Positions 1-60,297 of a DNA stretch of 60,297 nt are shown here, piece by piece (position 1 is the first letter of the stretch; each line of letters opens with the position of its first letter). The notes below the pieces were generated by a model. The model was given only the letters and a program-made list of their open reading frames with translations. It did no database searches and was not told where the DNA came from. Both the position numbers and the translations under genes were made by a program. The stretch spans positions 1 through 60,297 of the forward strand of contig JASHPW010000032.1 in the NCBI GenBank assembly GCA_030037895.1, in the 5' to 3' direction. The DNA is from Xanthobacteraceae bacterium. GTDB taxonomy: Bacteria > Pseudomonadota > Alphaproteobacteria > Rhizobiales > Xanthobacteraceae.

Positions 1-1
1 C

Positions 2-196
2 TCGCCTCCGAGCATTTGGCTCATTCTTTCGTCGGTGGCGGACCTGCTGATCGCCTCGACGCTGGCGATCACGGGAACCGGAATGACGCCTCTGCCGGCA
101 TGGATCGTCGCCGCCGCGCTGGGCGCGGCGATCATCTTCATGATGATATTCGATCTGGTGAAGGCGCCGCTGTTCGCCGGTCTCAAGCTCGCCTGA
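2..196 (+). CDS. C-terminal end of a P-type (proton-efflux type) ATPase, 5' partial
   Basis: The frame open from base 2 encodes about 64 residues of hydrophobic sequence and stops at 194-196. It contains the pattern SSVADLLIAS, MTPLPAWIV and FDLVKAPLF, which is the usual C-terminal membrane segment of plasma-membrane type (P3A) ATPases: two helices followed by a D-x-V-K-x-P/F-x-F tail. The complete ATPase at 45688-48006 ends with the equivalent SSIADLSI and LDQVKFAIFSRLE, so the two are related by eye. The body of the gene lies outside the window, so ion specificity and start cannot be judged. Regulation is unknown. Confidence 0.7.
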   Translation, partial: SPPSIWLILSSVADLLIASTLAITGTGMTPLPAWIVAAALGAAIIFMMIFDLVKAPLFAGLKLA

Positions 197-434
197 CATC
201 GACAATTGCGACGCCGATGCACCGCAAGGCAGCGCGGACACCGGCCAACGTCCCGGGCGGTGACACTGCAGGCCGGCTCGCCAGCGCGGAGTCGAATAAT
301 ATAACCTCATATAAGGAACACTTGATGGGCTATCCTCTAACCATCGCCCGCATGTCGATGCCGATCGACCGGTCTGGGCGCCAAGTTTCACCGGAAAATC
401 CCCCTGCCGATGCCGAGCATGCGCCGCGCCATCG

Positions 435-2777
435 TCACTCCGCCGCTTGCGAACCGGCCAGCAAAGGTAGCGGCTCGCGGAAAATCAGCTTGTCGATCGC
501 CTGCGGATAGAGGGGCCGCAGCTTGACGATGAAGTCCCACGCCATCAGCAGCGCACCGATGGCGAACACCACGTCACCCGGCAGGCGCATCCACTGCCAG
601 AACAGCATTGTGTTGTAGAAATCGCCGCTCCGCGCATAAGCGAGCCCGTGCTCATAGACGGCGTCAAGCTGCGGCCAGCCGATCGGGAAGAAGTTGAGCA
701 GGATCCACAGGACGATGCCGCCATTGTAGAGCCAGAAGGCCCACAGCCCGAGCTTCTCATTGAAGGCGGGGCGCTCAGCGTGGATGTAACGCAGGCAGAA
801 ATAGATCAGGCCGATCGCCAGCTCGCCGAAGGCGCCGAACAACGCGGTATGCGCATGGTTGAGCGTCAGGAAGGTTCCGTGCTCGTAGTAGTTGACCAGC
901 GGCGCGTTAAGCGTGCCGCCGCCGAACACCCCGGCGCCGACGAAGTTCCAGAACGCCGCGCCGATGACATAGGTATAGGCGAGCCGGTACTTGAACTCCT
1001 GGTGCGCGCGGATCAGCCGATAATGGTTGATGGCCTCGATAATCAACAGCACCAGCGGCAACACCTCGATAAACGAGAACATGCTGCCCATCGGCACCCA
1101 TATGCTGGGACCGCCTGCCCAATAGAGGTGATGGCCGGTACCGATCACACCGCCGAGGAAGATCAGGATGATCTCGAAATAGGTCGCGCGCTCCGCAAGC
1201 TTGCGCGAGACGAGGCCGAGTGCCATCAAGAGATAGGCGCTCATCGCGGCGGCGAAGAACTCGAAGGACTGCTCGACCCAGAGATGGACCACCCACCAGC
1301 GCCAGAAATCGGTGAGGGTGAACGATTTCTCGATGCCGGTCAGCGGGATCATGCCGAAGACGTAGAGGACCGCGATATTGATGGTCGAGGCCCAGATCAG
1401 GTGCTCGAGCCGGATGCGGCCCGACCAGAACTGGCCGGCGGCTCTCCACCAGCGCGCGGCGCTCGGCCACAGCGCCCGCATCACCAGGAAGCTCCATAGG
1501 GCAAGGCCGGCGAAGAAGCCGATCTGCCAGAAGCGGCCGAGCTGGATGTAGGACAGTCCCTGGTTGCCGAACCAGAACCAGCCGCGGTCGATCACGCCCA
1601 TGATGCCGAGATAGTCGCCGATCAGCGCGCCGGCGACGACGAGCAGCGTCGCCCAGAACAGCAGATCGACCAGCCAGTGCTGACCCTTGGCTTCCTGGCC
1701 GCCGGCGATGGCGGGCGCCAGGAACAACGCCGCGCCGATCCAGGAGAGCCCGATCCACGCGATCGGCGCCTGGATGTGCACGTCGCGCAGGAAGTTGAAC
1801 GGGAACCAGGCGTTGACGGCGATGCCGTAGAAGCTCGTCCGGTCGTAATAGGAATGCGCCATGATCGTGCCGGCGGCGATCTGCACCAGCAGCAGCGCCG
1901 CGACGACGAGGAAATACTTCCAGACCCGCTTCTGGCTCGGTGTCAGCGGCCGGAACACCGACAGAACCGGGTCCATCGGCGCATCGTCGGGATCGTTGAG
2001 AAAATACTCGTAGATGAACAGCACGACGCCGAAGGCGAAGAAGGTGAAGCAAAAGCTGATCCACGTCCAAATAAAGGTATTGCTGGTCGGCGTGTTGCCG
2101 ACCAGCGGTTCATAAGGCCAGTTCTCCGTCCAGGACCAAGTCACGCCCGGCCGATGGGCAACCGTGGTCAGCGCCGAGAAAATCAGGAAATCCGCGGTCT
2201 GGCGCGCGAGCTGTGGACTGAGACCATAGGCGGGCGTCCACCCGGTCGCCGGGTCGGCGACGGTGAGCGCCTTGGCGATCTCGTCGCGCACAGTGACGAT
2301 GGCGGCGGCGACCGGCTGAGGAAGAACGACCTTCGTCTTTGTGAGATCGATCCCTTGAAGGTCGCGCTGCATCGCCACAGTGGCGGCAGCCTGCTGGTCG
2401 GCTGTGAGAACCGCGAAGGGCTTACCATCGGTCGCCTGGGCGATATTCTCGCGCGCAGCAGTTCCAAGATGAACGAGCGTCGAAGCCGTGTAGTCCTCGC
2501 CGTAATAGGAGCCCATGCCGTAAAGGCTGCCGTAATCCATCAGATCGGCTTTCTGGAAGCCGCCCTTGCCGGCGACGATGTCGTCGCCGGTCATGAGGAC
2601 AGTCCCGTCGGCTGCTACGAAGCGCTCAGGCTGCGGCGGCGCGAGCCGATAGGTCGCCGTTGTCGCCCAGGCGAGAAGAGCGAAGGTCACGATGGCGACG
2701 GCCAGCAACACCCATTTGAGGACGGCGCTGACCGCATCCTTAGCCGGCGGTTCGACGTGTTCGGCTTCCAGGTTCAT
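435..2777 (-). CDS. norZ: Quinol-dependent nitric oxide reductase, single-subunit (qNOR)
   Basis: This 780-residue inner-membrane enzyme would reduce NO to N2O with electrons from quinol. The length fits qNOR (about 750-780), in which the NorC-like domain is fused to NorB. Residues 20-45 form the first membrane helix, followed by a periplasmic domain of about 180 residues without a CxxCH haem-c site, and then about 12 helices. Metal-site motifs are visible: HLWVEQSFEFF (FeB histidine and glutamates), GTGHHLYW (paired FeB histidines) and NHAHTALFG (haem ligands). It lies 27 bp downstream of a small CopD-like gene and is probably co-transcribed with it from the promoter carrying the box at 3391-3404. 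No other denitrification enzyme is visible, so NO detoxification is as likely as respiration. An SD-like GGGAG lies about 10 nt before the ATG. Confidence 0.95.
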   Translation of the reverse strand: MNLEAEHVEPPAKDAVSAVLKWVLLAVAIVTFALLAWATTATYRLAPPQPERFVAADGTVLMTGDDIVAGKGGFQKADLMDYGSLYGMGSYYGEDYTASTLVHLGTAARENIAQATDGKPFAVLTADQQAAATVAMQRDLQGIDLTKTKVVLPQPVAAAIVTVRDEIAKALTVADPATGWTPAYGLSPQLARQTADFLIFSALTTVAHRPGVTWSWTENWPYEPLVGNTPTSNTFIWTWISFCFTFFAFGVVLFIYEYFLNDPDDAPMDPVLSVFRPLTPSQKRVWKYFLVVAALLLVQIAAGTIMAHSYYDRTSFYGIAVNAWFPFNFLRDVHIQAPIAWIGLSWIGAALFLAPAIAGGQEAKGQHWLVDLLFWATLLVVAGALIGDYLGIMGVIDRGWFWFGNQGLSYIQLGRFWQIGFFAGLALWSFLVMRALWPSAARWWRAAGQFWSGRIRLEHLIWASTINIAVLYVFGMIPLTGIEKSFTLTDFWRWWVVHLWVEQSFEFFAAAMSAYLLMALGLVSRKLAERATYFEIILIFLGGVIGTGHHLYWAGGPSIWVPMGSMFSFIEVLPLVLLIIEAINHYRLIRAHQEFKYRLAYTYVIGAAFWNFVGAGVFGGGTLNAPLVNYYEHGTFLTLNHAHTALFGAFGELAIGLIYFCLRYIHAERPAFNEKLGLWAFWLYNGGIVLWILLNFFPIGWPQLDAVYEHGLAYARSGDFYNTMLFWQWMRLPGDVVFAIGALLMAWDFIVKLRPLYPQAIDKLIFREPLPLLAGSQAAE

Positions 2778-2804
2778 GCGTCAGTGCTCCCCCTTGTCGC
2801 GGTT

Positions 2805-3281
2805 TCAGAAGATCGACCAGCCCTGCCTGCCCGCGACCGCCCCCAGGATTGTCACCCCGCTCAGCACGAGCAGCAGCCAATGCACACGATGCAGCCAGGT
2901 GAAGGCGGCGGTTGGCCGCGTGGCGGCCCAGCCGTGAAAATGCCGGTGCAGGATGAAGGGCTCGGCGACGAATAGCACCAGGACGAACAGCGTCCAGACG
3001 CCGACCATCGCGTGCATCCACCAGAAGGCCGCCTCGCGAAAGCGATGCCAAAGGTCGAGGCGCCAGCACATATAGAAGCCGGTAAGACCAACAAGGACGA
3101 TGGCGGAACGCGCCTGCCAGACGAAGCGGCGTTCGATCGCCTGAAAGGACTGGAGCTGATTTTCCCCCAACTGGGCGCGGCGGACTGCCGGCAGCACGAC
3201 GGTGGTCGCCATTGAGACCCCACCGATCCAGATCACGACCGCGAGGACATGGAACGCCCGGGCGATGATCACGTCGTCCAT
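2805..3281 (-). CDS. Four-helix CopD-like membrane protein encoded with norZ
   Basis: The 158-residue product has four predicted membrane helices and no signal peptide. Helix 1 has the pattern H-x5-WIGG (FHVLAVVIWIGG) seen in CopD/cytochrome-b561-like proteins. Further histidines occur in helix 3 (WWMHAMVG, FILHRHFHGW) and before helix 4 (WLHRVHW). The histidine pattern would suit haem or copper binding in the membrane, but this is inference. The gene precedes norZ by 27 bp on the same strand and is the first gene after the NnrR/FNR-type box, so it is probably the promoter-proximal gene of an NO-responsive operon. A role in assembling or delivering electrons to qNOR is possible but unproven. 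Confidence 0.75.
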   Translation of the reverse strand: MDDVIIARAFHVLAVVIWIGGVSMATTVVLPAVRRAQLGENQLQSFQAIERRFVWQARSAIVLVGLTGFYMCWRLDLWHRFREAAFWWMHAMVGVWTLFVLVLFVAEPFILHRHFHGWAATRPTAAFTWLHRVHWLLLVLSGVTILGAVAGRQGWSIF

Positions 3282-3390
3282 CGCTCATCCTTGTCGAAGA
3301 TGGCTGCGCGCGGCGCTGAGTTTCGACTTCATCCGGCACATCCCTGGACTGAACTCGCGGCAATCTTATTGTTGCCGGGAGCAGGGCCAT

Positions 3391-3404
3391 TTGCGCTGGA
3401 TCAA
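3391..3404 (-). promoter_or_regulatory. NnrR/FNR-family box upstream of the norZ operon
   Basis: Read on the minus strand the site is TTGATCCAGCGCAA, an imperfect dyad TTG-N8-CAA. Sites of this form are bound by NO-responsive Crp/Fnr regulators (NnrR/Dnr) and, more loosely, by FixK. Its centre is about 116 bp before the ATG of the CopD-like gene, leaving a leader of about 75 nt if it acts as a class II (-41.5) site. It differs from the boxes in the 22-45 kb island in having a GCGCAA right half rather than TCAA. Confidence 0.7.
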
Positions 3405-3474
3405 ACCGGTCCCCTTCTTCACTTCCCGCCGCTACTATCCCTTGGTATCCGGCACCTGCTCCTTTCTCGACCGC

Positions 3475-5028
3475 TCATTCCCACTCGATCGTGCCCGGCG
3501 GCTTCGACGTTACGTCATAGATGACGCGGTTGACGCCCTTGACCTCGTTGACGATGCGGGTCGCCACCGTGCCGAGGAATTCCATGTCGAACGGATAGAA
3601 ATCGGCGGTCATACCGTCGATCGAGGTGACCGCGCGCAGCCCGACGACGAAATCGTAGGTGCGGACGTCGCCCATGACGCCGACGGTGCGCACCGGCAGC
3701 AGCACGGCGAAGGCCTGCCAGATGTCGTCGTAGAGGCCGACGCGGCGGATCTCCTCGATGAAGATCTCATCGGCGAGCCGCAGGATATCGAGCTTCTCGC
3801 GCGTGACCGGCCCCGGGCAGCGGATGGCGAGGCCGGGGCCGGGGAACGGATGGCGGCCGACAAAAGCCTCGGGCAAATCGAGCTCGCGGCCGAGCGCGCG
3901 GACCTCATCCTTGAACAATTCGCGCAGCGGCTCGACGAGCTTCATGTGCATGCGCTCCGGCAAGCCGCCGACATTATGATGCGATTTGATCGTCACCGAC
4001 GGGCCGCCGGTGAACGACACGCTCTCGATCACGTCGGGGTAGAGCGTGCCTTGGGCGAGGAACTCGGCGCCGCCGATCTTGTTCGCCTCGGCCTCGAACA
4101 CGTCGATGAACAATCTGCCGATGGTCTTGCGTTTTTCTTCCGGATCATCGACGCCCGCCAGCGCTTTGAGGAAAAGCGCGGCGGCGTCCACATGGACGAG
4201 CGGAATGTTGTAGTGGCCGCGGAACAGCGCCACCACCCTTTCGGCCTCGCCGAGCCGCAACAACCCATGGTCCACGAACACGCAGGTGAGCCGGTCGCCG
4301 ATCGCCTCGTGAATGAGCACGGCGACGACCGCGGAATCGACGCCGCCGGAAAGACCGCAGATCACCCTGCCCTTGCCTACCCGCCGGCGGATTTTCTCGA
4401 CCGCCTCCTGCTTGAACGTCCGCATCGTCCAGTCGCCGGCGCAACCGGCAATGTTGCGGACGAAATTGCGCAGCATGGCCGCGCCGTGCGGGGTGTGCAC
4501 GACTTCGAGATGGAATTGCGTAGCGTAGAATTTGCGTTTTTCGTCGGCGATCATGGCGATCGGCGCATTGTCCGAGGCGGCGGTCACCGCGAACCCCACC
4601 GGCGGCCTGGTGACGCGGTCGCCGTGGCTCATCCACACCGGGTAGCGCTGGCCGACCTCCCACACGCCCGCGGTCAGCGCCGACGGCTTCTTCACCTCGA
4701 CTTCGGCGCGGCCGAATTGGCGGTGATGGCCGCCTTCGACCTGGCCGCCGAGCTGCTGCGCCATCGCCTGTTCGCCGTAACAGATGCCGAGCACCGGCAC
4801 GCCGGCCTGATAGATCGCCGGCGGCGCCAGCGGCGCATCCTTGTCGAGCACGGAGGCAGGCCCGCCGGAGAGAATGACCCCTTTCGGTTTCATCTCCCGA
4901 AGCGCCGCTTCCGCCTTCTGGAACGGCACGATCTCGCAATAGACGCGCTCCTCGCGCACGCGCCGGGCGATGAGCTGCGTCACCTGCGAGCCGAAATCGA
5001 CGATGAGAATCTTGTCGTGCGATGCCAT
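3475..5028 (-). CDS. guaA: GMP synthase (glutamine-hydrolysing)
   Basis: The 517-residue enzyme converts XMP to GMP using ATP and glutamine, the last step of guanine nucleotide synthesis. The N-terminal class I glutamine amidotransferase domain (about 1-195) has the catalytic Cys83 in GICYGEQ and a FHLEVVHT segment carrying the partner His. The ATP-pyrophosphatase domain follows, with the P-loop SGGVDSAV. The C-terminal dimerisation domain ends in KPPGTIEWE, the conserved GuaA terminus. Length is normal. It is the last gene of a minus-strand block that starts with guaB, so the two enzymes of the IMP-to-GMP branch bracket the same cluster. Confidence 0.98.
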
Positions 5029-5114
5029 GGCGGGTTCTCCGCCCTCCTACCCTTCCCCGGAGCGGCGCATGCGGGAAAAACAGGAAGCGGGCGGTCGAGC
5101 TTTCGCAACAGAAG

Positions 5115-6419
5115 TCATGCCGAATGCCGCAGCAAGCTGACGAAGAAGCCGTCGGTATCGGTCCGGCGTGGCGTCATCAGCAAACCCGCGTCTGAGATAA
5201 GCGCGGCGCGGGCAAAAAGATAGGCGCGCTCGCCGAGCGCTTGCGTCACGTGCAGCGGCTTTTCCACGGAAAAATTCGCGTGCCGGCCGGCAAATGCGCG
5301 CACTTGTTCGCCGTTTTCCTCCTCGAGGACCGAGCAGGTGACGTAGGCGATGCGGCCGCCCGGTTTTACCAGCCGGGCGGCGCGGTCGAGCAACGCCGCC
5401 TGCTCCTGCAGGCGCGCGGCGAGCGCCCCCGGACGCACGCGCCATTTGGCGTCAGGATTGCGCCGCCAAGTCCCGGTGCCGGTGCACGGCGCGTCGATCA
5501 AGACGCAATCGGCGCGCGCCGCAAGATCGGCGAGCATGTCGGCTTTGCCGCGCGGCGTGCGCACCTGGATGTTGCGGGCGCCGGCGCGCGTTATGCGCGC
5601 GTAAATCGGCACGAGCTGGCGCTTGTCGATGTCGGTGGCGTAGATCTGGCCGCGGTTCTCCATGGCGGCCGACAACGCCAGCGTTTTGCCGCCGGCGCCC
5701 GCGGCGAGATCGACGATCTGTTCGCCGGGCTTGGCGCCGGCAAACAGCGCCGCGAGCTGCGAGCCCTCGTCCTGGATTTCGACCATCCCCTTGCGGAACA
5801 AAGGTTCGGCATGGATGGCCGGGCTCTTGGCATCGGCCGCGAGTCGAATACGCACGCCGATCGGCGACCATCGCGTCGGCTCGGCGTCAAGGTGGGCAAG
5901 CTTCGGCAGCACCTCCTCGCGCTCGGCCTTGAGCGTATTGACGCGCATGTCGAGCGGCGCGCGGCTCGCGAGCGCGGCGCCTTCCGCCGCCCGCTCTTCG
6001 CCAAAGACGCGCGACAAATGCGGATCGAGCCAATCGGGATAATCGCCCTGAACGGAGGCCGGTGCGCCCGCGAGCATGTCGCCGCGCACGAGCGCCGCCC
6101 GCTCAGCGTCCGTGAGCGCCGCCGGGGCAAAGCGTGCGCCGCTGCACAGCGCCGCGATGCCGGCGACGTCAAGGCCGCGCTCGCGATGCAGCGTGCCGAT
6201 GAGCACGGCGCGCGGCGTGCTCTCGCCCATGAGCCATGCCGACGAGGCCTTGCGGCGAAGCGCATCGTAAACCAGGCCGGCAATGGCGGCGCGGTCGGAT
6301 GAGCCGGCGAAGCGATGGCCGAGCCCCCAATCCTTGAGCGCGTCCGCCGCCGGCCGCCGCCGCGCGTCGATCTCGGCAAAGACGTCGATGGCGGCGGACA
6401 GGCGAGCGGCGGGCGTCAT
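5115..6419 (-). CDS. rsmB: RsmB-like 16S rRNA (cytosine-C5) methyltransferase
   Basis: The 434-residue protein has an N-terminal NusB-like RNA-binding region (about 1-130) and a C-terminal NOL1/NOP2/Sun methyltransferase domain. Visible motifs are VDLAAGAGGKTL (SAM binding), the two catalytic cysteines in DAPCTGTGTWRRNPDA and VTCSVLEEENGEQ, and a C-terminal TDGFFVSLL. The order matches RsmB, which makes m5C967 in 16S rRNA, although the exact target base cannot be proved by reading. The ATG at 6419 gives the standard N-terminus (MTPAARL...); the frame is open further upstream but that stretch is not domain-like. The gene lies between guaB and guaA. Confidence 0.88.
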   Translation of the reverse strand: MTPAARLSAAIDVFAEIDARRRPAADALKDWGLGHRFAGSSDRAAIAGLVYDALRRKASSAWLMGESTPRAVLIGTLHRERGLDVAGIAALCSGARFAPAALTDAERAALVRGDMLAGAPASVQGDYPDWLDPHLSRVFGEERAAEGAALASRAPLDMRVNTLKAEREEVLPKLAHLDAEPTRWSPIGVRIRLAADAKSPAIHAEPLFRKGMVEIQDEGSQLAALFAGAKPGEQIVDLAAGAGGKTLALSAAMENRGQIYATDIDKRQLVPIYARITRAGARNIQVRTPRGKADMLADLAARADCVLIDAPCTGTGTWRRNPDAKWRVRPGALAARLQEQAALLDRAARLVKPGGRIAYVTCSVLEEENGEQVRAFAGRHANFSVEKPLHVTQALGERAYLFARAALISDAGLLMTPRRTDTDGFFVSLLRHSA

Positions 6420-6444
6420 GCGGGCGTCCCGCGGCCGGCCGGGA

Positions 6445-7089
6445 TCATTTCTTCGCCGGCCCCAGCGCGGCGGCGCGGCGCGCGCCGGCCGTGTCGTGAC
6501 GGCGGACGTATTGGCGGATCTCGCGGGCGGCATCGCGCAATTGGGCGCCGCGGAAGCCCACGGGCACGTGACCCTTGTCGATTGCCTCAAGCATCCGCCG
6601 CAGCAGATCGTCGTCGTGCTCGTCACGATAGGGCTTGGTGTCGAGATCGTCCGGCACCTTGGTCAGCCGCTCGTCGCCGATCCGCTTGACGTATTTCTGC
6701 ATGAAATGATCGTAGTCGTGCCAGTTGATCCCGGCCGCGCGCACCGCCGCCTGCTCGGCGCGGGTCGCGATCTGGTGGGCGTGAAGATAATGCAGCTCAA
6801 GCTGATCGATCAGCGTCTTCTCCACCTCTTCGTGCAGGATGAGAAAACGGTCGGTATCGATGGTGCGGCCGCGGAACTTGAACGACGGCGGCATGTGGCG
6901 ATCGATATAGATGGTCTTGCCGTCCTCGCTGTAGCCGGCGAGGTAGGGGATATCGTGCTTGCGGTCGAATTTCTTCACCCGCCGCACGATCGCGTCGAGC
7001 GCGCGGTCGAGCATCAGGTTGGAGACGTACCACTCCGGCAATTTGAGCTTCTTATGCGGCGCGGTCGGATGACAAAGGTCGAGCGGCAT
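6445..7089 (-). CDS. Conserved protein of unknown function, 214 aa
   Basis: The product is soluble, hydrophilic and rich in His, Asp and Arg, with no signal peptide or membrane helix. It begins with PLDLCHPTAPHKKLKLPEW and contains segments that look conserved: YLAGYSEDGKTIYIDRHMP, DTDRFLILHEEVEK and a His-rich helix (LHYLHAHQIATRAE). ILHEEVEK resembles the zinc-peptidase HExxH helix but lacks the second histidine at the required place; a His cluster follows about 10 residues later. I do not recognise the family. It is 14 bp before the MAPEG gene end and 26 bp from the rsmB-like gene, so it is probably part of the guaB-guaA transcription block. Confidence 0.75.
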   Translation of the reverse strand: MPLDLCHPTAPHKKLKLPEWYVSNLMLDRALDAIVRRVKKFDRKHDIPYLAGYSEDGKTIYIDRHMPPSFKFRGRTIDTDRFLILHEEVEKTLIDQLELHYLHAHQIATRAEQAAVRAAGINWHDYDHFMQKYVKRIGDERLTKVPDDLDTKPYRDEHDDDLLRRMLEAIDKGHVPVGFRGAQLRDAAREIRQYVRRHDTAGARRAAALGPAKK

Positions 7090-7103
7090 GGCGTTGATCC
7101 TCC

Positions 7104-7526
7104 TCAGGTGCCGGTCAGCACTTCAACGATGTAGATCGCCCACATGATCGCGAGCACCACGAACGATCCGCCGAAGAACGCGCCGCGCCACCAAACGACG
7201 TTGCTGGTCACGTGCACACCGGCCTGCAGCAGGCGGAAGACCACGAAAAGCCAAGCCAGCACCACAAAGAGAACGCCGGCATGTCGCGTGACCCATTCGA
7301 GAATGGTGAGGACATAGAACAGGACCGGCAGCTCGAATTGATTGGCATAGGAGTTCGCGACCTGCATGGTGCGCTGCGGCCAGTTCGGCTGGCGCAACGC
7401 GATGTCTTGCGGCTTGACCGCGCCCGCGCCGAAATCGCGGTTGCGCAATGCGCTCATCCAGAACAGCAGCGCGAAGGTGAGCGCCACCTCGACGAAAAGC
7501 GGAAGGAGAACGGCCGGCAACGACAC
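7104..7526 (-). CDS. MAPEG-family membrane protein
   Basis: The 140-residue product has four predicted helices and the MAPEG hallmark NSYANQFELPVLFYVL in the second helix region, followed by FRLLQAGVHV. The family includes microsomal glutathione S-transferase-like enzymes; bacterial members are mostly uncharacterised. Length is normal for the family. The gene sits between the unknown 214-aa gene and the small methyltransferase on the same strand, and nothing in the context points to a substrate. Confidence 0.85.
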   Translation of the reverse strand: MSLPAVLLPLFVEVALTFALLFWMSALRNRDFGAGAVKPQDIALRQPNWPQRTMQVANSYANQFELPVLFYVLTILEWVTRHAGVLFVVLAWLFVVFRLLQAGVHVTSNVVWWRGAFFGGSFVVLAIMWAIYIVEVLTGT

Positions 7527-7593
7527 CGGTGTGGCCCTGCGTTATGCGCCCTATTCCTATCACGGTCCCCGCACAGCCGCCAACGCGCAGCCG

Positions 7594-8148
7594 TCACAGC
7601 TTGACGCTGATCGCCGTTTCGCCGCTGTCGTCAACCAGGGCGCTGCGCCAAGACTTGCCGCCGAACAGCGCCTTGTAAACCGCGTCCGCGGTCCCGCCAT
7701 GGTTCAGATTGGCGGTGATGAGCATGCCGCCGGTGCGCAACAGATTGCGCAAACCGCCGTGCAGCGCCGGCGCCGGCGTGTTGCCATCGAAGAAGGCGAC
7801 GTCGTAGCCGGGATCGAGCATCGGGAGGATTTTGGCGAATTCTCCTTCGTGCACGGTGATGCGATGATCGAGGGAAGCGGCGGCGATGTGCTCGCGGGCA
7901 AGCCGCACGTGCTCCGGATCGCGATCGATGGTGTCCACCGTCGAATCCGGCGCGCCGTAGGCAAAAGAGAGCGCGGTGTAGCCGAGCGCGGTGCCAAGTT
8001 CGAGAATGCGCCGCGCGTGCGCCGCCGCCGCCAAGGTGCCGAGCAGCGGCCCATTGCCGTAGGGATAGGCGCCGCAACCGTGCTGCGCACGATGCCGGTC
8101 GGTGGCCTTGCGGAGCTCCGCGAACGGATCAGCGAGCGGCCGTTTCAT
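7594..8148 (-). CDS. Small class I SAM-dependent (O-methyltransferase-like) enzyme
   Basis: The 184-residue protein has a SAM-binding motif I ILELGTALGYTALSF, an acidic end of strand 2 in DTIDRDPEH and motif DVAFFDGNTP. This layout resembles the catechol-O-methyltransferase-like (Methyltransf_24/3) group. Its stop is 68 bp from the MAPEG gene and its start is 9 bp from the guaB stop, so it is co-transcribed with guaB. The substrate is unknown. It is shorter than typical O-methyltransferases (about 210-230). Confidence 0.8.
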   Translation of the reverse strand: MKRPLADPFAELRKATDRHRAQHGCGAYPYGNGPLLGTLAAAAHARRILELGTALGYTALSFAYGAPDSTVDTIDRDPEHVRLAREHIAAASLDHRITVHEGEFAKILPMLDPGYDVAFFDGNTPAPALHGGLRNLLRTGGMLITANLNHGGTADAVYKALFGGKSWRSALVDDSGETAISVKL

Positions 8149-8157
8149 GGCGAGCGC

Positions 8158-9801
<1,644 letters not shown>

Positions 9802-9893
9802 CTAGCATGTCCGCGCCCGGATTCATAGATGGTGCGGCGCCGGTTGGCCGGCGGGGTCCTGGCAGAGTAGATTGACGCAGCCGAGACGGAACA

Positions 9894-11825
9894 ATGCGAC
9901 AAAAATCCAAGCGTTTTGCCCGCCTCGCGGGCGAAATGAGGCTGGCGTCGCCGCGTCCCTCTTCGGCCGCATGGGTTGTACTCGCCCTCGCCTTGCCGCT
10001 GGCGTGTGCCGCAGGCGCTCAGGCGCAAGACTCGCCCGATGAGCGACGTTGCACCGGACAATGGCGCGCCAGCAACGAGGAGCGAATCGCCTCCTGCACG
10101 GCGCTGATCGAGTCCGGCCGTTATCAGCCGGCCAATCTCGCGGTCCTGCATCACGACCGCGGCGTGGCGTTGCGCGCCAAGGGCGATCTCGCCGGCGCGA
10201 TCGGCGATTTCGACGCGGCGATCAAGCTCAATCCAGATGACGCGCGCGCCCTGGCCGACCGCGGCAGCGCGCATTTCGCCCAGCACGATTTCAACGGCGC
10301 CATCGCCGATCTTGACGCCGCGATCAGGCTCGACCCGACCGATCCCAACGCGTTCATGACGCGCGGAAACGCCTTCGACGAGAAGCGGGATTTCGACCGC
10401 GCCATCGCCGATTACAACGAAGCGATCCGATTGTCGCCCAATTACGCCGCGGCCTATTTCAACCGCGGCCTCGCGTTCCGGCGCAAGGGCGACCTCGATA
10501 GCGCGATCGCCGATTACGATGAGGCGATCAAGCTCGATCCGAAAAACGCCACCGCGCTCAACAACCGCGGCATCGCCTGGTTCGAGAAAGGCGATTTCGA
10601 CCGCGCCGTCGCCGATTACACCCAGGCTGTTCGGCTCGACGGCAATTTCGCCGCCGCCTACAACAATCGCGGCGACGCCTGGCGCGCCAAAGGCGATTAC
10701 GCCCACGCCCTCGTCGACTTCGATCGCGCCATTCAACTGTCGCCGCAATTCGCCCTCGCCTACGACAACCGCGGCCTCGTGTTCTACCAGAAGCGGGACT
10801 ACGACCGCGCCATCGCCGATTTCGACGCCGCGATTCGCTTCGACCCGAACAATGCCGACGCCTACAACAACCGCGGCAACGCCCATGATGACAAGGGCGA
10901 CCACAACGCCGCCATCGCCGACTACAACGAGGCGATCCGCCTCGATCCCAACAACGCCCGCATCCACTACGATCGCGGCATCGCGTTGCGTCGCGACGGC
11001 GATTTCGACCGCGCCATCGCCGACCTGAGCGAAGCCATCCGGCTCAATCCGCAACATGCCGGCGCCTACAACGAGCGCGGCTACGCCTTCTATCAAAAGC
11101 GCGACTTCGATCGCGCCGTCGCCGATTACGGTCAAGCCATCAAGCTCAACCCGAAATTCGTCATCGCCTACAACAACCGCGGCAACGCCTTCGACGACAA
11201 AGGCAATCCCGATCGCGCCATCGCCGATTACGACCAAGCCTTGCGCATCGATCCGAATTATGCCGCGGCGTTCTACAATCGCGGCATCGCCTGGCGGCGC
11301 AAGGGCGACCTCGACCGCGCCATCGCCGATTACGACCAGGCGATCAAGCTCCATCCGACGGCGGCGGCGTACAATAATCGGGGCAGCGCCTGGCAGGCCA
11401 AAGGCGACAACGAACGCGCCATCGCCGACCTGAATGAGGCCATCAAGCTCGATCCGCGCCTAGCCGACGCCTACATCAATCGCGGCAACGTCCGGCGCGA
11501 GCGGCTCGACCTTGACGGCAGCATCGACGATTACTCGCGGGCCATCGAGCTCGCGCCGAACGCCGCGCTCGCCTATTACAACCGCGCCTGGGCGCACTAC
11601 CTCGCCGGCGACAACGCCCAGGCCCTGGCCGACGTCGATCGCGCCATCGCGCTCAACGCGCATTCGGCGAGCGCGTTCTCCACGCGCGGCCTCATCCGCG
11701 AACGGCTCGCCGATACCGCGGGCGCCATCGCCGACTTCCGCAAGGCGCTCGAGATCGACCCGACCTTCCAGCAACCCGCCGAAGGCCTGCAGCGGCTCAA
11801 GGCCGGTCCCGCAGCGAGCCGATAG
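9894..11825 (+). CDS. Exported protein with 16 tandem TPR repeats
   Basis: The 643-residue protein has a basic N-terminus, a hydrophobic stretch (residues 26-40) and an AGAQAQ-like cleavage site near residue 45, so it is probably periplasmic. A start at the internal ATG 9936 would give a more usual signal-peptide length. From about residue 82 to 624 it consists of 16 consecutive TPR units with the core NNRG...KGDFDRAIADYDEAIRL. Unit 12 (ending IKLHPTA) is one residue short. Such TPR rods are protein-interaction scaffolds; no catalytic domain is attached. It is 6 bp before the DHA2 transporter gene, which suggests co-transcription. Confidence 0.88.
   Translation: MRQKSKRFARLAGEMRLASPRPSSAAWVVLALALPLACAAGAQAQDSPDERRCTGQWRASNEERIASCTALIESGRYQPANLAVLHHDRGVALRAKGDLAGAIGDFDAAIKLNPDDARALADRGSAHFAQHDFNGAIADLDAAIRLDPTDPNAFMTRGNAFDEKRDFDRAIADYNEAIRLSPNYAAAYFNRGLAFRRKGDLDSAIADYDEAIKLDPKNATALNNRGIAWFEKGDFDRAVADYTQAVRLDGNFAAAYNNRGDAWRAKGDYAHALVDFDRAIQLSPQFALAYDNRGLVFYQKRDYDRAIADFDAAIRFDPNNADAYNNRGNAHDDKGDHNAAIADYNEAIRLDPNNARIHYDRGIALRRDGDFDRAIADLSEAIRLNPQHAGAYNERGYAFYQKRDFDRAVADYGQAIKLNPKFVIAYNNRGNAFDDKGNPDRAIADYDQALRIDPNYAAAFYNRGIAWRRKGDLDRAIADYDQAIKLHPTAAAYNNRGSAWQAKGDNERAIADLNEAIKLDPRLADAYINRGNVRRERLDLDGSIDDYSRAIELAPNAALAYYNRAWAHYLAGDNAQALADVDRAIALNAHSASAFSTRGLIRERLADTAGAIADFRKALEIDPTFQQPAEGLQRLKAGPAASR
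10137..11765 (+). repeat. Sixteen in-frame tandem repeats, period 102 bp
   Basis: The coding sequence of the TPR protein repeats every 102 bp (34 codons), with one unit of 99 bp near 11344-11370. The best-conserved DNA core is gaccgcgccatcgccgatta, which recurs in many units with only a few changes. The antisense frame is also open over long stretches because of this periodicity. The near-identity of some units suggests recent duplication or gene conversion within the array. Confidence 0.85.
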
Positions 11826-11831
11826 CCGCTC

Positions 11832-13289
11832 ATGCCGACAAGCCCGTACGACCGCGTCGTCCCGCTCATCGTCGCGGTGGCGCTGTTCATGGAGAACATG
11901 GATTCCACCGTCATCTCGACGTCGCTGCCGGCGATCGCGCGGGCGCTCGGCACCAACCCGCTGGCGCTGAAGCTCGCGGTCACCTCCTATTTGCTGGCGC
12001 TCGCCATCTGCATCCCGGCGAGCGGCTGGACCGCCGACCGCTTCGGCGCGCGCAAGGTGTTCCGCATCGCCATCGGCGTGTTCGTGCTCGGCTCGATCGG
12101 CTGCGCGCTCTCGCGCTCGCTCCACGAGTTCGTGCTGGCGCGGATCATTCAGGGCATGGGCGGCGCGATGATGACGCCGGTCGGACGCCTCATCCTGGTG
12201 CGCAGCATCGACAAACAGCTTCTGGTCAACGCCATGTCCCTGGTGACCATACCGGCGCTTGTGGGCCCAATCTGCGGCCCGCCGCTCGGCGGCTTCATCA
12301 CAACCTACGCGTCGTGGCACTGGATCTTCATCATCAATGTGCCGATCGGCCTCTTCGGCATCGCCATGGCGACGCGCTTTATTCCCGACATCCGCGCCGA
12401 GCGGTCCGACCCGTTCGATTTCGTCGGGTTCGTGCTGTCCGGGCTTGGCATCGGCGGGCTTGCCTTCGGGTTTTCGGTCATGGGACTCAACTTCCTGCCG
12501 GCCGGGGTGGCGGCCACGCTTATTACCGTCGGCGCCATTGCCGCCGCCGCTTACATTGTCCATGCCCGGCGCACGGCGGCGCCGATCCTCGATCTCAAAT
12601 TGTTCAAGTTCGCCACGTTCCGCGCCAGCGTCTTCGGCGGCTTCATGTTCCGGCTCGGGATCGGGGCGCTGCCGTTTCTGCTGCCGCTCCTGCTGCAGCT
12701 CGGCTTCGACCTGACGCCGTTCCAGTCCGGCCTCATCACCTTTACCGCCGCGCTCGGCTCGCTGTTCATGAAGGCGGCCGTCGCCAGCGTGCTGAAGCGT
12801 TTCGGCTACCGCCCGGTGCTCGTTTACAACTGCCTCATCAGCGCCGCCTTTCTCGCCGCCTGCGCGAGCTTCGTGCCGGGCATGCCCTTTGCGGCGATGA
12901 TCGCCATTCTGCTTGCCGGCGGCTTCTTTCGTTCCCTGCAATTCACCAGCATCAACACCATCGCCTATGCGGAGATCGAGCCCCCGCTCATGAGCCGGGC
13001 GACCGCGCTCGCCTCCGCCGCCCAGCAATTGTCATTGTCGACCGGCGTCGCCATCGGCGCGCTGGTTGTCGAGATCACGCTGCGGCTGAGGCAGCAGACG
13101 GCGATGGGCGCCACGGATTTTCCGCCGGCGTTTCTCGCCGTCGCCGCGCTCACCGCCGCCGCCAGCCTGATCTTCGCCCGCCTTGCGCCCGACGCCGGCG
13201 CGGAGCTTGCGGGACGCAGCGGCCCCGGTGCCGCCGTGCCCAATAAAATCGCTAGACCGGGGTCGCCGACCCACCGCGAAACCCTTTAG
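11832..13289 (+). CDS. MFS transporter of the DHA2 (EmrB/QacA) drug-efflux type
   Basis: The 485-residue protein has about 14 predicted helices. Motif A-like GWTADRFGARKV lies after helix 2 and motif C-like PALVGPICGPPLGG in helix 5, the antiporter signature, with SWHWIFIINVP after it, typical of the EmrB group. Motif ENMDSTVISTSLPAI lies in helix 1. It is therefore likely a proton-coupled exporter of hydrophobic compounds; no EmrA-type partner is adjacent. The C-terminus overlaps the convergent rlmE gene by 38 bp (13252-13289). Confidence 0.88.
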   Translation: MPTSPYDRVVPLIVAVALFMENMDSTVISTSLPAIARALGTNPLALKLAVTSYLLALAICIPASGWTADRFGARKVFRIAIGVFVLGSIGCALSRSLHEFVLARIIQGMGGAMMTPVGRLILVRSIDKQLLVNAMSLVTIPALVGPICGPPLGGFITTYASWHWIFIINVPIGLFGIAMATRFIPDIRAERSDPFDFVGFVLSGLGIGGLAFGFSVMGLNFLPAGVAATLITVGAIAAAAYIVHARRTAAPILDLKLFKFATFRASVFGGFMFRLGIGALPFLLPLLLQLGFDLTPFQSGLITFTAALGSLFMKAAVASVLKRFGYRPVLVYNCLISAAFLAACASFVPGMPFAAMIAILLAGGFFRSLQFTSINTIAYAEIEPPLMSRATALASAAQQLSLSTGVAIGALVVEITLRLRQQTAMGATDFPPAFLAVAALTAAASLIFARLAPDAGAELAGRSGPGAAVPNKIARPGSPTHRETL

Positions 13290-13908
13290 CGAAGAGATAA
13301 AGCTCGGCCGACTCGCTGCGGCTTGCCGGCGGCTTGACGTGCTTGACGCTGGTAAAATCGCGTTTGAGCTCTGAGAGGAGTGCCGCTTCGGTGCCCCCTT
13401 GCAGCACCTTGCAGAGGAAGCTTCCGCCTTCCGCGAGCACCTCGCGCGCGAAACGCGCGGCCGCCTCGGCGAGCGCCATGATGCGCAGGTGATCGGTCTG
13501 GCGGTGGCCGGTGGCGTTGGCCGCCATATCGGAGAGCACCACGTCGGCCTTGCCGCCGAGCAACGCCTTGATCCGCCGCGGGGCGGCTTCGTCAAGAAAG
13601 TCGAGGGCGAGGAATTCGACTCCCGCGATCGGCTTCATGTCGAGACGATCGATGGCGATCACGCGCCCATTCGCGCCGATCCGCCGTGCGGCGACCTCGC
13701 TCCAGCCGCCGGGCGCCGCGCCGAGATCGACCACCCGCGCCCCCGGCTTGAGGAGGCGATATTTGTCGTCGATCTCAACAAGCTTGTAGGCCGCGCGGGA
13801 GCGAAGACCCTCGCGTTTCGCGCGCGCCACATAGGGATCGCTGATCTGGCGTTCGAGCCAGGCACGCGAGGACGGCGTCCGCCGCTTCTCCCGCTTGAGC
13901 TTCGCCAT
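13252..13908 (-). CDS. rlmE: 23S rRNA 2'-O-ribose methyltransferase RlmE (RrmJ/FtsJ)
   Basis: The 218-residue enzyme methylates U2552 in the A-loop of 23S rRNA. It has the family start (RAWLERQISDPYVARAK), RSRAAYKLVEID, the SAM motif VDLGAAPGGWSE, and the catalytic K-D-K-E residues in YKLVEID, SDMAANATG, LCKVLQGG and SRSESAELY. Length is normal. The start is 7 bp from the stop of the upstream ppx gene, so ppx-rlmE is an operon. It overlaps tail-to-tail with the DHA2 gene. Confidence 0.95.
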   Translation of the reverse strand: MAKLKREKRRTPSSRAWLERQISDPYVARAKREGLRSRAAYKLVEIDDKYRLLKPGARVVDLGAAPGGWSEVAARRIGANGRVIAIDRLDMKPIAGVEFLALDFLDEAAPRRIKALLGGKADVVLSDMAANATGHRQTDHLRIMALAEAAARFAREVLAEGGSFLCKVLQGGTEAALLSELKRDFTSVKHVKPPASRSESAELYLFAKGFRGGSATPV

Positions 13909-13915
13909 GACCCGG

Positions 13916-15034
13916 TCAGGCTTCCCCCCACGCGCCGTCTTCCCGCATCATCTCGACCAGCATGCCCTCGCGCAGGCCGCGGTCGGCGACGCGCAGCCGC
14001 GTGCAGGGGAACGCGCGGCGAATGGCGTCGAGGATGGCGCAGCCGGCGAGGACGAGATCGGCGCGTTCGGCGCCGATGCAGGGATTGGCCGCGCGTTCGT
14101 CAAAGCTCATGGCCATGAGCTGCGCCACCACGCGCGATATCTCCTCGTCGGACAGCCAGCAGCCGTCCACGCGCCGGCGATCGTAGCGCCTGAGATTCAA
14201 GAACACTCCAGCGATCGTGGTCACCGTGCCCGACGTGCCGAGCATATGGACGCCGTCGAGATTGCGGCGATGCGCGCCGGCGAAGTCGTCGACGAAGGCG
14301 GCGACCTCTTCGACCATAGCGTCGTAGATGGCGCGCGGCACCACGGTGCCGCCGTAACGCTCGGCAAGGGTGACGACCCCGACCGGCAGCGAGGTCCAGC
14401 CGATGATGTCCGGCCGCGGCGGCCCGCGCCGAACTCCGTTCGGCCGGCCGAGCCGCACCAGTTCGGACGACCCGCCGCCGATATCAAAGAGGATCACGCC
14501 GGCGGCCGCGGGATCGACCAGCTCCGTGCAACCAGTCGCCGCCAGTCTCGCCTCGGTCGCGGAATCGATGATCTCGAGTTCGAGGCCGACCGCCTCGGCG
14601 ACACGGGCGCGGAACGCCTCGCCGTTCTCGGCCGCGCGACAGGCTTCTGTCGCAATGAGCCGCGCGCGCCCGACGCCGCGTGCGCGCATCTTGTCGCGAC
14701 ACACCTGAAGCGCCTCGACCGCGCGCGTGATCGCCGCCTCGCTGATGCGGCGCGAGGCGACGACTCCCTCGCCGAGGCGAATGATACGGGAGAACGCGTC
14801 GACGACGCGGAAACCATCGGCGGTCGGGCGGGCGATCAGCAGCCGGCAATTGTTCGTGCCGAGGTCGAGCGCGGCATAGGTGCCGCCGGCAGGCTCGTTC
14901 ACGTGCGCTTGCCGATCATCGCGCCGGAGGCCGCCGCCGCGGATGCCGTACGGTGTTCGACGCGCCCATCGCGAGCGCCGTCGCGACGCCCCATGGCCGT
15001 CGCGGCCGCCGGTCGGCGGGACCTCCGCGTTCAT
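13916..15034 (-). CDS. Ppx/GppA family exopolyphosphatase/pppGpp phosphatase
   Basis: The protein (up to 372 residues) belongs to the ASKHA fold. It has YAALDLGTNNCRLLIA (phosphate 1), RLIATEACRAAENG, FDIGGGSSELV (phosphate 2) and MLGTSGTVTT. It lacks the C-terminal HD domain of long Ppx proteins, so it resembles the short form common in alphaproteobacteria. The first 45 residues are Arg-rich and not domain-like; a GTG at 14902 directly before NEPAGGTYAALD could be the true start. It is followed at 7 bp by rlmE. Confidence 0.88.
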   Translation of the reverse strand: MNAEVPPTGGRDGHGASRRRSRWARRTPYGIRGGGLRRDDRQAHVNEPAGGTYAALDLGTNNCRLLIARPTADGFRVVDAFSRIIRLGEGVVASRRISEAAITRAVEALQVCRDKMRARGVGRARLIATEACRAAENGEAFRARVAEAVGLELEIIDSATEARLAATGCTELVDPAAAGVILFDIGGGSSELVRLGRPNGVRRGPPRPDIIGWTSLPVGVVTLAERYGGTVVPRAIYDAMVEEVAAFVDDFAGAHRRNLDGVHMLGTSGTVTTIAGVFLNLRRYDRRRVDGCWLSDEEISRVVAQLMAMSFDERAANPCIGAERADLVLAGCAILDAIRRAFPCTRLRVADRGLREGMLVEMMREDGAWGEA

Positions 15035-15232
15035 CCATACCGTCCTGCCGCGCCGGAGCTGAGGCCGCTCAACGGCTGCGGATCCTGTTCAAGCTCAAAT
15101 CAGGCAAAGTGTATCAGTCGTCGGCTGCAGGGCCAATACTGTGCGTGGTCTGCCTACAAGCCATGCCCGCGCCCAGCTTGTCGCGCTCCGGCAACTCCCT
15201 TATCTGACCACAAGAGGTTTAGGGATTCGGCC

Positions 15233-17647
15233 ATGAATTTGCACCAGCCTGCCGACCGGCGGGCGGAGAATTTAGCCGCGGGCGACGTGGCCGCGGAAAG
15301 ATTGGCGGTTGAGAAATTTGCCGTCGGGCAGTCGGTGCCGCGCAGCGAGGACCCGATGCTGCTGCGCGGACAAGGCCTATACACCGACGACTTCAGCCTC
15401 CCCGGTCAAGCCTACGCGGTGATGGTGCGCAGCCGTAACGCGCACGGCATCATCCGCGCGATCGACTGCGACGTCGCGCGGAAAATGCCGGGCGTGCTCG
15501 GCATCTATACCGCCGCCGATCTCGACGGCTATGGCCCGCTCAAATGCGTCGTGCCGTTCAAGAATCGCGACGGTTCGCCGATGCGCAAGCCATGGCGCGG
15601 AGCCTTGGCAAAGGACAAGGTGCGCTATGTCGGCGACCCGGCCGCCTGCGTCGTCGCCGAGACGGTGCTCGCCGCCAAGGACGCGGCCGAAGCGGTCGAG
15701 ATCGAGATCGAACCCCTCCCCGCGGTCATTTCCGCCGAAGAAGCCGCGCGCGACGGCGCCCCGCTCCTCTACGAGGACGTGCCCGGAAACATTGCGCTCG
15801 ATTATCATTATGGCGACGCGGAGGCGGTCAAAGCCGCGTTTGCGACCGCGGCCCACGTCACGCGATTGAAGCTCGTCAACAGCCGCGTGGTCGTCAACGC
15901 CATGGAGCCTCGCGCCGCGCTTGCCGCGTATGACGATGCTCGCTTCACATTATACGTGGGCTCGCAGGGCGTGGCCGGCATGCGCGCCAACATCGCCGAG
16001 ATGCTCGGCGTCGATGCCAAGGCCGTGCGCGTCATCACCGGCCAGGTCGGCGGCTCGTTCGGCATGAAGGCCGCGATGTTCCCCGAATATATCTGTGTGC
16101 TGCACGCCGCGCGCGCTTTGGGCCGGCCGGTGAAGTGGACCGACGAACGCTCCGGAAGCTTCGTCTCCGACAGCCATGGCCGCGATCACGAGGTCACCGG
16201 CGAACTCGCGTTGGCGGAAGACGGCGCCTTCCTCGCGGCGCGCATCACCTGCTTCGCCGATATGGGCGCGTTCCTTTCGCCGATGGGACCGTTCCCGGGA
16301 ACGCTCAATATCGTGAAGAACGTGCAGGGCATGTACCGAACCCCGCTGATCGAAGTCTCATCCAAATGCGTGTTCACCAACACCTCGCAGATCGGCCCCT
16401 ATCGCGGCGCCGGCCGGCCCGAAGGCAATTACTTCATGGAGAGAATGATCGACATCGCCGCCGCCGAAATGGGCATCGATCGTCTCGCGCTCCGCCACCG
16501 CAATCAGATTCGCCCCCAGGACCTGCCGTACAAAACGGCGTCCGCCGTGACCTATGACAGCGGCGACTTCGCCGCGCTGACGAAGCAGGCGTTTGAACTC
16601 GCCGACGGCGAAGGCTTTGCCAGCCGCAAGCGCGAGAGCCGCAAGCGCGGTAAGCTGCGCGGCCTCGGCATCGGTAATTTTCTGGAAGTCACCGCGCCGC
16701 CGTCGAAGGAGCTGGCCGCCGTGGCCTTCAACGCCGACGGCACCGTCACGCTCACGACCGGTACGCTCGATTTCGGCATGGGCCATGCCACGCCGTTCGC
16801 GCAAGTGTTGAGCGAGAAACTCGGCATTCCGTTCGAGAAGATCTCGCTCGTCCAGGGCGACAGCGACCGGCTCGTCATCGGCGGCGGCAGCGGCGGCTCG
16901 AAATCGCTCATGCACAGCGGCACCGCGATCGTGGAAGCCGCAGCCAAAGTCATCGAGAAGGGCAAGGAGATCGCCAGCCACGTGCTCGAAGCGGCCGTCT
17001 CCGACATCGATTTCAGCCATGGCCGCTTCGTCATCGCCGGCACGGACCGCGCCATCTCGGTCATGGAGCTGGCGCGGCGGCTGCACAACGGCGGCGCCAA
17101 GCTGCCGGCGGACGCGCCGCAATCGCTCGACGTGACGCATGTGAGCGAAGGACCCGGCGGCGCGACCTTTCCCAACGGCTGCCACGTCGCCGAGGTTGAA
17201 GTCGATCCCGAGACCGGCGCGGTCGAGGTGTTGAAATACGCCTGCGTCAACGACTTCGGCAACGTCGTCAATCCGCTGATCGTCGCCGGCCAGCTCCACG
17301 GCGGCGTGGTGCAGGGCATCGGCCAGGCGCTTATGGAAATGACGGTCTACGACGGCGACGGACAATTGCTCACCGGCTCGTTCATGGACTACGCAATGCC
17401 GCGCGCGGCGGACGTACCGTCGTTCGTTCTTGCCGAACACTCGGTGCCCGCGAAGACCAATCCGCTCGGCGTCAAGGGCTGCGGCGAAGCCGGCTGCGCC
17501 GGCGCGCTGACTTCGGTGATGAACGCGGTCATCGACGCGCTCGCCGATCGCGGCGTCCGTCATCTCGACATGCCGTTGACGCCGTTCCGCGTCTGGCAGG
17601 CGCTCCGCGAAGCGGGCGGACGCGGCGCCGGGCATTCCACCCGATGA
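15233..17647 (+). CDS. Molybdenum hydroxylase large subunit (xanthine/CO dehydrogenase family), lone subunit
   Basis: The 804-residue protein matches the molybdopterin-binding large subunit of the xanthine oxidase family. It has the N-terminal a/b hammerhead (VPRSEDPMLLRGQGLYTDDF, about 40-150), the cofactor motifs GQVGGSFGMK and GPYRGAGRPEG, and the catalytic glutamate region GVKGCGEAGCAGA. The active-site loop is the AYRGAGR-like form II type rather than the AYxCSFR loop of true CO dehydrogenase, so CO oxidation is unlikely. The Fe-S and FAD subunits, normally adjacent, are not next to it. The ATG at 15233 was chosen because upstream sequence overlaps ppx and is not domain-like. It overlaps the following MFS gene by 4 bp (ATGA), so both are translationally coupled. 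Confidence 0.9.
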   Translation: MNLHQPADRRAENLAAGDVAAERLAVEKFAVGQSVPRSEDPMLLRGQGLYTDDFSLPGQAYAVMVRSRNAHGIIRAIDCDVARKMPGVLGIYTAADLDGYGPLKCVVPFKNRDGSPMRKPWRGALAKDKVRYVGDPAACVVAETVLAAKDAAEAVEIEIEPLPAVISAEEAARDGAPLLYEDVPGNIALDYHYGDAEAVKAAFATAAHVTRLKLVNSRVVVNAMEPRAALAAYDDARFTLYVGSQGVAGMRANIAEMLGVDAKAVRVITGQVGGSFGMKAAMFPEYICVLHAARALGRPVKWTDERSGSFVSDSHGRDHEVTGELALAEDGAFLAARITCFADMGAFLSPMGPFPGTLNIVKNVQGMYRTPLIEVSSKCVFTNTSQIGPYRGAGRPEGNYFMERMIDIAAAEMGIDRLALRHRNQIRPQDLPYKTASAVTYDSGDFAALTKQAFELADGEGFASRKRESRKRGKLRGLGIGNFLEVTAPPSKELAAVAFNADGTVTLTTGTLDFGMGHATPFAQVLSEKLGIPFEKISLVQGDSDRLVIGGGSGGSKSLMHSGTAIVEAAAKVIEKGKEIASHVLEAAVSDIDFSHGRFVIAGTDRAISVMELARRLHNGGAKLPADAPQSLDVTHVSEGPGGATFPNGCHVAEVEVDPETGAVEVLKYACVNDFGNVVNPLIVAGQLHGGVVQGIGQALMEMTVYDGDGQLLTGSFMDYAMPRAADVPSFVLAEHSVPAKTNPLGVKGCGEAGCAGALTSVMNAVIDALADRGVRHLDMPLTPFRVWQALREAGGRGAGHSTR

Positions 17648-18873
17648 CGCAAGCCGTTTCCGTCCCCGCACGCCGGTTGAGCGAATTACGAATCGTTGCG
17701 CCCATCTGCGCGGCGCACTTCTTGAGCCATTATTACATGATCATGCTGGCGCCGCTGTTCGCGTTCGTGCGCGCGGATTACGGCGTGAGCTACACTGACC
17801 TTGGGCTCGCGCTCACCGCCTTCAATTTGGTCTCGGCCGCGCTGCAGACGCCGGCCGGCTTCTTGGTCGATCGGTTCGGGCCGCGCTTCGTGCTGATCGC
17901 CGGCGTGGCGCTCGGCACCGTCGCCTTTGCGGTCGCGGGCGTCGTCCATTCCTTCGCCGTGTTCGTCGCCATGTATGCGCTCGCCGGCCTCGGCAATACG
18001 GCGTACCACCCGGCCGATTATTCGCTGTTGTCGGATCACAGCGCACCGACGCGGCTCGGCCAAGTCTTCTCGTTCCACACCTTCGCCGGAATCCTCGGCT
18101 CGGCGGTCGCGCCGGGCACCCTGCTGGCGATGCAGAGCCGCTTCGGCTGGCGCGGCGCCTATATCGGCGCCGCGCTGCTCGGCGCCCTGGTGCTGGTTTT
18201 TCTGATCGCTCAGCGGCCGGCACCCGCCGCGCCGGCGACGGTAAAACACCGCGTCAAAGCGCGGCCCGAGGACGGCGTTCCGCCGAACGTCGACCCCGGA
18301 TGGCGGCTCTTGCTCTCGCCGCCCATCATTCTCAATCTGGGCTTCTTCGTTCTCATTTCGATCATGGGAGGACTCAACAGCTTTCTCGTTGTCGCGCTCG
18401 GCGCGCTCTATGGCACGACCGACACGCTGGCCAATGTGGCGCTGACCGGATTGCTGTCGATGAACGCGTTCGGCGTGTTGGTCGGCGGCGTGCTCGCCTC
18501 GCGCACCGCGCGTCATGCCGCGGTCGCCGGCTTCGGTCTCGCTCTCGCCGGCATCGTGACCGCCCTCGTCGGCGTCATCGACTTTTCCTCCGTTGCGCTC
18601 GTGCTCATGACGTCGTTGTCCGGCCTTTTCGTTGGCGTAACTCCGCCTTCGCGCGACCTTCTGGTGCGCGCGGCAACGCCGCAGGGTGCGTTCGGGCGCG
18701 TTTTCGGTTTCGTGTCCACCGGGTTCAACATCGGGTCGGCGGTCGCGCCGACGATCTACGGAACGTTCATGGACCGCGGCGAGCCGCGCGACGTGTTTTT
18801 GTTCTCGGCGGCCTGCAGCATTCTCTGCATCGGCACGGTGGTTTTCGGAGTCTCCCGCCAGGCGCAGCGCTGA
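17644..18873 (+). CDS. MFS transporter coupled to the molybdenum hydroxylase
   Basis: The 409-residue protein has about 12 helices, motif A-like AGFLVDRFGPRFVLIAG and helix-5 segment GLGNTAYHPADYSLLSD, a pattern seen in the fosmidomycin-resistance-like and related MFS groups. Its ATG overlaps the stop of the hydroxylase gene, which suggests that it moves the substrate or product of that enzyme. The substrate is unknown. Confidence 0.82.
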   Translation: MTQAVSVPARRLSELRIVAPICAAHFLSHYYMIMLAPLFAFVRADYGVSYTDLGLALTAFNLVSAALQTPAGFLVDRFGPRFVLIAGVALGTVAFAVAGVVHSFAVFVAMYALAGLGNTAYHPADYSLLSDHSAPTRLGQVFSFHTFAGILGSAVAPGTLLAMQSRFGWRGAYIGAALLGALVLVFLIAQRPAPAAPATVKHRVKARPEDGVPPNVDPGWRLLLSPPIILNLGFFVLISIMGGLNSFLVVALGALYGTTDTLANVALTGLLSMNAFGVLVGGVLASRTARHAAVAGFGLALAGIVTALVGVIDFSSVALVLMTSLSGLFVGVTPPSRDLLVRAATPQGAFGRVFGFVSTGFNIGSAVAPTIYGTFMDRGEPRDVFLFSAACSILCIGTVVFGVSRQAQR

Positions 18874-19103
18874 GCCGCGAATCTCGAAACTCCCGGCGCC
18901 GGGGTTATGAATACCGGAATCCGCGGCGGAGTTTATCATCGGGCCGGCAATGTCGGCGGAGTGGAATCAGGATCGATGGCCGCGGGAGCTTGCCTTGCTT
19001 CGTTCTTCCGCTTAAATCTGCCGAGCGATTTCTGCTGCGAGACGCCGCCCGCGGAGTTCATCGAATTGCGAGTTTCCGCGGCACTTCTGCCGCCGCCGCA
19101 ATT

Positions 19104-19177
19104 TGGGGAATAGTTCAACGGTAGAACATCGGACTCTGACTCCGAGAATCTAGGTTCGAATCCTAGTTCCCCAGCCA
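19104..19177 (+). tRNA. tRNA-Gln (anticodon CUG), CCA encoded
   Basis: The cloverleaf can be drawn by hand. The acceptor stem pairs TGGGGAA with TTCCCCA, the D arm is GTTC...GAAC, and the anticodon stem TCGGA/TCCGA closes loop CTCTGAC with CTG at positions 34-36. The T arm is CTAGG-TTCGAAT-CCTAG, then discriminator G and an encoded CCA. The start T opposite the final A matches the weak first pair typical of tRNA-Gln. A serine-recombinase remnant lies just downstream on the other strand, so the gene marks the edge of an island. Confidence 0.95.
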
Positions 19178-19199
19178 ACCTGAATGCGCGGGACGAAAA

Positions 19200-19433
19200 A
19201 TCGCCTCCCCGGCCTCTTGTCACTGAGATTTCTGCCGCCGTTTTCACAAGAAATCCAAATGGTTCGCGGAAGGTCGCTCGAAGCTCGCCGTTGCTCCAGG
19301 TTGTGTTCGAAACAACGAAATTGAGGAGCCGACGTTTCTCCATCGGCTCTTCACTGTCGAACATGCGGTGCGCGTCACGCGCAATTTCCAACAGCGCTAT
19401 ACCTTCTTCCACATACGACTGATCTAATGTCAT
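19200..19433 (-). pseudogene. C-terminal remnant of a large serine recombinase
   Basis: About 75 codons on the minus strand from the ATG at 19433 match the C-terminal end of large serine (resolvase-type) recombinases of Rhizobiales. The key segments are EGIALLEIARDAH, EKRRLLNFVVSN, GELRATFREPF and LVKTAAE. The catalytic resolvase domain and the zinc-ribbon/coiled-coil region are absent, and nothing similar continues upstream of 19433. The frame then runs on through the antisense of tRNA-Gln to 18936, which is not functional coding. This is most likely the scar of an integrated element that used tRNA-Gln. The left end is approximate. Confidence 0.7.
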
Positions 19434-19513
19434 CCCGCTTTAGCCAGTTTAAGCCGTACGCCAACCACACATCGCTTGCCCTATATAATTGATTTGTAAA
19501 TTGATTTTTATCT

Positions 19514-19544
19514 ATTACCCTCGATTTACAAAACCGGGGGTAAT
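19514..19544. repeat. Inverted repeat 1 (TACCCTCG arms) before the nucleotidyltransferase
   Basis: The arms ATTACCCTCG (19514-19523) and CGGGGGTAAT (19535-19544) pair at 9 of 10 positions across an 11-nt AT-rich loop. The same 8-mer TACCCTCG recurs in inverted repeat 2, 45-46 bp away. The stretch 19440-19600 is much richer in A/T than its surroundings. The site could be an operator overlapping a promoter. Confidence 0.6.
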
Positions 19545-19559
19545 TGGCGTATAGTCTCC

Positions 19560-19588
19560 TTACCCTCGGATCATGAAAGCGAGGGTAA
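19560..19588. promoter_or_regulatory. Inverted repeat 2, overlapping the likely ribosome-binding site
   Basis: The arms TTACCCTCG (19560-19568) and CGAGGGTAA (19580-19588) are perfectly complementary over 9 bp with an 11-nt spacer. The right arm contains GAGGG, the only Shine-Dalgarno-like sequence before the ATG at 19596. In RNA the hairpin would hide the SD; in DNA it would be a symmetrical operator. Either would give tight control of the nucleotidyltransferase gene. Confidence 0.6.
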
Positions 19589-19595
19589 TGACTTT

Positions 19596-20654
19596 ATGGA
19601 AACGATATCGCTCGCCACCCAGACCATGTTTGCCGAACTCCTCCAGCGCTGTCTGGATGCCGAGTTCGACGAGACGTACCAGGAACGCGGAAACTTCCGC
19701 CGCCGCCGCAAAGGCAACCACTTCTACTGGTACTTCCAGTGGGACGCGAAAGGCCGCAAGCACGAAAAATATGTCGGGCCGGTCAGCGACAAGAGCATCA
19801 CCGATCGCGTCGAACGCTTTGCTGAAATCAAATCGAGCTTCAAGCAACGCCGGGAGATGGTCCGTGCGCTGATAGCTGCCGGATTACAACAACCTTTGTC
19901 TCCGGCCGGTGACGTTGTAAGTGCCATGTGGCGCGCTGGCTTTTTTCGCTTGCGGGGCGTCCTCGTCGGAACGACCGCGTATGGTTGCTATGCCGGTTTG
20001 CTCGGTGTGCGCCTCGCCTCCACTGCTCTGGTTACCAATGATGCCGACTTCGCCCTATTCTGGGGCGTCAGCGAGAATATCGGCGAAAGCATGCAGCCTC
20101 CCCTCACCATCCTGAAGGAGTTTGATCCGTCCTTCCGGGAATTGCCGCACATCAACGATCCTTTTGTCACCAATCGCTACGCGAACAAAGATGGGTACAA
20201 GGTGGAATTCCTGACCCCCAATAGAGGCAGCGAGCAGCACCAAGCGAAACCAGCCAGGATGAAAGCCCTCGCCGGCTCAGGGGCGCAACCTCTTCGACGC
20301 CTTGACTTCCTGATCCATCAGCCCGAGCGATCGGTCTTGCTTTACGGCGGCGGTGTTCCGGTCACGATCCCACGCGCCGAGCGCTACGCGGTGCACAAGC
20401 TGATTGTTGCGGTCGAACGCCAGCAGGATCAGGTCAAATCCATAAAGGATATCCTGCAGGCTTCACAACTGATCGAGGCTTTACACAAACGCCGCCCTCT
20501 TGAACTGGCGGAAGCCTGGGAAACGGCGTGGGCAGAAGGTGATCGCTGGCGGGAGAAATTAGAAAAAGGCCGCGCACGCCTATCGACGGACACTCAAAAG
20601 CTTCTTACCGAAGTCCTTGAGCAATATAAGCGATCACAGCAACGGCGACGTTAA
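19596..20654 (+). CDS. GSU2403-type nucleotidyltransferase-fold protein
   Basis: The 352-residue protein looks like the NTP_transf_8/GSU2403 family. The N-terminus has a short basic module (RGNFRRRRKGNHFYWYFQW, KYVGPVSD), and the middle carries the nucleotidyltransferase core. This has GFFRLRGVLVGTTAYGCYAGLLG, the acidic pair in VTNDADFALF, and VEFLTPN with a further acidic residue. The C-terminal part is helical (YAVHKLIVAVERQ). The family has a polymerase-beta-like fold but no agreed substrate. Its AT-rich upstream region, the recombinase remnant and lack of relation to neighbours mark it as acquired. It resembles AbiEii/MenT-type toxins only at fold level, and no antitoxin is adjacent. Confidence 0.75.
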   Translation: METISLATQTMFAELLQRCLDAEFDETYQERGNFRRRRKGNHFYWYFQWDAKGRKHEKYVGPVSDKSITDRVERFAEIKSSFKQRREMVRALIAAGLQQPLSPAGDVVSAMWRAGFFRLRGVLVGTTAYGCYAGLLGVRLASTALVTNDADFALFWGVSENIGESMQPPLTILKEFDPSFRELPHINDPFVTNRYANKDGYKVEFLTPNRGSEQHQAKPARMKALAGSGAQPLRRLDFLIHQPERSVLLYGGGVPVTIPRAERYAVHKLIVAVERQQDQVKSIKDILQASQLIEALHKRRPLELAEAWETAWAEGDRWREKLEKGRARLSTDTQKLLTEVLEQYKRSQQRRR

Positions 20655-20865
20655 AGGATCCGCGCTTTTCGCGTCGCCGTTCCCGGCCCGGCTTGCCACC
20701 CTGGTTAACTTCTAGCTGGGTTGCAAACAGGCTACCCTTCCCTTCATGGATATGCGCCCTGACTCTTTCAAACATCAAGCGAAGTTCTGGGCTTGGCGCG
20801 ATGCACAAGGTTCGATACGTATTGAGTAGGCTCAGCCAAATCTTATTTTTCGCTCCTCGGCCGTT

Positions 20866-21276
20866 TCATGGCGCGGACGTGACGGAGACCACACGAAACG
20901 TATGCATGGCTTCAGCGTCGCCGCGGATTGAAACATATTCGCCGGGCCGAAAGGCGTGGACGCCGAACCGATAACCGGCCTCATCGTCCTGATCCGCCGT
21001 GCCGGTATAATCAAAGACCCAGCGCGCGTGCTCCGGACCGCCGGGTTTGTGCAGCAGACGGCCGACCTCCTCCTCGTCGCCCCAAAATCGCCGCACCAGG
21101 CAATGCTCACGATAGTCGCGCCAGAGCGCGGGGTCGATGTGAGCATCGGCGTCAAGCGGGGCTATGAACTCATAACCATGGCTCGTGGAGCCGTCCGGAA
21201 ATTCCTTCGAGCGCGCCAGTTCGAGGCGGATGTGCTTGAAGCGACGTGGCAACTGGACGGCGACGGATTTACCCAT
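20866..21276 (-). CDS. Conserved protein of unknown function, 136 aa
   Basis: The product is soluble and starts MGKSVAVQLPRRFKHIRLEL. It contains HGYEFIAPLD, WRDYREHCLVRRFWGDEEE, GRLLHKPGG, WVFDYTG and the C-terminal block YRFGVHAFRPGEYVSI. No catalytic motif is evident. A fragment of a paralogue of the C-terminal block lies at 40548-40606. The 211 bp downstream (20655-20865) contain no convincing gene. Confidence 0.65.
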   Translation of the reverse strand: MGKSVAVQLPRRFKHIRLELARSKEFPDGSTSHGYEFIAPLDADAHIDPALWRDYREHCLVRRFWGDEEEVGRLLHKPGGPEHARWVFDYTGTADQDDEAGYRFGVHAFRPGEYVSIRGDAEAMHTFRVVSVTSAP

Positions 21277-21297
21277 TGATCCTCCAACACGACGTTG

Positions 21298-21483
21298 TCA
21301 TTCCCGCTTGGTATCGTTTGCGGTGAACAAGGTTTGCTGCTCGGTTTGCCGGCCCTTTTCGATATCCGATCCTTGATCCCGGCTTAAATGCCGGGTCTGG
21401 TGTTCTCCCCATGCCAAAATCACTCCGAAGCCGACGAAGGCGAGACAAAAGGCGGCGAACATGAGCATGTCAGTGAACGACAT
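21298..21483 (-). CDS. Small single-helix membrane protein, 61 aa
   Basis: The product has one membrane helix (MSFTDMLMFAAFCLAFVGFG, then VILAWGEH) and a charged C-terminal tail. The ATG at 21483 is chosen over the in-frame ATG 12 bp upstream because GGAG lies six bases before it. Short proteins of this form occur in Rhizobiales, but no function is known. Confidence 0.55.
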   Translation of the reverse strand: MSFTDMLMFAAFCLAFVGFGVILAWGEHQTRHLSRDQGSDIEKGRQTEQQTLFTANDTKRE

Positions 21484-21555
21484 GACCGTCTCCAATGGAA
21501 GGAACGTTGTTGCGATCCGTGCGGCACTCCTCGCGGCTCGATCAGACTCGCACTA

Positions 21556-22050
21556 CTAATCGATGCGTTTCCGCACCAAGGCCGGGGCGACGTCCAAGCT
21601 CGTTCGCCGAATAACCTCCGCCGCAGCCAGACCGAAGAGCAGCTTCGAGGTGAGACTGACCGCATAGGGAACCGCGTGGACAAAGCTCGGACTGAGGATC
21701 GGAAGCACCACGAAAAAGTTGATCGCCCAGACGCCGGCGAGCGCGGTCAGCATGAACGGGTAGGGATTGGCCGGAGAGCGCCGCCGGCCGCGCAAGGCCG
21801 TCCATAAGACGGCGAGCGCAACACCCAGCATCATCGCGAGCGTCATATGCACGGCGACGCCAAGCGCCGCGGACGACGCCGGCAACAGCGCGCTCATTCC
21901 GGCCGCAGTGGTCACGCCGCGCGCCAAAGCGGCGGCGCTGGAGCCGGTCGCCCTGGCATAAAGCATCACCCAGGCGATCTCGGCCAAGCCGCCGGCCACT
22001 CCGGCGAGAATGCCTCGATGAAAAGTTTCAAGGTCGCGAATGCTTTGCAT
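21556..22050 (-). CDS. Integral membrane protein of unknown function under a FixK-type box
   Basis: The 164-residue protein has four to five predicted helices. Recognisable stretches are HRGILAGVAGGLAEIAWVML, a helix with HMTLAMMLGVALAV, and FVVLPILSPSFVHAVPYAVS. No known domain is evident. It is divergent from the DoxX-nnrS-pat operon. The box at 22109-22122 is centred 65 bp before its ATG, the distance expected for class II activation with a leader of about 24 nt. Confidence 0.75.
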   Translation of the reverse strand: MQSIRDLETFHRGILAGVAGGLAEIAWVMLYARATGSSAAALARGVTTAAGMSALLPASSAALGVAVHMTLAMMLGVALAVLWTALRGRRRSPANPYPFMLTALAGVWAINFFVVLPILSPSFVHAVPYAVSLTSKLLFGLAAAEVIRRTSLDVAPALVRKRID

Positions 22051-22108
22051 GGCGCAGTATCCCGCTCTTCAAATTATTTTCTTTGCTCATGCGAGCTGAT
22101 ACGGCATT

Positions 22109-22122
22109 GATCTGCGTCAAGG
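22109..22122 (-). promoter_or_regulatory. FixK/FNR box for the 164-aa membrane protein gene
   Basis: TTGATCTGCGTCAA fits TTGA-N6-TCAA, the consensus bound by FixK-type regulators. The centre lies 65 bp before the minus-strand start at 22050. It forms a back-to-back pair with the box at 22243-22256, so each divergent gene has its own site. Confidence 0.8.
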
Positions 22123-22242
22123 ATTTTGACCTGACGGCGCCGACCGAACGTCGCGCAACGTCCGTCGCGCGAGTTGCGCACCGTCGGCGAAGGGCCGCGG
22201 CAAGAATCCCCGCGCCGCAACCGCGCGCGACGCGAGTGGGAT

Positions 22243-22256
22243 TTGACTCAGGTCAA
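22243..22256 (+). promoter_or_regulatory. FixK/FNR box for the DoxX-nnrS-pat operon
   Basis: TTGACTCAGGTCAA is a match to TTGA-N6-TCAA. The centre is 61 bp before the ATG at 22311, giving a predicted transcription start near 22291 if it is a -41.5 site. Confidence 0.8.
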
Positions 22257-22310
22257 TGCCGGCAACGGCGGTCGATGGGATTTTTTCACGGCTTTTGAAG
22301 GGAGAGTGCT

Positions 22311-22793
22311 ATGCCGCAATCCAATCTCGACCGTGGCGTGATCTTCGTCCTGCGCATCTTGATAGGCTGGACCTTTCTCTATGCCGGCATTTGGCAAATC
22401 TGGGAGAATTTCGACACTGCCGGCTTCTTGAATCACGTGGTCACGTTCCACGGTTTCTTCTCCGTGTTTGCCCGGCCGGCGGTGTTGCCCTATACGGACT
22501 TTCTGGTGAAGTGGGGCCATTTGCTCATCGGCCTGTCGCTCGTTTCCGGCCTTCTTGTGCGCGTCAGCGGTCCGTTCGCGGTCCTGCTGATGATCACCTA
22601 TTACTTCGCGCACATGCAGTTCCCGTTCATCGAGGATCATCTCAACTACATCGTCGACTATCACCTCGTTTATGCGACGGTGATCGTCTATCTCATTGCG
22701 CATCGCGCCGGCCACGTGTGGGGTCTCGACGGCTTGGTTGAACGATTGCTCATGATCAGGCGCCACCCGACGCTGCGACCTTTGGTCGGATGA
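22311..22793 (+). CDS. DoxX-family membrane protein
   Basis: The 160-residue product has four helices typical of the DoxX/DoxD group: FVLRILIGWTFLYAGIWQI, LVKWGHLLIGLSLVSGLLVR, GPFAVLLMITYYFAHMQFPF and the last near VIVYLIAHRAGHVWGLD. DoxX-like proteins are membrane parts of quinone-linked redox systems or thiol stress complexes; the exact role here is unknown. It is the first gene after the FixK box and a clear SD (GAAGGGAGAG) precedes the ATG. nnrS follows 93 bp downstream. Confidence 0.85.
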   Translation: MPQSNLDRGVIFVLRILIGWTFLYAGIWQIWENFDTAGFLNHVVTFHGFFSVFARPAVLPYTDFLVKWGHLLIGLSLVSGLLVRVSGPFAVLLMITYYFAHMQFPFIEDHLNYIVDYHLVYATVIVYLIAHRAGHVWGLDGLVERLLMIRRHPTLRPLVG

Positions 22794-22886
22794 GGTGCCG
22801 CGGATCTTGACTCCGAAGGATGTTATTGATCTCGACTCTTCATCGGAGCGGCGGCTTTCGTCGCCGCTTCGAGGAAAGGTATTCTC

Positions 22887-24104
22887 ATGCAAGAGATGAT
22901 GATGAACATGCCCGAGGCGCTTCGCCGCCGCCGCCAATATGCCGGGCTGGCGCTGTTTTCATACGGCTTTCGCCCGTTCTTTCTCGGCGGCGCAATATGG
23001 GCCGCGCTCGGCATTTTATTGTGGCTGCCGCAGTACTTCGGCGAATGGTCGCTGCCGACGGCGTTCAGCCCGCTCGATTGGCATATCCACGAGATGATCT
23101 ATGGCTATCTGTCGGCGGTCATCGCGGGTTTTCTGCTCACGGCGATTCCCAATTGGACCGGGCGGCTGCCGGTCAACGGCTATCCGCTGGCCGGTCTCTT
23201 CGCGCTATGGCTGGCGGGGCGCGTGGCAATCGCTTGTTCCGCGATCTGCGGCGCGCGGCTTGCGGCGGCGATCGACGTCGCCTTCCTTGCGGTATTCGCG
23301 GCGGTGGCCGTGCGCGAAATCATCGCCGGAAAGAATTGGCGCAACCTGCGCGTTCTCGTCGTGCTGGGCGTGCTGATTGCCGGCAACGTGGTTTTTCATC
23401 TCGAAACCATCTGGCGTGGCAGCGCCGACTATGGCGTGCGCCTCGGCCTGGCCGCGATAATCGGTCTCATCATGCTGGTCGGCGGCCGTATCATACCGAG
23501 CTTCACCCATAATTGGCTGGCACGAAATAATCCCGGTCGGCTGCCGAGGGCGTTTTCGCGATTCGATGCGATAGCTCTCGCGGTGAGCGCGGTCGCGCTC
23601 GCCGCCTGGATCGCGTTCGCGCAATCCGCCATATCCGGTGCGGTGTTGATCATTGCGGGATTGCTGCAGATAATTCGCCTCGCGCGCTGGGCGGGCGATC
23701 GTACATCGGCGGACCGTCTCGTGCTCGTTCTCCATGTCGCCTACGCGTTCGTGCCGATTGGTTTCCTGCTGTCGGGTGCGGCGATCCTGTGGCCGTCCCA
23801 TTGGCCGCCGAGTGCCGGCCTCCATGCCTGGACGGCGGGAGCCGCCGGCTTGATGACGCTCGCGGTCATGACGCGCGCCAGCCTCGGCCACACCGGGCGC
23901 AAGCTCGTCGCGGCGCCGCCGACGCAATTGATCTATTTGTGCGCGCTCGTCGCCGTGCTCGCCCGCATCATCGCCGCGTTCGACCCGTCGCCGGCATGGC
24001 TCTACGTCGCCGCGCTGGCCTGGTTCCTAGCTTTCGGCGGCTTTGCCTCCGTCTTCGGTCCGCTGCTCGCAGGTCGTCCGCCGGCATGGAGCGAGAAAGC
24101 ATGA
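22887..24104 (+). CDS. nnrS: NnrS-family haem/copper membrane protein
   Basis: The 405-residue, about 12-helix protein matches NnrS: FSYGFRPFFLGGAIWA at the start, DWHIHEMIYGYLSAVIAGFLLTA, NWTGRLPVNG, GGRIIPSFTHNWL and AVMTRASLGHTGR near the C-terminus. NnrS proteins bind haem and help cells resist NO and related nitrosative damage; they are commonly under NnrR/FixK-type control, as here. The ATG at 22887 is preceded by GAGGAAAGG. It shares a transcript with DoxX and probably with the pat-like gene. Confidence 0.93.
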   Translation: MQEMMMNMPEALRRRRQYAGLALFSYGFRPFFLGGAIWAALGILLWLPQYFGEWSLPTAFSPLDWHIHEMIYGYLSAVIAGFLLTAIPNWTGRLPVNGYPLAGLFALWLAGRVAIACSAICGARLAAAIDVAFLAVFAAVAVREIIAGKNWRNLRVLVVLGVLIAGNVVFHLETIWRGSADYGVRLGLAAIIGLIMLVGGRIIPSFTHNWLARNNPGRLPRAFSRFDAIALAVSAVALAAWIAFAQSAISGAVLIIAGLLQIIRLARWAGDRTSADRLVLVLHVAYAFVPIGFLLSGAAILWPSHWPPSAGLHAWTAGAAGLMTLAVMTRASLGHTGRKLVAAPPTQLIYLCALVAVLARIIAAFDPSPAWLYVAALAWFLAFGGFASVFGPLLAGRPPAWSEKA

Positions 24105-24229
24105 AGCGGAGCGGGCAAGTGCGAGAGTTTGGTCGCTCTCCGGGCAACATGGAAATGACCGATCTGAAAGTCAAAGAATGGCCTCACATCGAGACGGGCC
24201 GGATCGATGTCGACCTACCGCCTCAATAA
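24101..24229 (+). CDS. Possible 42-aa peptide coupling nnrS to the pat-like gene
   Basis: An ATG overlaps the nnrS stop (ATGA) and opens a 42-codon frame that ends 23 bp inside the next gene. Its product is hydrophilic (MKRSGQVREFGRS, MEMTDLKVKEWPHIET) and unlike anything I recognise. The overlap at both ends suggests a leader that couples translation, but chance cannot be excluded. Confidence 0.3.
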   Translation: MKRSGQVREFGRSPGNMEMTDLKVKEWPHIETGRIDVDLPPQ

Positions 24230-26900
24230 GTTGTTTTCGCCGCGCTCCATCGTCGTCGTCGGCGCCTCGCCGCGCGCGACGTCGCCGGGTCGTGCCGTAC
24301 TGAGAAACCTCCGGGGCGGCGGCTTCGCGGGCGCCATTCATCTCGTCAATCCTCATTACGAGACGATCGAAGACGTTCGCGCCGCCAAATCCTACGATGA
24401 TCTTCCGGAGGCGCCTGACGTGGTCGTGATCGGCGTTCCGCCCCCGGCTATTCCCTCCATTGTCGCCGCGGCGGGCGCAAAAGGCACGGCGGCCGGTATC
24501 ATTCTCACGGCCGGCCTCGGTCACGGCCCCGGCTCGCTGGCCGATGCCTGCGAGAAGGCCGCGCGTGCTGCGGGAATGCGTCTCGTCGGCCCCAATTGCC
24601 TCGGCGTTCTGGTGCCCGGATCGAAGCTCAACGCGAGCTTTGCCGCCTCGATGCCGCGCCCGGGCGACCTCGCCCTCATCTCCCAATCCGGCGCCATTGC
24701 CACCGGACTGGTGGAATGGGCGTCGGCGCGCGGCATCGGATTTTCAGCGATCGTCTCCATCGGCGACAGCATCGACGTCGATTTTGCCGACCTGCTCGAC
24801 TTCTTCGCCCTGGATCGGGGAACGCGCGCCATCCTGCTGTACATCGAATCGATCCGCGACGCGCGCAAGTTCATGTCCGCGGCCCGCGCCGCCGCGCGCG
24901 CAAAGCCGGTGCTGGTCGTCAAATCCGGTCGCCATGCGCAGGGCGCAAAAGCGGCGCTGACGCATACCGGCGCGCTGGCCGGCGCGGACGCCGTCTATGA
25001 CGCCGCATTCCGGCGCGCCGGCCTGTTGCGCGTGCTCGATCTCGACGAGCTGTTCGCCGCCGCGGAAACACTGGGACATCTGACGAAGCTTTCCGGCAAG
25101 CGGCTCGCCCTGCTGACCAACGGCGGCGGCATCGGCGTCATGGCGGTGGATCGCCTCGCAGATCTTGGCGGCGAGCTTGCCGAGCTTTCGCCGGACACGA
25201 TGAAGACGCTCGATGCGGCGCTGCCGCCGATCTGGTCGCGGGCCAATCCCGTCGATATTGCCGGCGATGCGGACGATGCCAGGTATGCGGCTGCGCTCGA
25301 GCAACTGCTCGACGACGGCCAAAACGACGCCGTGCTGGTCATGAACGTGCCGACGGCGCTTGCATCGGCGCTCGATGCGGCAAAGTCGGTGATTGCCGTC
25401 ACCGAGCGGCATCGCCGGCAACCGGCCGCGGCAAAGCCGGTGTTCGCGGTGTGGATCGGCGGCAGCGATGCGGCCTCGGCGGCGTTCGATATGGCCAATA
25501 TTCCCAGTTACGCGACTGAATCGGATGCCGTCGGCGGCTTCATGCATCTTGTCCAGTATCGGGAGTCGCGCGAATTGCTGATGGCGACCCCACCCAGCCT
25601 GCCGCAGGATTTCGCGCCGAACGTGACCGCGGCGCGTCCGGTCATCGAAGCCGCGTTGCGCGCCGGGCGCACCTGGCTCGATCCCATCGAGATGACGCGC
25701 CTGTTCTCGGCTTATGGGATCGCCGTTACTCCGGCGACCCTTGCGAGGGACGCCGATGAAGCCGTCGCCGCGGCCAGACCCTATCTTGAGGAAGGCGTCG
25801 CGGTCGTCCTCAAGGTTCTTTCGCCCGATATCGTGCACAAGTCGGAAGTCGGCGGCGTTCGGCTGAATCTGACGACCGAGCGCGCCGTGCGCGAGGCGGC
25901 TGCGGATGTTTTAAGCCGGGCACGGGCGGCGAAACCCGAGGCGCGCATTACCGGCGTGACCGTTTTCCCCATGATCGTGCGTCCCAAGGCGCGCGAACTC
26001 ATCGTCGGCGTCGCCGACGATCCCACATTCGGTCCGGTCATCGTTTTCGGGCAAGGGGGTACGGCGGTCGAGGTGATCAGCGACAAGGCGCTGGCGCTGC
26101 CGCCGCTCGATCTCGAGCTTGCCCGCGGCCTCATCGCGCGCACGCGGGTGTCCCGTATCCTCAAGGCTTACCGCAACGTTCCCGCCGCCGACGAACGCGC
26201 CGTCGAGCTTCTCCTCGTCAAGCTGGCGCAACTCGTGGCCGATTGTCCGGAGATTCGCGAGATCGATCTCAATCCGGTGCTGGCCGACGAGACCGGGGTC
26301 GTCGCCGTCGATGCCCGCGTCTCGATTGCGCCGGTGCAAAAACTCCGGCGCGGCCCGTCCGGCCATCCGCGGTTCGCGATCAGGCCCTATCCCAAGGAAT
26401 GGGAGCGGCACATGAGATTGCCGGACGGGACGGCCATTTTTCTGCGTCCTATTCGGCCGGAGGACGAGCCGCTTTATGGGCCGTTCCTTGCGGCGGTCAC
26501 GGCGGAGGATCTGCGCCTGCGCTTTTTCGCTCCGCTGAAAGAGTTCAGCCACGCCTTCATTGCCCGGTTCACTCAAATCGACTACGCGCGCGCCATGGCC
26601 TTTATCGCCATCAAGGAAGCGACGGGCGAAATGCTCGGCGTCGTGCGCCTGCACGCCAAGCCGGATTACGCGTCCGGCGAATATGCCATTCTCGTCCGCT
26701 CCGATTTGAAGGGCCACGGCCTCGGCTGGCTGATGATGCAGATGATCATCGACTATGCTCGCGCGGAAGGTTTCGGCACGATCGAAGGAGAGGTGTTGCA
26801 TGACAACGCGGCGATGCTGCGCATGTGCGAGGAGTTTGGCTTTGCCATATCGCACGATCCCGACGATCCGCATATCAGCGTCGTGAAGCTTTCGCTTTGA
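24207..26900 (+). CDS. PatZ-like protein: ADP-forming acyl-CoA synthetase domains fused to a GNAT acetyltransferase
   Basis: The 897-residue protein has the Pat/PatZ order. It consists of a CoA-binding Rossmann domain (about 1-135, IVVVGASPRATSPGRAVLRN), succinyl-CoA-ligase-like domains (150-430), an ATP-grasp domain (about 480-700, VLKVLSPDIVHKSEVGGVRL) and a C-terminal GNAT domain (about 730-897, LVRSDLKGHGLGWLMMQMII). Pat proteins acetylate lysines of acyl-CoA synthetases and other enzymes. The active-site His of ADP-forming synthetases is still present here in ALTHTGALAG, whereas some Pat proteins have lost it, so ligase activity may persist. It is the last gene of the FixK-box operon DoxX-nnrS-pat. 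Confidence 0.88.
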   Translation: MSTYRLNKLFSPRSIVVVGASPRATSPGRAVLRNLRGGGFAGAIHLVNPHYETIEDVRAAKSYDDLPEAPDVVVIGVPPPAIPSIVAAAGAKGTAAGIILTAGLGHGPGSLADACEKAARAAGMRLVGPNCLGVLVPGSKLNASFAASMPRPGDLALISQSGAIATGLVEWASARGIGFSAIVSIGDSIDVDFADLLDFFALDRGTRAILLYIESIRDARKFMSAARAAARAKPVLVVKSGRHAQGAKAALTHTGALAGADAVYDAAFRRAGLLRVLDLDELFAAAETLGHLTKLSGKRLALLTNGGGIGVMAVDRLADLGGELAELSPDTMKTLDAALPPIWSRANPVDIAGDADDARYAAALEQLLDDGQNDAVLVMNVPTALASALDAAKSVIAVTERHRRQPAAAKPVFAVWIGGSDAASAAFDMANIPSYATESDAVGGFMHLVQYRESRELLMATPPSLPQDFAPNVTAARPVIEAALRAGRTWLDPIEMTRLFSAYGIAVTPATLARDADEAVAAARPYLEEGVAVVLKVLSPDIVHKSEVGGVRLNLTTERAVREAAADVLSRARAAKPEARITGVTVFPMIVRPKARELIVGVADDPTFGPVIVFGQGGTAVEVISDKALALPPLDLELARGLIARTRVSRILKAYRNVPAADERAVELLLVKLAQLVADCPEIREIDLNPVLADETGVVAVDARVSIAPVQKLRRGPSGHPRFAIRPYPKEWERHMRLPDGTAIFLRPIRPEDEPLYGPFLAAVTAEDLRLRFFAPLKEFSHAFIARFTQIDYARAMAFIAIKEATGEMLGVVRLHAKPDYASGEYAILVRSDLKGHGLGWLMMQMIIDYARAEGFGTIEGEVLHDNAAMLRMCEEFGFAISHDPDDPHISVVKLSL

Positions 26901-26987
26901 CGCACATCGCGACGTCCAAAGTCGCCGCCGTCATGGTGCCGGCTGTCCGTTGTCGCGGATTCCGCGCCGTTACGGCGCGGGATGCGC

Positions 26988-27001
26988 TTGATATGGATCA
27001 A
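26988..27001 (+). promoter_or_regulatory. FixK/FNR box before the PhaC-like hydrolase
   Basis: TTGATATGGATCAA matches TTGAT-N4-ATCAA exactly. Its centre is 84 bp before the ATG at 27079 and 72 bp before a TTG at 27067. Confidence 0.82.
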
Positions 27002-27078
27002 GGTGAAATCGTGCGGAGCAAAGCACAAACCATAAAGGCGGACCGATCGCCGCTCGCGAGCCCGAATTGGCAGCCCTC

Positions 27079-28311
27079 ATGTATGACCCGGCAGGCCGTC
27101 AGTACCCAAATCTGGCTTTTCTCTGGCCGGCCTTTGCCGCCGCCGCGGCCAGCGAAATGGCCGGATTGGTGGCCAAGCAATTCGCCGATCTCGCTGTCGG
27201 GACGGACCGATCGACGGCGCACGAGCCGAGCTGGGCCACGCCTCATACGATCGCGCTCGAGCTCAAGACCGTGCGGTTGCGCGATTTCAGCATCGAGGCG
27301 ACGGGGTCGCCGACGTTGCTGTGCGCTCCGCTGGCCTTGCATAGTGCGGCTATCGCCGATTTTGCGCCGGGGCACAGCCTGATCGCCACCATGCGGCAGG
27401 GCGGGCTGCGGCGGCTGTTCGTCGCCGACTGGCGATCGGCGCGCGCGGACATGCGCTCTCTCGGCATCGACGATTATCTCGCCGACCTCAACGTGCTCGT
27501 CGACGCGATCGGCGGCGTGGTCGATCTCGTCGGCTTGTGCCAGGGAGGCTGGATGGCGCTCGTCTATGCGGCGCGTTTTCCGGCAAAGGTCCGCAAGCTC
27601 GTTCTGGCCGGCGCGCCGGTCGATATCACAGCGGCGCCGTCCGCCCTGTCGGAACTCGCCGACGCGAGCCCGCTGCCGGTCTTTCACGAGCTGGTGCGGC
27701 TTGGCGACGGAAACCTTCTCGGGAAGAGAGTGCTGAAATTCTGGAGCGTCGAGTCGGTGGCCGCCGAAGACGTGCGGCACGTGCTGCAGACGGAGGAACC
27801 GATCGGTTCCGCCGCCTTCGCCCGGCTCGAGGCGCTGTTTCGCGGCTGGTATAACTACACCGTCGACTTGCCGGGAGCGTTCTTCCTCGAAGTGGTGGAC
27901 AAGCTCTACAAGCGCAACGAACTCGCCGGCGGCCGCTTCGTCGCTCTCGGACAGCGGATCGACCTCGCGACGGTCAAGACGCCCGTCTTCATGTTGGCGG
28001 CGCGCGATGACGAATTGGTCGCTCCGCCGCAACTGTTCGCGGTCGAGCGGCTGGTGGGCACCGACGCACTCCATCTCCGCAAGATGATTGTCCCATCCCG
28101 CCATGTAGGGCTGTTCATGGGGAAGCGGATTCTCGAGGACGTGTGGCCGACGATCGTCCGTTGGCTTATGCCGTTGCCAATGATCAATCCGACGCGCGTT
28201 CCAAGCGCCGACAAGGACGTGTCAAGCCCACAAGAGCGGATGCTGCCCCGCGCGCGGCGCAATCCAAGTATTCGCAACGCGGACGCGAGATTTGATCCAT
28301 ATCAACGCTAA
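27079..28311 (+). CDS. PhaC-like alpha/beta hydrolase with a cysteine lipase box
   Basis: The 410-residue protein has an alpha/beta-hydrolase core related to PHA synthases. Its nucleophile elbow is LVGLCQGGW, so the residue is Cys154, as in PhaC, rather than the Ser of ordinary lipases. The acid is probably in ARDDELVAPP and the base in SRHVGLFMG. It lacks the long N-terminal PhaC domain and is shorter than class I PhaC (about 600) but close to class III PhaC (about 360); no PhaE partner is visible. It may be a synthase-like or thioesterase/depolymerase-like enzyme in PHA metabolism. The start is uncertain: ATG 27079 or TTG 27067, neither with a strong SD. A phasin gene follows. Confidence 0.72.
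   Translation: MYDPAGRQYPNLAFLWPAFAAAAASEMAGLVAKQFADLAVGTDRSTAHEPSWATPHTIALELKTVRLRDFSIEATGSPTLLCAPLALHSAAIADFAPGHSLIATMRQGGLRRLFVADWRSARADMRSLGIDDYLADLNVLVDAIGGVVDLVGLCQGGWMALVYAARFPAKVRKLVLAGAPVDITAAPSALSELADASPLPVFHELVRLGDGNLLGKRVLKFWSVESVAAEDVRHVLQTEEPIGSAAFARLEALFRGWYNYTVDLPGAFFLEVVDKLYKRNELAGGRFVALGQRIDLATVKTPVFMLAARDDELVAPPQLFAVERLVGTDALHLRKMIVPSRHVGLFMGKRILEDVWPTIVRWLMPLPMINPTRVPSADKDVSSPQERMLPRARRNPSIRNADARFDPYQR
28293..28306 (+). promoter_or_regulatory. FixK/FNR box before the phasin gene
   Basis: TTGATCCATATCAA is a perfect TTGAT-N4-ATCAA site. It overlaps the last codons of the PhaC-like gene. The centre is 73 bp before the phasin ATG; a -10-like TAGATT at 28328-28333 has the right spacing for class II activation. 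Confidence 0.82.
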
Positions 28312-28372
28312 ATCACCCGAGCGACACTAGATTATCAAATAATGTTTTTAAATAGTCGAATGGAGGCGTGCG

Positions 28373-28741
28373 ATGGTGCAAAAAGAAGCTCAAGGCGAGG
28401 CGAGCGAGAAGTCCTGGTTCGCCGCAATGGGAAAGAAGCGTGTCGAGGACTTCGCCAACGCGCAGACGGAGTTTCTCGGCAAACTCCAAGAGGCGAACCG
28501 GCAATGGTTCGAGCGCATGCAATCGGAAGCGAGTCTGGCGTCCGAATTGGCGTCGAAATTGTCTGCCGCGCGTTCAATCCCCGACGCGATGACCGCATGT
28601 CAGGAATGGACCGGCCGGCGGTTTGAGATGATGGCGGAGGACGGCAAGCATCTTCTGACCGATATCCAGAAATTCATCGAGACGGGCTCCCGCCTGGCGT
28701 CGAACGGCTGGCTGTCCAACCGCCCCGACGCCAGCACGTAG
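28373..28741 (+). CDS. Phasin-like PHA granule protein
   Basis: The 122-residue product is entirely helical and amphipathic, without signal or membrane helices. It has the phasin-like pattern WFAAMGKKRVEDFANAQTEFLGKLQEANRQWFERMQ followed by EWTGRRFEMMAEDGKHLLTDIQKFIETG. Phasins coat PHA granules and control their number and size. The ATG has a strong SD (GGAGG, six bases upstream). Its own FixK box and the neighbouring phaC and PhaC-like genes fit PHA accumulation under low oxygen. Confidence 0.8.
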   Translation: MVQKEAQGEASEKSWFAAMGKKRVEDFANAQTEFLGKLQEANRQWFERMQSEASLASELASKLSAARSIPDAMTACQEWTGRRFEMMAEDGKHLLTDIQKFIETGSRLASNGWLSNRPDAST

Positions 28742-28883
28742 GTCGAACGGGAAGCTGCGTACCCAGTGACGGATATTTGCGATCCGGCGGGCGCTCTTGA
28801 TCTTTATCTTGCGACCCGCCTGTTCGCATTTTCGATCGCGGCGACGTGTCGATAATAAGCAAAAGACCCGTAGGGAGGGTTCA

Positions 28884-29075
28884 ATGAAGACGAATGCGAG
28901 CGTTGAGGAACGTCCCGACGTTTCAATCGATGAACGCATGTCGCATGCGCTTATCATGTGGATTCTGAAGTTGCGTTGGATGGGCATGGAGAATGAAGCC
29001 GAGCGGATAGAGGTCGCGCTGCGCCGCGCCGATCCGGAATGCGGCTTGCTGGCCGTTCCCCTGGAGACGGATTAG
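28884..29075 (+). CDS. Small helical protein of unknown function, 63 aa
   Basis: The 63-residue product (MKTNASVEERPDVSIDE..., then MSHALIMWILKLRWMGME and EVALRRADPECGLLAVP) has an amphipathic helix and no known domain. The ATG has a strong SD (AGGGAGGG). A degenerate FixK-like site, TTGATCTTTATCTT at 28797-28810, lies at a suitable distance, although the right half is poor. It sits between the phasin gene and the convergent phaC, so a link with PHA granules is plausible but only by location. Confidence 0.6.
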   Translation: MKTNASVEERPDVSIDERMSHALIMWILKLRWMGMENEAERIEVALRRADPECGLLAVPLETD

Positions 29076-29084
29076 CCTCTGCTC

Positions 29085-30965
29085 TTATTGCATGAGGACG
29101 TATGCGCCCGGAGCGTTGCCAAGCGGCGGATATCCCGCCGCAGGCGCGCCCATAGGCGCCGGTGTCGTTGCCGCGCCGGAGCGGTCGCAAAGCCAAGCGA
29201 CCCATTCCGGCCACCAGGAGCCGTCCTTGCGCGGCGCCTCCGCCAGGAACCGTTCCGGATCGAGATAGTGATGATCGATCATCTTGGTGGCGATCCGGAA
29301 GCTGCGCCCGCGATGGCCCGGCTCCGACACGATACCGGCATTGTGACCGCCGGTTGTGAGCAGGTACGTCACCTCGGTCTCGGCCTGCAGGTTGATCTTG
29401 TAGGTCGAGCGCCAAGGCGCCACGTGGTCACGCTCCGTTCCCACCGCGAAGATCGGTACGCGAATGTCGGTGAGCGTGACCGGCTTGCCGGCGGCCACGA
29501 AGCGGCCTTCGGCGAGATCATTATCGAGAAAAAGCTGGCGCAGATACTGCGAATGCATGCGGTAGGGCATGCGCGTCGCATCCGCATTCCACGCCATAAG
29601 GTCGGTCATCGCCTGCCGATCGCCGAGCATGTAATCGTGGACGACGCGGGACCAGACGAGGTCATTCGACCGCAGCATCTGGAAAGCGCCGGCCATCTGC
29701 CGGCTATCCAGGAATCCCTGCTCCCACATCATGTCTTCGAGGAAGGCGAGCTGGCTCTCGTTGATGAACAGCATCAGTTCGCCGGCCTCGGTGAAATCGG
29801 TCTGCGCGGCGAGCAAGGTGAGCGTCGCGATCCGCTCGTCGCCGTCACGAGCCATCGCCGCGGCCGCGATCGCGAGGAGCGTTCCGCCGAGACAATAGCC
29901 GACCGCGTGAATCTTCTGCTTCGGCACGATCGCGCCTATGACGTCGAAGGCGCTCATGATGCCCAGCGTCCGATAGTCTTCCATTCCGAGATCGCGGTCT
30001 TCCGAATCCGGATTCTTCCAGGAGATCATAAACACGGTGAAGCCCTGATCGGTCAGGTATTTTACCAGGGAGTTCTGCGGCGAGAGATCGAGGATATAAT
30101 ATTTCATGATCCAGGCGGGAACGATCAGGATCGGTTCCGGCCGGACGTTGGCGGTCGCCGGCGCATATTGGATCAGCTCGATGAGGCGGTTGCGATAGAC
30201 GATCCTGCCGGGAGTTATCGCCACGTCGCGGCCGACGACGAAATTCTCGGCGCCGACCGGATTCTCGCCGCCGACGCCGCGCTGCCAATCCTCCAGGAAG
30301 TTCTGAAATCCTCGCGCGAGATTGAGGCCGCCGGTGTTGATCGTGCGCGCGAGAATTTCAGGGTTGGTCGGCGGAAAGTTCGACGGCGCGAACATGTCGA
30401 GGAGCTGCCGCGACATGAACTCGATCAGCTCTTCGTGCCGCTGCGAAACTCCGCGCACGCCGGTCGTGGCGTTGTGCCACCATTGCTGTTGCAGCAAGAA
30501 TGCCTGATAGATCAGGTTGAACGGCCATTTCTGCCACTCGGAGCCGACGAAACGCCGGTCTTGCGGCAGCGGTTCGATGCAGCAGGGCGCGTTTGCGCCC
30601 TCGATCGCCTCGCGCCGGACATAGCTTCCGAACCGGATGGTCTTGCGCATCGCCTTGTTCAGGAGCTGGACGCGTTTGCCCGGTGCATAGGCAAGATGCG
30701 TTGCCCAATCCAAATAGGCCTGGGTGAGCGCCGCCGGCGAAAGTCCGCCGGTAAAGCGGGCGATCGCGGCGTGCAGCGAGCGGTCGACGACATCTGCAAC
30801 CGTTGCGGCCGACGAGGAGTCCCGGTCTTTTAGCCGGCTGGTCCGCCCGATTGCAGCCATTGTCACTGTGGGCATGCTCTTCAGCTGGCTCTGCGGCCTT
30901 CCCAGGCGACTCGAACTTCCGCTTTCTGTCGAAGCTTTTCCACGCAACTCCGCCGTTTCGACCAT
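29085..30965 (-). CDS. phaC: Class I polyhydroxyalkanoate synthase
   Basis: The 626-residue enzyme polymerises (R)-3-hydroxyacyl-CoA into PHA. The N-terminal PhaC domain contains SEWQKWPFNLIYQAFLLQQQWW. The alpha/beta core has the nucleophile Cys358 in VGYCLGGT, the aspartate in VGTERDHVAPW and the histidine in TTGGHNAGIV. Length fits class I. The ATG at 30965 is preferred because GGAG lies eight bases upstream. Also, the FixK-like site at 31054-31067 predicts transcription from about 31019, which would cut off the earlier in-frame ATGs. The C-terminal 20 residues are Pro/Gly/Ala-rich. Confidence 0.95.
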   Translation of the reverse strand: MVETAELRGKASTESGSSSRLGRPQSQLKSMPTVTMAAIGRTSRLKDRDSSSAATVADVVDRSLHAAIARFTGGLSPAALTQAYLDWATHLAYAPGKRVQLLNKAMRKTIRFGSYVRREAIEGANAPCCIEPLPQDRRFVGSEWQKWPFNLIYQAFLLQQQWWHNATTGVRGVSQRHEELIEFMSRQLLDMFAPSNFPPTNPEILARTINTGGLNLARGFQNFLEDWQRGVGGENPVGAENFVVGRDVAITPGRIVYRNRLIELIQYAPATANVRPEPILIVPAWIMKYYILDLSPQNSLVKYLTDQGFTVFMISWKNPDSEDRDLGMEDYRTLGIMSAFDVIGAIVPKQKIHAVGYCLGGTLLAIAAAAMARDGDERIATLTLLAAQTDFTEAGELMLFINESQLAFLEDMMWEQGFLDSRQMAGAFQMLRSNDLVWSRVVHDYMLGDRQAMTDLMAWNADATRMPYRMHSQYLRQLFLDNDLAEGRFVAAGKPVTLTDIRVPIFAVGTERDHVAPWRSTYKINLQAETEVTYLLTTGGHNAGIVSEPGHRGRSFRIATKMIDHHYLDPERFLAEAPRKDGSWWPEWVAWLCDRSGAATTPAPMGAPAAGYPPLGNAPGAYVLMQ

Positions 30966-31053
30966 GGCGCTCGCTCCAAAATATTTGTTAGTTTGAACCT
31001 TTGATCGCATTGCGTCCATGATCAAAATCAAAAACGACCGGCGCGAACGACTT

Positions 31054-31067
31054 TTGACAAAACGCAA
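31054..31067 (-). promoter_or_regulatory. Imperfect FixK/NnrR-type box before phaC
   Basis: The plus-strand sequence is TTGACAAAACGCAA, a TTG-N8-CAA dyad with a perfect left half and a weaker GCAA right half. Its centre is 95 bp before the phaC ATG. It could also act on the divergent gene at 31111, but that start is too close for a standard -41.5 arrangement. Confidence 0.5.
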
Positions 31068-31110
31068 AGCCTGACCGGCGGCAATGCGCGATTATTTAAT
31101 AAAGGAAATC

Positions 31111-31314
31111 ATGCGCAATTGGCAGCCAATATCGACTGCGCCATTCGATCGCGATCTGGAGCTTAGCGTGATCGAAAATGGGAAAGTTTATCCGCTTGTT
31201 TTTCCGTGCCGCCGGACCATGAGCGGATGGATACATGCCTCGACGGGCCAACCCGTTCGTGTCGATCCTACGCATTGGCGGGAGTGGCCTGAGCAACAGT
31301 CCGAAGGGGGTTGA
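31111..31314 (+). CDS. Small conserved protein of unknown function, 67 aa
   Basis: The product starts MRNWQPISTAPFDRDLELSV and ends THWREWPEQQSEGG. It is Trp/Pro-rich with blocks WQPISTAPFDRDLEL, YPLVFPCRR, GWIH and DPTHWREWP that look conserved; similar short proteins are common in Rhizobiales. AAGGAA lies a few bases before the chosen ATG; a second in-frame ATG at 31084 is less likely. It is divergent from phaC and convergent with the 54-aa gene. Confidence 0.65.
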   Translation: MRNWQPISTAPFDRDLELSVIENGKVYPLVFPCRRTMSGWIHASTGQPVRVDPTHWREWPEQQSEGG

Positions 31315-31328
31315 AATCGTGCGGGTAC

Positions 31329-31493
31329 TCACTTCCCGTCATTGTCGTCGGCGGGCAACTTCGCCAATTTGGCCTCTTCCTCCGCGAGCAACTCCATAAT
31401 CATCCGCCGCTTGGACGTATCCTTCTCGTCCTTCAGCAGGTCCCGATAGTGTTTGATGTTGAGATTGATGATTGTTCGGGCGGAGGGGCCCAT
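31329..31493 (-). CDS. 54-aa small protein sharing a FixK-type box with the Crp-family regulator
   Basis: The frame starts MGPSARTIINLNIKHYRDLL and continues KDEKDTSKRRMIMELLAEEEAKLAKL. It is a charged helical protein with the H-Y-R-x-L-L-K and ELLAEEEAKL pattern seen in short Rhizobiales proteins of unknown function. The coding start is 84 bp from the centre of the perfect palindrome at 31571-31584, which it shares with the divergent regulator gene. A regulatory or ribosome/stress role is possible, but there is no direct evidence. Confidence 0.6.
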   Translation of the reverse strand: MGPSARTIINLNIKHYRDLLKDEKDTSKRRMIMELLAEEEAKLAKLPADDNDGK

Positions 31494-31570
31494 GCAAGCA
31501 TGCTCCCGATACTGTGCAAATTCCTAGCATCGGGCAATTGCGTTCGCCAAGAGTGCCGCCGGACAATAGT

Positions 31571-31584
31571 TTGATCGCGATCAA
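31571..31584. promoter_or_regulatory. Perfectly palindromic FixK/FNR box between two divergent genes
   Basis: TTGATCGCGATCAA is a perfect 14-bp palindrome; with flanking bases TTTGATCGCGATCAAA it extends to 16 bp. It is centred 57 bp before the Crp-family regulator start (31635) and 84 bp before the 54-aa gene start (31493). Symmetry allows activation in both directions. Confidence 0.85.
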
Positions 31585-31634
31585 ACTTCGACGCGGTTTT
31601 TGGCGCACAATATTCGATGCAAGAGGAGGCACAA

Positions 31635-32396
31635 ATGGCGAAGGCCGCAACGTCAAACGGCAATCCCGGGCCGGCCGTCCGAGCCATTGACCAGTGGCTG
31701 TCTTCGTCGGGACGAATGCATCAATTGCTCACCGATCAAGAGCGCGCCCATCTGGCCGTTATCGCATCAATTGTTCGCTTCAAGAAAGGCGAGGTCATAT
31801 ACCGCGAAGGGCAGAGCGTCGACGCGATTTTCAATATTATCAATGGAATTGTGACTTCATACAGGAAAGCGCGCAGCGGCGACGAACATATCGCGGCGTT
31901 CCTGTTTCCCGGCGACTTGTTCGGGCTGTCTGAAGAAGGGCGCTACACGAATTCGACCAGGGCGATAACGCCGGTAACCGCATATCGCCTCCCGATACCC
32001 GCGATACGCAGCCGGCTTGCGAAAGACGCAACGTTGGAATTCCACGTTATCTGCAAGCTTTGCCACGAGCTTCGTCAGGCTCAGCGTCACGCGTTCCTTC
32101 TCACCGAGAGGAGAGCTGTCGTTAAATTGGCGATGTTCCTGCAAATGCTCGAACAACTCCAAGCCGCTCGGGGTGAACAAACGGCCGAAATCCACCTGTC
32201 GATGAATCGATCCGAAATCGGAGAGTACGCCGGAATGACGCTGGCGGCCGTCAGCAGGGCGTTTCACAGCCTGATTGCGCGCGGCGTCGTCAAGGTCCGG
32301 GACCGGCGGAACGTGAGCATCGTCGACCGCAACGCATTCGACAAGATCGCAGGCGATGCGATCGGGGCCTCGGCGCCGCCCAGGCCGTCTGCGTAG
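31635..32396 (+). CDS. Crp/Fnr-family transcription regulator
   Basis: The 253-residue protein has an N-terminal cyclic-nucleotide-like beta-barrel (FKKGEVIYREGQSVDAIFNI, FLFPGDLFGLSEEG), a dimerisation helix and a C-terminal winged helix (LSMNRSEIGEYAGMTLAAVS). It has no N-terminal cysteine cluster, so it is not an Fe-S FNR. In the recognition helix the Glu that reads the G of TTGA in FixK/FNR is replaced by Ala (LAAVSRAF instead of x-E-x-VSR). It therefore probably recognises a different site. The ATG at 31635 has a strong AGGAGG SD and fits the start predicted from the FixK box; the ATG 18 bp earlier would overlap the predicted transcript start. Confidence 0.88.
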   Translation: MAKAATSNGNPGPAVRAIDQWLSSSGRMHQLLTDQERAHLAVIASIVRFKKGEVIYREGQSVDAIFNIINGIVTSYRKARSGDEHIAAFLFPGDLFGLSEEGRYTNSTRAITPVTAYRLPIPAIRSRLAKDATLEFHVICKLCHELRQAQRHAFLLTERRAVVKLAMFLQMLEQLQAARGEQTAEIHLSMNRSEIGEYAGMTLAAVSRAFHSLIARGVVKVRDRRNVSIVDRNAFDKIAGDAIGASAPPRPSA

Positions 32397-32508
32397 TCGA
32401 TACAGCGGCAAAATATCCGCCCCGAATACCCGCCCGGGGGGCGCCTTCGTTGCAAGCGAAAGACCGCCCCCAAGCTTCGCGGCTCATGCCGCGGCGGATA
32501 CTCCGGGT

Positions 32509-33036
32509 TCAGGCCGCTTTAACGGTGATCTTCTTTGCCGCCTTCTGCGTCTCCGTGCTCTTCGGCAACGTCACCGTGAGCACGCCCTTCTTGAAGCTTG
32601 CCTCGATCTTGTCGGCATCGACGCCGTCGGGCACCTGAAAGGCGCGCTGGAACGAGCCAAAGCTGCGTTCGCTCAGGTGGTAGTCTTTCTTCTTTTCCTC
32701 TTTCTCTTCCTGTTTCTCACCCTTGATGGTCAGCACGCCATCGGCGAACTTCACCTCGATGCTCTTCTCGTCCATGCCGGGCAACTCGGCGGTGACCTCA
32801 TAGGCCTTGTCGGTCTCCGCGACGTCGACGGCCGGCACCGCCCAGTCCGCCTCGCGCCGCCAAAACGGCGTGGCGTCAAACAAGGAACGGTGGAACGGCG
32901 AGCGCCCGATGCCGGCATCGAAATCGTCGAACAGCCGATCGATTTCCCGCCGCAGACCTTCGAACGGCCGCCATACGTGAGGCGCCGGCACGGAGATCTT
33001 CTCGGTTTTCACGGGTAGTTTTGTGGCTTCAGCCAT
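32509..33036 (-). CDS. Hsp20 small heat-shock protein
   Basis: The 175-residue chaperone has an alpha-crystallin domain (about 62-160: VPAVDVAETDKAYEVTAELPG, GVLTIKGEKQEE, FQRAFQVPDGVDADKIEASF, KKGVLTVTLPK) and a C-terminal ITV, the I-x-I/V oligomerisation motif. ATP-independent holdases of this type bind unfolding proteins. The gene is preceded by a FixK-type box centred 66 bp from its ATG, so induction is expected under oxygen limitation rather than only heat; no ROSE-like or CIRCE element was noticed in its short leader. Confidence 0.93.
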   Translation of the reverse strand: MAEATKLPVKTEKISVPAPHVWRPFEGLRREIDRLFDDFDAGIGRSPFHRSLFDATPFWRREADWAVPAVDVAETDKAYEVTAELPGMDEKSIEVKFADGVLTIKGEKQEEKEEKKKDYHLSERSFGSFQRAFQVPDGVDADKIEASFKKGVLTVTLPKSTETQKAAKKITVKAA

Positions 33037-33095
33037 GACGTATCCTCCATGCGGTTGGAACTTGAAAATAACTAGCCCCAGCCACGGGTTTTACG

Positions 33096-33109
33096 TTGAT
33101 ATGCATCAA
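33096..33109 (-). promoter_or_regulatory. FixK/FNR box between hsp20 and chaB
   Basis: TTGATATGCATCAA matches TTGAT-N4-ATCAA exactly and is nearly a full palindrome. It is centred 66 bp before the hsp20 ATG and 117 bp before chaB, so hsp20 is the better target, but bidirectional use is possible. Confidence 0.82.
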
Positions 33110-33219
33110 AGACGCGTCAAGCCCGAACGGCCATAAAATTTATACAAAACAACGATCCCTGCGCGCCGGCTGGATGTCAGGGGATCGTTATCATCGTCGA
33201 ACAGCCGCGGGAAATCCTC

Positions 33220-33438
33220 ATGCCGTATCGAACAAATGCCGATCTGTCGGACTCCATCAGGGTACATCTTCCCGATCACGCCCAAAACATCTACCGCGAA
33301 GCCTTCAATCATGCCTACGCCGCGCATGCCGGCGATGTCCGGCAAGAAGAGGCCGCGCATCGGATCGCCTGGGCCGCGGTCAAGCGTTCGTATGCCAAAG
33401 TCGGCGCCGACTGGATTCCTCGGACCGGACGGGCGTGA
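33220..33438 (+). CDS. ChaB-family small protein
   Basis: The 72-residue product is a close match by eye to ChaB: it begins MPYRTNADLSDSIRVHLPDH, followed by AQNIYREAFNHAY and AHRIAWAAVKRSYAK. ChaB was named as a regulator of the ChaA cation antiporter, but its biochemical role is not established; no chaA is present here. It is divergent from hsp20 with a FixK box between them. Confidence 0.88.
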   Translation: MPYRTNADLSDSIRVHLPDHAQNIYREAFNHAYAAHAGDVRQEEAAHRIAWAAVKRSYAKVGADWIPRTGRA

Positions 33439-33597
33439 GAGCGCAGAACCGTCACGCCACAGTAAATCCCCTTAAGGCCAATTCCTCAATTTTTCAGCGA
33501 CCGGGCGCGATCTAACCTTGCGGCCGGCTATGAGCGAAGGCGCATCGGGGGCGCGGCGCCGCGGCCGAATCCCGAGGTTGACAGACTTGAGCGTGAA

Positions 33598-34725
33598 ATG
33601 AACAAAACCGACGACATCGACCATCCGCCATGGCCGGCGATCGAACACGGCGAGCCGCAGCCGCAGCCGCCGCACCCTCCGGTTCCGGCACAACACAGCA
33701 CTCATTTGCCGGCCTTGCCGACGCCCGAGCGCGGGCGTCGGCGCCGCTGGTGGCTTCGCATCGCGCTTGCGCTCGTCGTTTTGGCCGGCGGCGCCGGTGG
33801 TGCGTATTATTGGTGGCAGCGGCTCCACCCGCCGCTGCCGCCCGGCATCGTTTTCGGCAACGGCCGGCTCGAAGCGGACGAGATCAACATCGACACCAAA
33901 TACGCCGCCCGCATCGCCGAGATACTGGCCGATGAAGGCGACCTGGTCAAAGCCGGCCAGGTTGTCGCGCGCATGGACACCAGGGACCTCGCCGCCTCGT
34001 TGAAAAAATCGCAAGCCCAAGTCCGGCAGGCGCGCCGCGCCGTCGATGAAGCCAACGCCAATGTGGCGCAGCAGCGGGCCCAGTCGCTCTTGGCGCAGCA
34101 GGAATACGACCGCGCCGCCTATCTCGTGCAGAAGGGATTCCAGACCAAGGAAGTCTTGGATGAGCGCCAACAACAACTCGATGGCGCTCATGCCGCATTG
34201 GACGCGGCGACGCAGCGGGTGACGGAATCCCGGCATGCGCTGGAAGCGGCGACCCACGACGTCGAGCTCTACAACGTCGAGATCAACGACGACACGCTCG
34301 TGGCGCCGGTCGACGGCCGCATCCAGTACCGGGTCGCCAATGTCGGCGAGGTGCTTCCGGCCGGCGGCCATGTCTTCGCGATGCTCGACACCTCCTACGT
34401 CTACATGGACATCTATTTGCCGACTGCCGCGGCGGGAAAGGTGAAATACGGGGCCGACGCCCGCATCGTGGCCGACGCCTATCCGAACGTCGCGATCCCC
34501 GCCAAAGTCTCGTTCATCGCCACGCAAGCCCAGTTCACGCCGAAAACTGTCGAGACGCAAAGCGAACGCGACAAGCTGATGTTCCGTGTCCGCGTGCGCA
34601 TCAACGCCGATTGGTTGCGGGCGCGCACCGACGCCGTGAGCAGCGGATTGCCGGGTGTCGCTTACGTGCTGACCGGTCGCGCCACGAAGTGGCCCGAATG
34701 GCTGCGGGGAGGCGTCGTGCAATGA
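33598..34725 (+). CDS. HlyD-family membrane-fusion protein of an RbbA-type exporter
   Basis: The 375-residue periplasmic adaptor has a Pro-rich cytoplasmic N-terminus (1-45), one membrane anchor (about 50-72), a biotinyl-lipoyl-like half motif ([21 protein letters not shown]), a long coiled-coil hairpin (about 130-225) and a second lipoyl half plus barrel ([20 protein letters not shown]). It corresponds to YhiI in the E. coli yhiI-rbbA-yhhJ set. The stop overlaps the start of the ATPase gene (ATGA). No FixK-type box is visible in the 160 bp upstream. Confidence 0.88.
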
Positions 34726-37463
34726 GCAGGCCGACCGCGCCGGTCGCGCGCCTGCAAAACGTCACGCAGCGTTACGGCCGCACAACAGCGCTCGACGCGA
34801 TCACGGTCGTGTTGCCGTCCGGCTGCATGGTCGGACTGATCGGCCCCGACGGCGTCGGCAAGTCGACGCTTTTAAGCATGATCGCCGGGGCGCGGCACAT
34901 ACAATCGGGCGACGTCTTCGTGCTCGACGGCGACATGAAAGATGCCGCGCATCGCGCGGCGGTTTGCCCACGTATCGCCTATATGCCGCAGGGGCTAGGC
35001 AAGAACCTTTATCCCGATCTCAGCATCCGCGAGAACATCGAGTTCTTCGGTCGCATGTTCGGCCAGCCGCGCTCCGAACGGGCATGGCGGATTGCCGAGC
35101 TTTTGCAGAGCACGGGGCTTGCCCCGTTCGCCGATCGTCCTGCCAAGAAACTCTCGGGCGGCATGCGGCAGAAACTCGGGCTGTGCTGCTCGCTCATTCA
35201 TGATCCCGACCTGTTGATCCTGGACGAGCCCACGACCGGAGTCGACCCGCTGTCGCGGCGGCAGTTCTGGGAGCTGATCGCGCGCATGCGTCGCCGTCGC
35301 GCCGGGATGAGCATCGTGGTCGCAACCGCCTACATGGAAGAAGCCGAGCGGTTCGATTCGCTTGTTGCCATGAACGACGGACGAATTCTCGCGGTCGGCT
35401 CTCCACTCGAACTCAAGGCACGGACGCAAACGCCCACCGTCGAGGAAGCGTTCATCGCGCTGCTTCCGGAGGAACTCCGAGCCGGACGCAAAAGGCTGGA
35501 GATACCGCCGAACCGTACCGTAAACGCCGAGCCGGTCATCATTGCGCGCGACCTTACCTGCCGCTTTGGCGAGTTCACCGCCGTCGATCACGTGAATTTC
35601 ACCATCGAACGCGGCGAGATTTTCGGCTTTGTCGGCTCGAACGGATGCGGCAAGACCACGACGATGAAAATGCTGACCGGCTTGCTGGCACCGAGCGAAG
35701 GCGAAGCTCTTTTGTTCGGCCGGGCGCTCGACGCCCGCGACATCAATTCGCGCCGGCGCGTCGGATACATGTCGCAATCGTTCTCGCTCTATGCCGAACT
35801 TACCGTCCGTCAGAACCTCGAACTTCACGCGCGGCTTTTCCATCTGCCGGCCCAAAAAGCCGCCGCACGCTTTCGCGAGCTGGTCGCTCATTTCGGCCTT
35901 GACGAGTATCTCGATCAGCTCGCCTCGGACCTGCCGTTGGGTATTCGGCAGCGGCTGTCGTTGGCGGTCGCCATCGTGCACGAGCCGGAAATGCTCATTC
36001 TCGACGAGCCGACCTCGGGCGTCGATCCTCTGGCGCGCGATTATTTTTGGGAATTGTTGATCGATCTTTCGCGCAATCAGGGCGTGACCATCTTTGTCTC
36101 GACCCACTTCATGAACGAAGCCGAGCGTTGCGACCGCCTATCGCTCATGGATTCGGGGCGCGTGCTCGCGACTGATACGCCCCGCAATTTGATCGAGTCC
36201 CGCGGCGCCGCCACGTTGGAGGGCGCGTTCATCAGTTATCTGGAGGAGGCGACGGGATCGTCCGCCGTCGACTCCGCCGGCGACATCGCGGTTCCTGCCG
36301 CTCCGGACGGGCCGGCGCCATCGCCGCCACCGCGGCCGCTGGTAAGCCTTCGACGCCTCTTCGCTTACACCATCCGGGAGACAATGGAGCTTCTGCGCGA
36401 TCCCATTCGTCTCACCTTCGCCATGTTCGGCACGGTTTTTTTAATGTTGGCGTTCGGCTTTGGCATTTCGACGGACGTCAACAACCTGACATTCGCCGTA
36501 CTCGACCGCGATCAAAGTCACGAGAGTCGCGCCTATCTCGAGGAGCTGAGGGGGTCGACCTATTTTGTGGAGCAGCCCGCGCTCGCCAATTATGCCGATC
36601 TGCAAAAGCGCATGCAGAGCGGGGCTATCAGGGCCGCCATCGAGATTCCTCCTGGATTTGGTCGTGATCTGGAGGCCGGCCGGCCGGCCTGGGTGGGCGC
36701 CTGGGTCGATGGCGCCATGCCGTTCCGCGCCGATACGATCCGCGGCTATCTGCAGGCCATGCATCAACTCTATCTGACGGATCCGGCCGTCAAGACGACT
36801 CTGCCGCAGGCGCGTTCGGCCGCCAGAATCGAAGTGCGGTTCAAGTACAACCAGGATTTCGAAAGCGTCTACGCCATGGTGCCGACGAGCCTGTCGATGT
36901 TGCTGGCGCTATTTCCGGCGATCCTCATGGCGCTCGCCATCGTGCGCGAGAAAGAGCTCGGCTCGATCACCAATCTTTATGTGACTCCGGTTACTCGTAT
37001 CGAGTTCCTGCTCGGCAAGCAAATTCCCTATATCGGCATCGCCATGACGAACTTTGCGCTGATGTTCCTCATGGCGTTGTTCATCTTCCAGGTGCCGCTC
37101 AAGGGCAGCTTTCTCGCGCTCCTCCTCGGCGTGCTGGTTTACGTCACTGCGACGACCGCCTACGGCATGGTGATCTCGGCGTTCGCAAGCACGCAGATCG
37201 CCGCGCTGTTTGGCACCGCCATCATGACGTTCCTGCCGGCGTCGCAGTTCTCCGGAATGATGGTGCCGGTGTCCTCGCTCTCGGCAACGGCGCAAATCAT
37301 GGGGCGGGCGTTCCCTATGACTTATTTCATACCGATCAGCGTCGGCGCCTTCACCAAGGGATTAAGCTTTGCCGAACTCGCTGGGCATGTGGCGGAACTC
37401 GCCGTTTTTATTCCGGTCTTGACGCTGATCAGTTTCGTCCTTCTGCGCAAGCAGGAACGCTAG
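34722..37463 (+). CDS. rbbA: RbbA-type ABC transporter: two ATPase domains fused to an ABC-2 membrane domain
   Basis: The 913-residue protein has NBD1 (about 8-240), NBD2 (about 265-500) and a C-terminal ABC-2 permease (about 545-913, six helices). NBD1 has Walker [10 protein letters not shown], signature LSGGMRQKL and Walker [11 protein letters not shown], but its H-loop reads VATAYMEEA with no His. NBD2 has Walker [11 protein letters not shown]-loop VSTHFMNEA, but a degenerate signature LPLGIRQRL. Pairing predicts one canonical and one degenerate ATP site. In E. coli RbbA was described as ribosome-associated; the transporter role with the flanking HlyD and permease is more consistent with the operon. 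The ATG overlaps the HlyD stop. Confidence 0.9.
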
Positions 37464-37474
37464 GAACATGCCCG

Positions 37475-38599
37475 ATGCGCAAGATCGGAAACATTTTCTG
37501 GCTCGGCACCAAGGAACTGCGCAGCTTTCTTCACGATTTCGTGCTGCTCGGGTTTGTCGTCTATGCATTTTCCCTCGCCATCATGGCGCAAGCGAACAGC
37601 TACTCGCAGGAGGTGCATAATGCTTCAATCGGGGCGGTCGACGAGGATCATTCGGAATTGTCGCGACGAATCATTCGTGCGTTCTTGCCGCCCTATTTTC
37701 ATCAACCGCGGCGGATCGCCGAGCGGGACATCGTCCCGCTCATGAACCTGGGCAAATACACTTTCACGATCGACATCCCGCCAAACTTCGAGCGGGACGT
37801 TCTCGGCGGGCGCAACCCCGCGATCCAACTCAACGTCGACGCCACCATGATGGTTCAGGGCGGCCTCGGCGCGGACTATGCGCAACAAATCATCATGACC
37901 GAGATACAAGACTTCCTATCGCATACCGAAGGCACGGCGCCGCCGCCGGTCAATCTCGACGTACGCATCCTGTTTAATCCCAACCTCACCAGCGCATGGT
38001 TCACCAGCGTCATGGGCATCATCAACAGCGTCAGCATGCTGGCAATCATTCTCGCCGGCGCCGCGATTGTACGCGAGCGGGAGCACGGCACCATGGACCA
38101 TCTCCTGGTGATGCCGCTGACGCCGTTCGAGATTGCGATGTCCAAGGTCTGGGCGAACGGCCTGGTAATCACCGTGGCGGTCGGCCTTTCGCTTTATCTC
38201 GTCGTCCGCACGTTGCTCGGCGTTCCCATCGCCGGATCGATCCCGCTGTTCATGGTCGGGGTGGCGATCTATCTGTTCTTCGCCTGTGCCGTCGGCATAT
38301 TCATCGGCACCATCGCACGCTCGATGCCGCAGCTCGGCCTGCTCTACCTTTTGATCTACTTGCCGACGATCATGCTCTCCGGCAGCAACACGCCGCTCGA
38401 AAGCATGCCGCCATGGCTGGCGACCGTGATGCAGGCTTCGCCGTCGACACATTTCGTATCCTTCGCGCAGTCGATCCTTTATCGCGGCGCGGGTATCGGC
38501 GTGGTGTGGCCGCAATTCGCGCTGGTGGCGGGGATCGGCGGGTTGTTCTTTGTTCTCGCCATTCTGCGCTTCCGCTCCACCGCCGCGCAGACGACATAG
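37475..38599 (+). CDS. ABC-2 type permease of the RbbA-type exporter
   Basis: The 374-residue protein has an N-terminal helix (FVLLGFVVYAFSLAIMAQA), an extracytoplasmic domain of about 140 residues and five C-terminal helices. The ABC-2 signature region includes IVREREHGTMDHLLVMPLTPFEI and LLYLLIYLPTIMLSGSNTP. It corresponds to YhhJ and would form a heterodimeric channel with the membrane part of the RbbA-like protein. It follows that gene by 11 bp. Confidence 0.9.
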   Translation: MRKIGNIFWLGTKELRSFLHDFVLLGFVVYAFSLAIMAQANSYSQEVHNASIGAVDEDHSELSRRIIRAFLPPYFHQPRRIAERDIVPLMNLGKYTFTIDIPPNFERDVLGGRNPAIQLNVDATMMVQGGLGADYAQQIIMTEIQDFLSHTEGTAPPPVNLDVRILFNPNLTSAWFTSVMGIINSVSMLAIILAGAAIVREREHGTMDHLLVMPLTPFEIAMSKVWANGLVITVAVGLSLYLVVRTLLGVPIAGSIPLFMVGVAIYLFFACAVGIFIGTIARSMPQLGLLYLLIYLPTIMLSGSNTPLESMPPWLATVMQASPSTHFVSFAQSILYRGAGIGVVWPQFALVAGIGGLFFVLAILRFRSTAAQTT

Positions 38600-38649
38600 A
38601 TACGAGATCGAGAAGCGATCAAATTCCACTCATGTTCGGAGAAGTATCG

Positions 38650-38663
38650 TTGACCCGGATCAA
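38650..38663 (+). promoter_or_regulatory. FixK/FNR box, distal of a tandem pair before adh
   Basis: TTGACCCGGATCAA fits TTGA-N6-TCAA. Its centre is 17 bp upstream of the second box at 38667-38680 and 132 bp before the adh ATG. Confidence 0.75.
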
Positions 38664-38666
38664 TCG

Positions 38667-38680
38667 TTGACTCAGATCAA
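38667..38680 (+). promoter_or_regulatory. FixK/FNR box, proximal of a tandem pair before adh
   Basis: TTGACTCAGATCAA fits TTGA-N6-TCAA. It begins four bases after the first box ends, putting the two on nearly opposite faces of the helix (17 bp between centres), so simultaneous binding of two dimers would be crowded. The centre is 115 bp before the ATG at 38789. Confidence 0.78.
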
Positions 38681-38788
38681 CGCGACATCGCCGCGTTAGA
38701 CGATAATGTTTGGCGTGAAACGAAATGAGATCGACATTCGTTGGACTCATGCGATCTCGATAACTCGTTAAAACGACGCGGGAAGACC

Positions 38789-39829
38789 ATGAAAGCTCTC
38801 ATCTATCAAGGACCGGGCAAAAAAGCGCTGGAAGACCGTCCGCTGCCGAAGATTATCGCCGCGACGGACGCCATCGTGAAGATTGCGAAGACGACCATCT
38901 GCGGAACCGACCTGCATATCCTCAAAGGCGACGTGCCGACTTGCAAGCCGGGACGCATTCTCGGCCATGAGGGCGTCGGCGTCGTGGACAGCATCGGTGC
39001 CGGCGTTACCACCTTTCGCCCGGGCGATCGTGTTCTCATCTCCTGCATCTCCGCCTGTGGCCGATGCGAACACTGCCGCAGCGGCATGTACTCTCACTGC
39101 ACGACGGGCGGCTGGATTCTCGGCAATGAAATCGACGGAACGCAAGCCGAGTACGTGCGCATACCCCATGCGGACACCAGCCTCTATCGGGCGCCGAAAG
39201 GCGTCGAGGAGGACGCGTTAGTGATGTTGAGCGACATCCTGCCGACCGGCTTCGAATGCGGCGTCCTCAACGGCAAGGTTCGGCCCGGCGACAGCGTGGC
39301 GATCGTCGGCGCCGGCCCCATCGGCCTTGCCGCCTTGCTGACCGCCCAGTTCTACTCGCCCGCCGACATCATCATGATCGACCTCGATGCGAACCGGCTC
39401 GACACCGCCAAGCGGTTCGGCGCCACGGCAACCGTCAACAGCAAGGACGGCAGGGCCGCGGAAAAGGTGATGCAGATGACCGGCGGACGCGGCGTGAATG
39501 CCGCCATCGAGGCGGTCGGCATTCCCGCGACTTTCGCGCTTTGCGAAGACATTGTCGCGCCCGGCGGCACCATCGCCAATATCGGCGTTCACGGCGTCAA
39601 GGTGGACCTCCACCTCGAGCGCCTGTGGTCGCACAACATCACGATCACGACGCGGCTCGTGGACACCGTCACGACGCCGATGCTGCTCAAGACCGTGCAA
39701 TCCGGCAAGATCGATCCGCAGCGTCTGATCACGCACCGCTTCAAGCTCGAGCAAATCCTCGACGCCTATGACACCTTCGGGCGAGCCGCTAGCACCCGGG
39801 CGCTCAAGGTGCTGATCGAGGCCGCATAG
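38789..39829 (+). CDS. Zinc-dependent alcohol dehydrogenase (medium-chain)
   Basis: The 346-residue enzyme has the catalytic zinc ligands in CGTDLHI and GHEGVGVV, four structural-zinc cysteines in SACGRCEHCRSGMYSHC and the nucleotide motif GAGPIGLAAL. An acidic Asp (MIDLDANRLD) favours NAD(H). By length and motif it resembles alcohol/threonine dehydrogenase-like enzymes used to reoxidise NADH in low oxygen. The ATG at 38789 has a GGAAG SD, and an upstream in-frame ATG (38741) gives a non-homologous extension. Two tandem FixK boxes precede it. Confidence 0.92.
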   Translation: MKALIYQGPGKKALEDRPLPKIIAATDAIVKIAKTTICGTDLHILKGDVPTCKPGRILGHEGVGVVDSIGAGVTTFRPGDRVLISCISACGRCEHCRSGMYSHCTTGGWILGNEIDGTQAEYVRIPHADTSLYRAPKGVEEDALVMLSDILPTGFECGVLNGKVRPGDSVAIVGAGPIGLAALLTAQFYSPADIIMIDLDANRLDTAKRFGATATVNSKDGRAAEKVMQMTGGRGVNAAIEAVGIPATFALCEDIVAPGGTIANIGVHGVKVDLHLERLWSHNITITTRLVDTVTTPMLLKTVQSGKIDPQRLITHRFKLEQILDAYDTFGRAASTRALKVLIEAA

Positions 39830-40078
39830 GTTGGGAAATGCCGCCGACGGCGCGATAAGTCGTTCGGTCGGTTTCCATGCGGTAACCGGGCTGGGCGAAA
39901 TCTTCGACCGCAGCCTATATGCTTGGTGGCCAGGCGACGTCCGCAATGGAGCATGAGACGCCCGCCGCGATGTCATCATCCTCAGCGGCAGGCGCAATCG
40001 CGGATGAGATCGGATCCGACATCCATCGGACAAAAATCATCGGGCGGTTAGATCGCGGGTGTATTTTGGAGGCGGGCA

Positions 40079-40528
40079 ATGAAGAGGCTTTCGATCCCCC
40101 ACGGCGCGTTGGTGTTCGTCGGCGACGGGCAGAAGGCCCTATTCCTTCGTAATGTCGGCGACGAGAAATTTCCAAATCTGGCCGCCGAGCGTGTGTTCAC
40201 TGACGATAATCCGCCGACCCACGCGCAAGGGGCCGATCGCCCGGGGCGGGCGTTCAAGCGGGCGGCGACGAACCTGCGCAGCAGCATGGAGACGACCGAT
40301 TGGCATGAGCTGGAGAAGGAGCGTTTTGTCGGGCGCGTGGCTGCCGCCCTGGAGCAACTCGTCCGTGCGGAGAAGGCCAAGGCGATCATTGTTGTCGCTC
40401 CGCCGGGGACGCTTGCCGAGCTGCGGCAAGCGTTCCACGAGGATGTGAAGAGACGAATTATTTCCGAGGTCAACAAGGATCTGACCAAGCACCCCGTTTG
40501 GGAAATCGAAAAGCACCTCGTGGAATGA
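40079..40528 (+). CDS. Host-attachment (AtsA-like, PF10116) family protein
   Basis: The 149-residue soluble protein matches the family named for an Agrobacterium protein needed for attachment to host cells: ALVFVGDGQKALFLRNVGDE, DWHELEKERFVGRVAAALEQ, KAIIVVAPPGTLAELRQAFH and KDLTKHPVWEIEKHL. The fold is related to eRF1/aRNase-like domains; the biochemical role is unknown, and in free-living bacteria the genes often sit with stress genes. The 249 bp upstream hold no gene or FixK box that I can see. Confidence 0.82.
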   Translation: MKRLSIPHGALVFVGDGQKALFLRNVGDEKFPNLAAERVFTDDNPPTHAQGADRPGRAFKRAATNLRSSMETTDWHELEKERFVGRVAAALEQLVRAEKAKAIIVVAPPGTLAELRQAFHEDVKRRIISEVNKDLTKHPVWEIEKHLVE

Positions 40529-40547
40529 CGACTGATTGAAACGCGTC

Positions 40548-40606
40548 CACCGCGCCGAAAGGCGTGGGCGTCGAACCGGCAATCGGCCTCGTTGTCCGTA
40601 TCAAAC
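40548..40606 (-). pseudogene. Fragment of a paralogue of the 136-aa gene at 20866
   Basis: Read on the minus strand this stretch encodes DTDNEADCRFDAHAFRR, which aligns with DQDDEAGYRFGVHAFRP in the 136-aa protein, and the DNA is visibly similar over about 55 bp to 20944-21000. There is no start, stop or flanking similarity, so it is a decayed or transposed piece. Confidence 0.5.
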
Positions 40607-40611
40607 CGAGG

Positions 40612-40839
40612 TCAACGGCGGCTGCGACCGCCCGAGGGCCGCGGAGACTTCGAGGCGCCGAGACCCGAATCCCCGTCATCGCCCAAAACCTTTCCGCTTT
40701 TCAGGTTGACCGAGTGCATCCGCGTGCAGGCCGTGCACGCTACGGGTTCATAGGTCGCGCCGTCTTCGCTCGGATCATCAGCGATCCAGCCCTGCACGTT
40801 CAGGCCCGTGATCGGGCATCGGTAGATAAAGGGAGCCAT
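40612..40839 (-). CDS. Small protein with a possible zinc ribbon, 75 aa
   Basis: The product begins MAPFIYRCPITGLNVQGWIA and has a second cysteine pair in EPVACTACTRMHSVNLKSGK, so the four-residue set C...C-x2-C could bind a metal, though one ligand of a classical four-Cys ribbon is missing. The Arg/Ser-rich tail is probably disordered. It starts 22 bp after the CBS-BON stop on the same strand and may share its transcript. Similar short proteins occur in Bradyrhizobium-like bacteria. Confidence 0.6.
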   Translation of the reverse strand: MAPFIYRCPITGLNVQGWIADDPSEDGATYEPVACTACTRMHSVNLKSGKVLGDDGDSGLGASKSPRPSGGRSRR

Positions 40840-40861
40840 GGTGCGGGATTTGCCGCGTTCG

Positions 40862-41608
40862 CTAGATGACGGTCAGCGTCGAGGCCGGCGCGGACCCTTC
40901 GGCCGCGTCTTCGGTCGAGGGAAACGCCGTGCCGGATATCGGCTCGACCCAAACGAGATGATCGCGCACCTGTTTAACGCCGGCGACATTCTCGGCGGCG
41001 ACGATGCACGCTTGGCGTTCGCGCTCGTCCATGATCGTGCCCCACAATTCCGCCACGCCGTCCTTGACGACCACGGTGATTCCCGGAGCCCAGGGTTCGT
41101 TGCCGAGTGCGGCCGTAATGTCGTCGCGGATCGTCGAATCGCTCTTGGCCGGTCCCGGCGTGTCGCGGACGAGGCTCGCCAGGGCGTAGAGGAGATTGGC
41201 CCGACTCACGATGCCCACCACCTTACCGTCACGCAGGACGGGAAGCCGCTTGATCCGCCGGCGCTCCATGAGATCGACGACGGTATCGAGCGAATCGTCC
41301 TCGGCGACCGTCACTGGATCGAGCGTCATGACTTCATCGATTTTCCGACCGGACGCGTGCACGTATTCGGCGGACAGCCGCCCGGGGCCGATAACGAACT
41401 CCAGCCATTTCGGTCGTCGCCGTTGCGTGCCAATTTCACTGCGGCGCAGAAAATCTCCTTCCGTCACGATGCCGACGAGGTTGCCCGCGGCGGCGACGAC
41501 CGGCAGGCCGCTGATCCCGTTCTGCAGCATCAGGCGCGCGGCTTTGAGAATCGTGTCGTCGGGCGCCACGGAAATCACGTTTCGCGTCATCACATCACGG
41601 ACTTGCAT
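40862..41608 (-). CDS. Two-CBS plus BON domain protein
   Basis: The 248-residue protein has two CBS motifs (about 1-60 with MQVRDVMTRNVISVAPDDTI, and 88-145 with VMTLDPVTVAEDDSLDTVVD) and a C-terminal BON domain (about 155-222, IRDDITAALG, VVVKDGVAELWGTI). CBS pairs bind adenosine nucleotides and act as energy sensors; BON domains bind membranes or other proteins. It lies 62 bp downstream of fixK on the same strand, so it may be read through from fixK; no separate FixK box is visible. CBS proteins of this kind are part of oxygen-starvation responses in other bacteria. Confidence 0.88.
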   Translation of the reverse strand: MQVRDVMTRNVISVAPDDTILKAARLMLQNGISGLPVVAAAGNLVGIVTEGDFLRRSEIGTQRRRPKWLEFVIGPGRLSAEYVHASGRKIDEVMTLDPVTVAEDDSLDTVVDLMERRRIKRLPVLRDGKVVGIVSRANLLYALASLVRDTPGPAKSDSTIRDDITAALGNEPWAPGITVVVKDGVAELWGTIMDERERQACIVAAENVAGVKQVRDHLVWVEPISGTAFPSTEDAAEGSAPASTLTVI

Positions 41609-41670
41609 AACCGGTCCTCCTTCAATGTTCGATTGATCGGAGCTTTCGCCACATCCCGGCGAACATGATC

Positions 41671-42387
41671 TCAGGCGTTCAAACGATTCAGCGCGGAGCG
41701 GTTGCGCACCACGATGCGCCGGGACGTCGGCACCTCGATCGCCGCCGCGCTTTCGAGCGACGTCAACGTCCGCGAGACGGTCTCGATCGTCAGGCCGAGA
41801 TAGTCGGCGATATCCTGGCGCGACATCGGCAGCTCGATGGAGTTGCCGGCTGATCCGCGGGCCGCCATCTCCAGGAGGAAGCTCGCCACCCGCTCCTGCG
41901 CGCTCTTGACGAGCAGCAGGACGTGCTGTTGCGCCTGCCTCAGCTCGCGGCCGGTGAGGACGAAAAGCCCGCGCGCGATCGCTGCATCGCGCTGCGCAAG
42001 CGCCGTGATGGCGCTGCGCTTGATCACCAATATCTTCGCATCGGTGATGGCCTCGGCCGACAGCGTGTGCTCGTCGGCGAATTCAAGGCCGAAAATATCG
42101 CCGGACAGATAGAATCCGCCGATCTGGCGGCGGCCGTCGTTCAGGACCTTGTAAGTCCGCACGCTGCCGCTGATGACCTTGTAAATGTATTCGGCAGGCT
42201 CGTCCTCACCGAAAATCTCCGCGTTACGCGGAAACGACATGGTAGCGCCCATGAGATGCATGGAGTGGCCCAACGGCTCGCGCTCGCCGGCGTCGTCGAG
42301 ATCGTGGCGCGCGACCGGCGCGGCATTGCGCGTCGGCGGGATGGAGCGACGGAAAGTATCGGCGGAAACGGATGTTTGCGTGAGCAT
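41671..42387 (-). CDS. fixK: FixK-type Crp/Fnr transcription activator
   Basis: The 238-residue regulator has a sensor barrel without the FNR cysteine cluster, a long dimer helix (GRELRQAQQHVLLLVKSAQE) and a helix-turn-helix with LPMSRQDIADYLGLTIETVS, then RTL. The recognition helix E-T-V-S-R is that of FixK/FNR proteins, which read TTGA-N6-TCAA. It is divergent from fixL with 96 bp between them, and no TTGA-N6-TCAA site lies in front of it, consistent with control by FixJ. FixK is the expected activator of the boxes listed across this window. The CBS-BON gene follows on the same strand. Confidence 0.9.
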   Translation of the reverse strand: MLTQTSVSADTFRRSIPPTRNAAPVARHDLDDAGEREPLGHSMHLMGATMSFPRNAEIFGEDEPAEYIYKVISGSVRTYKVLNDGRRQIGGFYLSGDIFGLEFADEHTLSAEAITDAKILVIKRSAITALAQRDAAIARGLFVLTGRELRQAQQHVLLLVKSAQERVASFLLEMAARGSAGNSIELPMSRQDIADYLGLTIETVSRTLTSLESAAAIEVPTSRRIVVRNRSALNRLNA

Positions 42388-42457
42388 GGCCCTTTACCTC
42401 CAGGAGCGTCGGGAGGTATTGGTAACCGTCGAGAAGCCGGTGAAAAATTCAGATAAT

Positions 42458-42469
42458 GCCCCTAAGGGC
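42458..42469. promoter_or_regulatory. Short inverted repeat in the fixK-fixL intergenic region
   Basis: GCCCCTAAGGGC has arms GCCC/GGGC around CTAA. It is the only symmetrical element I see in the 96 bp between the divergent fixK and fixL genes and is a candidate FixJ or autoregulatory site, but I cannot match it to a proven FixJ consensus. Confidence 0.3.
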
Positions 42470-42483
42470 TTTTCCTGAGGGGA

Positions 42484-44100
42484 ATGCAGGAGGCGCTCGA
42501 CCAAAGGCGATCGGCTGAGGCGATCGGCAAAAAGCCCATAGAACATGACACGGGCACGATCATCTGCAGTGGGATCGTCGGCAACCATGTCGATGCGCAA
42601 CTGGACGCGGTAAGGTGGGAATTGAAGGCCCCCGTATTCCACAAAGCCTTTATGCCATACGGCATTGCGATCCTGGCGATCGCAGCGGCGTTGGCAGTTC
42701 GCCTGGCATGGGCGTCGATCTTGATCGGCGAGGCGTCCTACCTGTTTTTCCTGCCGGCCATCCTGATCGCATCAACGCTTGGCGGCTTGGGTCCCGGGCT
42801 TTTCGCAACTATCGCGGGCCTGCTGCTCGGCTTGTTTTTTGTTGTCGACTTTCGCGCAGTGTCGAATGCCGACGTTGTGAATGCCGTCGTCTTCACGCTC
42901 GTCGGCGCGGGCGCGTCATGGGGCGGCGAATTGCTGCGTCGCGCGCGCCTCGCCGCAGCCGCAAATGCGACGGCCGCGATGTCCCGCGCGGCCCATCTCA
43001 AATCCATACTCGATAGTATTCCCGAAGCCATGATCGTCATCGATGATCGCGGCATCATGCAATCGTTCAGCTCGACGGCGGAACGGCTGTTCGGCCGCAC
43101 CGCGGCGGACGTCGTGGGGAAAAACGTCAAGATATTGATGCCGTCGCCCTACCGGGAAAACCACGATGGCTATATCGAGCGCTATCTGCGCACCGGGGAG
43201 CGGCGCATCATCGGCATCGGCCGGGTCGTGGTCGGCGAACGTAAGGACGGTTCGACTTTTCCCATGGAGCTTGCCGTCGGCGAGATGCATGTCGGCGATC
43301 AACGCTTCTTCACCGGATTCATTCGCGACCTCACGGAACGCCAGGAGACTGAAGCGCGGCTGCAGGAGTTGCAGGCCGAGCTCGTGCACATGTCGCGCCT
43401 GACCGCCATGGGGGAGATGGCCTCCGCTCTCGCCCACGAACTCAATCAGCCGCTGTCGGCGATCGTCAATTATATGAAAGGATCGCGCCGGCTCCTGGAG
43501 GACAGTCGCGACGAGCGCGCGGGCATCCTGCGCGACGCCATAGGAAAGGCTGCAGAACAGGCCCTGCGGGCGGGTGAGATCATCCGCCGTTTGCGCGACT
43601 TCGTCACCCGCGGCGAGAGCGAGCGGCGGGTCGAGGACGTGAAGAAGCTCATCGAGGAAGCGAGCGCGCTCGCACTGGTCGGCGCTAAGGACCGCGGCGT
43701 GCGCGTCCGTTTCCAATTCGATCCGGGCGTCGATTTCGTGCTTGCGGACAAGGTGCAGATTCAGCAGGTCCTGCTCAACCTGATGCGCAACGCCATCGAG
43801 GCGATGGAGGACTCGGAAAAGCGCGAGCTTGTCGTATCGACGGTCTCGACGGCGGACAACCAGGTCGCGATCGGCGTGTCCGACACCGGGTCCGGGATCA
43901 CGCCGGAAATGAGCGCCCAGTTGTTTCAACCGTTCGTCACCACCAAGCCTCACGGCACGGGCGTCGGCCTTTCGATCTCGCGCACCATCGTCGAGGCGCA
44001 TGGCGGCTCGATCACGGCGCAGCCAAATCCCGGAGGGGGAACGGTGTTCCGGTTCACGTTACCGGCCGTCAATAAAGAGGAAGTCGGCAATGCCGTCTGA
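42484..44100 (+). CDS. fixL: FixL oxygen-sensing haem-PAS histidine kinase, membrane-bound form
   Basis: The 538-residue kinase has four N-terminal helices (about 58-150, DUF4118-like), a PAS domain (about 170-285), HisKA with His318 in [10 protein letters not shown], and a HATPase domain (about 395-530; [19 protein letters not shown]). In the PAS domain the haem ligand is conserved: ENHDGY places His227 where Bradyrhizobium FixL has His200, and Arg247 in IIGIGR is 20 residues later, matching Arg220. FixL autophosphorylates when O2 leaves the haem. The ATG follows GAGGGGA. Its stop overlaps the start of fixJ by 11 bp. Confidence 0.95.
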
Positions 44101-44713
44101 AAAGGCCACCGTGCACGTGATCGACGACGACGAGGCGATACGCCAGTCCCTCGCGTTCCTGTTGCAGACGGCGCAGATCGAGGTCCAAACCTATTCGTCC
44201 GCCGCGGCCTTCCTGGATTTGCTGCCGGACGTTGGCGCGAGCTGCGTCATTACCGACGTGCGCATGCCCGGAATGAGCGGTATCGATCTGCTGCGGCGGT
44301 TGAAAGAGCTTAAGATCGGCGTCCCCGTGATCGTCATCACCGGTCACGGCGACGTGCCGTTGGCGGTGGAGGCGATGAAGATCGGCGCCGCGGATTTCTT
44401 CGAGAAGCCGTTCGACGACGAGGCGTTGCTGGCCAGCGTGCGCTCAGCGCTCAAGGAGCGCAACGCCGAGACAAAGCGGCACACGGAACGCGGCGATATC
44501 GAGAGCCGGATCGCGACGCTCTCCAATCGCGAACGCGACGTCTTGGGCGGCCTGGTGGCCGGCCGCGCCAACAAGCAGATCGCTTTCGATCTCGGCATCA
44601 GCCCACGCACCGTCGAAATCTATCGGGCGAACCTCATGAGCAAGATGCAGGCGGGAAGCCTGTCCGAACTGGTGCGCATGGCGCTTATTGCCGGCATTCT
44701 GGATGCAAGCTGA
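44090..44713 (+). CDS. fixJ: FixJ response regulator
   Basis: The 207-residue regulator has a receiver domain with the acidic pocket VIDDDEA, phospho-acceptor Asp56 in ITDVRMPG, Thr/Lys switch residues in VITGHGD and FEKPFDDE, and a LuxR-type helix-turn-helix ([20 protein letters not shown], then [13 protein letters not shown]). FixJ-phosphate activates fixK-type promoters under low oxygen. It overlaps the fixL stop, so the two proteins are made together. The internal ATG at 44090 is preferred over 44000 because the earlier stretch lies inside fixL and is not receiver-like. Confidence 0.96.
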
Positions 44714-44735
44714 AAAATCGCCGGGCCGGTCTGCC

Positions 44736-44749
44736 TTGATTTGGCTCAA
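44736..44749 (+). promoter_or_regulatory. FixK/FNR box before the usp-ATPase operon
   Basis: TTGATTTGGCTCAA matches TTGA-N6-TCAA. The centre is 60 bp before the ATG at 44803, predicting transcription from about 44784; CATAGT at 44770-44775 fits a -10 position. Confidence 0.78.
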
Positions 44750-44802
44750 TGACCGCGGCGATGCTTCGACATAGTCATATCAAACGACAGGAGGCACCGC
44801 CC

Positions 44803-45633
44803 ATGATCAAGGATATCGTCGTCGATCTGCAGCTCGGAGAAGCCGGCGCGCCGGCCGGAGACTACGCCGTGTCCCTGGCCACGACCTTTGCCGCCCACGT
44901 TACCGGGGTTGCATTTATTTACGATGCGATCTTTCCCGAGTCGGCGATGGGCTACATCTCGCCGGCGGCAATCGACAAGCAGCGACAGGACAACGAAGCC
45001 GAGGCCGCCGCAGCCGTCAACCGGTTCGCCGCTGCGGCCGCGCGCGCCGGAATCCCGGCCGAGCCGCTGACCCTTACCGCCGATTTTGCCAATGTCGGGA
45101 GCCAATTCAGCCGTATCGCCCGGCACTTCGATTTCGCGGTCGTCGGCCAGGCCGAACCCGGAACGAGTGCGATTCAGGAGACGATCGTCGAAAGCACGCT
45201 GTTCGAGGCCGGCCGCCCCGTGATCATGGTGCCCTATATCCAGAAAGCACCGCTCAAGCTCGACAACGTGATGGTGTGCTGGGACGGCAGCCGGCCGGCT
45301 GCACGCGCCGTCGCCGACGCGCTGCCGCTCCTCACGCGGGCGAAACGCGTCGAGGTTGTCACCATCACCAACGATTGGGGCAAGCAGACCGAGATCGAAG
45401 GCGCCGACATCGGTCGGCACCTCGCGCGCCATGAACTCAAGGTGGACGTCGAGCGCATTGCCGCAGGCGACGTCGATGTCGCCGACGCCTTGCTGTCGCA
45501 CGCTTCCGATTCCGACGCCGATTTCATCGTCATGGGCGGCTACGGCCATTCCCGGATGCGGGAATTTGTGCTCGGCGGCGCGACGCGCGGTATCCTGCGT
45601 TCCATGACGGTGCCGACGCTGATGTCCCATTGA
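44803..45633 (+). CDS. Universal stress protein with two Usp domains
   Basis: The 276-residue protein contains two Usp modules: residues 1-145 (ending RPVIMVPYIQ) and about 150-276, which carries the nucleotide-binding-like HASDSDADFIVMGGYGHSRM followed by GGATRGILRSM. The C-terminal module has the G-x2-G-x9-G-(S/T) type motif in a slightly altered form. The ATG at 44803 is chosen because AGGAGG lies eight bases before it and an upstream ATG (44749) falls inside the FixK box. The P-type ATPase gene starts 55 bp downstream, so the two form an operon. Confidence 0.9.
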   Translation: MIKDIVVDLQLGEAGAPAGDYAVSLATTFAAHVTGVAFIYDAIFPESAMGYISPAAIDKQRQDNEAEAAAAVNRFAAAAARAGIPAEPLTLTADFANVGSQFSRIARHFDFAVVGQAEPGTSAIQETIVESTLFEAGRPVIMVPYIQKAPLKLDNVMVCWDGSRPAARAVADALPLLTRAKRVEVVTITNDWGKQTEIEGADIGRHLARHELKVDVERIAAGDVDVADALLSHASDSDADFIVMGGYGHSRMREFVLGGATRGILRSMTVPTLMSH

Positions 45634-45687
45634 GCACGCGAGGAGGTTCGACGGCCGGCGGAGGGGCGCGCTTCAGGAGCCCGCAGA

Positions 45688-48006
45688 TTGGACCTCAATT
45701 CCCCGCGCGGTCTGACGAGCGATGAGGTTTGTCGCCGTCGCCGGCAGTTCGGACCGAACGCGATACCGGACACGGCACCGCATCCCCTGCTCGCGTTCGC
45801 GTGGAAATTTTGCGCGCCGGTGCCCTGTCTGCTCGAGGCTGCGATCGCCCTGCAAGTGGTGCTCGGAGAATACATCGAGGCGTCGATCATAGCCGGCCTC
45901 TTGATCTTCAACGCCGCAATCGGGTTGCTTCACGAGCGCCGCGCCCAGGCGACGATCGCCGCGTTGAAGTCGCGTCTTGCGCTCACCGCGTCGGTTCGGC
46001 GCGACGGATCGTGGAAGACCGTGCCGGCCACGGAACTGGTCCCCGGCGACATCATCAAGCTGTCGCTCGGCGGCATCGTGGCCGCGGACGTGCGCCTGCT
46101 CGACGGTTCGATCCTGCTCGACCATTCGATGCTGACCGGCGAGTCGCTTCCCATCGAGGGCGGCCGCGGGCGGGATACATACGCCGGCGCGCTGGTGCGT
46201 CGGGGCGAAGCCGTCGCCGAAGTGACAGCGACGGGCGTGCACACGAGATTCGGGCGCGGCGCCGAACTCGTCCGCAGCGCCTATGTGGTGAGTTCCCAGC
46301 AGAAAGCGGTCTTTCGGGTGGTTCGCAATCTCGCCGTTTTCAACGGATTGGCGACCGTCGCGCTGATCGCCTACGCCTACGGGATCGGCATGCCGATCTC
46401 CGAATTGGTTCCGCTTTTGCTGATATCCGTGCTGGCATCCGTGCCGGTGGCCCTGCCGGCGACGTTTACGCTCGCCACCGCATTGGGAGCGCAGGCGCTC
46501 GCCGAACTCGGCGTCCTGCCGACGCGGTTGTCGGCCGTGGATGAAGCCGCCAGCATGGACGTTCTTTGCGCCGACAAGACCGGAACATTGACGCTCAACG
46601 AGCTGCGGGTCGCCGCAATTTGCCCGATGAGCGGGTTCGATAACAACCGGATTCTGGCCTTGGCGGCGCTGGCGAGTTCGGACGGAGGGCTGGATCCGGT
46701 CGATGCCGCCATTCGTCGGGAAAATCTCGACAAGCCGGCCGCGGATTTGCCCGCACTGGTCAAATTCATTCCGTTCGACCCGGCGACGAAAATGTCGGAA
46801 GCACATGCAGCGGACTCGGCCGGCGGCGCGCTGCGCATCGTCAAAGGCGCTTTTGCGGTGATCGATCGGCTCTCACAGCCCTCGCCGACGGCGCTCGCCG
46901 CGGCCGCGAAGCTGGAGGCGGAGGGCTTCAGGGTGCTCGGCGTCGCGCTCGGCGCTTCATCTCCGTTGCGGCTCGCCGGGCTTATTGCGCTCAGCGATCC
47001 GCCCCGACCCGAGGCAAAGCCGTGTATTCGCGAATTGCGCCAACTGGGCGTGCGAACCCTGATGGTGACCGGCGATGCGCCCGAAACCGCCGCCGTGGTG
47101 GCACGCGCCGTCGGTATCGAGGGCGCGATCTGTCCGGCGCCGTCGATTCCGGCGGGTGTCCCCGGGGCGGAATTCGGCGTCTTTGCCGGAGTCCTGCCGG
47201 AGGACAAATATCGGCTTGTCAAGGGTCTGCAACGCGCCGGCCATGTCGTGGGCATGTGCGGGGACGGCGCCAACGACGCGCCCGCCTTGAGTCAGGCGCA
47301 GATCGGGATCGCGGTATTCACGGCGACGGATGTCGCGAAATCGGCGGCGGGCATCGTGCTCACCGAGCCGGGGCTCGGCGGAATTCTCGCCGCCGTGCGC
47401 GAAGGCAGGGTCACCTTCCAGCGCATCTTGACCTATACGTTGCGGTCCATCGTCCATAAAACCCGCCAGGTGCTGTTCCTGGGAACCGGCCTGGTCATGA
47501 CCGGCCACGCGATCCTCACTCCGATGTTGGTGGTCATCTCGATGATGACCGGTGATTTCCTGGCGATGTCGTCGACCACCGACAATGTGCGGCCGTCGCC
47601 GCTGCCGAATGCATGGCGCATCGACAACCTGACCGTCGCCGGCATCATCATGGGCGTTTGCGATCTCGCGTTCTGCGCGGGCGTGCTGGCGATCGGCAAA
47701 TTCCGCCTCGGCCTTGGCATCGACACGCTGAGAACCTTGACGCTCGTCACATTGACATTCAGCGGACAGGCGATCTTTTATGTGGTTCGCGAGCGCAAGC
47801 GACTGTGGTCGTCGAGGCCGAGCCTGATCGTCGTCCTGTCTTCCATCGCGGATCTGTCGATCATCCCGGCGATGGCGATCGGCGGAATTCTCATGGCTCC
47901 GCTGTCGCCTTTGTTGGTTGCCGGCATTTTTGCCGCATCGATCGCGTTGGCTCTGGCACTGGATCAAGTGAAGTTCGCAATTTTCTCCCGCCTTGAAATG
48001 CTGTGA
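45688..48006 (+). CDS. P-type ATPase of the plasma-membrane proton-pump (P3A-like) type
   Basis: The 772-residue pump has the actuator motif TGESLPIEG, the transport helix PVALPATFTLATA, phosphorylation site DKTGTLTLNE, the nucleotide-domain KGAF, MVTGDAPE and the hinge GDGANDAPAL, with about ten membrane helices. The helix-4 PVALP motif and overall size match P3A H+-ATPases and their bacterial relatives rather than metal pumps (no CPx and no N-terminal metal domain). The likely start is TTG at 45688 with CAGGAG upstream. It is co-transcribed with the usp gene after the FixK box. Confidence 0.9.
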   Translation: MDLNSPRGLTSDEVCRRRRQFGPNAIPDTAPHPLLAFAWKFCAPVPCLLEAAIALQVVLGEYIEASIIAGLLIFNAAIGLLHERRAQATIAALKSRLALTASVRRDGSWKTVPATELVPGDIIKLSLGGIVAADVRLLDGSILLDHSMLTGESLPIEGGRGRDTYAGALVRRGEAVAEVTATGVHTRFGRGAELVRSAYVVSSQQKAVFRVVRNLAVFNGLATVALIAYAYGIGMPISELVPLLLISVLASVPVALPATFTLATALGAQALAELGVLPTRLSAVDEAASMDVLCADKTGTLTLNELRVAAICPMSGFDNNRILALAALASSDGGLDPVDAAIRRENLDKPAADLPALVKFIPFDPATKMSEAHAADSAGGALRIVKGAFAVIDRLSQPSPTALAAAAKLEAEGFRVLGVALGASSPLRLAGLIALSDPPRPEAKPCIRELRQLGVRTLMVTGDAPETAAVVARAVGIEGAICPAPSIPAGVPGAEFGVFAGVLPEDKYRLVKGLQRAGHVVGMCGDGANDAPALSQAQIGIAVFTATDVAKSAAGIVLTEPGLGGILAAVREGRVTFQRILTYTLRSIVHKTRQVLFLGTGLVMTGHAILTPMLVVISMMTGDFLAMSSTTDNVRPSPLPNAWRIDNLTVAGIIMGVCDLAFCAGVLAIGKFRLGLGIDTLRTLTLVTLTFSGQAIFYVVRERKRLWSSRPSLIVVLSSIADLSIIPAMAIGGILMAPLSPLLVAGIFAASIALALALDQVKFAIFSRLEML

Positions 48007-48207
48007 ACGCGTCGCGCAGCATCGGCGGCATTCCCGACCGGACATCGCTCGGTCGGCAATAATCCGCGCCCGCCTCGACTCCGGCAGAAAGCTTGACGAT
48101 TTCGGCGGTGATCTCTTCCCGGCGGGTTCCGGGACGTTGCACACTTTAAATGTTCAGAAGGGGCAGCCGGTTATGCGCCCAAAAAATACGCACGCCTTGA
48201 GCGACGA

Positions 48208-48738
48208 TCACTGGGAGTCGGATTTTTTGAAAACATCCCAGAGCGACTCTTGCGGATAGGGAATGGCGGACGCCGCCGCATCGGAATCTGCCGATTGAGC
48301 CGCGCCGGCGCCGGCTGCTTCGGGCGATGGCGGAACGGAAGCTGTGCCATTACCCGGCTGACCCGGTGCGGGAGTGTAGGGCTCACCCGCGGGCGTGTAG
48401 GTGTCCGGTGGATGCGGTACGGCCGCCGTCCGGGTTGACGGCGAGGACTCCGTCGAGTCCTTGAAATAATCGACGAGCGACACCGACGGATAGACGCCGG
48501 CAAACGCCGCCTCCGACTGGGCCGAAGAAGCAGGAGGGGTCGCGTTTGCAGCGGAGGAATTCGGTGGTGGAGGTGTCTGGGAGGTGGGAGCAGCGGCCGT
48601 TTGAGGTCGGTACGAAGCCGCAGAGCTGGGCTGATCCGCTGCCGCATTTGAGGAGGAGGAAGGGGAAGAAAAGAAAGAGGAGCACGCCGCCAGTGCGGGC
48701 AATAGGGCAACCGCAGCAGCAAGAGGAGACCGGCGCAT
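48208..48738 (-). CDS. Pro/Ser-rich lipoprotein with a duplicated terminal motif
   Basis: The 176-residue product starts MRRSPLAAAVALLPALAACS, a type II signal peptide with lipobox LAAC. The mature part is low complexity (Ser, Pro, Ala) except for two related motifs: YPSVSLVDYFKDS near residue 90 and YPQESLWDVFKKS at the C-terminus. These look like short binding peptides on a flexible tether, but that is inference. No domain is recognised. The chosen ATG is weakly supported by an SD. The 201 bp after the P-type ATPase hold no other gene. Confidence 0.72.
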   Translation of the reverse strand: MRRSPLAAAVALLPALAACSSFFSSPSSSSNAAADQPSSAASYRPQTAAAPTSQTPPPPNSSAANATPPASSAQSEAAFAGVYPSVSLVDYFKDSTESSPSTRTAAVPHPPDTYTPAGEPYTPAPGQPGNGTASVPPSPEAAGAGAAQSADSDAAASAIPYPQESLWDVFKKSDSQ

Positions 48739-49011
48739 GAATATCCGTCGACCGGTGACCCGCCGGCGATCCCCCCCACACCCGCACCGCCAATGCGTTG
48801 CCATAACTCACATTATACCAAGCCGACGATGGCGTTCTCAAGGCGGGCCGGATGGCCCCCGCGGATGACACACTGGCGCCAACGCATTGCGATTGAACGG
48901 CCCGCGATCGGATGCGGGACCGGCGGTTCTCGACCGCCTTGGTTTGGTGTAAGGCAGACCCGCTCCGCCGGATCGAAGGCGTCCGGTTAGCGTTCAACCC
49001 CCGGGGCAGCG

Positions 49012-50397
49012 ATGACCGTCATCGACAGCAGCGAAGCCCCGGTCCTAGCCGTGCCGCGCCGGCCGGACGGCCAACTCAGTCTTCGCCAGTTTCTGCGCGT
49101 CATTCGTGAGAATGCGCTCGCGACCTACCCTCCGGAAGCATTCAACGAAGACATTATTGCGCAGCGCCTGCTGTGGCGCCGCACGTTCGTCATCAACGAG
49201 CCGAGCGCCATCCGCCACGTGCTCCTGGACAATGCCGCAAACTACACCAAGTCCGAGGTCGGCCGGCGCCTGCTCGAGCCGGGGCTGGGCCGTGGTCTGC
49301 TGACCAGCGAGGGAGAAACCTGGCGGCGCCATCGACGCATCATGGCGCCCGCCTTCGATCCCCGCAGCGTCGCCGCCTACGCGCCGATCATGACCGAGGT
49401 GGCGCAGGGGTTGCTCGCGACATGGGACGCGCTGCCGGAAGGAAGCGAGATCGATGCGGCGGCGGCGATGATGCAGGCCACCTTGTACATCATCTCGCGG
49501 GCGATGTTCTCCTCGGATTCGGATGAAGTCGTCGATGTCGTCGGACGCGGCGTCAGTCGGTATCAGATCACGGTGCGGCCGCGCCTCCTCGACCTGCTGC
49601 ATGTGCCGGAATGGCTGACGCGCCTCATCTCGCCGCAACACACCGCGGGGATTTTCGACGAGTTCGACAAGTCGGTCGATCGGCTGCTCGCCGCGCGCGG
49701 CCGCGAGCCGCACGCCGCGCCCAACGATTTGTTGGCCCGCCTGCTCGCCGCGCGCGACAGCGAGACCGGCGGCGGCATGTCGGCCAAGGAGGTGCGCGAC
49801 CAGGTGGTCACCATCTTCATGGCCGGGCACGAGACCACGGCCCAGGCGCTGTCCTGGACGTGGTATCTGCTGTCGCAGCATCCGGAAGCGGAAGCGAGGC
49901 TGCATGACGAATTGACCGCGGTGCTCGGCGGCCGCGCGCCACGCCATGAAGATATCGTCAACCTGCGCTATACGCGCATGGTGATCGAGGAATCGATGCG
50001 GCTTTATCCGCCGGCGCACACCATGGCGCGCCAGCCGATCGCCGCCGACGAGGTGTTGGGCCATCGCATTCCGGGCGGCGCCGAAGTCCTCATTGTTCCC
50101 TGGCTGCTGCACCGCAAGCCGTCGCTCTGGGAAAGATCCGATCGTTTCGAGCCGGAGCGATTTGCGCCCGAACGCGCCGCGTCGCGTCCGCGCTTTGCCT
50201 ATATTCCGTTCGGCGCGGGTCCGCGCATCTGCATCGGCGCCGCCTTCGCCATGGAGGAAGCGTTGCTGATCCTGGCCACGATCGCCCAACGCTATCGGCT
50301 GCACCTGAATCCCGGCCATCCGGTCGAGCCGCAAGGTCTGATCACGCTGCGGCCGCGCTATGGGCTGAAAATGACATTGCAGCGCCGGCGAACCTGA
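49012..50397 (+). CDS. Cytochrome P450
   Basis: The 461-residue soluble P450 has the I-helix [10 protein letters not shown], the ExxR motif EESMRLYPP, the PERF-like region [10 protein letters not shown] and the haem-binding loop [10 protein letters not shown] with its Cys ligand. It has no N-terminal membrane anchor or fused reductase, so it needs separate ferredoxin partners, none of which is adjacent. Substrate is unknown; WETWRRHRR-like ([16 protein letters not shown]) places it in the bacterial CYP group resembling long-chain hydroxylases. It stands alone, about 270 bp from the divergent lipoprotein gene. Confidence 0.93.
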
Positions 50398-50547
50398 CAA
50401 TATCGCGAACTGGCCGGCTGCGACCGGAGGCGCCGCATGGCGCCGCGGCGGCTTTCGCTTCCGGCCTTACTTTCGCTCGTTTCCCATTTCAATGGGCACG
50501 TATCCCGTCGCACGCTCCGCAACGGCTGTCCACCACGGCGCACGCGT

Positions 50548-50709
50548 ATGAGCGACATCATGCTTTCTCTTGCCGAGATCGACCGCGTCTGCGGCCGGAT
50601 CGCGCTCGCATTGCACAATTCGGAACTCCAGATCTATGCCACCTTGGCTTTGATCGTGGTGCTGAGCCTTTTCCTCTTCCCGCCCAAGGACGACCTGGAT
50701 CAGGTCTGA
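50548..50709 (+). CDS. Small single-helix membrane protein, 53 aa
   Basis: The product [20 protein letters not shown]... has a hydrophilic N-terminal half and one C-terminal helix ([18 protein letters not shown]) ending in PPKDDLDQV. The ATG at 50548 follows a weak SD; the frame is open upstream but not protein-like. Similar short proteins occur in Rhodopseudomonas/Bradyrhizobium-type bacteria. Function unknown. Confidence 0.6.
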
Positions 50710-50783
50710 CGCTCGCCAGTAAGCCGGAACCGCTCCTGGTCTCGGGAGTTTATGGCCGGGGAGCCGACATTCGGAGCGCACAG

Positions 50784-50960
50784 ATGCTGAGCCTCGTCAT
50801 CACGCTGCTGATCATAGCGTTGATCGCAGGCGTGCTCGGTTTTGGCGGGATCGCCGGAGCCGCAGTGGGCATTGCCAAGATCATCTTCTTCGTCGCCTTG
50901 GTGCTGTTCCTTATCTCGCTCGCGGCGGGCGGTTTCCGCGGCTTTGGGCGGCGCCTGTAA
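50784..50960 (+). CDS. DUF1328 small membrane protein
   Basis: The 58-residue product has two helices: [20 protein letters not shown] and [18 protein letters not shown]. The [10 protein letters not shown] pattern and size match DUF1328 (YtjA-like) proteins, which are unstudied inner-membrane polypeptides. It lies 74 bp after the 53-aa gene. Confidence 0.8.
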
Positions 50961-51046
50961 CCCTGCTCACATCGGCTCGCAATGGCCGCGCCCCGGAAGC
51001 GGCCGGCGGCCGGAGCGGATATTGAATCCGCCGCACCCGGCGTCTT

Positions 51047-51376
51047 TCATTGAAAATGCGACAGGGTCCAGCCGACGGCCCATTTCACCGCCGCCTCCAC
51101 GATCCAACCGAACACGACCACGCCGACAAAGCTGATCGACGCCCAGGCGGCGAGTTTCGATCGTGACTGTTCGAGCGCGGCCACGGCGGGCCGCATCATC
51201 TCCATCGCCGCGGCGTGCTGATCGAGCTTTTCCGTCAGAGCCGCAATCGCCGCGCGGCTTTCGGCATGCCAGAGGTCGCGGATCTCGCGATCCTCGTCCG
51301 CCCGGCGCCGCAATTCGTGCACGCTCGTTTCGATCGCGCCGATGGCGCGACTGATTTCGTCGAGTTTGCCCGGCAT
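51047..51376 (-). CDS. DUF1515-like phage protein
   Basis: The 109-residue product has a helical N-terminal part (LDEISRAIGAIETSVHELRR) rich in Glu/Arg and a C-terminal membrane helix (ISFVGVVVFGWIVEAAVKWA). This layout and the start match DUF1515 proteins of Rhizobiales phages. The ATG has an AGGAGG SD. It lies at the left end of the phage block. Confidence 0.7.
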   Translation of the reverse strand: MPGKLDEISRAIGAIETSVHELRRRADEDREIRDLWHAESRAAIAALTEKLDQHAAAMEMMRPAVAALEQSRSKLAAWASISFVGVVVFGWIVEAAVKWAVGWTLSHFQ

Positions 51377-51471
51377 TTGCGCCTCCTTATTTCTCAAATT
51401 GCGTGTAGCCGCGGCCGAATGTTGCCCCGGCGGCGGCCACGGCGGTGCCGGGGCTTTGCCAAGCTTGAAGT

Positions 51472-51765
51472 TCACGACCGCCTGTAGCCGGTCACCGCGA
51501 CGCCGTGCGCCGTCTTGCCGATCGAGACGGGCGACGTCGAGACGGCCATCGACGCCATTGCGGACGCCGAGGTGGAAACGTCCTTCACGACGGTCTCGAG
51601 CTCGCCGACGATGACGTTGACGGCGCCGCTCACGGCCTCCACGGTCGGAACTATGGCGGGATTGAACAGCGTCGCGACGACTGCGGCGATGCTCTCCGCC
51701 GTGGGGATATAGGTGGAAATTGCCGACTGTATCGTGTCAATGAAAGATACGGTGGAAGCCTGCAT
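51472..51765 (-). CDS. Small phage protein of unknown function, 97 aa
   Basis: The product is Ser/Thr/Val/Ala-rich with no charged core (MQASTVSFIDTIQSAISTYI, then a long hydrophobic-polar repeat VSTSASAMASMAVSTS). It has no clear signal peptide. AAAGGAAG precedes the ATG. It sits between the holin-like and DUF1515-like genes and is presumably phage-borne. Confidence 0.55.
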   Translation of the reverse strand: MQASTVSFIDTIQSAISTYIPTAESIAAVVATLFNPAIVPTVEAVSGAVNVIVGELETVVKDVSTSASAMASMAVSTSPVSIGKTAHGVAVTGYRRS

Positions 51766-51838
51766 GGCCTGATCTTCCTTTCTGCTGGTTGACGAGAGAT
51801 CCCCGCCCGTGGAGGACGAGGCATTGACGGCGACGGCG

Positions 51839-52024
51839 CTATTTGCCGCCGATGACCTTGCCGGTCTTGTTGCTGGCGATGCTCCAAGCGACGACGGCGA
51901 GCGTCACCAGGGCGGCGACGACGCTGTCGGCCTCGCCGGCCGGAATGATCCCTTTCGCCACCAGCCAAGTGACGAGCGGCGGAATGACGGCGCGGAAGAT
52001 GCCGCCGATTTGGTCTTGGTTCAT
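51839..52024 (-). CDS. Holin-like small membrane protein
   Basis: The 61-residue product MNQDQIGGIFRAVIPPLVTW... has two short helices (IPPLVTWLVAKGIIPAG and VVAALVTLAVVAWSIA) and a Lys-rich end, like the Pam3 gp28-type holins. Its start overlaps the upstream 58-aa gene (ATGA), so translation is coupled. A role in prophage lysis is inferred from size, topology and the M15 peptidase next door. Confidence 0.62.
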   Translation of the reverse strand: MNQDQIGGIFRAVIPPLVTWLVAKGIIPAGEADSVVAALVTLAVVAWSIASNKTGKVIGGK

Positions 52025-52197
52025 GAGCGCGACTCCTTGACTTGAGGCACGTTTGTTTGCTCGACCGCATCGAGTACGACCTGGCAAAGCTTCTGCACGT
52101 CGGCGTCTGGGATCATGCGGGCGTACCAGCCGGCCTCGGCATTGATCCAGGCACGGGCGGCTTTGAATGCAGCGTCGATCTGCGCTTGGGTCGCCAT
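52021..52197 (-). CDS. 58-aa phage protein overlapping the holin-like gene
   Basis: The product begins MATQAQIDAAFKAARAWINA and contains WYARMIPDADVQKLCQVVLDAV. It is soluble and helical. The coding sequence overlaps the holin-like start by 4 bp, typical of compact phage gene pairs. Function unknown. Confidence 0.6.
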   Translation of the reverse strand: MATQAQIDAAFKAARAWINAEAGWYARMIPDADVQKLCQVVLDAVEQTNVPQVKESRS

Positions 52198-52271
52198 GGT
52201 TCATCGTCGCTTTCTGATTTCGGAATAAGCGGATAGCGGATGGAAAATAGCGAACAGGGTTTTGCTATTGG

Positions 52272-52757
52272 CTATTCACGTGCGAACTGAAAGTGCATCG
52301 GATCGAGGCGGGTATGGAAATCGCCGCCCCACCATGCCCCTTCGATGTTGAACGCGGCCACCACGGCCGCCGGCATGTGCCCCTTGCAATGTCCCATCGG
52401 ATTCTGATCGGGCGCGAGATCGATCGCTGCGCCGAAGGCGTGACACGACAAGCGATGCGCGCCGCGGATCGGCCGATAATTGTAGGCGCCGCCCCACAGG
52501 TGCAGGCCGACATCCTCGATCCGCGTCTGGCTTTCGCCGTAAATCTTCCAGATCGCGGTGAAGGCGCGATCGAGCGCATCCTTGCAGCGCCGGTGGAAGA
52601 GAAACCGCTGAACGGAATGCGCGGTGTCCCAGCTCAGCACCATTTTCCACGGCGGGGCGGCATAAACGAGATTCTGCTCGACAAAATCGTCCCGTCGTGG
52701 ATCGCCGTAGAACGCGATCAGAGAATCGGTATCGTCATGCGGCCAAGCATTCGTCAT
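52272..52757 (-). CDS. M15-family (VanY/endolysin-like) peptidase
   Basis: The 161-residue protein has the M15 zinc-site pattern: His and Asp in SCHAFGAAIDLAP and the second His in DPMHFQF at the C-terminus. Such peptidases cut the peptide stem of peptidoglycan; next to a holin-like gene it is the likely endolysin. It has no signal peptide, consistent with holin-dependent release. The start (MTNAWPHDD) overlaps the stop of the upstream gene by 4 bp. Confidence 0.8.
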   Translation of the reverse strand: MTNAWPHDDTDSLIAFYGDPRRDDFVEQNLVYAAPPWKMVLSWDTAHSVQRFLFHRRCKDALDRAFTAIWKIYGESQTRIEDVGLHLWGGAYNYRPIRGAHRLSCHAFGAAIDLAPDQNPMGHCKGHMPAAVVAAFNIEGAWWGGDFHTRLDPMHFQFARE

Positions 52758-53287
52758 GCGCCCGCTCCGGGAAGAAAACACCTGATCTGAGTGACGCCGT
52801 TCGCGTCCTGGTACGGCCACACCACGGCCGGGCCGAAGCGGTTCGGCTCGGTCACCACGGCGGCGTCCGGCACGTCGATCCATTGTTCGTCGAGGCGCAC
52901 GCGGTAGTGGCCGTTCCGCGTGTCCCAATCGACGTCCTCGACCGTCAATCCATCGGCGAAGGAGCAACAAAGCCCCTTCCCGCTCGCGAGCTGATCGAAC
53001 CAGGCTTTCAGCGGAGAATTGGCGTAGCGACCGCCGGGATCGCGGGCGAAGACAGCGCAGATGAGCGCAATCAAGATCACGGAGACAAAGGCGAAAGCGA
53101 ACGTCACGCCAACGACGAGGCGGCGGAAGCCGTGATTGGCATCGCGGTCGCGATCGACGAGCGAATCGTCGTCGAGCCAGCAATCTCCTGCGCCATCGAG
53201 CGGCGCCTCGGTATTGACGGCGCGCAGCCGGCGATCGTTGTCGCGCGGGCGCCCGTTATTGGGCGGCACGCCGAAGTGGCGGGCCAT
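52754..53287 (-). CDS. Single-helix membrane protein of unknown function, 177 aa
   Basis: The N-terminus is basic and polar (MARHFGVPPNNGRPRDNDRR), followed by one helix (VTFAFAFVSVILIALICAVF) and an exposed domain with GKGLCCSFADG, VDWDTRNGHYRV and WIDVPDAAVV. A vicinal Cys pair in the exposed domain suggests disulphide formation. Proteins with this C-terminal domain occur in Bradyrhizobium phages. It is coupled to the M15 peptidase gene. Confidence 0.65.
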   Translation of the reverse strand: MARHFGVPPNNGRPRDNDRRLRAVNTEAPLDGAGDCWLDDDSLVDRDRDANHGFRRLVVGVTFAFAFVSVILIALICAVFARDPGGRYANSPLKAWFDQLASGKGLCCSFADGLTVEDVDWDTRNGHYRVRLDEQWIDVPDAAVVTEPNRFGPAVVWPYQDANGVTQIRCFLPGAGA

Positions 53288-53288
53288 C

Positions 53289-53774
53289 TCACGGCGTCCG
53301 AAACGCGATGGCGCCGGCAAGCGAGCGGCGGTGGACGCGTGCGGGGCCGTCGTTGCCGTCCTCGATGAGCCACCGGCCGCGCGCATCGGGAGCGCCGCGG
53401 ATCAGCGCGACATGCCCGCGGCCGCCGCCATGCGACCAGACGGCGACGGCGCCAACCCGCGGGCCGCTCGGCCGACCCCAACGCAACCATGCGAGCGCGC
53501 GGTTGAACGTCCTGTCCGCCACGTGCAGGATCCGCCTGAGATACCAGCCGCACCACGCCGCCGGCCGGGAATCAGCCCCATACTCGGCGACGCGATGCCC
53601 ATGCCACCGAGGGGAGTGGCGGACGTGGAGGCGATGCGGGAATCGGACCGTGAGATGGCGTACACGCGCGGCGCGCACGCCGTCGTATTGGTAGCCCCAT
53701 GGCGCGGCATGAGCCGTCGCGCTCGTCAGAGCGCAGGCGCAAAGCGCCGCCGCGGCGAGAATGGCTCGCATCAT
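53289..53774 (-). CDS. Secreted CHAP/NlpC-like cell-wall amidase
   Basis: The 161-residue product has a signal peptide (MMRAILAAAALCACALTSAT) and a papain-like hydrolase core: catalytic Cys in AAWCGWYLRR and His in GGGRGHVALI. An Asn/Asp for the triad may lie in WLIEDGNDG. This type cleaves peptidoglycan. A signal peptide would make it a Sec-exported (holin-independent) lysin, unlike the M15 protein. It is 1 bp upstream of the 177-aa gene, so they are one transcript. Confidence 0.7.
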   Translation of the reverse strand: MMRAILAAAALCACALTSATAHAAPWGYQYDGVRAARVRHLTVRFPHRLHVRHSPRWHGHRVAEYGADSRPAAWCGWYLRRILHVADRTFNRALAWLRWGRPSGPRVGAVAVWSHGGGRGHVALIRGAPDARGRWLIEDGNDGPARVHRRSLAGAIAFRTP

Positions 53775-53847
53775 GTCACCTCTTCAGGTTGTGGTTGTAT
53801 TGGTTGGCGCTTTTCGGTTATTTTAGGCGCCACCGCTCGGAGCGATC

Positions 53848-54708
53848 ATGTTTGGTGTTTTTTCACGGCTGTGCCCATGCGTCGTCGACCGCATGAACAA
53901 GCCGGTGAACTACGGAAAAAAGGCGCCTGTCGCGCTCGAAGAAGCCGTCGCCTACGCTCTGCAAATTGCCGAATTCGAGCTTGATTTCGTGGCGCGTCAT
54001 GCCGGCCATCTGCCGCATCCGCGTATCCTCGAACTCGGTCCGGGATATGATTTCGGTGCGCAGATCATTCTGGCGGATAGTGGTGCAGAAGTGACCGTCG
54101 CTGATCGCTTCCTCTCACCGTGGAATTGTCGCTACCATGCTCAATTCTATCGGCAACTGCGCATGGCCTGGGGTAAACCATGTGCGGCGCTGGACGCGGT
54201 GATCGCGGCAAATAATCCGCAGGCCGCAATCTCGACCATCGCCGAGCCGGCCGAGACTCTGCATTCATTGCTCGATCATGGTTTTGACGTTGTTTTTTCG
54301 ACGGCCGTCCTCGAGCACGTCTATGATCTAGCCGCCGTCGTCCGCGAGTTGGCGCGCGTCACTGCTCCAGGGGGCGTTCATTCGCATCAGATCGATTTCC
54401 GCGATCATCGCGACTTTTCCCGGCCGCTCGAATTTCTGTTGATGGACGACCAACAATTCGACAAGTTATTCGCGAGCCGCCATGGCGATATCGGCAATCG
54501 CTGGCGATATAGCGAAGTTTTGGCGCTCTTCAAGAATGCTGGTTTTCAGATCGAGGACGCAAAAACGACTGATACGGCGGCATCATCATATTACGCCGAG
54601 TTCTTCCCCAGGCTGCGCGCCTGCGGCCCCCGACGATTTATCAATCTCGATGAGAGCGATCTCCGAATTCTCGGCGCAAGGATATCATGTAGCCTCCCGC
54701 TTATATGA
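53848..54708 (+). CDS. SAM-dependent methyltransferase, plus-strand cargo gene in the prophage
   Basis: The 286-residue protein has the class I motifs ILELGPGYDFGAQIIL (SAM), VTVADRF (acidic strand 2) and VVFSTAVLEHVYDLAAVVREL followed by ARVTAPGGV, which is the Methyltransf_11 pattern. The DNA has more A/T runs than the neighbouring genes. It runs against all surrounding phage genes and has its own SD (GGAG). This fits a moron that modifies the host surface or phage products; the substrate is unknown. Confidence 0.75.
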   Translation: MFGVFSRLCPCVVDRMNKPVNYGKKAPVALEEAVAYALQIAEFELDFVARHAGHLPHPRILELGPGYDFGAQIILADSGAEVTVADRFLSPWNCRYHAQFYRQLRMAWGKPCAALDAVIAANNPQAAISTIAEPAETLHSLLDHGFDVVFSTAVLEHVYDLAAVVRELARVTAPGGVHSHQIDFRDHRDFSRPLEFLLMDDQQFDKLFASRHGDIGNRWRYSEVLALFKNAGFQIEDAKTTDTAASSYYAEFFPRLRACGPRRFINLDESDLRILGARISCSLPLI

Positions 54709-54736
54709 GCGCAGGTCGCGGGTTCAACCGCGCCCG

Positions 54737-56251
54737 TCAAAGCTCGCTGGAGATCGACACATAGTTCGAAGCAGAAGAGATGTAACCAAAGCCGACGCCG
54801 CCTGACGGCAGGCTGCTGCCGCTGAAGACGAGCAGCCCGCTGTTCATATTGAGATTGGCGCTCGAATAAGTGAGGCTATAGTCCGCACCCGCGAAGCTCG
54901 CGCTCACCGCCGCGGACGAACTGAGGCTTGCCGTTTGGCCTGTGGCGCGCATCGGCGCGCTAAATTGGAAGACCAGATACGCTTCGGTCGAGCTAACCTG
55001 GAAGGCGATGCCAGTGAAATAACTTGCCTGCAGACCAAACAACTGGAAATACCGCATACACAGCGGCAACTCGATCGCGATCGGCCGCAGCTCCGGCGGC
55101 GGCGGATTGGAGTTGAGCCCGGTCGGGGCGCCGGGCGTGACGCGGATATCGCACTCGGTTATCTGAACCGTCTTGGTGTCGGCCCCGAAGTTGTTGCCGA
55201 AGTTGAAGACGATCTCCAGGCCGTTATAGGAGTTGGCGTTCGCCGCGAACGTGTACGAGACCAGCGTCCACGCGCTGGCCGGACAGGACTGCAGGCTGAC
55301 CGCGTTCACATCGACATCGGTGTAGGTGCCGTTGTCCTGCCCCGTCGCCCGATTCACCGACAGCGTCGGCGTGATCGAACCGCCGGTGCCGTTGTAGACC
55401 TGCGCCTCGACCGTCACGGTCTGGCTGCAGAACGCCGCCGCGATCAGGCTCTCGATACGCTGCTTGATGATCAGGCCGGTGACGGAGTTGGCGCCGGTCA
55501 CCTGCAAGCTGTTCTTGGTGACGAGACGGCCGCCCGCCTGCGCCCATGTCACGCTTGCGCCGGTCGGCAGCACGATCCAGCCATCGGCGGTGTAGCCGCC
55601 CGACGTCGTGACGGTCCCCGAGGTGCCGCGCTGCCACACGTCCATGGTGGCGTTGCGGAACTTGTTGACCAAGCCGCCGGGCCCGCCGAGCGTGACGGTC
55701 GAGCCCGAGGCCGTGACCACGTCGCCGTCATTGGCGGCGATTGTGAGCACACCCTGCAAGCCGTTCAACGTCGAGCCGAGCTGGTCGACGATAGTCCATT
55801 TGTTGGCGCCGTTTGATTCGATTGCCAAATAGCCATAAGCGGAATTGATGACGGCGCTTGCTGCACCGTCGATCAGATCGGATCCGTTGACGTCGAGGGT
55901 GAGCGTCTTCGTCGACGAGCAGTTGCCGGACTCGTCCACGATCAGGAGGCGCGAGCCGGTCGGATATGACGCGGCGGTCGGAAGCGAGATCACGCGCGAC
56001 GCCGTGAGCGTGATGTAGGCGATGGTGCGGTCGGTATCGAGCGCGGTATAGTTGCCGTCGCTCACCTGCGTGCGCGTGTTGGTGACGACCTCCGACAGCT
56101 TGGCGGCCGGAAAGCCGCCAGCCGTTGCGCCGTCCTGGACGACCACACGATTGTTCGTGGTGTCGATCACCATCTCGCCGGCGGCGCCGGTGAAGGCGGC
56201 AACGTTGGCTGCCGAGTCGCGCCGATATTGAACCTGGACGGCTGTGGCCAT
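54737..56251 (-). CDS. Phage tail-fibre protein with an Mtd-like N-terminal domain
   Basis: The 504-residue protein starts MATAVQVQYRRDSAANVAAF, followed by GEMVIDTTNNRVVVQDG, the short N-terminal repeat found in major-tropism-determinant and other tail fibres. The rest is beta-rich and Ser/Thr/Gly-rich with a carbohydrate-binding-like region (FRNATMDVWQRGTS, TADGWIV). The C-terminal part is likely the host-binding tip. The ATG at 56251 lies 11 bp downstream of the tail-tip gene. Confidence 0.78.
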   Translation of the reverse strand: MATAVQVQYRRDSAANVAAFTGAAGEMVIDTTNNRVVVQDGATAGGFPAAKLSEVVTNTRTQVSDGNYTALDTDRTIAYITLTASRVISLPTAASYPTGSRLLIVDESGNCSSTKTLTLDVNGSDLIDGAASAVINSAYGYLAIESNGANKWTIVDQLGSTLNGLQGVLTIAANDGDVVTASGSTVTLGGPGGLVNKFRNATMDVWQRGTSGTVTTSGGYTADGWIVLPTGASVTWAQAGGRLVTKNSLQVTGANSVTGLIIKQRIESLIAAAFCSQTVTVEAQVYNGTGGSITPTLSVNRATGQDNGTYTDVDVNAVSLQSCPASAWTLVSYTFAANANSYNGLEIVFNFGNNFGADTKTVQITECDIRVTPGAPTGLNSNPPPPELRPIAIELPLCMRYFQLFGLQASYFTGIAFQVSSTEAYLVFQFSAPMRATGQTASLSSSAAVSASFAGADYSLTYSSANLNMNSGLLVFSGSSLPSGGVGFGYISSASNYVSISSEL

Positions 56252-56262
56252 TCTGCAGCTTC

Positions 56263-58656
56263 CTATATGTTGCCGAAATCGAGGTCGTATTCGACCGCGA
56301 GCGTGAACGGCGTGCCGAAGTCGTCTTTCGTCACGACCGTTTCCGAGGCGAGCCCGAAATCCCACGAGCCGCCGCTGACCAGAATCTCTTCCGCCACCGG
56401 ATGATCGATGGCGACGCCCGTCGGCGTGTAATTGTAGGCGGTGCAGGTCGAGATATCCTCAAGGCCGCCGCCAAACACGTTGAAGCTCTGCAACTTGATG
56501 GAGAGCTCGACGCCGACGTATTGCGACGGCAGATCGTACTTGAAGATGGAATTGCCGTTGAGGAACGCGAAATTGGCGCCGCTCGAATGCGAAGCGATCT
56601 CCGTCCCGTAAAGACCGCGGTAGAGATAGGTCAGCGAGTAGTTGTTCGCCGATGTAAGTGTCGCGGTTGCGTACGAGACAAGCTCCGAGTCGACGATGCA
56701 CAGCGTGTTGGCGAGCTGCGCGTCGAGGTTCGTGACCGACGACAATACGCCGGAGCTCTCGGCCATGTTCACGGCGAGCGTGTCGGTCGTATCAGGATTC
56801 ATCCCGCTATAGGATGGCAGCGCCGCCGTGAGGACGCCCTGCGGCACCGGCCCGCTGATGGTGCCGATCTGGAGGTATGACGACCCATCGGTCGAAATCC
56901 AGACATTGCAGCCCCCCCAATTGGGGTCGGCGACGCCGCCGGAGCCGCCCGATGCCGCGATCCACAACTGCGGCGAGCCGGCAAGCGCCGCCGGCGGCTC
57001 GAAGATGATCGGCGCATTGACCGGGTCGGCCGCCACGTTGCGGTTGAGCGGATTGTTCGTGACCGGCTGCGTCGCGTAGAGCGTCGCCGTGGCGACGCCG
57101 AGCGGAAACTCTTCGGCCGAGATCTGCAAAAAGCCGTTCTCGTCTTCCTCGATATCGGTGATGCGGATCGGCGCGTTATTGAGCCCGAGGATGCCGTCGG
57201 AGACCGTGACCAGGTCCATCGGGTCGAGCAGGCAGTATTCCCACGACAGCCGGAACTTATAGGTGTTGCGGATATAGACCGCCCGCTGCAGCATGAGCTG
57301 GCCGGAGATCAACCCGACGTTCGGATCGCAGATTTCGTGCGCCGTCACCGTCGGCGCGATGCGCATGCCGCTCGTGCCGCCGACATCGTGCGCGACCAGC
57401 TCGATCGCATTCTGATCGCGCGATTCCACGGTTGTCAGGTTATAGGCGTTGTCGCGATCGGCGACTTCGAGCCGCCAGACATTGTAGGCTTCATAAGGGT
57501 CGGAACGCGAAACTTGCAGCGGATCCTCGTTGTCCTCGACCTTGAAATCGTCGTCGCCGAGATTGTAGATCGGTGTGACGTTGGGCACGTAGGACGCGGC
57601 GATCTGATAGGTGTACGCGATCTCGACATCGGTCCCCTGGTCGCCGTTGGCGAACAGATAGGTGCCGGGCGGGTTCATGCCGTAGGTGCCGGCGGACGAG
57701 GGATAGCTCGTCCCGATATAGGTGAGCGCGGTACCGCTGTTGGAATACTTCACGCCGCCATCGGAGACGAAGTACGCCGCGTTGGCGACCACGATCGGCG
57801 GCGGGTTGCTCGATCCCGACGGCACCTCGCCGACTTGGCGCTGTTGCGAGATCGTGACGTTGGTGCCGCCCACGGTCGGCGTGTCGCCGTACGGGATGAA
57901 CTTGAGCTGGCCGCCCGACCACACCGCCGCGGTGTTGCAGAGCTGCAGCCAGCGCGCGAGGATGCTCGAGGCCTGCTCCTGGTCGGTCGGCGCCGGCGAG
58001 AGCCCGATGCCGACGCCCTTGCAATAGGTTTGCAACGAGGCGTCACCGCCGGAGCCGAACAGCGTGGTCGCGTCGATCGAGGCCGGGGGAAAGCCGACGC
58101 CGTATTGCGCGTTGGTCAGAAAGTCGCTGATGACCTGCGCCGGATCGGCATCGAGACCGTTGATGCCGGTGGCATAGAAGAAGCCCTGGACCTCGAAATC
58201 GTGGTTGTCGAGGGTGGCGGAGTCGCCCAGGTTGTAGTCGGAATTGCAGACGTAGGCGGTGCCTTGGTAGGCGAGCGCCTGGCTCGGATAGGCGCTCTCA
58301 GGATAACTCCAGATCGTCTGCGGGGTCGTGCCGGTGAACAGCGATAGCCCGAGCTGGCTCAAGCTGAAGACGGACTGGTTTCTCCAGACCTGATTGATGC
58401 CGGCGACCGGCCCCTCGGCAAGTGCCATGATGACGGCGCAGCTATAGGTGGCCTCGTTGTCGCCGCCGAACAGGCCGCCCTTGCCGTCCTTGCCCCCGCT
58501 CTGGATTTGGAAGTTGTTGTACCAGATGACGTTCGGGGCGAGTTTCGATTCGCCCCACACGATCGGTATCGGCAACGTGTTGACGGCGGTCTGGATTTGC
58601 AGGCCGGTGTAGTCGGGCGTCGTCGTCTGCGACCCGCCGCCGAAGAGGCCGCTCAT
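56263..58656 (-). CDS. Phage tail-tip (baseplate hub/host-specificity) protein
   Basis: The 797-residue protein starts MSGLFGGGSQTTTPDYTGLQ and has the large tail-tip layout: IPIVWGESKLAPNVIWYNNF, EGPVAGINQVW, then VESRDQNAIELVAHDVGGTS and TYKFRLSWEYCLLDPMDLVTVSD. The C-terminal half contains a beta-rich domain with SELVSYATATL and YLYRGLYGTEIASH. This is the GTA gp15/tail protein J-type hub domain. The start overlaps the NlpC/P60 stop by 4 bp, and a GAGGAAGG SD lies just upstream. Confidence 0.85.
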   Translation of the reverse strand: MSGLFGGGSQTTTPDYTGLQIQTAVNTLPIPIVWGESKLAPNVIWYNNFQIQSGGKDGKGGLFGGDNEATYSCAVIMALAEGPVAGINQVWRNQSVFSLSQLGLSLFTGTTPQTIWSYPESAYPSQALAYQGTAYVCNSDYNLGDSATLDNHDFEVQGFFYATGINGLDADPAQVISDFLTNAQYGVGFPPASIDATTLFGSGGDASLQTYCKGVGIGLSPAPTDQEQASSILARWLQLCNTAAVWSGGQLKFIPYGDTPTVGGTNVTISQQRQVGEVPSGSSNPPPIVVANAAYFVSDGGVKYSNSGTALTYIGTSYPSSAGTYGMNPPGTYLFANGDQGTDVEIAYTYQIAASYVPNVTPIYNLGDDDFKVEDNEDPLQVSRSDPYEAYNVWRLEVADRDNAYNLTTVESRDQNAIELVAHDVGGTSGMRIAPTVTAHEICDPNVGLISGQLMLQRAVYIRNTYKFRLSWEYCLLDPMDLVTVSDGILGLNNAPIRITDIEEDENGFLQISAEEFPLGVATATLYATQPVTNNPLNRNVAADPVNAPIIFEPPAALAGSPQLWIAASGGSGGVADPNWGGCNVWISTDGSSYLQIGTISGPVPQGVLTAALPSYSGMNPDTTDTLAVNMAESSGVLSSVTNLDAQLANTLCIVDSELVSYATATLTSANNYSLTYLYRGLYGTEIASHSSGANFAFLNGNSIFKYDLPSQYVGVELSIKLQSFNVFGGGLEDISTCTAYNYTPTGVAIDHPVAEEILVSGGSWDFGLASETVVTKDDFGTPFTLAVEYDLDFGNI

Positions 58657-59171
58657 GCCTTCCTCGCCCAATAGCTGAAGAAGCGGGGCTGTCGCCGCGG
58701 CTCGTACAGCACGGTGTTGTGGCTGATCTCCTCCTCGAGCACGCGCCGATAGGGCTGATAGGCATGCACGAGCTTGAGCGGGCCCGCGTTCGTCACGATG
58801 CCGCCGTGCGAATAGCAACGGCCGTAGCGAAAGACCATCACGTCGCCGATGCCGGGTTCGGCCACCTCGGCGCAGCGATCGAACACAAAGCCGAGATAGC
58901 GTTCCTCGCCGCGGTGAAGATGCCAGTCCGGCGGATAGGGCCGCGGGTCGAACGGCGCGGTGAGCCCGGTGTCGACGAACACGCGGACGATCAGCATGCC
59001 GCAATCGACGCCGGCGCCCTTGACATCGGCGCAGTTGTGATAGGGCGTGCCGATCCACGAGCGCGCCGCCGCGACGACCGCCGCGCGCTGCGCGGCCTCG
59101 GACGACGGAAGACGGACGACAGACGACGGAAAATCGTCGTCCCCCGTCATCTGTCCTCTGTCGTCTGTCAT
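58653..59171 (-). CDS. NlpC/P60 tail-tip peptidase
   Basis: The 172-residue enzyme has the catalytic Cys in GVDCGMLIVR, His in CYSHGGIV and the third polar residue in VHAYQPYR. In phages and gene-transfer agents this peptidase is encoded just before the tail-tip protein and helps the tail through the cell wall. The first 25 residues (MTDDRGQMTGDDDFPSSVV...) come from a low-complexity DNA tract and are unlikely to be part of the fold; a start at the second Met (eighth codon) is possible. Confidence 0.82.
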   Translation of the reverse strand: MTDDRGQMTGDDDFPSSVVRLPSSEAAQRAAVVAAARSWIGTPYHNCADVKGAGVDCGMLIVRVFVDTGLTAPFDPRPYPPDWHLHRGEERYLGFVFDRCAEVAEPGIGDVMVFRYGRCYSHGGIVTNAGPLKLVHAYQPYRRVLEEEISHNTVLYEPRRQPRFFSYWARKA

Positions 59172-59183
59172 CTGTCGGCCGGT

Positions 59184-59429
59184 TCAGATCGCCATCTGCG
59201 GCGGCGGCACGTAAGCGCGCGGCCGGGTGACGAGATTATAGCCGACGGGAAAGTCGAAGCGGCGGCCGGCGACGTCCGGCGGCGCGATCGGCGCAAGCGG
59301 GTTGAGCGGGCCGAACCAATCGGCGCCCGTGCCGCGCACGATTCCTTGGCCGGCGCCGTAGGACACCTGGACCTGGTACGGCGACGGCGGCAAGGTCGGC
59401 TGGCCGGCGCTGGATGTTTGTTCTGTCAT
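59184..59429 (-). CDS. Small phage protein of unknown function, 81 aa
   Basis: The product is Pro/Gly-rich: PYQVQVSYGAGQGIVRGTGA, DWFGPLNPLAPIAPPDV, FDFPVGYNL. A similar peptide precedes NlpC/P60 genes in Rhizobiales phages, so it may be a tail-tip assembly piece. It has no known domain. It ends 12 bp before the NlpC/P60 start. Confidence 0.55.
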   Translation of the reverse strand: MTEQTSSAGQPTLPPSPYQVQVSYGAGQGIVRGTGADWFGPLNPLAPIAPPDVAGRRFDFPVGYNLVTRPRAYVPPPQMAI

Positions 59430-59799
59430 CGGGCCCTGCTCATGCTCACGCGCACCGTCCTTCCCCTCGCCCGCAACAGCAGACGAACGGAAAAAGCCGC
59501 GCGGATCAGCGGGCCGGGGTCCCCGAGGCGCGGCTCAAAAGGGACCCCGACCCGACGATCCACGTCCGACTTCTCTGCGCGCCCGCCGGACCGGAGGCGA
59601 TGCATTCCGCCGGGGTGGGGCGGCGGACATACGCGGGGCGCTCACAGCGGTACGAGAAGACGATGCGTGGATCGGGCCCGCGCAAAGCGGGCCGGCACAT
59701 GCCCGCGCGGATGGCGCGCCGCACGGGCATGTTCTGCAAACGACGCGACGCAGCGGCAATGATCGAGGACGCAAACGCCGACCTGGATAACGTGCCGCA
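59430..59799. other. 370-bp stretch without a convincing gene, likely deletion junction
   Basis: Frames on both strands are open here, but their products are Arg/Pro-rich and unlike phage proteins. In intact phages the portal, head and tail genes lie between the terminase and the tail-tip block; here this stretch separates them directly. The sequence contains GC-rich segments with CGCGCAAAGCGGGCCGGC-like symmetry and resembles the extragenic DNA of Rhizobiales. Confidence 0.45.
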
Positions 59800-60297
59800 T
59801 CATCCGGGGTCGGATTGTTGTTGCGGCGCGCGGCCGAAGCCGGCGGAAAGCAGCGCCGCGGCGTCCTCTTCCCGCACGGCGACGACGCCGTCGGCGCCGA
59901 CAACATAATAAGCGCCGGAGCGCCCGTGCACGACCGACGCGCCGGTCGGAACCTGCAATCTGACCATCGGCTCGCTCACGCTCTTGCCGACGTCGGCCTG
60001 CGCGCGCTGCTGCTCTTGCTCGCGCTCCCGGGCTTGCCGTCGATAGAATTCGATGATCGACGCGCTCTCCTTGAGCATCAGCTCGGTGATGGCGAAGACG
60101 AGCGCGTCGGCGTGATCGGGGCTGCCCTCGCCGCGATAGCCCTGCGTGGTGAAGGCGCAAAGCTGGTCTTCGAGCACAGCAAAGCGGCCGACGTGATGCA
60201 CCAGGCCCTGCTCGTAGAGCGCCGACACCGGCTCGGCGCGCAACACCTTGCCGCGCGAGGCGGAGATGACCTGCACCGGCGCGTGGGCGTCGGCGGC
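59800..60297 (-). CDS. Phage terminase large subunit, C-terminal end (5' partial)
   Basis: The frame enters from the right end of the window. It shows the end of the terminase nuclease domain: VISASRGKVLRAEPVSALYE, EDQLCAFTTQG and PDHADALVFAITELM, where the last D is a metal-binding residue. A coiled-coil linker (FYRRQAREREQEQQRAQA) and a small beta-rich tail (LQVPTGASVVHGRSGAYYVV) follow, ending GFGRAPQQQSDPG. This tail resembles stand-alone small phage domains, so it may be a fusion. Confidence 0.85.
   Translation of the reverse strand, partial: AADAHAPVQVISASRGKVLRAEPVSALYEQGLVHHVGRFAVLEDQLCAFTTQGYRGEGSPDHADALVFAITELMLKESASIIEFYRRQAREREQEQQRAQADVGKSVSEPMVRLQVPTGASVVHGRSGAYYVVGADGVVAVREEDAAALLSAGFGRAPQQQSDPG

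Follow-up and report, generated by a model that had tools for sequence, protein, structure and literature searches.

We found an island of ~27 kb (roughly 20.9–48.0 kb) in which, as sequence comparison leads us to believe with good confidence, a FixLJ–FixK regulon is gathered. The island lies in the draft genome of a Xanthobacteraceae bacterium (GCA_030037895.1, contig JASHPW010000032.1), of which positions 1–60,297 of the forward strand, hereafter the window, were analyzed. The draft genome has 3.27 Mb, is 89.9% complete and is among the smaller ones of its genus. The host genus is an uncultured one of the Xanthobacteraceae (Alphaproteobacteria). The first-pass annotation had placed fixL, fixJ and fixK inside this stretch and had proposed a low-oxygen island wired by them; the genes are there, and the proposal is supported by FixK-type boxes and by a palindrome upstream of fixK. 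This is very probably a real FixLJ–FixK regulon island, of a known kind with close precedents.

FixK-type boxes in the window and the genome

The exact TTGA-N6-TCAA pattern occurs 10 times in the window, compared with a mean of 0.56 and a maximum of 3 in 100 shuffles, and the N5 and N7 spacing controls gave no site each in the window. Nine of these boxes (starting at 22107, 22243, 26988, 28292, 31571, 33096, 38650, 38667 and 44736) lie within the interval of the first-pass annotation; they are spread over 22.1–44.7 kb, each 60–133 bp ahead of a start codon. The 10th exact site (15866) is outside this interval, within an unrelated molybdenum hydroxylase gene. Thus, of the ten boxes at promoter distance claimed from the sequence, nine are exact, and the tenth one noted was probably, at a guess, the site at 31054–31067 before phaC.

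The draft genome contains 46 N6 sites, 6 sites of the same pattern read backwards and 14 N7 sites. The genome-wide search that had been proposed as a check revealed a concentration far above background, and not the even spread that would have counted against the proposal: the island makes up 0.8% of the genome yet holds 9 of the 46 sites (binomial P = 1.4e-10; Poisson P = 3.7e-11 for the box density against the outside rate). A start codon lies 20–250 bp downstream of all nine island boxes (9/9) but of only 8/36 outside (Fisher P = 2.7e-5; ORFs predicted with a simple codon model), and 29 of the 36 exact sites in the remainder of the draft genome, beyond window and island, fall inside coding sequence. 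It is unusual that the promoter-placed perfect boxes of a genome are concentrated in one island in this way.

Genes of the island

The gene classes listed earlier are all present according to Pfam or NCBIfam assignments, with DoxX just under its model cut-off and the P-type ATPase also under its own. The left neighbour of the island is tRNA-Gln(CTG) (19104–19177, plus strand), the last backbone element conserved with relatives. A 136-aa protein (20866–21276, minus) is probably part of the island, having a 65% identical match within the island of a relative (G006). A small membrane-like ORF of 65 aa (21298–21495, minus; matched at 38–39% in stretches of G005 and G012) lies downstream of the gene for a 164-aa membrane protein (memb164; 21556–22050, minus), whose box (22107–22120) is centred 63.5 bp ahead of it. 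On the other side, the box at 22243–22256, 61.5 bp ahead of doxX, precedes genes for a DoxX-like membrane protein (22311–22793, plus; 22.2 bits, Pfam cut-off 23.6), NnrS (22887–24104, plus; 376.3 bits, cut-off 28) and a Pat-type fusion of an ADP-forming acyl-CoA synthetase with a GNAT acetyltransferase (24207–26900, plus), the last without a box of its own. The box at 26988–27001 stands ahead of a PhaC/PhaZ-like alpha/beta hydrolase gene (PhaC2-like; 27067–28311, plus), and the box at 28292–28305, which overlaps the 3′ end of that gene, is 74.5 bp ahead of a phasin gene (28373–28741, plus). The PHA synthase gene phaC (29085–31067, minus) has only an imperfect box with one mismatch (31054–31067).

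The box at 31571–31584 lies between a 54-aa gene (31329–31493, minus; 84.5 bp from the box) and crp1 (31617–32396, plus; likely start 31635), which encodes a second, FixK-like regulator of the Crp/Fnr family. Another (33096–33109) lies between hsp20 (32509–33036, minus) and chaB (33220–33438, plus). The following genes for an HlyD adaptor, an ABC ATPase-permease and an ABC-2 permease (33598–38599, plus) have no exact box upstream. Two boxes (38650–38663 and 38667–38680) are 132.5 and 115.5 bp ahead of a zinc alcohol dehydrogenase gene (adh; 38789–39829, plus). Genes for a Host_attach/baeRF family 12 protein (40079–40528, plus) and for a two-CBS plus BON protein (40862–41608, minus) come next; the best solved match of the latter is PH1780 (E 6.8e-23), and it also matches Rv2626c (E 6.8e-7). 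The last box (44736–44749) is 60.5 bp ahead of a universal stress protein gene (usp; 44803–45633, plus), which is followed by a P-type ATPase gene (45688–48006, plus). This ATPase is nearest to plasma-membrane proton pumps and scores 577.8 bits against a proton-pump model cut-off of 615.5.

FixL, FixJ and FixK

FixL (42484–44100, plus) consists of an N-terminal membrane part, a haem-type PAS domain and a histidine kinase. Its PAS domain aligns over the full length with Bradyrhizobium FixL (1dp6; E 6.4e-50), pairing the H of the r-x-x-HD-x-YI motif and the R of IIGIGR, which we take to be the haem-pocket residues. The alignment through this His and Arg bears out the haem-PAS sensor proposed from the sequence. 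FixL remains below the NCBIfam equivalog cut-off (590.5 of 850 bits). FixJ (44110–44713, plus; the start is not fixed, as the ORF opens at 44000) is above its cut-off (315.6 bits against 255) and matches the structure 5xso over residues 3–203 of 205 (E 2.5e-67). FixK (41671–42387, minus) has FixK2 (4i2o; E 4.5e-59) as its closest solved structure and a conserved E-x-x-S-R helix, and is below the cut-off of the Caulobacter FixK equivalog (237.7 of 300). Its translation has no cysteine, so FixK cannot itself carry an Fe–S oxygen sensor.

A putative FixJ site, the palindrome CCTAAGGGCTTTTCCTGAGG (42461–42480), is located upstream of fixK in the fixK–fixL gap; a known FixJ site reads TAAGTAATTTCCCTTA. 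Of 14 loci in relatives, 13 have a like palindrome in this gap, as found with a regex broadened by eye; the exception is G009, where fixK is located elsewhere.

At low oxygen, deoxy-haem FixL would phosphorylate FixJ, and phosphorylated FixJ would bind the palindrome at 42461–42480 and switch fixK on. FixK would then bind the nine boxes and induce genes for a chaperone (hsp20), stress response (usp), PHA storage (PhaC2-like and phasin), NO-related NnrS, alcohol dehydrogenase and the second Crp-type regulator. If the operon limits are as predicted, pat, behind doxX–nnrS, would add protein acetylation, and the proton-pump ATPase behind usp is perhaps induced too.

Absence of a detectable cbb3 oxidase

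The operon fixNOQP, encoding the cbb3 oxidase, is a usual, though not strictly required, target of FixLJ–FixK regulons. In Bradyrhizobium diazoefficiens, fixLJ presumably lie beside Usp blr2761, CBS blr2762 and fixO/fixP. The ccoN and FixO models gave no match in this 89.9% complete draft, and fixNOQP was thus not found. Of the 20 genus genomes, both models match the same five, and 14 other drafts of the genus are likewise without fixNOQP; a box is present in all five ccoN stretches. A FixLJ–FixK island in a genome with no sign of the oxidase that is usually under control of the sensor is unusual. Since fixNOQP was not found, low-oxygen maintenance and survival, and not cbb3 respiration, would be what this circuit is for. 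Nor did we find here the receiver gene that 11 of 13 relatives carry close to fixJ.

Position after tRNA-Gln

The island may have been acquired horizontally and inserted after tRNA-Gln, which is compatible with a FixLJ–FixK regulon and plausible, at slightly less than an even chance. The backbone guaA-rsmB-guaB-TPR-MFS-rlmE-MoCo-MFS-tRNA-Gln is collinear in one relative (G012) and partly so in nine others, and these ten stretches have no island gene at ≥45% identity, although two of them (L276 and L280) hold one exact box each. All three stretches that include the tRNA (G012, G008 and G001) continue beyond it for 2.9, 8.7 and 4.0 kb, respectively, without an island gene or box, and a phage-type integrase follows tRNA-Gln in G012 and G001. 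A relative of the right-flank ORF 51047–51475 (61% over 118 aa, same orientation) lies 2.5 kb after tRNA-Gln in G008, a genome without a FixL-level match, versus 31.9 kb in the window. This anchor makes acquisition likelier, although it is a single gene. Moreover, fixLJ and usp genes occur on plasmids typed as conjugative.

On the other hand, no integrase domain was found in the scanned window ORFs, the 3′ half of the tRNA has no repeat of ≥12 bp in the window, an 87-aa fragment behind the tRNA that resembles a recombinase gave no significant match, and the G+C content of the island is just slightly below that of the left flank. Rearrangement would equally account for the differing flanks. The transferable unit proposed in the first-pass annotation is therefore backed by its position after the tRNA, the three relatives with no island at that place and the plasmid-borne fixLJ, but not by an integrase or a flanking repeat.

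Boxes and genes in relatives

In 13 relatives of the genus, the stretches with fixL (L115–L130, 266 kb) contain 62 sites with the N6 spacing, and 0, 3, 0 and 5 with N4, N5, N7 and N8, respectively. Around fixL in relatives from the family and the order, boxes are sparser, with 37 in 410 kb. We scored an exact box within ≤300 bp of orthologues with ≥50% identity in the genus fixL stretches. It is present ahead of memb164 in 5/5 cases (65–67 bp), doxX in 7/8, chaB in 3/3, usp in 2/2, adh and PhaC2-like in 1/1 each and the host-attachment gene in 1/2, and absent for phaC and the P-type ATPase (0/2 each) and for hlyD, abcA, abcP and the 54-aa gene (0/1 each). Since neither phaC orthologue has an exact box, phaC is the weak member. 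The regulators are mostly box-free in these stretches (cbs 0/14, fixL 0/13, fixJ 0/14, fixK 1/14). For hsp20 at ≥65% identity, a box at 66–75 bp was found in 8/8 genes from seven genus genomes; two paralogues below 50% identity lack it, and a third one is unscored. An exact box within ≤350 bp was found for 2 of 10 pat genes beginning at residue 1–3, two of the ten having only 189 and 273 upstream bases, and for 1 of 2 fragments. For several of the genes, the pairing with a box is thus kept in genomes of the same genus despite shuffled gene order.

A less probable alternative, to which we would give about one chance in four, is that we are looking at a normal part of a large FixK regulon scattered over the genome, made compact by genome reduction or incomplete assembly, and at no special unit. 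Across 20 genus genomes, 10–66 YR-type boxes are found per genome, many off the fixL contig, so the regulon of those relatives extends beyond the island. Six of the eight hsp20 genes above are on a contig different from the fixL contig of the same genome, and the small size of this draft fits genome reduction. However, two long relative contigs are equally concentrated around fixLJ, with 15/17 boxes in 44 kb and 22/24 in 67 kb (spans picked after the sites were known); the other 126 and 151 kb of these contigs hold just two boxes each.

It is quite improbable that another Crp/Fnr protein (Crp1, or an Fnr/NnrR encoded elsewhere) is the main box binder and that the island answers NO, redox or anaerobiosis rather than mainly FixL: Crp1 is FixK-like and encoded behind a box inside the island, nnrS is present there, and norB lies at 435–2777 with a one-mismatch site (3391) upstream of its neighbour ORF, but Crp1 has A in place of the E of E-x-x-S-R common to FixK and FixK2, cbs-fixK-fixL-fixJ is the element that accompanies box clusters in relatives, and no crp1 match was retained in the genus stretches, weaker overlapping matches being discarded there.

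Comparison with known systems

The mycobacterial DosR system has a haem-GAF sensor and a DosR box, and the gene classes of its regulon are largely those of the island: Usp, Hsp20, CBS, P-type ATPase and storage polymer. The island instead has a haem-PAS FixL with a FixK box and not a sensor of the haem-GAF DosS type. The functional parallel with DosR drawn in the first-pass annotation holds at the level of these classes, some of them named in PMC6127331, but it is not new: the authors of the Burkholderia cenocepacia lxa study already drew parallels to both DosR and FixLJ/FixK (PMC6127331). The NO response in that proposal is hinted at by NnrS and a distant norB; its dormancy function and independent origin are conjectures. 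The lxa locus is described as a single large cluster activated at low oxygen, in which genes for Usp, heat-shock and BON proteins, PHB (phbB) and zinc ADH lie together, and it is missing in strain H111 (PMC6127331, PMC9104464, PMC9733578). Compared by class alone, Usp, Hsp, PHB and ADH are in both, lxa having six Usps and the island one. The candidate regulators of lxa (BCAM0049 and FixLJ, BCAL2210/2211) are encoded outside it, whereas the island holds its own fixLJ.

In B. diazoefficiens, of the same order as our host, PMC6515984 gives Usp, CBS, PhaC2, Host_attach, Hsp20, AdhP, GNAT, HlyD, Crp and phasin as induced in microoxia, and Usp blr2761 and bll6069, PhaC2 bll6073, CBS blr6074, Host_attach bll5315, Hsp20 blr7961 and AdhP bll5655 as direct FixK2 targets. 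The locus numbers suggest small clusters (bll4644–blr4659 and bll6060–blr6074), while the genes as a whole are spread over that genome by locus number; here, fixLJ, fixK and targets are in one island. Furthermore, fixO/fixP (blr2764, blr2766) are near Usp blr2761 and CBS blr2762 by the same numbering, in contrast to our draft, where fixNOQP was not found.

As in the island, fixLJ are near usp genes on S. meliloti pSymA, the P. zucineum HLK1 plasmid and Sphingobium pSES220. The pSymA stretch has six exact boxes and nnrS, like the island, and also cbb3 oxidase and denitrification genes, unlike the island; the Phenylobacterium and Sphingobium plasmid stretches have two and no exact boxes, respectively. 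What is unusual about the island is that neither fixNOQP nor a receiver gene near fixJ was found and that promoter-placed boxes are concentrated in it.

Implications

We tentatively suggest that, in most lineages of the genus, FixLJ–FixK has lost its tie to its classical output, cbb3 respiration, and in this genome its tie to the receiver protein near fixJ as well. It may now act as master switch dedicated to a compact survival cassette whose genes re-shuffle but move together. If co-transfer is selected for, box and gene would stay paired while gene order changes. Translation of fixK may be further held back by an inverted repeat that covers its ribosome-binding site. The island offers a natural case for asking whether a survival programme under an oxygen sensor can do without the high-affinity oxidase, and also whether regulons gather into islands through joint inheritance. 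Both questions can be approached by comparing members of the genus with and without fixNOQP beside their common cbs-fixK-fixL-fixJ core.

Perfect FixK-type boxes in the island and in the genome

In the window, which is one entire contig (G000:C8) of a draft genome of 3.27 Mb in 148 contigs, we found 10 exact TTGA-N6-TCAA sites against 0.56 expected, with a maximum of 3 in 100 shuffles, and no occurrence of the N5 and N7 spacer controls. Nine of these sites lie within 22107-44749, in the FixLJ-FixK gene stretch (the island, about 20.9-48.0 kb). On open reading frames called by a codon model with the window's own genes as its training set, the distance from box centre to start codon is 60-133 bp for all nine; eight of them lie between genes, and the ninth overlaps the 3' end of the gene before it. 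The first-pass annotation had counted ten promoter boxes, and the tenth exact site, at 15866, is located within a molybdenum hydroxylase gene. For the box at 31571, the scored start is that of a 54-aa gene (84.5 bp), and the start of crp1, a second Crp/Fnr regulator, is at 138.5 bp according to the script versus about 57 bp if the gene starts at 31635.

The whole genome contains 46 exact sites, compared with 6 for the reversed pattern and 14 for the N7 control. Stretches around all 36 exact sites outside the window served as the background for asking whether such boxes occur equally at random genome positions. Of these, 29 fall in called coding sequence versus one of the nine island boxes (Fisher P 2.2e-4), and only 8/36 have a start 20-250 bp downstream, whereas 9/9 do in the island (Fisher P 2.7e-5). 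A chance origin of the boxes is ruled out by the shuffles, the spacing controls and the genome counts. The tighter pattern TTGAY-N4-RTCAA occurs 17 times genome-wide, eight times in the island, and a single one of the other nine is intergenic. Domain scanning covered seven of the eight outside candidate genes, all but that of stretch L187: E1 dehydrogenase, TENA/THI-4, sigma-70, an NADH-dehydrogenase-type membrane subunit, rRNA dimethylase, ribosomal S14 and glyoxalase. For none of the seven is a connection with the island evident; together with the single intergenic outside site of the tighter type, they rule out a perfect-box regulon spread evenly over this genome. Since the outside sites are mostly coding, with one intergenic site of the tighter type, nearly all well-placed perfect boxes of this genome fall in the island, the survey being one of perfect boxes only.

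The regulatory core

The core has the gene order cbs-fixK-fixL-fixJ, cbs encoding a two-CBS plus BON protein. FixL aligns with Bradyrhizobium FixL across the entire haem-PAS domain, with the His and Arg kept, and its nearest named matches are metagenome-assembled genomes of Xanthobacteraceae and Hyphomicrobiales. FixJ scores above its NCBIfam cut-off, and FixK and FixL score under their equivalog cut-offs. The best solved-structure match of FixK is FixK2; it keeps E-x-x-S-R and contains no cysteine. In the fixK-fixL gap, CCTAAGGGCTTTTCCTGAGG (42461-42480) is an imperfect palindrome that falls in a block conserved among relatives; the reported FixJ site before fixK is TAAGTAATTTCCCTTA (PMC4999443).

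We also observed an inverted repeat, TACCTCC / GGAGGTA (42388-42419), spanning the fixK ribosome-binding site, whose arms differ yet match each other in the relatives G014, G018 and G013. It is possibly a leader hairpin or an operator. Summed over 15 fixK leaders, the longest stems that span the ribosome-binding site come to 77 bp versus 47 in shuffles, and six of the 15 are individually at P < 0.05. G007 and G010 have no stem, G009 has one of only 4 bp, G012 pairs differently, and RNAalifold predicted no pairs on a MAFFT alignment of the leaders. A conserved hairpin is therefore kept as a side observation.

Box-gene linkage in relatives

Nineteen further genomes of the genus (G001-G019) were searched. 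The fixL-bearing stretches of 13 genus genomes (266 kb) contain 62 exact boxes, while the spacer controls N4, N5, N7 and N8 occur 0, 3, 0 and 5 times in them; stretches from family and order relatives contain 37 exact boxes in 410 kb. Gene order around fixL varies between genomes, and the box-gene pairing persists. A box is found upstream of the gene for a 164-aa membrane protein (5/5), doxX (7/8), chaB (3/3) and usp (2/2), and all eight hsp20 genes of at least 65% identity have one at 66-75 bp, six of them on a contig other than the fixL contig of their own genome. The regulators mostly lack a box in relatives (cbs 0/14, fixL 0/13, fixJ 0/14, fixK 1/14). Other counts run against a regulon reading: phaC 0/2, P-type ATPase 0/2, host-attachment 1/2, and abcA, abcP, hlyD and the 54-aa gene 0/1 each. 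So does pat (ADP-forming acyl-CoA synthetase fused to a GNAT acetyltransferase), boxed in 2/10 relatives' genes plus one of two fragments.

On two long contigs, 15 of 17 boxes (G012:C140) and 22 of 24 (G006:C83) fall within 44 kb and 67 kb around fixLJ, spans bounded after inspection by the outermost clustered sites. A second box cluster, seven boxes of the tighter type within 13 kb together with a pat orthologue, is seen on L268 (G015:C211), and no fixL match is among those listed for this contig. The C-terminal acetyltransferase domain of the Pat-type protein also has short GNAT counterparts, at 57-69% identity, on L245 and L250 and in G002, G006, G011, G013, G015 and G018. Fused and free forms of this domain thus both occur in the genus, and the short gene shares a contig with doxX in five genomes.

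Respiratory and receiver genes

The two cbb3-oxidase models, ccoN and FixO, agree on which 5 of the 20 genus genomes they match, and neither matches this 89.9% complete draft. Each of the five ccoN genes has a fixL match on its contig (the one in G017 is cut off by the contig end), all five ccoN stretches have a box, and the order ccoN-box-cbs-fixK-fixL is found in four. ccoN was not found in 10 of the 14 genomes with a near full-length FixL, including this one and G006 (95% complete). Not every member of the genus has FixL: in G008, at 99% completeness, nothing matches at FixL level (best E 2.5e-28). Near fixJ, 11 of 13 relatives have a second receiver-domain match; with the G001 protein as query, the top match in this genome is FixJ itself (34%). 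Cytochrome bd is present here as one cydA. We rejected it as a FixK target because its 4.5-kb stretch has no exact box; relatives' cydA stretches are boxed in 2/7.

Chromosomal site and possible acquisition

The left flank reads guaA, rsmB, guaB, TPR, MFS, rlmE, MoCo oxidase, MFS, tRNA-Gln, a backbone collinear in G012 and partly so in nine other relatives. In the three relatives whose stretch includes the tRNA, the next 2.9, 8.7 and 4.0 kb are free of island genes and boxes; the other seven backbone stretches have no island gene, and two of them have one exact box each. In both G012 and G001, tRNA-Gln is followed by a phage-type integrase. The right-flank ORF 51047-51475 has a relative in G008, in the same orientation and 2.5 kb past the tRNA, versus 31.9 kb in the window. 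Such spacing, known from this single anchor, is that expected of an empty site. The 142-aa ORF has no Pfam match and is the sole right-flank anchor seen.

The island had been proposed to be transferable. In favour are the island-free tRNA-Gln sites in three relatives and the related fixLJ-usp clusters of Phenylobacterium zucineum and Sphingobium, which are located on plasmids typed as conjugative; against it, we found neither an integrase among the ORFs scanned nor a tRNA repeat in the window. Acquisition of the island is plausible. A repeat of the tRNA 3' end as the island edge was discarded, none being found in the window. Immediately past tRNA-Gln lies a recombinase-like fragment (19179-19439, minus strand), whose best match, a Legionella plasmid 'recombinase family protein', is non-significant (E 0.06, 37% over 46 residues); it was dropped as a recombinase remnant.

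Plasmid pACIX903 of the acidobacterium Granulicella tundricola, also typed as conjugative, carries genes for Crp, a nitroreductase, Usp, a zinc ADH and a P-type ATPase that shares 56% identity with that of the window, on a stretch (L158) with no exact FixK box. Elsewhere in the window we observed a norB-type nitric oxide reductase (435-2777), a FixK-box-like site with one mismatch (3391-3404) upstream of the 216-aa ORF preceding norB, an Mtd_N protein (54737-56365) and a gene-transfer-agent-like tail protein (56263-59058; Rcc01698 C-terminal family, phage tail domain).

Relation to known systems

Usp, CBS, Host_attach, PhaC2, GNAT, Crp, Hsp20, AdhP, HlyD and phasin are reported as microoxia-induced in B. 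diazoefficiens, several of their genes being direct FixK2 targets (PMC6515984). The 50 genes of the low-oxygen-activated locus (lxa) of Burkholderia cenocepacia include ones for Usp, heat-shock, BON and zinc ADH proteins as well as phbB, and the locus is tied to anoxic persistence (PMC6127331); strain H111 is described as lacking it (PMC9104464). In the literature covered, with few subscription journals, the precedents for an alphaproteobacterial survival island under FixLJ control were those of the B. diazoefficiens and lxa type, and no paper on this genus was listed. The proposed resemblance to the mycobacterial DosR regulon holds for the kinds of genes but not for the regulator or the box. 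As parallels with FixLJ/FixK and DosR have already been drawn for lxa (PMC6127331), the likeness is a known type of parallel. A dormancy role and independence from DosR or from lxa stay hypotheses, as does a response to NO, to which only nnrS in the island and norB point.

Box enrichment, start-codon placement and conserved box-gene pairs bear out the FixLJ-FixK island of the first-pass annotation, a finding that is real and well supported. The underlying kind of system is already known, and what is new about this island is that its genes are gathered and that no cbb3 oxidase was found in the draft genome.
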